Below, in pieces: positions 1-37,587 of a DNA stretch of 37,587 bases. The notes beneath the pieces are model-generated. The model ran no database searches, had not been told where the DNA came from, and saw nothing but the letters and a program-made list of their open reading frames with translations. This DNA is from Gammaproteobacteria bacterium (GTDB lineage: Bacteria > Pseudomonadota > Gammaproteobacteria > Steroidobacterales > Steroidobacteraceae): assembly GCA_003137095.1 (NCBI GenBank), contig PLET01000048.1:52886-90472 (forward strand), read 5' to 3'. A program made the position numbers and the translations under genes. How positions within the stretch are numbered: position 1 is the first letter of the stretch; the number at the start of each line of letters is the position of its first letter.

Positions 1-681
1 CTCGCCTGGAAGCTGGCGGCCGTCGGCCACGGGCGGGTCGGCGCCGGGCTGCTCGCAAGCTACGAGGTCGAACGGCGCGGGCATGTGTGGAGCATGATCC
101 GGCTCGCGTTGGCCATGGGGCGCGTGATGGGCCCGTCGAGCGCCGCCGCAGGGCTGCTGACGCGCGGCTGCTTCGATCTACTGCGGCTCTTTCCACCGGC
201 GGCCAGATATGTGCTGGAGATGCGCTACAAGCCGAAGCCGCGTTTTTCGCGCGGCTTTCTGTTGCCGCGCACGCGCGCCGGCCGACAGCTGCACGGACGG
301 TTGTTCCCGCAGGGGCGGGTGCGCACGCACGATGGGCGCAGCGTGTTGCTGGATGAGGTGCTGGGACGCGGCTTTGCATTGCTGGCCCTGACCGGCGACC
401 CGCAGGCCATTTTCGGCGGTTGGGCGCAAACGCTGCGGCAGGAGCTGGCAATCGTCTGCGTCGCGGTGCTGCCGCGGGCCACGCCCGGCACGGCGGTGCC
501 GGGCGTCACCCTCGTTCACGATGATGGCAGCCTGGCGCAGGCGCTGCGCGGCGCACCCGGCGCAATCCACCTGTTGCGGCCGGATCGCTATGTGGCCGGC
601 ACCTTTATGCCGGCCGAGGCGCCGGGGATACCGGGGGTCATCAAACGATGGCTGGCTGAGGCTACCGGTGTAACAAGGTGA
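1..681 (+). CDS. MhpA-like FAD aromatic hydroxylase, C-terminal part
   Basis: The frame is open from base 1, so the gene starts upstream; 226 residues of the C-terminal part are visible. The first residues (LAWKLA, then a SYEVERR segment) match the conserved LAWKL...Y..ER region at the end of the substrate-binding domain of class A flavoprotein hydroxylases. The later MRYKPKPR and LLDEVLG...ALL segments resemble the thioredoxin-like tail of MhpA, the 3-(3-hydroxyphenyl)propionate/3-hydroxycinnamate hydroxylase. The FAD-binding GxGxxG and GD motifs lie outside the window. Family knowledge: such enzymes use NAD(P)H and O2 to put a second hydroxyl ortho to a phenolic one. The substrate cannot be read from this fragment, but a hydroxyphenylpropanoid would suit the region. 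Its 3' end overlaps the convergent TetR gene by 20 bp. Confidence 0.8.
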   Translation, partial: LAWKLAAVGHGRVGAGLLASYEVERRGHVWSMIRLALAMGRVMGPSSAAAGLLTRGCFDLLRLFPPAARYVLEMRYKPKPRFSRGFLLPRTRAGRQLHGRLFPQGRVRTHDGRSVLLDEVLGRGFALLALTGDPQAIFGGWAQTLRQELAIVCVAVLPRATPGTAVPGVTLVHDDGSLAQALRGAPGAIHLLRPDRYVAGTFMPAEAPGIPGVIKRWLAEATGVTR

Positions 682-1351
682 CGTCATCCGCAGGTCGGCG
701 GCTCGCGATCAATTCCGCGGCCGCCCGCGCGGCCACGGAACGCGCGCGGCGCAGCGGCAAGCCGAGGCCGCGCAGCAGCATCTCGGCCATGCGCGCGGCG
801 ATCGTGGCAGGGGGTGTCACCGCGCGCTCCTCGAGGACGTGGCGCATGGAGATCACGAAGGTGCCCATGACGAGCAGCACCCCGGCTTCGACATCCAGTT
901 CCTTGAATTCGCCGCTGACCTGTGCCCGCTGCACCTCCTCGCGCAAGCCGCGATTGGCCGGGGCGCCGGCGATCGTGGCGCCGGAGTTCAGCCGCCACAG
1001 CAGCTGCGCGCTGTCGCGGTGCTCCATGGCAAAGCGCACGAACACGCACAGCGCCCGCGCGAGCCGATCCGCCGGATCGGCAATCCCCCTGTTGGCGGCA
1101 CTCACGGCCTCCTCGGCCTGGCGGCGCACGGTGGCGCCGATTTCGCGGGCGAACACGTCCTTGTCGGCGAAATGATTGTAGAAGCTGCCCTTGGCGACGT
1201 CGGCGGCGGCGACGATTTCATCGACGCTCAGGGCGCCCACGTCGCGATGGGCAAGCAGGGCGCGTCCGGCGTGCAGCAAGGCCGCTCGGGTCCTGACGCG
1301 GCGCCGATCGGTGCCGCTGCCGGCCGGGCGGTTATTTTGCGTGCTTGCCAT
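662..1351 (-). CDS. TetR-family transcriptional repressor
   Basis: A 229-residue protein, the usual TetR length. The N-terminal DNA-binding domain shows the helix-turn-helix at about residues 43-62 (SVDEIVAAADVAKGSFYNHF), followed by DKDVFAREI, which is typical of TetR proteins. The remaining 160 residues are the all-helical ligand-binding and dimerisation part, whose ligand cannot be predicted. It is divergent from the hydratase/dehydrogenase-amidohydrolase-ligase operon starting at 1488. A TGAC-N6-GTCA palindrome 23 bp upstream of its start is the obvious operator, so it probably represses itself and that operon. An aryl-CoA or phenylpropanoid inducer is a guess. Its 3' end overlaps the hydroxylase gene by 20 bp. 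Confidence 0.9.
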   Translation of the reverse strand: MASTQNNRPAGSGTDRRRVRTRAALLHAGRALLAHRDVGALSVDEIVAAADVAKGSFYNHFADKDVFAREIGATVRRQAEEAVSAANRGIADPADRLARALCVFVRFAMEHRDSAQLLWRLNSGATIAGAPANRGLREEVQRAQVSGEFKELDVEAGVLLVMGTFVISMRHVLEERAVTPPATIAARMAEMLLRGLGLPLRRARSVAARAAAELIASRRPADDVTLLHR

Positions 1352-1353
1352 TT

Positions 1354-1387
1354 ATGACCATTCCATACAATAATGACCAATTAGTCA
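1354..1387. promoter_or_regulatory. Likely TetR operator in the divergent 1352-1487 region
   Basis: Seen: an imperfect 14-bp palindrome, TGACCAATTAGTCA (1374-1387; 12 of 14 positions symmetric). Its left half ATGACCA is repeated 19 bp upstream at 1354-1360. On the plus strand TTGCCA (1345-1350) and TACAAT (1366-1371), 15 bp apart, could be a promoter for the operon at 1488. On the minus strand TTGACT (1388-1383) with TGGAAT 17 bp on could serve the TetR gene, its -35 lying inside the palindrome. Inference: autoregulated divergent control. The assignment to this TetR protein rests on adjacency only. Confidence 0.5.
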
Positions 1388-1487
1388 ATCAGCATTGATG
1401 GTATTGAGTAAAACGAACATCGGGCGAGGACGAACAAGACGATTGCGCGATGTCGTCAAAAGGACCCCAACGAATGACGGAGGCGGC

Positions 1488-3608
1488 ATGAGCGAGCATC
1501 AGACAGTGCGCGTGGATCTGGACGACGGGATTGTCGTCCTGACGATCGACAATCCTCCGGTCAACACCATCACGGCCGCCCTGCGCGAGGGATTGTCCGC
1601 GGCCCTGGATCGGCTGGCGACGCTGTCCGGCGTGCGTGCCGTTCTACTGCGCTGCGAGGGCAGCACGTTCTGTTCCGGCGCCGACATCGGCGAGTTCAGC
1701 GGTCCGCCGAAGGAGGCCGAGTACCGCGCGCTGTTCGCGCGCATCGAGACGCTGAAGGTGCCGGTGGTGGCGGCCATGCACGGCACGGTGCTGGGCGGCG
1801 GTCTCGAGCTCGCGCTCGCCTGCCACTACCGCGTGGCCGTGCCGGGCACCCGCCTCGGGCTGCCCGAGGTGACCCTGGGGATCATCCCCGGAGCGGGCGG
1901 CACCCAGCGCATGCCGCGGCTGATCGGCGTGGAGAAGACTCTGGACCTGATCATCAATGCCAAGCCGGTGGATGCGACCGAGGCCCACCAGCTCGGCTTC
2001 CTGGACGAGGTGATCGAGGGCGACCTGAAAACCGGTGCACTCGCCTATGCGCGCCGGCTGCTCGCCGCCGGCGCCGCGCCGCGGCCCACGGCCGCGCGCA
2101 GCGTCGATCCGGCCACGGCCACCGATGCGGCGATCGAGCGGCTCACCGCGCTCGCCCGCAAGCTATACCCGAACCGACAGGCCGCACTGACCGCCATTCT
2201 GGCGGTGCGGGCATCGGCGCGCCTGCCTTTCGATCAGGGACTCCTGTACGAGAACGAACTCGTGAATCAGGCCAAGGACACGATCGAGAGCCGCGCGCTG
2301 GTGCACGTATTCTTCGCCGAGCGCGCCGCGCGCCGGATCGCCGGCCTGCCCGCGGGGGAGGGCCGGCCGGTGCGCAGCGGCGGCATCATCGGTGCAGGAA
2401 CCATGGGCGGCGGCATCGCGATGTGCTTCGCCAATGCCGGGCTGCCCGTGACGGTGATCGACTCCACGCAGGACGCTCTGGACCGCGGCCTGGGTGTGAT
2501 CGAAAAAAACTATGCCTCGATGGTCAAGCGCGGACGGCTCACGGCCGGGGAACAGGCCAAGCGCATGGCGCTGATCCGCGGCTCGCTCGATTATGCGGAC
2601 CTGGCGGCAGCCGATGTGATCATCGAGGCCGTGTACGAGAACATGGACCTCAAGAAGGCGATCTTCGCGAAGCTCGACAAGGTGGCCAAGCCCGGTGCGC
2701 TGCTCGCCAGCAACACCTCCACCCTCGATGTGGCGGAGATCGCGCGCGCCACCACGCGTCCGGCCGACGTGGTCGGGCTGCATTTCTTCTCCCCGGCCAA
2801 CGTCATGCCGCTGCTCGAGGTCATCCGCACGGACGCATCGGGACCGGCGGCGATTCGCACGGCGATGGACCTGACGAAGCCGCTGCGCAAGACTCCGGTG
2901 CTGGCGCGCGTATGCTATGGCTTTGTCGGCAACCGCATGATGGAGGGTTACGCGCGCGAGGCGGAGTTCATGGTGCTCGAAGGCGCGACGCCGAAGCAGG
3001 TGGACGATGCGCTCGAGCGTTTCGGCATGGCGATGGGAATTCTGGCGGTGTTCGACATGGCCGGCGTCGACGTCGGCGTCAACGTCCACAAGGCCAATGC
3101 ACAGCACTACCCGCCGGATCCGAAGTATTACCAGGCGGAGATCGCCCTGGTGGAGGCCGGACGTCTCGGCCAGAAGAACGGCAAGGGCTATTACCGCTAC
3201 GAGAAGGGTGATCGCGCCCGCCTCGAGGATCCGGAGGCCATTGCGATCCTCAAGGCGCGGGCACAGCAACTCAAGATGCCGACCCATGCGCACACCGAGC
3301 AGGAGATATTGGACCGCTGCCTGTTTCCGCTGCTCAACGAGGGTTTCCGGATCCTGGAGGAGGGTGTGGTGCAGCGGGCGAGCGACATCGACGTGGTGTG
3401 GACCTCGGGCTACGGCTTCCCGCGCTACCGCGGCGGGCCCATGTTCTATGCCGAGTCGATCGGCCTGAAGACCCTGCTCGACGGCATGCTGCGATTCCGG
3501 GCGCAATTCGGGCCGATGCACTGGGAACCGGCGCAGCTTCTGGTGGAACTGGTGCGCAAGGGATCGAGCCTCTCCGAGTGGGAGAAAACCAAGGGAGCCA
3601 CGCCATGA
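1488..3608 (+). CDS. Fused enoyl-CoA hydratase/3-hydroxyacyl-CoA dehydrogenase (FadB/FadJ-like), copy 1
   Basis: A 706-residue bifunctional protein of the FadB/FadJ layout. The N-terminal crotonase domain (about 1-190) has the oxyanion-hole region [12 protein letters not shown] and both hydratase glutamates, E107 and E127 (GLPEV). The dehydrogenase half has the NAD fold GAGTMGGG from residue 302, the catalytic-His segment LHFFSPA and GFVGNR, then two C-terminal HACD domains. It hydrates an enoyl-CoA and oxidises the 3-hydroxyacyl-CoA to 3-oxoacyl-CoA. The ATG at 1488 has a GGAGGC ribosome site; an in-frame ATG at 1395 would add a non-homologous 31-residue tail and is less likely. It overlaps the next start as ATGA. 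With the amidohydrolase and CoA ligase behind it, beta-oxidation of a phenylpropenoyl-CoA is the likely role (inference). Confidence 0.93.
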
Positions 3609-4477
3609 AGACCGATCAACTCGTCGCCATCGACATCCACGTGCACGCCGAGGTGTCGTGCTGTCAGCCGGTCGATCCGATCTGGCAGACATTCGAGGAT
3701 GCGGCCAGCAAATACTTCAAGGTCGGCAAGCGGCCGACCATCGCCGAGACCGTGGCCTATTACCGCGAGCGCAAGATCGGCCTGGTAATGTTCACGGTGG
3801 ACATGGAGGCCGAGACGGGCGCGAAGCGGATCCCGAACCAGGAGGTCATCGATGCGGCGCGCGAGAACAGCGACATGATGATGGCCTTCGCCAGCGTCGA
3901 TCCGCACAAGGGCAAATTCGGTGCGCTGGAGGCGCGCCGTCTGATCGAAGAGCAGGGCGTGAGCGGCTTCAAGTTCCATCCGAGCTTGCAGGGCTTCTTT
4001 CCGAACGACCGCATGGCCTACCGGATCTACGAGGTCATCGCCGAGCACAAGCTGCCGGCCATCTTCCACAGTGGTCATTCCGGCATCGGCACCGGCATGC
4101 GCGGCGGCGGCGGCGTCCGGCTGAAGTATTCCAACCCTATGCATCTGGACGATGTCGCCGCAGACTTTCCGGACATGACCATCATCATCGCGCACCCCTC
4201 CTGGCCCTGGCAGGACGAGGCGCTGTCGGTATGCCTGCACAAGCCCAATGTCTACATCGACCTGTCCGGTTGGTCGCCGAAGTACTTCCCGCCTCAGCTG
4301 GTGCAATACGCCAACAGCCAGCTCAAGCACAAAATGCTGTTCGGCTCCGATTACCCGGTGCTCGCCCCGGATCGCTGGATCAAGGATTTCGCGGAGGCCG
4401 GTTTCAAGCCCGAGGTGCATGAGCTCATTCTCAAGAAAAACGCCATCAAGGTCCTGAAGCTCGACGCGAAGGCCTGA
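3605..4477 (+). CDS. Amidohydrolase-family metal hydrolase, candidate aryl-beta-ketoacyl-CoA hydrolase (CouO/PhdC-like)
   Basis: A 290-residue amidohydrolase_2-type TIM barrel. Visible metal and active-site motifs are the N-terminal DIHVHAE (HxH on strand 1), GFKFHPS, IFHSGH, IIAHPSWPW and the C-terminal GSDYPV aspartate. The family holds decarboxylases and hydrolases, so the motif set alone does not fix the reaction. Context does more: it is coupled by ATGA to a hydratase/dehydrogenase and followed 4 bp later by a feruloyl-CoA-synthase-type ligase, with no thiolase in the operon. From memory, Rhodococcus CouO and Corynebacterium PhdC are amidohydrolase-family enzymes that split 4-hydroxyphenyl-beta-ketoacyl-CoA into hydroxybenzoate and acetyl-CoA in the same gene company. 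I infer that role here. A ring-carboxylate decarboxylase is the main alternative. Confidence 0.75.
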   Translation: MKTDQLVAIDIHVHAEVSCCQPVDPIWQTFEDAASKYFKVGKRPTIAETVAYYRERKIGLVMFTVDMEAETGAKRIPNQEVIDAARENSDMMMAFASVDPHKGKFGALEARRLIEEQGVSGFKFHPSLQGFFPNDRMAYRIYEVIAEHKLPAIFHSGHSGIGTGMRGGGGVRLKYSNPMHLDDVAADFPDMTIIIAHPSWPWQDEALSVCLHKPNVYIDLSGWSPKYFPPQLVQYANSQLKHKMLFGSDYPVLAPDRWIKDFAEAGFKPEVHELILKKNAIKVLKLDAKA

Positions 4478-4481
4478 ACCC

Positions 4482-6314
4482 ATGGGCGGGGAGCTCGACT
4501 GGCAGCCCGGCGATTTCTCCACCGACGCGGTGTGGCGCGAGGATGGCTCCCTGCTGCTGACGCCGCGCTGCGCACTCGCGCCATCCCCGGCGCGGCTTAC
4601 GGACACCCTGTTGCATTGGGCGGCCGCCGCCCCCGACAGGACCATGGTGGCGCAGCGCGATGCGCGCGGCGAGTGGCGGCACGTGAGCTATGGCGAGGCG
4701 CTCGCCAGGGTGCGGCGGCTGGCCGCCGGCCTCACCCGGCTCGAGCTCTCCGCCGAGCGTCCGCTGCTCATCCTGTCGGGCAACGGCATAGAACATCTGC
4801 TGCTCGGCCTCGCCGCCATGTACATCGGCGTGCCTTTCTGCCCGGTCTCCCCCGCCTATTCACAGGCGAGTTCCGACCTCGGCAAGCTGCGCGAGGTGGT
4901 CGAACTGCTCACGCCGGGCGCGGTCGCGGCCTTTGGCGCGGGCCCGTTCGTCCGCGCCATCGGCAGGACGGTGTCCGATGCGGTGCTCATCGGCGATGTC
5001 CTCGAGATTCCCGGGCGCACCGTCCGCTCGCCCGAGGATCTGCAGGCCGCCGACCCGGCCTTGGCGGAGCCGGCGCACGCGAGGACCGGACCCGACACCA
5101 TCGCCAAGTTCCTGCTGACCTCCGGTTCCACCGGCAGCCCCAAGGCCGTGGTCACCACCCACCGCATGCTCTGCACCAATCAGATCATGCTGCACCACGC
5201 GTTTCCCTTCCTCAAGACCGAGCCGCCGGTACTCATCGACTGGCTGCCGTGGAATCATGTGTTCGGCGGCAATCACAACGTGGGATTGTCGCTGCTCAAT
5301 GGCGGCTCGCTGTACATCGATGAGGGCCGCCCCACGCCCGCGGGCTTCGAGACCACTCTGCGCAATCTGCGGGAGATCGCGCCGACCCTGTACTTCAACG
5401 TGCCGAGCGGGTTCGAAATGCTGGCGCGGCATCTGCAGCATGATCCAGCGCTGCGCGATTTCTTCTACAGCCGGCTGCGGGCCTGTTTCTATGCCGGCGC
5501 CGGCCTGTCGCAGCCCGCCTGGGACGCACTGGAATCGCTGTCGCTGGCGGCACGCGGGCGCCGGGTGCCCATCTTGTCCGGTCTCGGGGTGACGGAGACT
5601 TCGCCGTCCATCACATTCACCACTCCGGATGCGAACCAGGCCGGCATCATCGGGTTGCCCGGACCGGGCAATCTGGTCAAGCTCACGCCGGTCGCCGGCA
5701 AGCTGGAAATGCGCGTCAAGGGGCCGAACGTGATGCCGGGCTATTGGCGCCAACCGGACTTGACCGCGAAGGCCTTCGACGAGGAGGGCTTTTACCGCCT
5801 GGGAGACGCGGTGCGCCTGATCGATCCGGAGCATCCGCAGAAAGGATTGATCTTCGACGGCCGCATTGCCGAGGATTTCAAGCTGGCCACCGGAACCTGG
5901 GTGAGCGTCGGTCCGCTGCGCGCCTCGCTGCTGGCGGCGCTCTCGCCGCTGGCCTATGACGTAGTCATTGCGGGTTTGAACCGCGATTTCGTCGGACTGC
6001 TCATCTTTCCGCATCTGCTCGCCTGCGCGGCCTTCCTCGGCCGGACCCAGGCGGCAGATGCTGCGGCATTGGCGGTCGATCCGCGGCTGATCCGCGAACT
6101 CACCGAGAGGCTCAAGGCGCATGCGAAGGCGCATCCGGCGAGCTCAACGCGGGTCGAGCGGGCCGTGCTGCTCGCGACACCCCCGCTGTTGGACCGCGGC
6201 GAGATCACGGACAAGGGATCGATCAATCAGCGGGCCGTGCTTAAGCTGCGTGCGCCATTGGTCGAGGATCTGTTCCAGGACGAACCGCCACCACACGTCA
6301 TCCTCGTGCGCTGA
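4482..6314 (+). CDS. Feruloyl-CoA-synthase-type aryl-CoA ligase, copy 1
   Basis: A 610-residue adenylate-forming enzyme. The P-loop [10 protein letters not shown] is at about 213-222, followed by the family block [14 protein letters not shown], then [20 protein letters not shown] and [11 protein letters not shown]. The end carries [14 protein letters not shown], typical of bacterial Fcs, instead of the common PKTxTGK motif. It activates a carboxylic acid to its CoA thioester through an acyl-AMP. Last gene of the operon begun at 1488. It is clearly paralogous to the ligase at 29118-30986, sharing the DWLPW, GGNHN, IAPTxYFNVP and EDFKL blocks. Family and context favour a (hydroxy)cinnamic acid substrate; which ring isomer cannot be read from sequence. 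Confidence 0.9.
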
Positions 6315-6326
6315 ACGGGCCGCTCA

Positions 6327-6340
6327 CCCGCTGCCGCGGG
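6327..6340. terminator. Possible weak terminator hairpin between convergent genes
   Basis: CCCGC (6327-6331), a 4-base loop and GCGGG (6336-6340) form a 5-bp GC stem in the 30-bp gap between the convergent ligase and MarR genes. No T-run follows on either strand, so intrinsic termination is doubtful. Only position and symmetry support it. Confidence 0.2.
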
Positions 6341-6344
6341 GTCA

Positions 6345-6824
6345 TTATGCGCGCCGCAATTGTCGCAGCGGCGCGCGACTCATCTCGTTGTTTTCGGTGG
6401 CCACCTTGGCCAACAGCCGTATGAACAGCTGCCGCTCCGCGGCGTCGAGCGGCTCGAGCAGACGACGCTGCACCTCGTTGACCGCGGTTTCGAGCTCACG
6501 AAGCCGCTCCCGGCCGGCCGGCGTCACCGACAACAGATTGATCCGCCGATCGCCGGTCTTGCCGGAGCGCAGCACCAGGCCGGCGGCCTCGAGCCGGTCG
6601 ATGACGTCGCCGGCGGTGGAGCGGTTCAGCGCCGCCAGGCCGGCGAGCGTGATCTGGTCGATGGCCTCATGCCGTGAGATCACCGAGAGCGCCGCGTATT
6701 GCACCGGCGTCAGATTACCGGGGCATTCCTCGTGAAACAGCGCCACCGCGATCTGATGGCAGCGCCTGATGAGGTGCGCCGGAATCAGATGGATGTCATC
6801 CATGTCGGTGGATCCGCCGCTCAA
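6345..6824 (-). CDS. MarR-family regulator of the 3-hydroxybenzoate/gentisate operon
   Basis: A 159-residue winged-helix protein: helix-turn-helix region LTPVQYAALS...ITLAGLAALNRSTAGDVIDRLEAAGLV, then the wing motif GKTGDRRINLLSVTPAG with the MarR D-x-R signature, and a C-terminal dimerisation helix. The TTG at 6824 has AAGGGG 6 nt upstream; the ATG at 6803 (residue 8) lacks so good a site, so I keep 6824. It is divergent from the gentisate operon across a 150-bp gap containing a 22-bp inverted repeat, and convergent with the ligase gene. Inference: a repressor released by 3-hydroxybenzoate, gentisate or an aryl-CoA (CouR, a MarR protein of hydroxycinnamate pathways, responds to a CoA thioester). 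Confidence 0.88.
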   Translation of the reverse strand: MSGGSTDMDDIHLIPAHLIRRCHQIAVALFHEECPGNLTPVQYAALSVISRHEAIDQITLAGLAALNRSTAGDVIDRLEAAGLVLRSGKTGDRRINLLSVTPAGRERLRELETAVNEVQRRLLEPLDAAERQLFIRLLAKVATENNEMSRAPLRQLRRA

Positions 6825-6903
6825 CCGATTCCCCTTGTTGACTGCACTCTATATAACAGCCCCGCGACGATCGAGGCAGGGCGATCGATGCGCCGCTGGA
6901 CTG

Positions 6904-6933
6904 GATTGACAGTGTACTGTCAATCAGTAGACT
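6904..6933 (+). promoter_or_regulatory. MarR operator palindrome overlapping the gentisate-operon promoter
   Basis: Seen: perfect 10-bp arms GATTGACAGT (6904-6913) and ACTGTCAATC (6916-6925) around a central GT. The left arm contains a perfect -35 hexamer, TTGACA (6906-6911); 16 bp on is TAGACT (6928-6933), four of six to the -10 consensus. A repressor on the repeat would block this promoter. The start codon lies 43 bp beyond the -10. A second short dyad, CAGT-AG-ACTG, follows at 6926-6935. Binding by the adjacent MarR protein is inferred from position. Confidence 0.65.
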
Positions 6934-6976
6934 GTGCATAACAGATAGCGGCCGGTTCAATCGGGGGAACTGAACA

Positions 6977-8176
6977 GTGAGTCCATCCAGGGCACTGCCG
7001 GTGGTGGTCGCCGGCGGCGGCATCGGCGGCATTGCCGCAGCCTTGGCGCTGCGCGTTGCCGGCCACCCGGTCATGGTGCTGGAGAAATCCGCCCAATTCG
7101 GCGAAATCGGCGCCGGCATCCAGCTCGGTCCCAATGCCTTCCACGCACTGAAGACCCTGGGCGTGGCGGATGAGGCGCTCGCGAACGCGGTGTACATCGA
7201 CCGGCTGGTGATGATGGATGGCGTGAGCGGTGACGAGATCGCGGCCATCCCCGTGGATGAGCCGTTTCGGCGCTGGTTCAAGAATCCGTATGCCGTCATC
7301 CACCGCGCCGACCTGCACGCCTCGCTGCTCGGGCGCTGCCGGAGCGACGCCGGCGTGCAGTTGCTCGCGAATCACGAAGTGGCCGGATTCACCCAGCAGG
7401 CGGGCGGGGTCGAGGTGCGCACCGTTTCGGGCGAGACTTTTCAAGCCGCCGCGCTGATCGGCGCCGACGGCATCCGCTCCCGGGTGCGCGAGTCCCTCAT
7501 CGGCGACGGTGCACCGCGGATCAGCGGGCATGTCTGTTATCGAGCAGTGTTGCCGATCGAGCAGATGCCCGAATCCTTGCAGCTGAATGCCGCCGTGCTG
7601 TGGGCGGGGCCGAAGACGCACTTCGTGCACTATCCTCTGCGGGGCTGGAAGCTGTTCAACATCGTCGCCACCTTCCACAGCACGAAGGACACCGCCGAGC
7701 AGCTGAATGCGCCGGGCAGCGTGGAGGAACTGATGAGCCACTTCGGCCATCTGCCGCCGGTGCCGCGTTCGGTGCTGGAGCGCTCCGAGGGCTGGCGGCG
7801 CTGGGTGCTCGGGGATCGTGACCCGGTGGCCAATTGGACCCACGGCCCGGTGACCCTGCTCGGCGATGCCGCGCATCCGACGCTGCAATATTTCGCCCAA
7901 GGCGCCTGCATGGCGCTCGAGGATGCCGTCTGTCTTCTCGATGAGCTCAAGCGACGGCCGGAGGATTTCGCCGGCGCGTTCCTGAGCTACCAGACCAAGC
8001 GCATCACCCGCACCGCCCGCATCGTGCTGTCCTCGCGCGCCATCGGGCAATATTTCTATCATCCCGAAGGCGTGGAGAGGCTGGTGCGAAACCAGATGCT
8101 CGGCGAGAAGACGCCGGAGGATTTCTACCGCAGCTTGGACTGGATTTACGGCTACGGCCGGGACCACGCGGCCTGA
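6977..8176 (+). CDS. 3-hydroxybenzoate 6-hydroxylase (FAD monooxygenase)
   Basis: A 399-residue class A flavoprotein monooxygenase. The Rossmann motif GGGIGG is at residues 13-18 with the acidic ribose-binding residue in VLEK. It also has the DG motif (GADGIRSRV) and the second FAD motif GDAAHP at 296-301, followed by YFAQGACMALEDA. The length and the FGEIGAGIQLGPNA segment match the salicylate/3-hydroxybenzoate hydroxylase branch. Next come isomerase, gentisate dioxygenase and fumarylpyruvate hydrolase genes, which argues strongly for 3-hydroxybenzoate to gentisate conversion with NADH and O2. The start is GTG at 6977 behind a GGGGGA ribosome site. A salicylate 5-hydroxylase role is unlikely since those are Rieske systems. 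Promoter and operator lie just upstream. Confidence 0.88.
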   Translation: MSPSRALPVVVAGGGIGGIAAALALRVAGHPVMVLEKSAQFGEIGAGIQLGPNAFHALKTLGVADEALANAVYIDRLVMMDGVSGDEIAAIPVDEPFRRWFKNPYAVIHRADLHASLLGRCRSDAGVQLLANHEVAGFTQQAGGVEVRTVSGETFQAAALIGADGIRSRVRESLIGDGAPRISGHVCYRAVLPIEQMPESLQLNAAVLWAGPKTHFVHYPLRGWKLFNIVATFHSTKDTAEQLNAPGSVEELMSHFGHLPPVPRSVLERSEGWRRWVLGDRDPVANWTHGPVTLLGDAAHPTLQYFAQGACMALEDAVCLLDELKRRPEDFAGAFLSYQTKRITRTARIVLSSRAIGQYFYHPEGVERLVRNQMLGEKTPEDFYRSLDWIYGYGRDHAA

Positions 8177-8184
8177 GCGCACCG

Positions 8185-8823
8185 ATGAAGCTGTACGGCT
8201 ATTTCCGATCCTCGGCGGCTTATCGGGTGAGGATTGCGCTCAACCTGAAGGGACTCGCGGCGGATCAGACCTTCATCCATCTGCGCCGCGGCGAGCAGCA
8301 GCAGGGTGCCTACCGCCGGATCAATCCGGACGGGTTGCTGCCGACGCTGGAATACGAGGGAAGTTTCCACTCCCAATCGCTCGCCATCATCGAGTATCTC
8401 GATGAGATCAAGCCGCAGCCGCCGCTGCTGCCGGCCTCCGCTGCGGACCGGGCGCATGTCCGCGCCATCGCCCTGTCCATCGCCTGCGACATCCACCCGC
8501 TCAACAATCTGCGGGTGCTGAAGTATCTCAAGAGCGATCTGGGCCATGATCAGGCGGCGGTGGACGCCTGGTACGCACACTGGATCGCAGTGGGTCTGGC
8601 CGGCCTCGAGGAGCGCGTCGCGCGCGACGCACGCACCGGCACGTATTGCCTCGGCGAAGCACCGGGACTGGCGGAGGTGTGCCTCGTGCCCCAGATCCAC
8701 AATGCCGAACGTATGAAATGCGACCTTGCGCCCTATCCCGTGCTGCGGCGTATCGCGGCGGCGGCACGGGCGCTGCCGGCGTTCGAGGCGGCGGCGCCGG
8801 AACGCCAGCCCGACGCCGAGTGA
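8185..8823 (+). CDS. nagL: Glutathione-dependent maleylpyruvate isomerase (zeta-class GST)
   Basis: A 212-residue zeta-class glutathione transferase. The N-terminal thioredoxin-like domain has the signature YFRSSAAYRVRIALNLKG (glutathione-activating serines), the cis-proline region GLLPTLE and the S-L-A-I-I-E-Y-L glutathione-contact motif. A helical C-terminal domain follows. Sequence alone does not separate maleylacetoacetate from maleylpyruvate isomerases. Lying between 3-hydroxybenzoate hydroxylase and gentisate dioxygenase, it should isomerise maleylpyruvate to fumarylpyruvate after ring cleavage, as NagL does in Ralstonia. It starts 8 bp after the hydroxylase stop; an 84-bp gap without visible features follows. 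Confidence 0.87.
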   Translation: MKLYGYFRSSAAYRVRIALNLKGLAADQTFIHLRRGEQQQGAYRRINPDGLLPTLEYEGSFHSQSLAIIEYLDEIKPQPPLLPASAADRAHVRAIALSIACDIHPLNNLRVLKYLKSDLGHDQAAVDAWYAHWIAVGLAGLEERVARDARTGTYCLGEAPGLAEVCLVPQIHNAERMKCDLAPYPVLRRIAAAARALPAFEAAAPERQPDAE

Positions 8824-8907
8824 GCGGATCATGCCGCAGCCACGAGCCCGCCCTGCAACGTCCGCCCGCCCTGCCGACCATCCGCCGCTTCGCCAAGGAG
8901 ATCCGTC

Positions 8908-9966
8908 ATGAGTTCCAGTCTCGGCCGGCTTGAAGATCTGCCGCCGCAGTATGTGAGCGGCCTGCGCGAGCGCAATGTCGTTCCGCTGTGGCCGTCGTTG
9001 CGCGATGCGTTGCCCTACGACAAGCCGGGCCGCAAGACCCAGCCCAGCCTGTGGCGCTATTCGCAGCTGCGGCCGGAGCTGATGCGCGCCGGCCTATTGG
9101 CGCCGATCGAGACGGCCGAGCGCCGCGTGCTGGTATTGTGCAATCCGGGTCTCGGCCTCGACACCCTGCGCGCCACGCCGACGATCTACGTCGGGCTGCA
9201 GCTGATACTGCCCGGGGAGGTCGCGCCCACCCACCGGCATACGCCGTGCGCCGTACGTTTCGTCATCGAGGGCGACGGCGGCTATACCACCGTCGGCGGC
9301 GAGAAGCTGCCCATGGTGAAGGGCGATTTGATCCTTACGCCCTCATGGCTGTGGCACGAGCACGGGCACGAGGGCAACGCGCCCGTGGTTTGGCTCGATG
9401 CGCTGGATCTGCCGCTCATTCATGGGATGGAGGCTTCCTACAGCGTCGAAGGACGGGCGCAACCGCTGACGGATCCGCTGAACGGCTCGCGGCTGCGATA
9501 CGCCCAGGGCGGTGTGGTTCCCTATGCGTCGCTCACCCCCCCGCGCGCCGCCTATCCGCTGATGCGCTATCCCTGGGCCGCGGTCAAGGCGACCCTCGAG
9601 GGCCTGGCGGGCGTCACGCCCCGCGGCGAGCCCGTACACGTTGCCTATGTGAATCCGGAAACCGGCGCCGAATGCCTGCCGACCCTGGGTTTCTCGGCCC
9701 TGCGTCTCATGCCGCGCGAGCCGGTGGTGCTGCCGCGCCGCTCGGCATCCGCGGTGCTGCATGTGGTGGAAGGCGAAGGCAGCGCGGTGATCGATTCAAC
9801 CGGCTTTTCCTTTTCCGAATCCGACACCATCGCGGTGCCGACGCATGCCGGCGTACGGCTCGAGGCAGCCGGCTCTGCGCCGACCTATGTGTTCATGGTC
9901 GATGACGCGCCGTTGCAGCGCAAGATCGGGATTTACCAGATTCTGGAACCAGGAGACGCGCGATGA
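8908..9966 (+). CDS. nagI: Gentisate 1,2-dioxygenase
   Basis: A 352-residue bicupin. The N-terminal cupin holds the iron ligands H109 and H111 (THRHTP) and H150 (LWHEH), with the [15 protein letters not shown] block typical of gentisate dioxygenases. A second cupin-like domain occupies about residues 240-345 ([16 protein letters not shown]) and has lost most metal residues, as is usual. It opens the gentisate ring between C1 and C2 with O2 to give maleylpyruvate. The ATG at 8908 has an AAGGAG ribosome site 8 bp upstream. The stop overlaps the next start as ATGA, implying coupled translation with fumarylpyruvate hydrolase. Confidence 0.93.
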
Positions 9967-10652
9967 GCCGATATCTTTTTGATCCGACCCCGGTCCCGGC
10001 CGTGCCGGTGCGCGGCATCGCGCAGCTGTATCCGATCCGCCGCATCTTCTGCGTCGGCCGCAATTACGAGGCGCATGCCCGGGAAATGGGCGTCATCGCC
10101 GATCGCGAAGCGCCGTTTTATTTCACCAAGACACCGCTCGACTATGTGCCGACGGGCGCGACCCTCAGCTATCCGCCGGGCACGTCGAACTATCATTACG
10201 AGATGGAGCTCGTGGTTGCGATCGGCGCGCCGGCATTCCGGGTGAGCGCCGCCGATGCACCGGCCAGCATCTATGGTTACGCCTGCGGCCTCGACATGAC
10301 GCGCCGCGACCTGCAGCTGGCGGCGCGCGACAAGGGCCGCCCCTGGGATCTCGGCAAGGACTTCGACCAGGCTGCGGTGCTTGCGCCCCTGGTGCGCGCC
10401 GGCGAGGTGGGGGAGATGACGCACGGCAAGATCGAGTTGAAGGTGAATGGCGTGGTCAAGCAGTCCTCGGATCTCAACCTGCTGATCCACCCGGTGGCCG
10501 CGATCATCGCCGACCTGTCGAAGTACTATCATCTGCAACCGGGCGATCTCATCTACACCGGCACGCCGGAAGGCGTCGGGCCGGTGAAAAGCGGTGATCG
10601 GCTCGAGGGTTCGATCGACGGTTTGGCGGGCATTGCCGCCGCCATCGCCTGA
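9963..10652 (+). CDS. nagK: Fumarylpyruvate hydrolase (FAH family)
   Basis: A 229-residue small FAH-fold enzyme. The metal ligands are E80 and E82 in HYEMELV and D111 in CGLDMTRRD. The [16 protein letters not shown] start and [11 protein letters not shown] block are standard for acylpyruvate hydrolases, and the length fits NagK-type proteins (the larger FAH enzyme at 33129 has 282 residues). It would split fumarylpyruvate into fumarate and pyruvate, ending the gentisate pathway. ATGA overlap with the dioxygenase gene; last gene of the operon before a 79-bp gap. Confidence 0.9.
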
Positions 10653-10731
10653 ACAGACGGACGGGTGGTATGCTCATGAATTGTCGCGGTGTGCAGCGCC
10701 GGCCATGATGTGGCGGCCCAAGGAGTAGCTC

Positions 10732-11193
10732 ATGTCGATTTCATTCGTACTCAACGGCAAACCCACCACGCTCGACGTCGACCCCAACATGCCGTTGTTG
10801 TGGGCCGTCCGCGAGGTGGCCGGACTGCACGGCACCAAGTTCGGTTGCGGCATGTCCCTGTGCGGCGCGTGCACGGTGCACCTGGATGGGGCCGCGGTGC
10901 GTTCCTGCGTGCTGCCGCTGTCGGCCGTCGCGGGCCGTCACGTCACCACCATCGAGGGCCTGAAAAGTGCGCGAGCCAAGGCCGTGCAGACGGCGTGGAT
11001 CGATCTGCAGGTGCCCCAGTGCGGCTACTGTCAGTCGGGCCAGGTCATGTCCGCCACGGCGCTGCTCGAGAAAAACCCGGCGCCGACCGATGCGGACATC
11101 GATGCCGCGATGAGCGGCAATATCTGCCGATGCGCCACCTATTCCCGTATTCGCGCCGCGATCCATCGCGCGGCGGTCACCATCAAGGCGTAA
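10732..11193 (+). CDS. 2Fe-2S subunit of an IorAB-type molybdenum hydroxylase
   Basis: A 153-residue protein with the two [2Fe-2S] domains of xanthine-oxidase-family small subunits. The plant-type cluster is [12 protein letters not shown] plus a later cysteine (RSCVLPL); the helical cluster is CGYCQSG and ICRCATY. The length matches IorA of isoquinoline 1-oxidoreductase and the small subunit of related aldehyde dehydrogenases. It passes electrons from the Mo subunit encoded 3 bp downstream. AAGGAG precedes the start. The preceding 79 bp hold a possible extended -10 (TGGTATGCT) at 10666-10674 but no credible -35. Substrate unknown; an aromatic aldehyde or N-heterocycle are the family options. 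Confidence 0.9.
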
Positions 11194-11196
11194 CCC

Positions 11197-13392
11197 ATGA
11201 GCATCGAAATCACGGTTCCCCAGAACACGCGCCGCGGCTTCCTGAAAGGCGCGGGTGCCGCGGCCGCGGCCGCTCTGACCATCGGCTTCGAGTGGGCCGC
11301 GACGCCGCGCCGTGCCATGGCAGCCGCCCCGGTTGCCGGCGCCGTCTTTGCGCCCAATGCGTTCCTGCGCATCGGCACCGACGACAGCGTGACCATCATC
11401 GCCAAGCACGTCGAGATGGGCCAGGGTGCCTATACCGGCATCGCCACCGTCTTGGCCGAGGAGCTCGACGCCGACTGGTCGCGGGTGCGGGTCGAAAGCG
11501 CCCCGGCCGATGCGAAGCGTTACAACAATTTCCTGTTCGGGACCATGCAGGGAACCGGCGGCAGCTCGGCCATGGCCAATTCCTGGACCCAGCTGCGCGA
11601 GGCGGGCGGCAAGGCGCGCGCCATGCTGCTCACCTCGGCTGGCGCACGCTGGGGCGTGCCGGTTGCCGAACTGACGGTGGAAAAAGGCGTCGTTCACCAC
11701 CCGGCCAGCCGGCGTCGGGCAACCTTCGGCTCATTGGCGGGCGCGGCGGCGAAGCTGCCCGTCCCCGACGCGGTGACGCTCAAGAACCCAAAGGATTTCA
11801 GGCTGATCGGCACGCGCGTGCCGCGCGTGGATGTGCCGGCCAAGAGCAACGGCACGGCGGGATTCACGCTCGACGTCGAGCTGCCCGGCATGCTGGTGGC
11901 ATTGCTCAAGCGCCCGCCGCTGTTCGGCGCGACCGTCAAATCCTTCGATGCCACGGCCGCCGGCGCCATACCGGGAGTCGTGAAAGTGGTGCAGGTGCCG
12001 CGCGGCGTTGCGGTGATCGCCCGAAGTTTCTGGGCCGCCAAGCAGGGGCGGGATGCGCTGGTGGTCGAATGGGATGATGTCAACGCCGAGAAACGCAGCT
12101 CGGCGACGCTCATGGAGGAGTATCGGCAGCTTGCCGACAAGCCGGGACTGCCCGCCCGCAAGGATGGCGACGCGGCCTCTGCCATCGCCGCCGCAAGCCG
12201 CAAGGTGTCGGCCAGCTTCGAGTTCCCGTACCTCGCGCACGCGCCCATGGAGCCTCTCGACGCGGTGGTCAAACTGACCCGCGACAGCTGCGAAATCTGG
12301 GCCGGCGACCAGTTCCAGACCATGGATCAGATGAACGCCGCCAAGACGGCGGGATTGGAGCCTGCGCAGGTGAGCATCAACACGCTCTACGCCGGCGGCA
12401 GCTTCGGGCGTCGCGCCAACATGGGCTCCGACTACATCGTCGAGGCGGTGTCGATCGCCAAGGCCTACGGCGCCGACGGTACGCCCATCAAGCTGCAGTG
12501 GACCCGGGAAGACGACATCCACGGCGGCCTGTATCGCCCCCTGTATTTTCACAAGCTCGAGGCCGGCCTGGACGCCCAGGGCCGCCTCTCCGGCTGGCGG
12601 CACGTCATCGTCGGCCAATCGATCATGGCCGATACCGCGTTTGCCCCGGTGATGATCAAAGACGGCATCGATGGGACCTCGGTCGAGGGCGCGGCGAACC
12701 TGCCCTATGCCATACCCAACATCGACGTCGAGCTCTCGACCACCCGCAACGGCGTACCGGTGCTGTGGTGGCGCGTGGTCGGCAGTTCGCACAACGCCTT
12801 CGCGGTCGAGGCCTTCATCGACGAGGTGGCGCAGGCGGCCGGCGAGGATGGCTTCACGTTCCGGCGCAAACTGCTCGACAAACATCCGCGCATGAAGGCC
12901 GTGCTGGAACTGGCGGCCGAGAAGGCCGGATGGAGCGGTGCTCCCCTGCCGAAGGGCCGCGGCCGCGGCATCGCCGTCGCCGAAGCCTTCAACACCCTGG
13001 TCGCGCAGGTGGCGGAGGTCACCGTCGGTGCCGATGGGAAGGTCACGGTGGATCGGGTAGTCTGCGCAGTCGACTGCGGCATCGCCATCAATCCCGACGT
13101 CATCACCGCGCAGATGGAGGGCGGAATCGGCTTTGGTCTGGGGGCGGCGCTGTACGGCGCCATCACGCTCAAGGATGGCCGGGTCGAGCAGGACAACTTC
13201 AATGGCTATCGGGTGCTGCGCCTGAACGAAATGCCGAAGGTGGAGGTGCATATCGTGCCCTCGACCGAGCCGCCGACCGGAGTCGGAGAACCCGGCGTGG
13301 CGCCGGTCGGGCCGGCGGTTGCCAACGCTGTGTTCGCCGCGACCGGCAAGCGGGTGCGCGTGCTGCCGTTCGGCGGATCGCTGGCGGGCTAG
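11197..13392 (+). CDS. IorB-type molybdopterin-binding large subunit, Tat-exported
   Basis: A 731-residue xanthine-dehydrogenase-family molybdopterin subunit. Residues 12-18 (RRGFLKG), followed by an alanine-rich stretch, form a twin-arginine signal, so the folded IorAB complex is probably exported together. Internal landmarks are [19 protein letters not shown] and the C-terminal glutamate-containing [14 protein letters not shown], which carries the base-catalyst glutamate of the family. No flavin or cytochrome subunit gene is adjacent, so the electron acceptor is unclear. The gene ends in a 4-bp overlap (CTAG) with the convergent aldolase-like gene. The actual substrate in this aromatic region cannot be told from sequence. 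Confidence 0.9.
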
Positions 13393-14255
13393 CGAGCCGA
13401 CGCCCGAACCGCCCGCTCGGCATCGGCCGCCCAGATCTCCCAGGGACGCTCCGGCGGATCGGTTCTCGATGACTCTGCGGCGTTCATAAAGGTGGGGGCA
13501 CCGAGCTTCAGGGCCCCGGCTTCGATTTTGGCGTTCAACTGCGTATAGATGGCGCGCAGCACCACCATGCGCACGGAAGGGGCAACCACGGCCATGCCAT
13601 GGCCCCGCATGAGCACCACGGCGCGAGCGCCCAGCACCTTCGCCAGCGCGGCGCCGGTCCGCTTGTCGCGAACCAGCATGTCATTGTCCGGCCCGAGCAC
13701 GTCGCGGATTTCAAACACCGGCACCGGCGCGGCGCCCAGAAAACCCGCCAAGTGAGCCAGTGCCCGCAACGGCGTCTTGGTCACGCTGAATGGAACGACC
13801 TCCGGCGAATGACTGTGGACCACGGCATTCACATCGGGGCGCGCCCGCAGGATCTCGCCATGAATGTAGCGCTCCCCGTACATCGAGCGGCCCTGCGGAT
13901 TCACCGGCTCGCTGTTCTCGTCGAACTCCATGATGTCATCGACGGTCACCAAGGCCGGTGCCAGCGCGCGCGACATGTAGAAGTGCTGCGGGTTCCTGAC
14001 CGACCGGACGCTGATGTGCCCGAAGCCATCCAGCACCTGCTCGTTGGCCAATATGTGATTGGCCACCACCAGATCGCCGATCCGCTGTTCGTCGGTGTCC
14101 GCCCGGGTCAGCGACGCGGATTCCGGGGTTGACTGCGCCCAGGCGCCGCCGCACGCCAGTGCGAGGGCGACCAGAGTCCCGGCGACCAGCGACGCGCCGA
14201 ACCGGCCGCCTCGCGCCCGCATCTGCCGGTGATCCCGGGTGTTTTCATTGATCAT
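13389..14255 (-). CDS. Exported class II aldolase/adducin-family protein
   Basis: A 288-residue protein when started at the ATG at 14255, which has a GGAG site 5 nt upstream; an in-frame ATG at 14312 would add 19 residues running into the MFS gene. A clear signal peptide (residues 1-40, hydrophobic core ASLVAGTLVALALA, cleavage after AWA) is followed by an aldolase II domain with metal histidines H147, H149 (VHSHS) and H219 (RGHG), and a candidate catalytic E128. Class II aldolases normally act in the cytosol on sugar phosphates, so the leader is notable. It follows the MFS gene on the same strand by 19 bp. The function is not known; a periplasmic lyase or decarboxylase acting on an aromatic metabolite is possible. 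Confidence 0.82.
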   Translation of the reverse strand: MINENTRDHRQMRARGGRFGASLVAGTLVALALACGGAWAQSTPESASLTRADTDEQRIGDLVVANHILANEQVLDGFGHISVRSVRNPQHFYMSRALAPALVTVDDIMEFDENSEPVNPQGRSMYGERYIHGEILRARPDVNAVVHSHSPEVVPFSVTKTPLRALAHLAGFLGAAPVPVFEIRDVLGPDNDMLVRDKRTGAALAKVLGARAVVLMRGHGMAVVAPSVRMVVLRAIYTQLNAKIEAGALKLGAPTFMNAAESSRTDPPERPWEIWAADAERAVRASAR

Positions 14256-14274
14256 GGTGTCTCCATTGATGAGG

Positions 14275-15609
14275 TCAAGGACTTGATCGGCCGGCAGTGT
14301 GGTCTCCGGCACATTCGGCGTCGGACCGGCGGACGTCCCCGGCCACGTAAACGCTCGCCATCAGGTAACAGAACGCGGCGCACAGGCCGGCGAGCGAGGC
14401 CCACGACATCGCGACCCGCAGCGACTGCGATCCCATGCCGGCCCGCAGCGCGTCGCTGGCCAGGCCCACCAGCGGCGGTCCGAAGGCGAGGGCCGTGGCA
14501 TTGGACAGAAACAGCATGCAGCCAACCGCAAGGGCGCGTGCCCGGATCGGCACCACCCGCTGAATGAGCGAGGAGGTGGGTCCGATCCACACCCATGCAA
14601 ACACATAGAGCAGGAACATCGCGGCGAGCGCGACGCCGGTGCTGCGCGAACGGACGGTCAGCAACAGCAGCGGGCTGACCATGGCGCAGCAGATGATGAT
14701 CAGCCACAGCTCCCCGCGTGCCCAGCGTCTCTCGAGCAGCGTCGCAGCGACGCCTCCCCCGAGCGAGCCGAGAATTCCACCCAGGCCCGCGCTGAGCGCC
14801 AGCCAGCGGCCGATCTGGTGCGCGGAAAAGCCGTGCAAACGGATGAACAACGAGGGCAGCCAGGCGCCGGCCACATACACCGAGAAGATCGCAAACGAAC
14901 TGCCGGTGATGAGCCACAGATAGGACGGGCGGCGCAGCAGCGAGCGCAGGGTTTCACCCAAGGGTGCCAGGTGCACTGCGAACCGCTCCAGCCCGTCGAC
15001 CCTGCCCCTGACCGGTTCCTCGACGGTGAGCTTCAGCAGCAGCGCGGCGAGCAGACCCGGCGCACCGGCCAGCAGAAACGCGGTACGCCATCCGAACCAG
15101 TCGCCGGCATAGCCGCCGATCAGGAAGCCCAAAAATCCACCCGTGGAAGGACCTGAATTGAACAGGGCGAAGGCGAGGGCGCGCCGCCGTTGCGGAAAAT
15201 AGTCCGAGATCAACGACTGCGAGGGCGGCGTCCCGCCGGCCTCGCCGATCCCAACCCCCAAACGGCACATGAACAGCTGCAGGTAATTGCCCGCCAGGCC
15301 GCACGCGGCGGTGAAGCCGCTCCACAGCAGCAGTGCCACGGCAATGATGTTGACCCGGTGAATGCGGTCGGCAAGCCGCGCAATGGGCAACCCGAGCGTC
15401 GAGTAGAACAGGGCGAATGCCGTGCCCATCAACAGCCCCAGCCGCGCATCCGATATTCCGAGATCCCGCTTGATGGATTCGCCCAGGACGTTGATCACCT
15501 GCCGATCGAGAAAGTTGAGTGCGTAGATCGCAAACAATATCGACACGACGTACCAGCGATACCGGCCGCGCTGCGTCGACCGTGCCGGCGCCCGGGCTAG
15601 TAGTCCCAA
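14275..15609 (-). CDS. MFS transporter (spinster-like)
   Basis: A 444-residue major facilitator with twelve likely membrane segments. The motif-A-type loop after TM2 reads GLPIARLADRIHR, and the first helix carries the NFLDRQVINVL segment typical of the spinster/sugar-phosphate-like group common in proteobacterial aromatic and steroid clusters. The middle loop (EEPVRGRVDG) separates the two six-helix halves. The start is taken as TTG at 15609, the only start in frame that keeps TM1 complete; no strong ribosome site is visible, so it is uncertain. It is followed by the exported aldolase-like gene. The likely job is uptake or efflux of an organic acid tied to that protein or to IorAB. Confidence 0.85.
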   Translation of the reverse strand: MGLLARAPARSTQRGRYRWYVVSILFAIYALNFLDRQVINVLGESIKRDLGISDARLGLLMGTAFALFYSTLGLPIARLADRIHRVNIIAVALLLWSGFTAACGLAGNYLQLFMCRLGVGIGEAGGTPPSQSLISDYFPQRRRALAFALFNSGPSTGGFLGFLIGGYAGDWFGWRTAFLLAGAPGLLAALLLKLTVEEPVRGRVDGLERFAVHLAPLGETLRSLLRRPSYLWLITGSSFAIFSVYVAGAWLPSLFIRLHGFSAHQIGRWLALSAGLGGILGSLGGGVAATLLERRWARGELWLIIICCAMVSPLLLLTVRSRSTGVALAAMFLLYVFAWVWIGPTSSLIQRVVPIRARALAVGCMLFLSNATALAFGPPLVGLASDALRAGMGSQSLRVAMSWASLAGLCAAFCYLMASVYVAGDVRRSDAECAGDHTAGRSSP

Positions 15610-15692
15610 TTGCTGCGCCGTCTGGGTATGATCGACATCGTGCCACTCTCCTCAAGCATGCGACATTCCTCCGGCTTGGCGACTGCAACCGC

Positions 15693-16256
15693 ATGAACCG
15701 GCGATCCAGGATGCCGGACATCGATGAGGCGACGCTGACCGCTGCCCAGCGGCGCGTCTACGATCTGATCCGCTCGGGTCCCCGGGGAGTGGTCGAAGGC
15801 CCGCTGCGGGTCTGGCTCACCAATCCCGAACTGGCCGAGCGCGCGCAATCCCTCGGCGCCTATTGCCGCTACATGACCGGTTTGGAACCACGACTGTCGG
15901 AGCTCGCGATCATCACCGTGGGCGCCCACTGGCGCGCCGGGTTCGAATGGGCCGTGCATGCGCCGATCGCCGAACGGGCGGGCATCTCCGGTGCGGCCGT
16001 CGCGGCCATCAAGATCGGACACGAGCCTTCCCTGAAGGACGACGAATCGGCGGTGTATGCATTCACCCGCGAGCTGCTGGTGATGCATCAGGTCCGCGAC
16101 ACGACGTACGGGCGGCTGATCGCGGTCGTGGGTGCCGGCGGCGCCGTGGATCTGGTGGGGATCGTCGGCTACTACTCGATGATCTGCATGACGATAAATG
16201 CATTTCAAGTGCCGGTTCCAGCCGGCACATCCGCACCCTTCGAGAGCCCCGGCTGA
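15693..16256 (+). CDS. Carboxymuconolactone decarboxylase (CMD)-family protein
   Basis: About 187 residues with the CMD/AhpD fold: helices around LSELAIITVGAHWRAGFEWAVHAPIAERAGIS match the conserved E...H..A motif. The redox CxxC of AhpD is absent (W-x-H positions instead), which places it with the non-peroxidase, decarboxylase-like branch. An ATG at 15711 is an equally possible start; neither has a convincing ribosome site. It is divergent from the MFS gene and convergent with the VOC gene. True gamma-carboxymuconolactone decarboxylase belongs to the protocatechuate pathway, of which no other gene is present, so a different substrate is likely. Confidence 0.8.
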   Translation: MNRRSRMPDIDEATLTAAQRRVYDLIRSGPRGVVEGPLRVWLTNPELAERAQSLGAYCRYMTGLEPRLSELAIITVGAHWRAGFEWAVHAPIAERAGISGAAVAAIKIGHEPSLKDDESAVYAFTRELLVMHQVRDTTYGRLIAVVGAGGAVDLVGIVGYYSMICMTINAFQVPVPAGTSAPFESPG

Positions 16257-16280
16257 GCATCTTCGGGCCGCAACGCACGC

Positions 16281-16832
16281 TCACGGCACGCCCATGCGCC
16301 GCGCCATCTCGGCACGCCATTCGGAGCGCGGTTTGAATCCGGGCAAGCTTCGCGCATGCGCCTCCACACGGCGCATCAACGCCTCGTCGTCGAGCGAGCA
16401 ATCCAGGGCAACCCGCAGCGGTTGCAATACGTACCACGGCGTGTCGATGAACAGCTCGAGCCGGGTGCCCTCGGGATCAAGTCCGTAGACGGAGATCGCG
16501 TTGCCGTGAGTGACCGGAATGAGATCCCGGACCTTCTCGGCGACCAGGCGGCGATGCATCTCGCGCAAGGTGGACAGGCTGTCCGCCTTCAACGACAGCT
16601 GGTTGATGACATTGAAACCGAGCTTGGCCGGCCTGCCGCGGGCCAATACGATCTGATGATGTTCATCCGGATCACGGCTGGTGAATACCAGATCCACCGG
16701 CCCGCTGGGTCCCGGCAACTGCCCGCGGTCGGTCACCGTAAAGCCGAGCACCCGCGTGTAGAAATCCTCCATCCGCTCCAGATCATGGACCCACAAACCG
16801 ACGTGGCTCAAGGCGAGGCCGGACCTCGTCAT
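16281..16832 (-). CDS. VOC-superfamily protein (single-chain extradiol/glyoxalase-like)
   Basis: A 183-residue vicinal oxygen chelate protein. Two beta-alpha-beta-beta-beta modules carry a plausible metal triad: H10 (LSHVGLWV), H58 or H59 (DEHHQI) and E126 (TRLELF). The length is too short for a two-domain extradiol dioxygenase but fits one-domain members. Catechol-like dioxygenase, glyoxalase and isomerase activities all occur in this fold. It sits downstream of boxR on the same strand, separated by 106 bp, and may be co-transcribed with the benzoate ligase operon. Function not assigned. Confidence 0.82.
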   Translation of the reverse strand: MTRSGLALSHVGLWVHDLERMEDFYTRVLGFTVTDRGQLPGPSGPVDLVFTSRDPDEHHQIVLARGRPAKLGFNVINQLSLKADSLSTLREMHRRLVAEKVRDLIPVTHGNAISVYGLDPEGTRLELFIDTPWYVLQPLRVALDCSLDDEALMRRVEAHARSLPGFKPRSEWRAEMARRMGVP

Positions 16833-16880
16833 CGATTACCCCCTTTGCCGATCCCAGGCCGCCGGCGTCAGCGCGAGTAA

Positions 16881-16897
16881 ATCCCATATGGCGGGAT
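16881..16897 (-). terminator. Weak hairpin downstream of boxR
   Basis: In the 106-bp gap between the boxR stop and the VOC start, ATCCC (16881-16885) and GGGAT (16893-16897) pair around a 7-base loop. Read on the minus strand it is followed only by TTTAC, so termination would be partial at best. Symmetry and position are the only support. Confidence 0.2.
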
Positions 16898-16938
16898 CTT
16901 GCAATGCCGGGCCGCGGGCCAGTATTCGGCGCGAGCCG

Positions 16939-17823
16939 CTAGCCGCCTTCCAGCAGATTCAGCAGTTCGCGAAAGCTGCGCTCCGCCGACATCGAGGTGG
17001 TGTTGAGCTGCAGATGCGCCTGGCGATAAAACGGCTCGCGCGCCTTCAGGATGTTCTTGAGTTCGCGCATCGCCTGGCGGGTGCGCGCCATGGGGCGCAG
17101 GTCACCCTGGTCGATCACCCGCTGCATGTGTTCCTCCGGCGAGGCCTTCACCCACACCGTCAAGGTGTTCTCGAGCAGCAGCGGCAGCGTGTCGGGATCC
17201 GCCGCCAGACCGCCGCCGGTTTCGATCACCGCGGATGGATTCCTGGCGATCACGGTGAGCAGGCTCTGACGCTCGAATCGCCGGTATCCGGGTTGACCGT
17301 GCAGCGCGAGGATCTCGCCGATGGTGGCGCCATATTCGCGCTCGACCTCGCGGTCGAGTTCGAAGAAGGGCACGCCCCGGTGCAGCGCGAGGCGGCGGCC
17401 GAGAGTGGTCTTGCCGGCGCCGCGCAGGCCGATCAGTGCGATGTAGGCCTTGTTCGGACTCCGGGCGCCGGCCTTGCCGAACCGCTCCTCGAGGACCTGC
17501 TGGGCGGCGATGAGTTCCTCGGGCGCCAGCTGCTTGATAATGTGGGCCAGCCGGGATTGCTCCGTCGGCGCCTTCTCGTCGGACAGCAGGACGTCCGGCG
17601 GAAATCCCATGGCCGATGCGATGCGACGAAGCACCAGAATGGATGGATTGCCCTGGCCGGCCTCGAGCTGGGCCAGGAAGCGCAGCGAGACGCCGGAGTC
17701 GGCGGCGAGCGCCGCGCGGGTCATGCCGCGCTGTGCACGAGCCGCCCGGATCTTGTCGGCCAGGCGCTTCAGGTAGGCGTCTGCCGCGGAACCGGTGCGT
17801 TGCTTCTTGGGCGTGCGCGGCAT
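16939..17823 (-). CDS. boxR: BoxR/BzdR-type regulator: HTH plus shikimate-kinase-like domain
   Basis: A 294-residue protein with the diagnostic BzdR/BoxR architecture. An XRE-type helix-turn-helix occupies about residues 22-73 (MTRAALAADSGVSLRFLAQLE), a linker spans about 75-120, and a shikimate-kinase-like effector domain follows with Walker A GLRGAGKTT at 132-140, ELDREVE and ETGGGLA at 201-207. In Azoarcus, BzdR and BoxR repress benzoate genes and are released by benzoyl-CoA, binding operators rich in TGCA. It is the fourth gene of the ligase operon, 20 bp after the alpha/beta hydrolase. Matching TGCA-type sites lie in the divergent region at 20740-20842, so autoregulated control of both box operons is likely. 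Confidence 0.95.
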   Translation of the reverse strand: MPRTPKKQRTGSAADAYLKRLADKIRAARAQRGMTRAALAADSGVSLRFLAQLEAGQGNPSILVLRRIASAMGFPPDVLLSDEKAPTEQSRLAHIIKQLAPEELIAAQQVLEERFGKAGARSPNKAYIALIGLRGAGKTTLGRRLALHRGVPFFELDREVEREYGATIGEILALHGQPGYRRFERQSLLTVIARNPSAVIETGGGLAADPDTLPLLLENTLTVWVKASPEEHMQRVIDQGDLRPMARTRQAMRELKNILKAREPFYRQAHLQLNTTSMSAERSFRELLNLLEGG

Positions 17824-17843
17824 GCCTGAGATCGGAGTTTTTC

Positions 17844-18629
17844 TCACGCCGCGTGCAGCGCCGCGATGAACTCGCGGCTGGCGGTGAGCACCGCGACGGG
17901 CTGATCGCGATGCGGTGAATGGCGGCAGTCCTCGAGCACCTGCACGGCGGTACCCGGTACGGCGCGGCGCAGAATCTCGAGCTGTGCGAGGGTGCCGTAC
18001 TCGTCGTCTCGCCCCTGGATGGCCAGCACCGGGCAGCGCACGGCGCCGAGCAACGCTTCGATGTTCCAGCCGCGGAAGGCCGGGTGCAGCCAGATATCGT
18101 TCCATCCGCGGAAGGTGCTTTCGACATCCCGATGGTGGCGGGCAAGCCGCTTTCGCAGATCCGTGGTGCGGAACGCGTCGCGGGCCTGCTCGATGGCCGC
18201 CACCGTCAGATCCTCGACCATCACATGCGGCGCCAGCAGAATCAGGCCCGACAACTCCGCCCCCGGCAGGGCGGCGTGGATCAGCGCGATCGAGGCGCCG
18301 TCGCTGTGGCCGAACAATACCGGCCGCCGGACGCCCAGCTGCCGCAGGATCTGCGGCAGCCAAACCCGTGCCTCCTCGTGCATGTAGTCCGCGTTGCGCG
18401 GCGCCGTCAGCAGCGACGAGCCTCCGTAACCATGGCGGGAATAGATCAGCACCCGGCAGCCCGTGGCGGCGGCCAGCCGCTCGGGGAAATCCCTCCACAG
18501 GGACATCGATCCCAAGCCCTCGTGCAACATCACGAGATCCGGAGCGCCGCGATTCGCAGCCGCAATCCAGCGATATTCGATGCGGCGATCCGCCAGCGTG
18601 AGCAGCGAGGATTCCGTCAGCCGACTCAG
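17844..18629 (-). CDS. Alpha/beta hydrolase of the benzoate operon
   Basis: A 261-residue alpha/beta hydrolase: oxyanion region HEGLGS (36-41), nucleophile elbow GHSDGAS with S109, acid D208 (GRDDEYG) and catalytic His H237 or H240 (CRHSPH). No ATG, GTG or TTG lies between an ATG at 18725, about 100 bp inside the ligase gene, and the LVMLHEGLG strand. The first beta strand (RRIEYRW) must be translated, so the best-placed start is CTG at 18629, with GAGGAG 5 nt upstream and overlapping the ligase TGA as CTGA. Homologous hydrolases recur in box clusters with no settled role; a thioesterase or lactone hydrolase acting on a pathway by-product is possible. Confidence 0.8.
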   Translation of the reverse strand: MSRLTESSLLTLADRRIEYRWIAAANRGAPDLVMLHEGLGSMSLWRDFPERLAAATGCRVLIYSRHGYGGSSLLTAPRNADYMHEEARVWLPQILRQLGVRRPVLFGHSDGASIALIHAALPGAELSGLILLAPHVMVEDLTVAAIEQARDAFRTTDLRKRLARHHRDVESTFRGWNDIWLHPAFRGWNIEALLGAVRCPVLAIQGRDDEYGTLAQLEILRRAVPGTAVQVLEDCRHSPHRDQPVAVLTASREFIAALHAA

Positions 18630-20236
18630 ACAGGCTCCTCGGGTTCCGCGCGCACGGATCGCAGTTTGAAGCGCTGGATCTTGCCGGTCGCCGTCTTCGG
18701 CAGTTCGTCCATGAACTCGATCCATCGCGGGTATTTGTAGGGGGCGAGGCGCGTCTTGACGAAGACTTTGAGTTCCTCGGCCAGCGCCGCCGATGGGGGA
18801 TGGCCGGAATCCAGGACGATATAGGCGGCTGGCTTGACCAGCCGGTCCGCGTCCAGCCGCCCGACCACCGCGGCCTCATGCACCGCGGGGTGGGCCACCA
18901 GTGCGGCCTCGACCTCGATCGGCGAGACGTAGATTCCGCCCACCTTGAGCATGTCATCGGCGCGGCCCGCGTAGACATAGTCGCCATCGGGGTTGGTGAA
19001 GAAGCGGTCGCCGGTGCGCGTCCAGTGTCCCTGGAACGTCGCGCGGCTTCGTTCGTGCTGATTCCAGTAGAACTTGGCGCTGGTCGAGCCGCGCACCCAC
19101 AGGTCGCCGATCTCACCGGGGGGCACGGGCCGGCCCTCCTCGTCGACGATTTTCGCGTCGAAACCCGGCACCGGCACCCCCAGCGTACCGTAGCGGATCC
19201 GGTCGGGTCGGTTGGAAATGAAGATATGCAGCATCTCGGTGGAGCCGATGCCGTCGACGATGTCCACACCGGTGCGTTCCCGCCAGCGGCGCGCGATGCT
19301 CTCGGGCAGCGCCTCGCCGGCGGAATTGCACAGGCGCAGCGACAGCTTCGAGGCTTCCGGCAATGCGTCGCCGGCGAGCATCGCGGCAAACAGCGTCGGT
19401 ACGCCGGAGAAAACCGTGGGCCGGTGCGCGACCAGGCGCGCTGCGACGGCCGCCGGCGTGGCGCGCTCCGCCATCAGTACGGCGGTGGCACCCACCGACA
19501 GCGGAAAGGTCAGCGAATTGCCGAGGCCATAGGCAAAGAACAGCTTCGCGGCCGACAGCGTCACGTCGCTCTCCTTGAGGCCGAGCGTGCCCTGGGCATA
19601 CAGCGCGGCCGTCTCGATCAGGCTCGAATGCACGTGCACGGTCCCCTTGGGCACGCCGGTGGACCCGGAGGAGTAGAGCCAGAAGCAGGGCTCGTCACGC
19701 TGCGTCGGAGCGGTCTTGAATGCCGTGCTCGAGGAGTCGAGCAGATCCGCCAGGCGCAGGGTCCCGGGCGCCGGCGGGGCGGTCGCGCCGGCGATGAGCA
19801 CCTTGCTGAGAAAGGACGACAATGCCAGCGCCGGCTGCACCTGCGGCAGCAGCGCCTCGGAAACCACCAGCAAGGCAGCACGGCTATCGTGCAGCATGTA
19901 GGCATAATCGGCCGCGGTCAGCAGGGTGTTGACCGGGACCGGAACGATGCCCGCCTTGACGGCGCCGAGGAAGGCCACGGGAAAATCGATGCTGTCCTTG
20001 AGGCACAACAAAATGCGCTGCTCCATGTGCAGGCCGAGTGCATGCAGGAGATTCGCGAAGCGATTGACCCGCGCCGCCAGTTCCCCGTAGGTGACGCTGC
20101 CTGCATCGTCGATGTAGGCGGTTTTGCCGGCACGCGCCGGCAGGTTGCGCTCGATCAGATCATGGGCGGCGTTGTACTGCGCCGGGATCTCGAGAACCGG
20201 CGGACTGACGCTCGTGTCGATGCGGGAGAGTTCCAT
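18626..20236 (-). CDS. bclA: Benzoate-CoA ligase
   Basis: A 536-residue adenylate-forming ligase of the benzoate-CoA ligase group: P-loop YSSGSTGVPKG at about 188-198, SAAKLFFAYGLGN (a block characteristic of benzoate/4-hydroxybenzoate ligases), GSTEMLHIF, TGDRFFTNPDGDY, GRADDMLKVGG and the C-terminal catalytic lysine K519 in TATGKIQRFKLR. It forms benzoyl-CoA from benzoate, ATP and CoA, the entry step of the aerobic box pathway and also the source of the BoxR inducer. It lies 12 bp downstream of the DUF4863 gene and divergent from boxC. 2-Aminobenzoate or hydroxybenzoates as secondary substrates cannot be excluded. Confidence 0.93.
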   Translation of the reverse strand: MELSRIDTSVSPPVLEIPAQYNAAHDLIERNLPARAGKTAYIDDAGSVTYGELAARVNRFANLLHALGLHMEQRILLCLKDSIDFPVAFLGAVKAGIVPVPVNTLLTAADYAYMLHDSRAALLVVSEALLPQVQPALALSSFLSKVLIAGATAPPAPGTLRLADLLDSSSTAFKTAPTQRDEPCFWLYSSGSTGVPKGTVHVHSSLIETAALYAQGTLGLKESDVTLSAAKLFFAYGLGNSLTFPLSVGATAVLMAERATPAAVAARLVAHRPTVFSGVPTLFAAMLAGDALPEASKLSLRLCNSAGEALPESIARRWRERTGVDIVDGIGSTEMLHIFISNRPDRIRYGTLGVPVPGFDAKIVDEEGRPVPPGEIGDLWVRGSTSAKFYWNQHERSRATFQGHWTRTGDRFFTNPDGDYVYAGRADDMLKVGGIYVSPIEVEAALVAHPAVHEAAVVGRLDADRLVKPAAYIVLDSGHPPSAALAEELKVFVKTRLAPYKYPRWIEFMDELPKTATGKIQRFKLRSVRAEPEEPV

Positions 20237-20248
20237 GGCCTTGAAGGA

Positions 20249-20716
20249 TCAGGTCTTGGTGAACTCGATGGCACCGGCCGGCAACAGATACAGCACCAGC
20301 GCGCCGCCGTTCGCGACGGTTGGACAATGGCTGGTGCCCTCGCCGTAGACCAGCCAGCCGGCCGGATGCGAGTCGAAGGTTGCGCCCGGGGTGAGCGGCA
20401 TGATCATGTCGATCTCGCCCTGCGGGTGACGATGATGCGGACCGGCCAGATCCTGCATCTGGACCACATCGACGCTGAAACCGTCGAGCCCGGCATCGGG
20501 CTTGATGACGCGGCCGTAGCGAATACCGCCGGCTTCGCGGTTGCACATCCAGCCGGCGGAGATGGCGGCGCGGCACGCTGCAAACAGAGCCTGGAATTGC
20601 GGCCCGGCCGCGGGGAATTGCCGGTTCAGATCCTCCTGCAGGGACTGATCCAGGGTGCGGCCGGCGATCCGCCGGGTGACCTCACTGAGGAGGGCCTTGA
20701 ATTCCTCGACTGTCAT
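20249..20716 (-). CDS. DUF4863 (hydroxylaminobenzoate-lyase-like) protein
   Basis: A 155-residue soluble protein with an N-terminal helical part and a compact cupin-like domain carrying PHHRHPQGEIDM (about 93-104) and GTSHCPTV (about 127-134), which could bind a metal. I recognise the DUF4863 family; from memory, characterised relatives are 4-hydroxylaminobenzoate lyases (PnbB type) of nitrobenzoate degradation. It is first in the ligase operon and directly under BoxR-like operator control. No nitroreductase gene is present, so its work here may be on a benzoate-pathway side product. Function tentative. Confidence 0.8.
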   Translation of the reverse strand: MTVEEFKALLSEVTRRIAGRTLDQSLQEDLNRQFPAAGPQFQALFAACRAAISAGWMCNREAGGIRYGRVIKPDAGLDGFSVDVVQMQDLAGPHHRHPQGEIDMIMPLTPGATFDSHPAGWLVYGEGTSHCPTVANGGALVLYLLPAGAIEFTKT

Positions 20717-20739
20717 GCTGTCATCCGAGTTACGATGGA

Positions 20740-20755
20740 TGCGCAGTATAGTGCA
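20740..20755 (-). promoter_or_regulatory. BoxR-like operator/-10 region of the bclA operon
   Basis: On the minus strand the site reads TGCACTATACTGCG: TGCA, six bases, then a near-TGCA half. It is an inverted near-copy of the site at 20829-20842. The hexamer TATACT inside it (20750-20745 on the minus strand) is a good -10 candidate for the operon starting at 20716. No matching -35 is evident at 17 bp. Occupancy would cover the -10. BzdR/BoxR proteins are known to bind TGCA-rich operators. Confidence 0.6.
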
Positions 20756-20828
20756 TCACCTTGCGGGCGCGAAGTAAACAGCAATGCGAATACGCCTCGC
20801 TTGACTCGCGAGATTCGATGGTCGAAAC

Positions 20829-20842
20829 TGCACTATATTGCA
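20829..20842 (+). promoter_or_regulatory. BoxR-like operator/-10 region of the boxCBA operon
   Basis: Seen: TGCA (20829-20832), CTATAT, TGCA (20839-20842), two half-sites spaced by six bases. TATATT (20834-20839) inside the site is a candidate -10 for the boxC transcript; TTGACT at 20801 is too far (27 bp) to be its -35, so activation or a weak -35 would be needed. Together with the facing copy at 20740-20755 it makes a symmetrical divergent control region. Confidence 0.65.
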
Positions 20843-20887
20843 CCTTGTCCGGGCCGCTGCCCGCAACCCTCAAGAGCCCTCGCGCCC

Positions 20888-22573
20888 ATGGCCGATCCAA
20901 TGACCGCCGAACCCGCCACAGAGACCCCCGTGCCGGTCGATTTCGAGACCCATCCGTCCCGCTACCGGCATTGGCGGCTGTCGTTCGCGGGACGCGTGGC
21001 CACCCTGACCATGGATATCGACGAGGCGGCCGGCATCCGCCCGGGCTACCGGTTGAAGCTCAATTCCTATGACCTCGGGGTCGACATCGAGCTGCATGAC
21101 GCCCTGCAGCGCATCCGCTTCGAGCATCCGGAGGTTGCCACCGTGGTGCTGACCAGCGGCAAGGATCGGATCTTCTGCTCAGGCGCCAATATCTTCATGC
21201 TCGGACTCTCCAGTCACGCGTGGAAGGTGAACTTCTGCAAATTCACCAACGAGACGCGCAACGGCATCGAGGACTCGAGCGCCCATTCGGGACTGAAGTT
21301 TCTCGCCGCCTGCAACGGCACCACCGCGGGCGGCGGCTATGAGCTGGCGCTCGCCTGCGATGAGATCGTGCTCATCGATGATCGCTCCTCGGCCGTGAGC
21401 CTGCCCGAGGTTCCGCTGCTCGGGGTGCTGCCGGGAACCGGCGGCCTGACCCGGCTCACGGACAAGCGCAGGGTGCGCCGCGATCTCGCCGACATTTTCT
21501 GCACCACCGTCGAAGGCGTGCGGGGCCAGCGGGCCCGCGACTGGCGGCTCATCGATGCGCTGGCCAAGCCGCAGGCCTTCGCCGGCTACGTCGAACAGCG
21601 TGCGCTCGCGCTGGCGGCGGCCAGCGACCGGCCGGCCGGCGCCAACGGCGTGCCGCTGCCGCCCCTGGTGCGCAAGGCCAGAACCGATGGCTTTGGCTAC
21701 GCCCATGTGGACGTGAAGCTGGATGCGGGCCGGCGCATCGTGGAGCTCACGGTGGCCGCACCCGAGGATCCGGGCCCGGCGAGCATCGACGACATCCTCA
21801 AGGCCGGCGCGAACTGGTGGCCGCTCAAGATGGCACGCGAACTCGATGATGCCATCCTGAATTTGCGCACCAATCACCTCGACTTCGGGCTCTGGGTGCT
21901 CAAGACCCGCGGCGATGCCGGCCATGTGCTCGCCGCCGAGCGGCAGATGCTCGCCCATCGCGGCCACTGGTTCGTGCGCGAGTGTCTGGGCCAGCTGCGC
22001 CGCACGCTCGCGCGGCTCGACGTGTCCTCACGTTCGATGTTCGCCCTGGTCGAACCCGGCAGCTGTTTCGCCGGCATGTTGCTCGAGATCGCGCTGGCGG
22101 CTGACCGCATTTACCTGTTGAATCAGCCGCCCGGCGAGGGTGGACCGGTGCTCACGCTGTCGGAGGTCAATTTCGGGCTGCTGCCCGCCGTTCACGGCCG
22201 CTCCCGGATCGATGCGCGATTCTACGGCGACGAACCGCAGATCGCGGCCGCCCGCGCCGCGATCGGCTCGCCGCTCGGCGCGGAATCGGCGGGCGCGCTG
22301 GGGCTGGTGACCGCGGCGCCCGATGTCCTCGACTGGCCCGACGAGATCCGCATGGCGCTCGAGGAGCGGGTGAGTTTGTCGCCCGATGCCCTCACGGGCC
22401 TGGAGGCGAACCTGCGCTTCGGGCCAGGCGAGAACCTGGATACCCGCATCTTCGGCCGGCTGTCGGCCTGGCAGAACTGGATTTTCATCCGGCCCAATGC
22501 GGTAGGCGAGTCGGGGGCGCTGAAGGTCTTCGGCACCGGCCGCAAGGCCAAATTCAACCGGGATCGCATCTAG
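20888..22573 (+). CDS. boxC: Benzoyl-CoA-dihydrodiol lyase BoxC
   Basis: A 561-residue double-crotonase protein, the right size for BoxC. The first crotonase core shows NGTTAGGGYELALACDE and SLPEVPLLGVLPGTGG; the second half contains LNQPPGEGGPVLTLSEVNFGLLP and FGTGRKAKFNRDRI, both typical of BoxC. The enzyme opens the epoxidised/hydrated ring of benzoyl-CoA to 3,4-dehydroadipyl-CoA semialdehyde and formate. The frame stays open far upstream on the plus strand over the bclA genes, but homology begins near VPVDFETHPSRYRHW, so ATG 20888 (or 20900) is the start. First gene of the boxCBA operon, 4 bp before boxB. Confidence 0.94.
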   Translation: MADPMTAEPATETPVPVDFETHPSRYRHWRLSFAGRVATLTMDIDEAAGIRPGYRLKLNSYDLGVDIELHDALQRIRFEHPEVATVVLTSGKDRIFCSGANIFMLGLSSHAWKVNFCKFTNETRNGIEDSSAHSGLKFLAACNGTTAGGGYELALACDEIVLIDDRSSAVSLPEVPLLGVLPGTGGLTRLTDKRRVRRDLADIFCTTVEGVRGQRARDWRLIDALAKPQAFAGYVEQRALALAAASDRPAGANGVPLPPLVRKARTDGFGYAHVDVKLDAGRRIVELTVAAPEDPGPASIDDILKAGANWWPLKMARELDDAILNLRTNHLDFGLWVLKTRGDAGHVLAAERQMLAHRGHWFVRECLGQLRRTLARLDVSSRSMFALVEPGSCFAGMLLEIALAADRIYLLNQPPGEGGPVLTLSEVNFGLLPAVHGRSRIDARFYGDEPQIAAARAAIGSPLGAESAGALGLVTAAPDVLDWPDEIRMALEERVSLSPDALTGLEANLRFGPGENLDTRIFGRLSAWQNWIFIRPNAVGESGALKVFGTGRKAKFNRDRI

Positions 22574-22576
22574 GAC

Positions 22577-24010
<1,434 letters not shown>

Positions 24011-24022
24011 GGACACCTCCGG

Positions 24023-25237
24023 GTGAGCGCCACGCTCGCCCGACAGCACGTGATCGATCCGGAGGTGTGCATCCGCTGCAACACCTGCGAGTCGACCTGC
24101 CCGCAGAAAGCGGTGACCCACGATGAGCGCAATTACGTGGTGCATTTCGATCTTTGCAATGCCTGCGGAGCGTGTATCTCGCCCTGTCCCACCGGCGCCA
24201 TCGATCACTGGCGGCAGGTGCCGAGCGCCGCGCCCTACAGCATCGCGGAACAATTGAGCTGGGATTCGCTGCCGGAGCAGGCCGCGCTCGCGGTCCACGA
24301 CGGCGGTGGAATGCCGCCGGAAGTGCTCGCCGCGACGCAAGCGGCGAGTGCCGGCCAGGGCGGAGCCGTGAGTGCCCCCTGGTCGGCGCAAACCCCGCAG
24401 GTGAATCTGTACCCGGTGGCTGCTCCGGCGATCGCGCGGGTGGCCGGGAACCTGCGTCTCACCGACGCCGATGCCAGCTGCGACATCCGCCACATCGTGC
24501 TCGACTTCGGTGCCACCGCCATGCCGGTGCTGGAGGGGCAGTCGATCGGAATCCTGCCCCCGGGCGCGAACGCCGATCACCGCCCGCATTACATCCGTTT
24601 GTATTCGATCGCGAGCCCGCGCGACGGCGAGCGGCCGAATTACAACAACCTGTCGATCACGGTCAAGCGCGTGACCGAGGATCACGCCGGCAAGCCGACT
24701 CTCGGCGTGTGCTCGAATTATCTGTGCGATCTGAAGGCGGGCGATGAGGTCAGGGTGGTCGGACCCTATGGCTCGACTTTTCTAATGCCCAACCATCCGG
24801 GTGCCAATCTCCTGATGATCTGCACCGGCACGGGCTCGGCGCCCATGCGCGCCATGACCGAGCGGCGCCGGCGCCGCCGCGCCCTGAAGGAGCCGGGCGA
24901 AACCATGCTGTTCTTCGGGGCGCGCGCGCCGGGCGAGTTGCCGTATTTCGGCCCGCTCATGAAGCTGCCGAAGGAATTCATCGACGTGAATCTGGCACTC
25001 TCGCGCATGCCCGGCGAATCGCGGCGCTACGTGCAGGATCGGATCCGCGAACGCGGCCCGGATGTGGCGCGGTTGCTGGCGCATGCGGAGACCTACGTCT
25101 ACATCTGCGGGCTCAAGGGCATGGAACTCGGCGTGGATGCGGCCTTCGACGAGGTCTGCCGCGAACACGGCATGGATTGGCGGGAATTGCTGGCGCGCCT
25201 GCGTCAGGGCGGCCGCTTTCACGTGGAGACCTATTGA
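24023..25237 (+). CDS. boxA: Benzoyl-CoA 2,3-epoxidase, reductase subunit BoxA
   Basis: A 404-residue iron-sulfur flavoprotein. The N terminus has two [4Fe-4S] ferredoxin motifs, C16-x2-C19-x2-C22-x3-C26 and C45-x2-C48-x2-C51-x3-C55. A ferredoxin-NADP reductase-type module follows, with FAD contact RLYSIASP and nucleotide-binding [12 protein letters not shown]. It carries electrons from NADPH to BoxB. The start is GTG at 24023. The stop overlaps the start of the MaoC-like gene by one base (TGATG), so the two are translationally linked. Confidence 0.95.
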
Positions 25238-25689
25238 TGCAGTTTCAAGACTTGCACGCGGGACTGGTCATCGAGGCCGGTCCGCGCCCGGTCACGGAGG
25301 CGGAGATTCTCGAGTTCGCCACGCGCTACGATCCGCAATGGTTCCACATCGACCGGGAAAGGGCCGCCAAGGGGCGCTGGAAGGGCCTCATCGCGAGCGG
25401 CTGGCAAACCGGGGCCATCTGCATGGAACTGATGGTCAAGAACGTCCTGCAGGATTCCAGCTCCTTCGGTTCACCGGGAATGGACGCCATCCGGTGGCTC
25501 GAACCCGTGCGCCCGGGCGATGCGTTGAGCTTGAAATGCCGGGTGCTCGAATGCAGCGTGTCCGCCTCGGGCGGCACGGGCGTCGTGCGGTGGACCTGGC
25601 AGCTGTGGAACCAGGCGGCTGTGCAGGTGTTCGAGATGACGGGCACCAGTCTGTTCGCGCTGAAGGACAGGCCTCCGCCGGGCGCCTGA
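25237..25689 (+). CDS. MaoC-like (R)-hydratase-fold protein
   Basis: A 150-residue single hotdog-fold protein of the MaoC dehydratase family. The segment DPQWFHIDRERAAKGRWKGLIASGWQTGAI holds the aspartate and histidine of the hydratase-2 active site and the conserved GLIASGW turn. Such proteins add water to enoyl-CoA thioesters or act as thioesterases. Placed between boxA and the fused hydratase/dehydrogenase, it may hydrate a dehydroadipyl-CoA or cinnamoyl-CoA intermediate, or spare the crotonase domain of its neighbour. TGATG overlap with boxA. Confidence 0.87.
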   Translation: MQFQDLHAGLVIEAGPRPVTEAEILEFATRYDPQWFHIDRERAAKGRWKGLIASGWQTGAICMELMVKNVLQDSSSFGSPGMDAIRWLEPVRPGDALSLKCRVLECSVSASGGTGVVRWTWQLWNQAAVQVFEMTGTSLFALKDRPPPGA

Positions 25690-25692
25690 CCG

Positions 25693-27825
25693 ATGATGCC
25701 GGCCGCTGCAGTCCCGCTGGTGAACCTGCGCCTCGAGCGCGGCGTCGCCATCCTCACCCTGGACCATCCGCCGGTCAACGCCCTGTCGAGCGCGCTGCGG
25801 CTCGCGCTGTATGAACACGTGCGGGAGCTGTCCGCGGACCGGTCCATCCTGGCATTGATCCTGACCGGCGCAGGCCGCGGTTTTTGTGCGGGCGCCGACA
25901 TCCGGGATCTCAGTGGCGCAGCCCAGCCGCCGACGCTGCCGGATCTGGTGGCGCTGCTGGCGCACTCGCGAACTCCGGTGATCGCCGCTCTGCATGGCGC
26001 GGTGCTCGGCGGCGGACTGGAACTCGCGCTCGGCGCGCATCACCGGATTGCGGATGCCGGCGCCATGTTCGGCCTGCCGGAAATCAAGCTCGGACTGATC
26101 CCGGGGGCCGGCGGCACCCAGCGGCTGCCGCGGTTGATCGGCATGCCGGCGGCGCTCGGGCTGATCTTGAGCGGTGAGAGCATCGGCGCGGCGCGTGCGC
26201 TCGAGCTTGGCCTCATCGATGAGCTGGCCGGCGACGTGCTGGCAGCGGCGCTGGCGGCGGCGCGGCGTTTGGCGGCCGCGGGTCCGGCCGATGCCGGCCG
26301 GCTGCGCCGGCTCGACGAGCTGCCGGTGAGCGGCGATGACGAAACGCCCTTGAATGACGCCGCCGCCGGCCTGGCGGCCCGCAAGCCGTTGCTGCCGGCG
26401 CCCCTGAAGGCGATCGAAGCACTGCGCGCCGCGGCCGAGTTACCCTTCGAGGAGGGCATGAAGGTCGAACGCAGCGCTTTCCTCGCGCTGCGGGACTCGC
26501 CCGAGTCCGCCGCCCTGCGCCATGCCTTCGCGGCCGAGCGCGAAGCCGCCCGGCTTCCGGCCACACTCGCCGCCGTGCCGACGCGCCGCATCGGCACCGC
26601 CGCGGTGGTCGGTGCCGGCACCATGGGGCAGGGGATTGCGCTGGTGCTGGCCGAGGCCGGCATCCCGGTGCAGCTGGTGGATGCGGAGCAGGCCGCTCTG
26701 CAGCGGGCCCTCGCGTCGATCGCGGGCATCAACCGCTCACGCGTGGCGCGCGGCAAGCTCTCGGCGGAACAAGAAGCGGCGCTCAGCGCGCGCATCCGCC
26801 CCACCGTGAACCTTGAGGACCTGAAGGACACGGATTTCGTGATCGAGGCGGTGTTCGAGGATGTTGCGGTCAAGAGTGCCGTGCTCGGGCGCCTGGATGG
26901 GATTCTCAAGCCCGGTGCTCTCCTGGCAAGCAACACCTCATACCTCGACATCGACGATCTGGCGGCCGCGACGCGCCGTCCGCAGGATGTGATCGGCATG
27001 CATTTTTTCAGCCCGGCGCAGGTGATGCGGCTGCTCGAGGTGGTGCCCGGTGCCCGCACCGATCCGAGCGCCCAGGCCACGGCATTGGCGCTCGCCAAGC
27101 GCCTCGGCAAGCAGGCGGTGCTGGTGGGCAATGCGCGCGGCTTCGTCGGCAATCGCATGCTGGCGCGCCGCACGCGGGAAGCGTATTTCCTGCTGGAGGA
27201 GGGTGCCACGCCCTGGCAGGTCGATGCGGCCTTCACCGATTTCGGCTTTCCCATGGGACCCTTTGCCGTCGGCGACCTGTCGGGGCTGGACATCGGCTGG
27301 CGCAATCGCCGGGCGGTGTTCGACCGGCTCACGCCGCGTGAGCAGCGCTGTACCCTGCTCGATCAGCTCATCGATGCCGGCAGGCTGGGCCAGAAGGCCG
27401 GCCGCGGCTTCTACCGCTATGACGCCGAGCGCCGCGCGCAGCCGGATCCCGAGGTGGAGTCCCTGATCGAGCGGCATGCCCGCGCCGTGGGCCGTGAGCG
27501 CCGGGCGTTCGGCAGCGAGGAGATCCTCGAGCGCTGCCTGATCGCCATGATCGACGAAGGCGCCCGCATTCTCGGGGAGAGGCGTGCGCGCAGCGCCGCG
27601 GACATCGATGTGGTGTGGCTGCACGGCTATGGGTTTCCGCGCCACCGTGGCGGACCCATGTACCACGCCGATCAGCTGGGTCTTGCGGCCGTGCGCGATG
27701 CGATCTTGCGCTACCAGGCGGAACATGGCGCGCAATATTGGGCGGTGGCGCCCGTGCTCGAGAGCCTGGCGGCGGCCGGTGGCACCTTTGGATCGTGGTC
27801 GCCGGCGCTGCCGGAGGCCGCGTGA
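25693..27825 (+). CDS. Fused enoyl-CoA hydratase/3-hydroxyacyl-CoA dehydrogenase (FadB/FadJ-like), copy 2
   Basis: A 710-residue paralogue of the protein at 1488-3608 with the same domain order. The crotonase domain has [12 protein letters not shown] and both acid residues, E110 and E130 ([17 protein letters not shown]). Then come the NAD motif GAGTMGQG, the catalytic-His segment MHFFSPAQVMRLLEV, GFVGNRM and the C-terminal helices ending in VDVVWLHGYGFPRHRGGP-like sequence. In this operon it could turn dehydroadipyl-CoA into 3-oxoadipyl-CoA after BoxC, or oxidise a cinnamoyl-CoA side chain made by the ligase downstream. The sequence does not decide between them; both fit the adjacent thiolase. 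Confidence 0.93.
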   Translation: MMPAAAVPLVNLRLERGVAILTLDHPPVNALSSALRLALYEHVRELSADRSILALILTGAGRGFCAGADIRDLSGAAQPPTLPDLVALLAHSRTPVIAALHGAVLGGGLELALGAHHRIADAGAMFGLPEIKLGLIPGAGGTQRLPRLIGMPAALGLILSGESIGAARALELGLIDELAGDVLAAALAAARRLAAAGPADAGRLRRLDELPVSGDDETPLNDAAAGLAARKPLLPAPLKAIEALRAAAELPFEEGMKVERSAFLALRDSPESAALRHAFAAEREAARLPATLAAVPTRRIGTAAVVGAGTMGQGIALVLAEAGIPVQLVDAEQAALQRALASIAGINRSRVARGKLSAEQEAALSARIRPTVNLEDLKDTDFVIEAVFEDVAVKSAVLGRLDGILKPGALLASNTSYLDIDDLAAATRRPQDVIGMHFFSPAQVMRLLEVVPGARTDPSAQATALALAKRLGKQAVLVGNARGFVGNRMLARRTREAYFLLEEGATPWQVDAAFTDFGFPMGPFAVGDLSGLDIGWRNRRAVFDRLTPREQRCTLLDQLIDAGRLGQKAGRGFYRYDAERRAQPDPEVESLIERHARAVGRERRAFGSEEILERCLIAMIDEGARILGERRARSAADIDVVWLHGYGFPRHRGGPMYHADQLGLAAVRDAILRYQAEHGAQYWAVAPVLESLAAAGGTFGSWSPALPEAA

Positions 27826-27906
27826 GCAGGTGCTGCATCACGCAAAACGCGGCATCGCCCGGCTGAGGCTTGCTTCAAGAAACATCGGCATCGAGGACTG
27901 ACTGAC

Positions 27907-29112
27907 ATGAGTTTCAACGCGGAGATTCCCTACGGCTGCTACTGGTCGACCCCGTTCGTGAAGTGGCAGGGCGCGCTCCAGCATTTGAACAGCATCGAGT
28001 TCGCGGCCTGGGTGACGCGTCGCGAGATCGAGCGGCGCGCCATCGATCCGGCTCGGATCGATCACGCCATCCTCGGCATCACCGTCATCCAGAACCGTGC
28101 CTTCTACGGTCTGCCCTGGCTCACGGGCATGGCCGGACTTGCCCATGTGACCGGGCCGACGTTCTCCCAGGCCTGCGCCACCGGGACGCGGATGCTGCTG
28201 GCTGGCATCCAGGAGATCGACTCAGGCAATTCGCAGCTGTCCGTGCTGATCGCGGCCGATCGCTGCTCGAACAGCCCGCATGTGTATTACCCGGAGCCCG
28301 CCGGCATCGGCGGCACGGGCAGCCACGAGGACTGGCTCATCGACGCCTTCAATTGCGATCCTCTCGGAAAAAATTCCATGGTGCAGACCGCCGAGAACGT
28401 GGCGCGCAAACATGCGATCACCCTGCAGGAGCAGCACGAGGTGGTGCTGCGCCGGCTGGAGCAGTACCGCGATGCCACCCAGGACAATTCGGCCTTCCAG
28501 CGCCGCTTCATGACGCTGCCCTTCGAGGTGCCGCGGCGCGATCTGAAAAAAACCGACCGGGTGATCGACGGCGACGAGGGGATCTTCGAGTCGAACGCCG
28601 AGGGCCTGGCGAAACTCAGGCCGGTGTTGCCCGGTGGTACGGTGACATTCGGCTCACAGACCCACCCGGCCGACGGCAATGCCGCCCTCATCGTCGCGAA
28701 CCCGGACCTCGCGCGCAGCTTAAGCCGAGATCCGGCGGTGCGCATCGAAGCCTGCGGCTTCGGTCAGGCGCGCGCCGATCAGGGTTTCATGCCGGAAGCC
28801 ACCGTGCCCGCGGCAGCCAAGGCGCTCGCCCAGGCGGGCGTGCGCGCCGATGAACTCGCCGCGGTGAAGACGCACAATCCCTTTGCGGTCAACGACATCG
28901 TGCTCTCCAGGGGGCTGGGCTTGAGCCTCGACAAAATGAACAACTTCGGATGCTCGCTGATCTGGGGCCATCCGCAGGCGCCCACCGCGCTGCGCTCCCT
29001 GATCGAGCTGATCGAGGAGCTGGTGCAGAAGGGCGGGGGACTCGGCCTGTTCACGGGTTGCGCGGCGGGCGACTCGGCCATGGCGGCGGTGATCCGGGTG
29101 TCCGCGCGCTGA
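27907..29112 (+). CDS. Thiolase-family acyl-CoA acetyltransferase with divergent active-site blocks
   Basis: A 401-residue thiolase fold. The acyl-accepting cysteine is C90 in SQACATGTRML, the histidine H355 in LIWGHPQAP, and the second cysteine C385 in FTGCAAGDSA. The block that is normally NEAFA reads HNPFAVND, so the standard asparagine-glutamate pair is changed. It probably splits a 3-oxoacyl-CoA with CoA, either 3-oxoadipyl-CoA (end of the box pathway) or 3-oxo-3-arylpropionyl-CoA giving benzoyl-CoA and acetyl-CoA. An 81-bp gap without recognisable control sites precedes it; the ribosome site is weak. Its stop lies 5 bp before the ligase GTG. Confidence 0.87.
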   Translation: MSFNAEIPYGCYWSTPFVKWQGALQHLNSIEFAAWVTRREIERRAIDPARIDHAILGITVIQNRAFYGLPWLTGMAGLAHVTGPTFSQACATGTRMLLAGIQEIDSGNSQLSVLIAADRCSNSPHVYYPEPAGIGGTGSHEDWLIDAFNCDPLGKNSMVQTAENVARKHAITLQEQHEVVLRRLEQYRDATQDNSAFQRRFMTLPFEVPRRDLKKTDRVIDGDEGIFESNAEGLAKLRPVLPGGTVTFGSQTHPADGNAALIVANPDLARSLSRDPAVRIEACGFGQARADQGFMPEATVPAAAKALAQAGVRADELAAVKTHNPFAVNDIVLSRGLGLSLDKMNNFGCSLIWGHPQAPTALRSLIELIEELVQKGGGLGLFTGCAAGDSAMAAVIRVSAR

Positions 29113-29117
29113 GCACC

Positions 29118-30986
29118 GTGGAGCGGGATCCCAGCAAGCTGTTTGCGCCGCCGGCGGTGATCGTGGAACGGCATGCCGACGGCAGCATGCGCCTGCGATC
29201 GCCGCAGCCGCTAAAGAGCGGCGCGCGCTGCGTCGGGGATTGGCTGATTGAGTGGGCGTCGCATGCGCCGGACCGGCTGTTCCTCGCCGAACGCGGCCCG
29301 GACGGGCGGTGGCGCGGCCCCACCTACGCCGAGGCGTACGAGGCGGTGGTGAGGATCGGCAGCTGGCTGCTCGGCCTGGGGCCATCCGGCAGGCGTCCGC
29401 TGCTGATGCTGCCGGACAACAGCGTCGACGCGAGCCTGCTCACCCTGGCGGCCATGCACGTCGGCATTCCCGCCGTTCCCGTGTCGCCCGCCTATTCCTT
29501 GATGTCGAATGATTTCGGCAAGCTCAAGGCCATCGTGCGCACGCGGAATCCCGGTGTGATGTACGTCGCCGATGCGCCGCGGTTTGCCGCGGCGCTGGCC
29601 GCCATCGAGGATCTGCACACGGCCGTCGTCATCGCCGCATCGGGCCATGAGCAGGTCCGCGGTGTGCGTCCTTGGGCCGAGCTTCTGGCGACACGCGATG
29701 AGAGCGCCGTGGCGCGCGCCTTCGCCGCCATCGGAGCCGACACCGTGGCAAAACTGCTGTTCACCTCCGGATCCACCGGCACGCCCAAGGGGGTGGTCAA
29801 CACACAGCGCATGCTGTGTGCCAATCAGCAGCAGCTGCTGCAGATCTGGCCGTTCTCCGCGTACTCACCGCCCGTGGTCGTCGACTGGCTGCCCTGGAGC
29901 CACACCTTCGGCGGGAATCACAATTTCAATTTCGTGCTGCGCGCCGGCGGAACCCTGTACATCGATGCCGGCCGGCCCGTCGCCGGACTCATCGAGCGCA
30001 CGGTCGCGAATCTCAAGGAGATTGCGCCGACGATTTACTTCAATGTGCCGCGCGGCTACGACCTGTTGGTCGGCGCGTTGCGCGCCGATGCCGATCTGCG
30101 GCAGCGCTTCTTCAGCCGGCTGCAGCTCATGTTTTATGCGGCCGCGGCACTTCCAGAGCACCTGTGGGAGGCGCTCGAGCAGCTGGCGCTGGAGGCGACC
30201 GGCGGCCCGATCGTCCTGGTGTCCTCCTGGGGTTCCACCGAGACGGCGCCTCTGGCCACCGCCTGCCATTTTCGCGCCGCGCGTGCGGGCAACATCGGAT
30301 TGCCCGTACCGGGTTGCGAACTCAAGCTGGTGCCCGGCGCTGACAAGCTGGAGGTCCGCGTGCGTGGTCCCCAGGTCATGCCGGGCTACTGGAACGAGCC
30401 GATGTTGAGCGCCCAAGCCTTCGACGAGGAAGGGTTCTACCGCATCGGCGATAGGGTGCGTTTCGTCGATGAACGGCATCCGCAGGGCGGCCTTTATTTC
30501 GACGGCCGCATCGCGGAGGATTTCAAACTCACCACCGGAACCTGGGTCAATGTGGGCGGATTGCGCGTCAAGGCATTGGCGGCATTGGCGCCGCTGGTGC
30601 AGGACCTGGTGGTGGCCGGACACGGGCGTGATCACGTGGCGTTTCTGATGTTCCCGCATCTCGCGAATTGCCGGCGGCTCTGCGGCGAGTCGGCCGCCGC
30701 CGCCACGGCCGCACAGATCCTCGCGAGCGAGGCGGTGACCGGGCCGGTGCGCGCCGGGCTCGAGAGACTACGACGCGAGGGGGTGGGCTCGTCGACCCAT
30801 GCCAGCCGGGCTCTGTTCCTCGAGGAGCCGCCCTCGCTCGACGCCGGCGAGATCACCGACAAGGGCTACATCAATCAACGCGCGGTGCTCGAACGTCGCG
30901 CCGCCGCCGTCGAAGCGCTGTACGGCGATCCGCCGCCTCCCGAGGTGTTGGAGCTGCGGAACGACCCTGACTCGAGCAATCGGTGA
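29118..30986 (+). CDS. Feruloyl-CoA-synthase-type aryl-CoA ligase, copy 2
   Basis: A 622-residue paralogue of the ligase at 4482-6314: P-loop FTSGSTGTPKG at about 215-225, [64 protein letters not shown] and the Fcs-type ending EITDKGYINQRAVLE. The GTG at 29118 is chosen because upstream in-frame sequence overlaps the thiolase in a frame that does not look coding. A CTG (29109) also overlaps the thiolase stop. It would activate a phenylpropenoic acid, feeding the hydratase/dehydrogenase and thiolase before it. Last gene of the boxCBA operon, followed by an AT-rich promoter region. Confidence 0.9.
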   Translation: MERDPSKLFAPPAVIVERHADGSMRLRSPQPLKSGARCVGDWLIEWASHAPDRLFLAERGPDGRWRGPTYAEAYEAVVRIGSWLLGLGPSGRRPLLMLPDNSVDASLLTLAAMHVGIPAVPVSPAYSLMSNDFGKLKAIVRTRNPGVMYVADAPRFAAALAAIEDLHTAVVIAASGHEQVRGVRPWAELLATRDESAVARAFAAIGADTVAKLLFTSGSTGTPKGVVNTQRMLCANQQQLLQIWPFSAYSPPVVVDWLPWSHTFGGNHNFNFVLRAGGTLYIDAGRPVAGLIERTVANLKEIAPTIYFNVPRGYDLLVGALRADADLRQRFFSRLQLMFYAAAALPEHLWEALEQLALEATGGPIVLVSSWGSTETAPLATACHFRAARAGNIGLPVPGCELKLVPGADKLEVRVRGPQVMPGYWNEPMLSAQAFDEEGFYRIGDRVRFVDERHPQGGLYFDGRIAEDFKLTTGTWVNVGGLRVKALAALAPLVQDLVVAGHGRDHVAFLMFPHLANCRRLCGESAAAATAAQILASEAVTGPVRAGLERLRREGVGSSTHASRALFLEEPPSLDAGEITDKGYINQRAVLERRAAAVEALYGDPPPPEVLELRNDPDSSNR

Positions 30987-31037
30987 TTTTATGAACAAGA
31001 TGAATTATTATCGATAAAATAGAAATATTACTATTTT
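30986..31037 (+). promoter_or_regulatory. AT-rich promoter with inverted repeats ahead of the meta-cleavage operon
   Basis: About 55 bp of strongly AT-rich DNA in a GC-rich setting. A sigma-70-like pair, TGAACA (30992-30997) and TAAAAT (31015-31020), is spaced 17 bp. Dyads: ATTTTAT (30986-30992) with ATAAAAT (31014-31020), the perfect 10-bp palindrome TTATCGATAA, and AAAATAG (31016-31022) with CTATTTT (31031-31037) around 8 bases. The last would sit over the expected transcription start and is a good operator candidate; no regulator gene for it is in the window. Confidence 0.55.
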
Positions 31038-31055
31038 TGACGACCGGGGAGCGGA

Positions 31056-32117
31056 ATGAACATCGCCGGAACCACCCACACTGCGCAGGCGGGCCAGCAC
31101 AGCCCGAATACCGGCCTGACGGGGCTCAACCGCGAAGTTCGCGTGGTGCAGCGTGCCACCGGAATCCCGGGGCCGGAGGTGTTCCGCGTCGGCGAGGCAC
31201 CCCGGCCGGAGTGTGCAGCGGACGGTGTGCTGGTGCGCGTGCTGTATGCCAGCGTCGATCCGGGCATGCGCGGCTGGCTTTCCGCCGAACGCAATTACTT
31301 CCATGTCGCGGATGGCGAGGTCATGCCGGCGGAAGGCGTGGGCGTGGTGATCGAAAGCCGCGATCCTCGCTGGCAGGTCGGCGACCAACTCTTCGGGCGA
31401 TTCGGCTGGCAGCAATACGCGGCTGCCGGCGCGGCGCAGCTGCATTGGCGCATCGACCCGAAGATCGCACCGCCGCCGGTCTGGGTGGGTTCGCTGGGCT
31501 TCAACGGCCTGACCGCGTGGGTGGGCCTGCGGCATCTCGGCCGGCCGCGCGCCGGTGACACGGTTCTGATCACCACGGCGGCCGGCGCCGTCGGTAGCGT
31601 GGTCGCGAGCCTCGCGCGCGCGTCGGGTGCAAACGTCGTGGGGATCGCCGGCGGCCCGGCCAAAGTGCGGCGCTGCCTGGATGATCTCGGTTATGCCGCC
31701 GCAATCGATTACAAGGCGCCGGATCTCGCCCGCTCCGTGGTGCAGGCCTGCCCGAACGGCGTCGACGTGTATTTCGACAACACCGGCGGCGCGATCGCCG
31801 ACGCGGTGTTTGCCGTGCTGAACAAGGGCGCGCGCATCGTACAATGCGGAACCACCTCGGTGGCGAGTTGGAATCCGCCGCCCTCGGGGCCCCGCCGCGA
31901 GCGCGACGTACTCGTCAAACGATTGAGCTGGTGCGGTTTCGTGATCACCGATCACGCCGATTTGTTCCCCCGGGCCTTCGAGGAGCTCAAGGATCTGTAC
32001 GTCCGCGGCGCGCTTGCCGCGGATACGCAGATCCTCGACGGCCTCGATGCCGCACCGGGCGCCCTGCAATATCTTTACAGCGGGGCCAATCACGGCCGGC
32101 TGTGCATACGCCCATAG
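31056..32117 (+). CDS. Zinc-free MDR NADPH-dependent reductase (CurA/2-alkenal-reductase-like)
   Basis: A 353-residue medium-chain dehydrogenase/reductase of the zinc-independent group: the DPGMRGW segment near residue 70, and the nucleotide-binding TTAAGAVGSVVASLA followed by DVYFDNTGG, as in CurA and leukotriene B4 12-hydroxydehydrogenase relatives. These reduce the C=C bond of alpha,beta-unsaturated ketones or aldehydes with NADPH. As first gene of the dioxygenase-FAH-BKACE operon it may saturate a side chain or ring-fission product. The substrate is unknown. GGGGAGCGG precedes the ATG. Confidence 0.85.
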   Translation: MNIAGTTHTAQAGQHSPNTGLTGLNREVRVVQRATGIPGPEVFRVGEAPRPECAADGVLVRVLYASVDPGMRGWLSAERNYFHVADGEVMPAEGVGVVIESRDPRWQVGDQLFGRFGWQQYAAAGAAQLHWRIDPKIAPPPVWVGSLGFNGLTAWVGLRHLGRPRAGDTVLITTAAGAVGSVVASLARASGANVVGIAGGPAKVRRCLDDLGYAAAIDYKAPDLARSVVQACPNGVDVYFDNTGGAIADAVFAVLNKGARIVQCGTTSVASWNPPPSGPRRERDVLVKRLSWCGFVITDHADLFPRAFEELKDLYVRGALAADTQILDGLDAAPGALQYLYSGANHGRLCIRP

Positions 32118-32122
32118 AAACT

Positions 32123-32166
32123 TTAGAACCCTTAGAACCCCCACCCTTGGACCTTGGACCTTGGAG
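32123..32166 (+). repeat. Tandem short repeats carrying the dioxygenase ribosome site
   Basis: In the 58-bp gap after the reductase gene, TTAGAACCC occurs twice head to tail (32123-32140), then the heptamer CTTGGAC occurs three times (32146-32166; the last copy ends in G). The third copy supplies GGAG, nine bases before the ATG at 32176. This looks like slippage-generated sequence that may influence translation initiation. Confidence 0.75.
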
Positions 32167-32175
32167 CAGCGACAC

Positions 32176-33132
32176 ATGATCACCGTGCAAGACGTCACCT
32201 GGGTGCGCATCGCCGCACCGGATCTGGATTTGATGGAGACCTTCCTCGAGGACTTCGGCATGCTGCGCGCTGCGCGCACGGCGACCCGTCTCTACATGCG
32301 CGGCCGGGGCGGGGAGCCCTTCGTGCACGTGACCGAACTCGGCGATCCGCGGCCCATCGGATTCGGGCTGCGGGCCGGATCGGCGCTGGACCTCGCGGCG
32401 CTGGCAAGGAAATTCAACACATCGGTGCAGCCGCGCACCGAACCGGGCGGCGGCGACGAGGTGGTGATCCAGGACCCCGACGGCAATCGCATCGAGGTGG
32501 TGTGTGGTCTCGCCGGGAGCAATCAGGCGTCGTCGCGCGCACCGTTCAAATTCAATCCCGCCGCAGACCGCGCACGTCCGGGCGGGACCATCCGCGTCAA
32601 GACGGCGCCCTCGCAGGTGCAGCGGCTCGGCCACGTCATGCTGCGAACCGCGCAGTTCGATGTGCTGCGCGCCTTCTACACCGGCATGTTCGGCATGCGC
32701 ATCTCGGACAACTATTACATGGGAACGGCCGACAACACGATCGCGAGCTTCCTGCACTGCGGCCTGAAGCAGCAGCTGGTCGACCACCACACCATCGCCA
32801 TCGTCGGTGACGGGCACACCGGTTTCGAGCACATCGCCTTCGAGGTGCTGGATCTCGACGATCTGATGAGCGGCAACCGGCATCTGATGGCACAGAATCG
32901 CTGGAAACACAGCTGGGGCGTCGGTCGCCACATCGAGGGAAGCCAGATTTTCGACTACTGGCGCGATCCCTTCGGCAACAAGATCGAGCACTGGACCGAC
33001 GGGGATCTGGTCAACGACGAGTACGTCGCGGGCAACGTGGAATTCAATCCCATGCAATGCCTGGCGCAATGGGGTCCGCCGCCCACCGCCGACTTCATGG
33101 GTCAGAACAGCCCGCCCCAGGAATCACGATGA
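32176..33132 (+). CDS. Type I extradiol ring-cleavage dioxygenase
   Basis: A 318-residue two-domain VOC protein with the layout of type I extradiol dioxygenases. The C-terminal domain carries the complete Fe(II) triad: H153 (RLGHVML), H219 (GFEHIAF) and E271 (NKIEHW), with H204/H205 (DHHTIA) and H245 as second-sphere candidates. The N-terminal domain is the degenerate copy. It should open a catechol next to the hydroxyls to a yellow ring-fission product. The catechol is not identified: dihydroxyphenylpropanoid or dihydroxybenzoate types would suit the region. The start at 32176 has a GGAG site inside a tandem repeat. ATGA overlap with the next gene. Confidence 0.87.
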   Translation: MITVQDVTWVRIAAPDLDLMETFLEDFGMLRAARTATRLYMRGRGGEPFVHVTELGDPRPIGFGLRAGSALDLAALARKFNTSVQPRTEPGGGDEVVIQDPDGNRIEVVCGLAGSNQASSRAPFKFNPAADRARPGGTIRVKTAPSQVQRLGHVMLRTAQFDVLRAFYTGMFGMRISDNYYMGTADNTIASFLHCGLKQQLVDHHTIAIVGDGHTGFEHIAFEVLDLDDLMSGNRHLMAQNRWKHSWGVGRHIEGSQIFDYWRDPFGNKIEHWTDGDLVNDEYVAGNVEFNPMQCLAQWGPPPTADFMGQNSPPQESR

Positions 33133-33977
33133 AACTTTGCCGGTTCACGCAGGGCGGATCGACACGCATCGGCAAGGTGGTCGGGGACCAGGTGGTCGAT
33201 CTGTCGCAAGTTGCGGGCGTCACGGGCTCCATGCGCGCGCTGCTCGGCAATTTCCCCGCGCTGCGCGCCGCGCTCGAGGCCGAGCGAGGGCCCGGCATCA
33301 CGCTCGAGCGGATCCGGCTGGCGGCACCGATCGACGATCCGCAGAAGTTTCTGGCGATCGGCATGAATTACCAGGCGCACGCCGATGAGGCCGCGGCGGC
33401 CGGCATTCCGGTGCCCAAGAGCCAGCTGTGGTTCAACAAGCAGGTGAGCTGCATCACCGGCCCCCGCAATCCCATCGAGCTGCCCAAAGTCTCGGACAAA
33501 CTCGACTATGAGGCGGAACTCGCCTTCGTCATCGGCAAACGCTGCCGGCACGTGCCGAAGGCGCAGGCGCGCACGGTCGTCGCCGGCTACCTGGTGGCGA
33601 ACGATGTGTCGGTGCGCGACTGGCAGGCGCGCTCCCCCACCTACACCCTCGGCAAGAGCTTCGATACCCATGGACCCATCGGTCCCTGGATCACCACCGA
33701 TGACGAAGTCGCCGATCCGCACGCGCTCGACATGCGGCTCACCGTCAACGGCGAGGAGCGTCAGCACAGCTCGACCGGCGGCATGATCTACGACATCTAC
33801 GATCAGATCGCCTATCTCTCGACCGTCATGACCCTGGAGCCCGGCGATCTCATCTCCACCGGCACGCCGTCGGGCGTGGGCATCGCCAGCGGGCGGTTCC
33901 TGAAGACCGGTGACGTGGTCAGAGTCGAGATCGGGGAACTCGGCGCGATCGAGAACACCGTCCAACCGGAGGCTTGA
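33129..33977 (+). CDS. FAH-family hydrolase/isomerase
   Basis: A 282-residue fumarylacetoacetate-hydrolase-fold protein with the usual N-terminal MKLCRF...G.V.GD.V.DL domain. The metal ligands are E128 and E130 (DYEAELA) and D159 (VANDVSVRD), with STGTPSGVG near the end. Relatives hydrolyse acylpyruvates or isomerise or decarboxylate meta-cleavage products. Coupled by ATGA to the extradiol dioxygenase, it most likely processes the ring-fission product to a smaller acid. Longer than the fumarylpyruvate hydrolase at 9963 and not its close copy. Confidence 0.88.
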   Translation: MKLCRFTQGGSTRIGKVVGDQVVDLSQVAGVTGSMRALLGNFPALRAALEAERGPGITLERIRLAAPIDDPQKFLAIGMNYQAHADEAAAAGIPVPKSQLWFNKQVSCITGPRNPIELPKVSDKLDYEAELAFVIGKRCRHVPKAQARTVVAGYLVANDVSVRDWQARSPTYTLGKSFDTHGPIGPWITTDDEVADPHALDMRLTVNGEERQHSSTGGMIYDIYDQIAYLSTVMTLEPGDLISTGTPSGVGIASGRFLKTGDVVRVEIGELGAIENTVQPEA

Positions 33978-33978
33978 C

Positions 33979-34908
33979 ATGGCACGCTCGGTCATCATCA
34001 CCTGCGCGATCACCGGATCCCTGCACACCCCCAGCATGTCGCCGCATTTGCCGATCACACCGCAGGAAATCGCCTCAGGCTCGATCGAAGCGGCCAAGGC
34101 GGGCGCCTCCATCCTGCACCTGCACGCGCGCAATCCGGCGAATGGCCGGCCGACGGCGGACCCGGCGGTGTTCGCGCAGTTCCTGCCCATCATCCGCGCC
34201 GGTACCGATGCGGTGGTGAACATCACCACCGGCGGGGCGCCCGGCATGACCATGGACGAGCGGCTCGCCGCGCCCGAGGCGGCAAGTCCGGAGATGACCT
34301 CGCTCAACATGGGGTCCATCAACTTTGGACTGTTCCCCGCACTGTCGAAGATGAAGGAGTTTCGCTTCGACTGGGAGAAGCCGTTTCTCGAAGGCTCACG
34401 CGATCTGGTGTTTCGCAACACCTTCACCGATATCGAGAGCATCCTCTCGAGGCTCGGCAAGGGCCATGGTGCGCGCTTCGAATTCGAATGCTACGACGTC
34501 GGACACCTGCACAATCTCGCGTGGGTGATGGACCAGAAGCTGTACGAGCCGCCGCTGTTCATCCAGTTCTGCCTCGGGATATTGGGCGGCATCGGCGCGG
34601 AAATCGACCATCTGCTGCACATGGTGCGCACCGCGCAGCGCCTGTTCGGCAGCGACATCGAATGGTCGGTGCTCGCGGCCGGCCGCCATCAGATGCCCAT
34701 GGCCACGCAGAACATCCTGCTTGGCGGCAATGCCCGGGTGGGCCTCGAGGACAGCCTGTATCTGGAGCGCGGCCGGCTCGCGGCCACCAATGCCGAGCAG
34801 GTGCGCAAGATCGTGCATATCCTCGGCGAGCTCGGCTACACGGTGGCCACGCCCGCCGAGGTGCGCCAGCGGCTGAAGCTCAAGGGGCTGGCGCAAACGC
34901 GCTATTGA
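33979..34908 (+). CDS. BKACE (DUF849) beta-keto-acid cleavage enzyme
   Basis: A 309-residue TIM-barrel protein of the BKACE family: N-terminal VIITCAITG, the zinc pair H47 and H49 in LHLHARNP, NITTGG, E228 in the IEWSV segment as third-ligand candidate, and ARVGLEDSLYL near the C terminus. BKACE enzymes join a beta-keto acid with acetyl-CoA to give acetoacetate and a shortened acyl-CoA, as Kce does in lysine fermentation. Here the beta-keto acid would be produced by the dioxygenase/FAH pair. The ATG lies 1 bp after the FAH stop, so the three are one translation unit. Confidence 0.9.
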   Translation: MARSVIITCAITGSLHTPSMSPHLPITPQEIASGSIEAAKAGASILHLHARNPANGRPTADPAVFAQFLPIIRAGTDAVVNITTGGAPGMTMDERLAAPEAASPEMTSLNMGSINFGLFPALSKMKEFRFDWEKPFLEGSRDLVFRNTFTDIESILSRLGKGHGARFEFECYDVGHLHNLAWVMDQKLYEPPLFIQFCLGILGGIGAEIDHLLHMVRTAQRLFGSDIEWSVLAAGRHQMPMATQNILLGGNARVGLEDSLYLERGRLAATNAEQVRKIVHILGELGYTVATPAEVRQRLKLKGLAQTRY

Positions 34909-36123
34909 ATGGACGCGCCCTTGTCTCTGGGCCGCTTTGAGGTCACGGTCATCGCGGCCTGCGCTGCGGCCATTTTTTTCGACGGTTTCGACGCCCAGGC
35001 CATCGGCTATGTGGGCCCCAGCCTCATCCAGGCCTTCCGCATCGCCCCGAGCGCCTTAGGACCGGTGTTCAGCGCTGGGCTGGTAGGCATCATGCTCGGC
35101 GCGCTGTTGATCGCGCCGCTGGCCGACCGGGTAGGGCGGCGGCCGGTGATCCTCGCCTCGATCGCGATGTTCGCGGCCTTCACCCTGGCGACCGCCTGGG
35201 CGGGCTCGATCACGGTATTGCTGTGGCTGCGGCTGTTGACCGGTCTCGGACTCGGCGGCTGCATGCCCAATGCCATCGCGCTGACCACGGAATATTCGCC
35301 GGCACGGCTGCGGGGATTTCTGGTTACCCTGATGTTCAACGGATTCACGCTCGGATCCCTGCTCGGCGGGGTGCTGGCGCATCAGCTCATTCCCGTGTTC
35401 GGCTGGCGCGCGGTGTTCGTCGCCGGCGGTGCGCTGCCGCTGTTGCTATTGCCGGTGTTGCTGTTCACGCTGCCGGAGTCGCAGCGCTTTCTACGCGGTC
35501 AGGAAGCTGCCGTGAAACGCTCGGTCGGCGAGCTGTTCAAAGACGGCCGCGGCCGCGCCACGGCGGTGCTTTGGATCGTCTTCTTCATGAGCCTGTTGGA
35601 TGTTTACCTGTTGGTGAGCTGGCTGCCGACGGCGCTCAACCAGGCGGGCGTGCCGGCGCAAACCGCCATCCTCCTGGGGAGCCTGCTGCAGGTGGGAGCT
35701 CTGGTCGGGACACTGCTCTGTGGCGCCGGGCTGGATCGATTCGGCGGCAACGCCGTGCTGGTGCCGGCATACCTGCTGGCCGCGCTGAGCATTGCGGCCA
35801 TCGGCGTGTTTTCCGCGGCGAGCCTTGCCATGACCACCTTCGCGGTGTTCATGGCCGGTGCCGGCATCATCGGCGGTCAGACCGCCGCCAATGCGCTGGC
35901 GGCCGGCTCCTATCCCACCAAGATCCGCTCCACCGGGGTGGGATGGGCATTGGGCATCGGCCGTATCGGCTCCATTATCGGGCCGCTGGTGGCGGCGGCC
36001 CTGCTGTCGATGCAGGTTTCGGTGAAGGGAATCTTTTTGATCAGCGCCATTCCCGCGCTGGTGGCGGCCGGGGCGATCGCCTGCTTCGGTCCCTGGCGCA
36101 ACATCGGGGCGGGTGCCGACTAG
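34909..36123 (+). CDS. AAHS-type MFS transporter for an aromatic acid
   Basis: A 404-residue major facilitator with the aromatic acid:H+ symporter hallmark DGFDAQAIGYVGPSL in TM1, the loop motif PLADRVGRRPVI after TM2, and RLLTGLGLGGCMPNAIALTTEY in TM4. Twelve membrane segments are likely. It probably imports the substrate of the operon it closes; the substrate identity is open. The ATG follows the BKACE stop immediately. The 103 bp after it hold a short CCGTACGG palindrome and a lone TTGACA (36143-36148) without a convincing -10. Confidence 0.9.
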   Translation: MDAPLSLGRFEVTVIAACAAAIFFDGFDAQAIGYVGPSLIQAFRIAPSALGPVFSAGLVGIMLGALLIAPLADRVGRRPVILASIAMFAAFTLATAWAGSITVLLWLRLLTGLGLGGCMPNAIALTTEYSPARLRGFLVTLMFNGFTLGSLLGGVLAHQLIPVFGWRAVFVAGGALPLLLLPVLLFTLPESQRFLRGQEAAVKRSVGELFKDGRGRATAVLWIVFFMSLLDVYLLVSWLPTALNQAGVPAQTAILLGSLLQVGALVGTLLCGAGLDRFGGNAVLVPAYLLAALSIAAIGVFSAASLAMTTFAVFMAGAGIIGGQTAANALAAGSYPTKIRSTGVGWALGIGRIGSIIGPLVAAALLSMQVSVKGIFLISAIPALVAAGAIACFGPWRNIGAGAD

Positions 36124-36226
36124 ACCACCGTACGGCACCGTATTGACACTGGACCTTCGCCGGTGGCACGATGGCGAACAATTACTCGAGTCCGATCCGC
36201 TTATCGGGCCTTGAAACGGGGGAGGC

Positions 36227-37587
36227 ATGAAGATATCCACGATGCGATCGGCGAGGCTGCTGGCGCTCCTGATGCCGTGGATCATCGGCGCCGGCGCGCA
36301 TTCCCTGGCGGCGACGCCGCACGGCGCCTGCGATGCCCTGGCAAAGATCGCGCTGCCGAACACCAAGATACTGTCCGCAACCTCCATTGCCGCAGGCCAA
36401 TTCGCGCCGGCGGAAAAATTCCCAGCCAGTGCGGTCCCGGCATTCTGCCGTGTCAGCGCGTCCTTGAATCCGAGCGCGGATTCCGACATCCAGATCGAGG
36501 TCTGGCTGCCGGACGAGTGGAACGGCAAGTACCTTGCCAATGGCATCGGCGGTTGGGGCGGAGCGATGGCCTATCCCGGCCTTCTGGACGCGCTGCGGCG
36601 CGGGTACGCCACTTCGGCAACCGACACCGGACATCGCGGCAACATGGGGGCCGCGGACTTCGCCCTGGGCCATCCGGAAAAAGTGAAGGATTTCGCCTGG
36701 CGTGCGGTCCATGAAATGACCGTGCAGTCGAAGGCGCTGATCAACGCCTACTATGGCACTAGGAACGGGGGCAGTAGCAACGGTGGCACTGCGAACGGGG
36801 GCACTGCGATCCGCCGGTCCTACTTCAGCGGCTGCTCCAACGGCGGCCGGCAAGGATTGATGGAGGCGCAGAAATTCCCGGCCGATTTCGACGGCATCAT
36901 CGCCGGCGCGCCGGCAGCGGACTGGGTGGGGCTTACGAGCGGTGCCCTGTACACCAGCTTGCTCAACATCCCCAAGGGCAAGCCCCCCATCATCACGCCG
37001 GTGCAGGCGGCCTTGATACACAAGGCCGTGATCGCACAGTGCGACGCCCAGGATGGTCTGCGCGACGGCGAGCTGGCCGATCCGCGCCTCTGCGGGTTCA
37101 ACGCCCGCAGCCTCGTCTGCCGCAGCGGTCAGCCGGCCGGCGAATGCCTGACGCAGGAACAGGCGGACGTCGCCGACAAGTTCTATCAGGCCGTGCGTGA
37201 CCCGAAAAGCGGGCGCCTCATCCTCCCCGGCAGCCTGCCGGGTAGCGAGCCCGGCTGGGGCATGGTTCCCGTGCCGATGCCGCCCGCCGTAAGCGAGTAC
37301 CGCTTCGTGGTGTACGGCGATTCATCGTGGGATCCGTACACGTTCGATCTGTCGAAGGGCGTCGCCGCAGCGCGCCGGACCGACATCATCGATGCCTTGA
37401 ATCCGGATCTGTCAGCCTTCGCGGCGCACGGCAAGCTCATTCAGTTTCATGGACTCGCCGATCCGATCATGCCGACCGAAGCAAGCATCAATTATTTTGA
37501 AAGTGTGGTGGCGCGACGGGGGAGCCTGGCGAAGACCGCCGGGTTCTACCGGCTATTTCTCGTGCCCGGCATGGGACATTGCATGGG
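36227..37587 (+). CDS. Exported tannase/feruloyl-esterase-family hydrolase, 3' truncated by window end
   Basis: An open frame of 453 codons running off the window. A signal peptide (residues 1-29, core LLALLMPWIIGAGA) is followed by a tannase-fold alpha/beta hydrolase. The CS-D-HC catalytic set of this family is complete: C203-S204 in GCSNGGRQG, D412 in GLADP and H451-C452 in GMGHC. A calcium-loop-like CDAQDGLRDGELADPRLC (272-289) lies in the lid. The ribosome site GGGGGAGG precedes the ATG at 36227. It should split esters of phenolic acids outside the cytoplasm, which suits a cluster for hydroxycinnamates. Just before the nucleophile a 15-residue insert of NGGxx repeats is present. Confidence 0.9.
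   Translation, partial: MKISTMRSARLLALLMPWIIGAGAHSLAATPHGACDALAKIALPNTKILSATSIAAGQFAPAEKFPASAVPAFCRVSASLNPSADSDIQIEVWLPDEWNGKYLANGIGGWGGAMAYPGLLDALRRGYATSATDTGHRGNMGAADFALGHPEKVKDFAWRAVHEMTVQSKALINAYYGTRNGGSSNGGTANGGTAIRRSYFSGCSNGGRQGLMEAQKFPADFDGIIAGAPAADWVGLTSGALYTSLLNIPKGKPPIITPVQAALIHKAVIAQCDAQDGLRDGELADPRLCGFNARSLVCRSGQPAGECLTQEQADVADKFYQAVRDPKSGRLILPGSLPGSEPGWGMVPVPMPPAVSEYRFVVYGDSSWDPYTFDLSKGVAAARRTDIIDALNPDLSAFAAHGKLIQFHGLADPIMPTEASINYFESVVARRGSLAKTAGFYRLFLVPGMGHCM
36764..36808 (+). repeat. In-frame 15-bp tandem repeat in the tannase-family gene
   Basis: Three head-to-tail 15-bp units (36764-36778, 36779-36793, 36794-36808), each beginning AACGG, encode the pentapeptides NGGSS, NGGTA and NGGTA; a partial unit (GGCACTAGG, 36755-36763) precedes them. 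They fall between YYG and SYFSGCSNGG, where family members usually have only a short linker, so length variation would alter the approach to the catalytic serine. Confidence 0.9.

What the first reader, a model, noticed from the sequence alone, without database searches (positions are those of the whole stretch)
1488..30986. Two paralogous phenylpropanoid side-chain modules with different exits
The pair hydratase/dehydrogenase plus feruloyl-CoA-synthase-type ligase occurs twice (1488-6314 and 25693-30986). In copy 1 the gene between them is an amidohydrolase; in copy 2 it is a thiolase. I infer that copy 1 releases a free hydroxybenzoate by hydrolysis and copy 2 releases an aryl-CoA by thiolysis. 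The flanking ring pathways match: copy 1 is followed by a 3-hydroxybenzoate/gentisate operon, copy 2 is in the boxCBA operon that consumes benzoyl-CoA. The thiolytic exit would save one ATP by skipping benzoate-CoA ligase. I know of no described organism with both exits side by side, but cannot search.
Basis: partly seen in the sequence, partly recalled or inferred. Interest (0 to 1): 0.75.

Follow-up and report, generated by a model that had tools for sequence, protein, structure and literature searches.

The report
Two cinnamate modules, two different exits
One stretch of a bacterial genome carries two related enzyme sets for shortening plant cinnamic acids, one predicted to release a free acid and the other to pass on an already CoA-activated ring, which suggests that bacteria can exchange the last step to suit the next pathway.

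Summary
Copy 1 (1488-6314): fused hydratase/dehydrogenase, Amidohydro_2 protein, feruloyl-CoA-synthase-type ligase. Copy 2 (25693-30986): fused protein, thiolase, ligase, directly behind boxCBA. Both exits are supported by inference. The amidohydrolase is 60% identical to a Rhizobium protein annotated 4-hydroxyphenyl-beta-ketoacyl-CoA hydrolase, the step known from CouO. The thiolase keeps its catalytic residues, and its clade recurs beside three gene sets that would each lead to benzoylacetyl-CoA. The copies are not in-genome duplicates: each ligase has closer kin elsewhere. The 3-hydroxycinnamate/gentisate assignment of copy 1 is weakened: in a 148-genome sample the amidohydrolase travels with pobA (27 of 32 with it, 12 of 116 without), and the 3-hydroxybenzoate hydroxylase appeared only in this genome of 22 searched. 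So 4-hydroxycinnamate to 4-hydroxybenzoate is likelier. Two relatives carry copy 1 with a thiolase and an ADP-forming acyl-CoA synthetase nearby instead of the amidohydrolase, an apparent exit swap. In two genome samples (148 and 321) both exits, amidohydrolase at 60% identity or more, were found together only here. No activity has been tested.

The parts
662..1351 (-). TetR-family regulator, divergent from copy 1
   Evidence: PF00440; 63-76% homologues beside the fused gene in L071, L072, L092
1488..3608 (+). [quoted passage not shown]
   Evidence: PF00378, PF02737, PF00725; 78% identical to L092 in the same genus
3605..4477 (+). Copy 1 exit: amidohydrolase-superfamily aroylacetyl-CoA hydrolase (predicted)
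   Evidence: PF04909; 60% to REQ54_04472 annotated 4-hydroxyphenyl-beta-ketoacyl-CoA hydrolase; H12, H14, H155, H197, D249 conserved in at least 39 of 40 rows
4482..6314 (+). Copy 1 aryl-acrylate CoA ligase (feruloyl-CoA-synthase type)
   Evidence: PF00501; NF009232 704 bits, under cutoff 777; tree
6345..6824 (-). MarR regulator between copy 1 and the gentisate operon
   Evidence: PF01047; perfect 10-nt inverted repeat 6904-6925 in the gap before the hydroxylase gene
6977..8176 (+). 3-hydroxybenzoate 6-monooxygenase
   Evidence: NF006021 equivalog 546 bits, cutoff 459
8185..8823 (+). Maleylacetoacetate/maleylpyruvate isomerase
   Evidence: TIGR01262 277 bits, cutoff 171
8908..9966 (+). Gentisate 1,2-dioxygenase-like cupin
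   Evidence: PF07883; TIGR02272 265 bits, under cutoff 442
9963..10652 (+). Fumarylpyruvate hydrolase-like FAH protein
   Evidence: PF01557; NCBIfam matches all under cutoff
16939..17823 (-). BoxR-type regulator (HTH + shikimate-kinase-like)
   Evidence: NF006015 348 bits, cutoff 204
18626..20236 (-). Benzoate-CoA ligase
   Evidence: TIGR02262 763 bits, cutoff 375
20743..20842 (.). Possible operators between the divergent benzoate and box units: 13-nt inverted arms 20743-20755 / 20829-20841, with TGCA-N6-TGCA at 20829-20842
   Evidence: the TGCA motif alone is expected 0.81 times per window, so weak; its link to BzdR/BoxR is recalled
20900..22573 (+). BoxC
   Evidence: TIGR03222 910 bits, cutoff 712
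22577..24010 (+). BoxB
   Evidence: TIGR03225 892 bits, cutoff 499
24023..25237 (+). BoxA
   Evidence: TIGR03224 653 bits, cutoff 459
25237..25689 (+). MaoC-like hot-dog protein between boxA and copy 2; role unassigned
   Evidence: PF01575 58 bits
25693..27825 (+). [quoted passage not shown]
   Evidence: PF00378, PF02737, PF00725; best PDB match 6ium, 624 bits
27907..29112 (+). Copy 2 exit: thiolase, predicted 3-oxo-3-arylpropanoyl-CoA thiolase
   Evidence: PF00108, PF02803; C90, N324, H355, C385 invariant in the 21 aligned sequences; thiolase fold, TM 0.73-0.80 (query-normalised) in the 50 listed matches
29118..30986 (+). Copy 2 aryl-acrylate CoA ligase (feruloyl-CoA-synthase type)
   Evidence: PF00501; NF009232 771 bits, under cutoff 777; tree
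36242..37585 (+). Tannase/feruloyl-esterase-family protein, running off the window
   Evidence: PF07519 279 bits; 28-33% homologues beside copy-1-type modules in L068 and L070

Best explanation
Two CoA-dependent, beta-oxidation-like side-chain modules of different ancestry lie on one contig and end differently. In copy 1 a ligase activates a hydroxycinnamate, the fused protein hydrates and oxidises it, and an amidohydrolase-superfamily enzyme cleaves the 3-oxo-3-arylpropanoyl-CoA with water to a free hydroxybenzoate and acetyl-CoA. The likeliest product is 4-hydroxybenzoate for PobA, encoded elsewhere in this genome; 3-hydroxybenzoate for the neighbouring gentisate operon remains possible. In copy 2 the same chemistry on cinnamate ends with CoA-dependent thiolysis to benzoyl-CoA and acetyl-CoA, and benzoyl-CoA enters BoxCBA, encoded in the same gene run and probably controlled by the BoxR-type regulator. 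Shown: gene content, order, families, catalytic residues, trees, co-occurrence with pobA and boxB. Inferred: substrates, exits, regulation and the saved activation step.
For: Families and residues. The amidohydrolase is 57-62% identical to proteins beside feruloyl-CoA-synthase and enoyl-CoA-hydratase genes on four named plasmids; the Rhizobium gene sets match the ferulate region described for Agrobacterium fabrum (PMC7797058, passages), and CouO is the published precedent (PMC4737184, passages). The fused gene or the ligase, at the limits used, lies near the amidohydrolase in 19 of 35 outside loci. pobA: 27 of 32 amidohydrolase genomes against 12 of 116 others; by genus 15 of 16 against 4 of 32; in G079 pobA lies 3.6 kb from the amidohydrolase. 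Thiolase clade: 38 outside loci, two of them the same contig, so 37: hydantoinase-type carboxylase genes nearby in 8, phenylalanine aminomutase-like plus class III aminotransferase genes in 7, a ligase of this type or a fused protein without these in 8. Each set would lead to benzoylacetyl-CoA. boxB in 6 of 9 thiolase genomes against 9 of 312 others. Copy 2 continues the box genes with gaps of 81 bases or less.
Against: No activity was measured. 16 of 35 amidohydrolase loci show neither fused gene nor ligase at the limits used (one of these has a partial fused gene at a contig edge). boxB is also enriched in amidohydrolase genomes (3 of 5 in the class sample), so that link partly marks aromatic degraders in general. 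Co-occurrence tests are not corrected for kinship; five amidohydrolase genomes lack pobA. For the copy 2 fused protein only one relative in 148 genomes passed E 1e-190, at 51%. The copy 2 ligase's nearest kin, L063 and L064, have no thiolase beside them, though L064 has the box genes and both genomes have a clade thiolase on another contig. 7 of 37 thiolase loci show none of the partner genes at the limits used.
Confidence: 0.66

Rival explanations
1. One reading: copy 1 is specific for 3-hydroxycinnamate and feeds the adjacent 3-hydroxybenzoate/gentisate operon.
For: Adjacency; 3-hydroxybenzoate 6-monooxygenase over its cutoff. In relative L071 a copy-1-type module (with thiolase) lies beside gentisate-type genes and that genome has no pobA hit.
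Against: Separate unit with its own MarR and palindrome; hydroxylase found only in the window's genome of 22 searched; amidohydrolase tracks pobA; the genome itself has pobA.
Confidence: 0.22
2. Copy 2 degrades benzoylacetate or phenylalkanoates, or is a general beta-oxidation set, rather than a cinnamate module.
For: The thiolase clade and ligases of this type pair with aminomutase-like and aminotransferase genes without a fused hydratase/dehydrogenase in L040, L044-L047, L128; the copy 2 fused protein resembles fatty-acid enzymes, best PDB hit 6ium.
Against: Here a fused hydratase/dehydrogenase lies inside the run, needed for cinnamate and not for benzoylacetate; none of the genes of the run is an acyl-CoA dehydrogenase; ligase 2 belongs with feruloyl-CoA-synthase-type ligases.
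Confidence: 0.2
3. Both modules are promiscuous and redundant; the exits do not sort the products.
For: The published piperine enzymes PipU-X accept piperic acid, two cinnamates and unsaturated fatty acids (PMC12753220, passages); sequence alone cannot give specificity.
Against: Different regulators nearby and different ligase clades; different exit enzymes kept in different relatives.
Confidence: 0.1
4. The copy 1 amidohydrolase is a decarboxylase or other Amidohydro_2 enzyme unrelated to the side-chain exit.
For: Pfam PF04909 also holds decarboxylases (recalled); one distant PDB relative, 3irs, uncharacterised; 16 of 35 loci lack the partner genes at the limits used.
Against: It overlaps the fused gene here; the pair recurs in 13 outside loci with a near-full-length fused gene; 57-60% identity to amidohydrolases in feruloyl-CoA-synthase clusters.
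Confidence: 0.08

Closest known systems
CouO step of Rhodococcus jostii RHA1 (PMC4737184, passages read)
   Same: CoA activation, beta-oxidative side-chain removal, last step by an amidohydrolase-superfamily enzyme giving a free aromatic acid
   Different: Published cluster is under a MarR repressor (CouR) and, as recalled, has separate hydratase and dehydrogenase; here a fused protein under a TetR. CouO's sequence was not in hand, so identity was not measured
Agrobacterium fabrum ferulate region, Atu1415-Atu1421 (PMC7797058, passages read); Rhizobium sp. Q54 plasmid cluster
   Same: Same four activities; the Q54 amidohydrolase is 60% identical
   Different: Unfused hydratase and dehydrogenase; the paper calls Atu1421 a beta-keto-thiolase although the product named is free vanillic acid. 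Atu1421 itself was not compared
phd cluster of Corynebacterium glutamicum (PMC5479773, passage read; original paper not read)
   Same: PhdC is described as a 3-oxoacyl-CoA ketohydrolase at the same step
   Different: No thiolytic twin in what was read
Phenylpropanoid and acetophenone routes of Aromatoleum aromaticum EbN1 (PMC9765128 and PMC4729919, passages read)
   Same: 3-(4-Hydroxyphenyl)propanoate is taken to benzoyl-CoA by a route that includes beta-oxidation, a precedent for a CoA-keeping exit; benzoylacetyl-CoA from acetophenone is cleaved to benzoyl-CoA and acetyl-CoA by a thiolase called 'so far unknown', with EbA2314 and EbA5319 as candidates
   Different: No hydrolytic twin in what was read; EbN1 sequences were not compared with this thiolase
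Box pathway (boxABC)
   Same: BoxA, BoxB, BoxC and benzoate-CoA ligase all over their NCBIfam cutoffs
   Different: A complete predicted cinnamate-to-benzoyl-CoA set is appended to the operon

Membership tests
Amidohydrolase-type beta-ketoacyl-CoA hydrolase (CouO/PhdC kind) | Amidohydro_2 family with metal ligands | tested here: met
   PF04909 163 bits; H12, H14, H155, H197, D249 conserved in at least 39 of 40 rows; their role as ligands is recalled
Amidohydrolase-type beta-ketoacyl-CoA hydrolase (CouO/PhdC kind) | Encoded with aryl-acrylate CoA ligase and hydratase/dehydrogenase | tested here: met
   Met in the window; in 19 of 35 outside loci one or both
Amidohydrolase-type beta-ketoacyl-CoA hydrolase (CouO/PhdC kind) | Hydrolyses 3-oxo-3-arylpropanoyl-CoA to free acid | not testable with these tools
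   Needs enzyme assay
Thiolase | Catalytic Cys, Asn, His, Cys | tested here: met
   C90, N324, H355, C385 by alignment to solved thiolases, invariant in 21 sequences; roles recalled
Thiolase | Thiolase fold | tested here: met
   Model pLDDT 75, pTM 0.81, with poor stretches at 120-147 and 209-227; TM 0.73-0.80 to thiolases in the 50 listed matches
3-oxo-3-arylpropanoyl-CoA thiolase | Activity on benzoylacetyl-CoA | not testable with these tools
   Only gene context
NF009232 / PRK12582 acyl-CoA synthetase | Score over curated cutoff 777 | tested here: not met
   704 and 771 bits; best family for both by hundreds of bits, but not filed as a strict member
Box pathway | BoxA, BoxB, BoxC over cutoff | tested here: met
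   TIGR03224, TIGR03225, TIGR03222
3-hydroxybenzoate/gentisate pathway | 3-hydroxybenzoate 6-monooxygenase equivalog | tested here: met
   NF006021 546 bits, cutoff 459
3-hydroxybenzoate/gentisate pathway | Gentisate 1,2-dioxygenase equivalog | tested here: not met
   TIGR02272 265 bits, cutoff 442; gentisate role inferred from context only

The most novel reading that the evidence does not exclude
The exit of phenylpropanoid side-chain oxidation is an exchangeable part with at least three forms: amidohydrolase (free acid), thiolase (aroyl-CoA into the box pathway), and thiolase plus an ADP-forming acyl-CoA synthetase that would release the free acid and regain ATP (L071, L072, perhaps L086). 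The EIPYGCYW-type thiolase clade is the missing benzoylacetyl-CoA thiolase, shared by cinnamate, beta-phenylalanine and acetophenone-type routes.
Probability: 0.35. Interest if true: 0.68.

Novelty: new variant of a known kind. Interest (0 to 1): 0.5.

Why it matters
Each exit has a precedent, but two in one 30-kb stretch, and relatives in which one appears to have replaced the other, make the choice between losing and keeping the CoA bond directly testable. The thiolase clade offers testable candidates for the benzoylacetyl-CoA thiolase that a 2016 paper calls 'so far unknown' (PMC4729919, passage), and for the fate of the keto acid from beta-phenylalanine, called uncertain in a 2018 paper (PMC6150868, passage). 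It would also give a sequence rule for predicting whether a bacterium makes a free benzoate or an aroyl-CoA from cinnamates.

Tried and rejected
Local duplication of one module into the other: rejected. Ligase 1 falls in a supported clade with L033 and L068-L073, ligase 2 with L063 and L064; fused protein 1 is 78% identical to L092, while the closest rows found for fused protein 2 are at 49-51%. The fused-protein tree has long branches and an unsettled bootstrap, so the place of fused protein 2 is unsure; the thiolase tree puts the window's thiolase in no starred group.

A strict rule 'thiolase goes with a CoA ring pathway': rejected, see L071 and L086. A link of the thiolase to pobA: none seen (4 of 8 against 34 of 139, p 0.2, own genome left out).

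A solved-structure search of ligase 2 at E up to 1e-20 gave only a malonyl-CoA ligase, 85 bits, so no pocket-based substrate prediction was tried. The amidohydrolase was not folded. Papers whose passages were seen but gave nothing for the argument: PMC13289028, PMC12125101, PMC13416013 (it only proposes thiolysis of 3-oxo-3-phenylpropanoyl-CoA in an anaerobic benzene degrader). Plant papers on cinnamate to benzoyl-CoA (such as PMC8195509, PMC8924275) were seen only as listing entries. PMC4018866 is not held.

Rows dropped: loci L001 and L114-L122 (short repeats of other loci), L002-L030 (4-kb previews), and hits under the script's identity and coverage limits. L052 and L087 are one contig (same length, identical thiolase), so thiolase loci are counted as 37, not 38. 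General CoA ligases (27-33% to the benzoate ligase) next to the thiolase were not counted as partners. L135 and L136 came later and are not among the 35 amidohydrolase loci. The 22 genomes are the window's own, the 18 relatives with the amidohydrolase at 76% or more, and G025, G064, G129; the other 13 amidohydrolase genomes of the 148 were not searched for the 3-hydroxybenzoate hydroxylase.


Full report
What is there. The window lies on one contig of a 4.7-Mb, 129-contig draft genome (92% complete, 4% contaminated). G+C is 65-70% in 2-kb steps, without a jump.

Copy 1. The fused protein, amidohydrolase and ligase overlap or lie 4 bases apart, with a divergent TetR gene 136 bases upstream. A homologous TetR gene lies beside the fused gene in three relatives: L092 (with the amidohydrolase), L071 and L072. 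The amidohydrolase is 60% identical to REQ54_04472 of a Rhizobium plasmid, annotated 4-hydroxyphenyl-beta-ketoacyl-CoA hydrolase, in a cluster with MarR, enoyl-CoA hydratase, feruloyl-CoA synthase and dehydrogenase genes, and 57% to one next to a feruloyl-CoA synthase in Phaeobacter. Published work assigns this step in Rhodococcus jostii to the amidohydrolase-superfamily enzyme CouO, which yields a free aromatic acid (PMC4737184, passages). The fused gene or the ligase lies near the amidohydrolase in 19 of 35 outside loci; 16 show neither at the limits used.

What copy 1 feeds. The 3-hydroxybenzoate/gentisate operon starts after a MarR gene on the other strand, with a perfect inverted repeat in the gap, so it looks like a separate unit. 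Twenty-two genomes were searched further: the window's own, the 18 relatives with the amidohydrolase at 76% identity or more, and three with thiolase clusters. The 3-hydroxybenzoate hydroxylase was found at E up to 1e-60 only in the window's genome; pobA was found in 19, among them 18 of the 19 with the amidohydrolase. In the 148-genome sample, 27 of 32 amidohydrolase genomes (E up to 1e-60) have pobA (E up to 1e-100) against 12 of 116 others; without the window's genome 26 of 31 against 12 of 116; by genus 15 of 16 against 4 of 32. Against it: five amidohydrolase genomes lack pobA (G023, G030, G108, G121, G131), genus g9 has the two genes in different genomes, one of the 39 pobA hits is under the family cutoff (G075), and kinship is not corrected for. 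In G079 pobA lies 3.6 kb from the amidohydrolase. I therefore favour 4-hydroxycinnamate to 4-hydroxybenzoate, with 3-hydroxycinnamate open.

Copy 2. boxC, boxB and boxA are over their NCBIfam cutoffs; a MaoC-like gene and copy 2 follow, with spacings from a 1-base overlap to 81 bases. A BoxR-type gene and a benzoate-CoA ligase gene lie nearby on the other strand. The divergent promoter region holds 13-nt inverted arms and one TGCA-N6-TGCA; the latter alone is at chance level for the window. The thiolase keeps Cys, Asn, His, Cys, and shares an invariant EIPYGCYW start with the 20 homologues aligned; the model has the thiolase fold.

The thiolase clade. One scan of named genomes gave 27 loci; more came from genome searches. 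Among 37 distinct loci outside the window that passed the limits: 8 have hydantoinase A/B-type carboxylase genes (7 of them also a CoA ligase-like gene; in L038, L041 and L043 the hydantoinase genes are only 31-37% identical to those of L050 and on the other strand); 7 have a phenylalanine aminomutase-like gene and a class III aminotransferase (6 of these with a feruloyl-CoA-synthase-type ligase); 8 others have such a ligase or the fused protein; 6 have the mutase and acyl-CoA dehydrogenase genes of the first kind but no hydantoinase match; 1 has gentisate-type genes with an ADP-forming synthetase; 7 have none of these. Acetophenone carboxylase makes benzoylacetate (abstract of PMC5214803 in the listing; that it is of the hydantoinase kind is recalled); transamination of beta-phenylalanine gives the corresponding keto acid (PMC6150868); cinnamate oxidation would give its CoA ester. 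The common point is benzoylacetyl-CoA. The aminomutase-like protein of L044 scores 713 bits against a cutoff of 800, so it could be an ammonia lyase instead. In the class sample boxB is present in 6 of 9 thiolase genomes and 9 of 312 others (without the window's genome 5 of 8), but also in 3 of 5 amidohydrolase genomes.

Ancestry and swap. In a 38-row ligase tree, ligase 1 sits in a starred set of 8 whose members are amidohydrolase-linked except L071 and L072. These two form a pair (99/97) inside a starred set of four with L069 and L073, and carry a divergent thiolase with an ADP-forming acyl-CoA synthetase nearby; their genomes (G025, G064) have no amidohydrolase match at E up to 1e-60 and no pobA match. 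Their congener G079 has the amidohydrolase and pobA. L071 also has gentisate-type genes; in L072 no gentisate dioxygenase match was seen in 20 kb. Ligase 2 groups with L063 and L064 (100/99), the latter beside box genes; neither has a thiolase beside it, though both genomes have a clade thiolase on another contig. So the modules are of different descent, and the exit appears exchangeable.

How unusual. Amidohydrolase at 60% identity or more together with the thiolase: only the window's genome in the 148-genome sample (G065 has the thiolase and weaker amidohydrolases at 44-49%), and only the window's genome in the 321-genome class sample. The two samples share at least four genomes, and many genomes are incomplete drafts.

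Identity of the organism was not given.

Noticed in passing
L040, L044, L045, L046, L047, L048, L128: Phenylalanine aminomutase-like MIO gene, class III aminotransferase and thiolase together, in all but L048 with a feruloyl-CoA-synthase-type ligase; in L044 boxB and boxC are nearby. Suggests phenylalanine to beta-phenylalanine to benzoylacetate to benzoyl-CoA.
   Followed up: partly
L036, L038, L039, L041-L043, L050, L052-L054, L061, L084, L085, L126: Same thiolase clade with methylmalonyl-CoA-mutase-like and acyl-CoA dehydrogenase genes, in many also molybdenum-hydroxylase and hydantoinase A/B genes: possibly an aromatic ketone or alkylbenzene cluster.
   Followed up: partly
L071, L072, L086: ADP-forming acyl-CoA synthetase (ATP-grasp_5 type) near the thiolase; in L071 and L086 also gentisate-type genes. 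It may regain ATP from aroyl-CoA, or may be an alternative activating ligase.
   Followed up: partly
window 31056-32117: ADH_N_2/ADH_zinc_N oxidoreductase 69 bases after ligase 2; possibly a double-bond reductase.
   Followed up: no
window 32176-36123: VOC-superfamily protein, FAH hydrolase, BKACE protein (NF053538 3,5-dioxohexanoate:acetyl-CoA acetone transferase, 486 bits over cutoff 430) and MFS transporter: a further ring-cleavage-like operon.
   Followed up: partly
window 20249-20716: PnbB-family (PF16155, 4-hydroxylaminobenzoate lyase) gene beside the benzoate-CoA ligase; no nitrobenzoate gene was looked for.
   Followed up: no
window 25237-25689: MaoC-like protein overlapping the end of boxA by one base; a FAS1-dehydratase-like and a MaoC-like gene precede the thiolase in L050, and genes of the same two clusters in L039, L053, L054, L056, L062.
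   Followed up: partly
window 10732-13392: Small and large subunit genes that look like a molybdenum hydroxylase, downstream of the gentisate operon (read from the sequence, not scanned).
   Followed up: no
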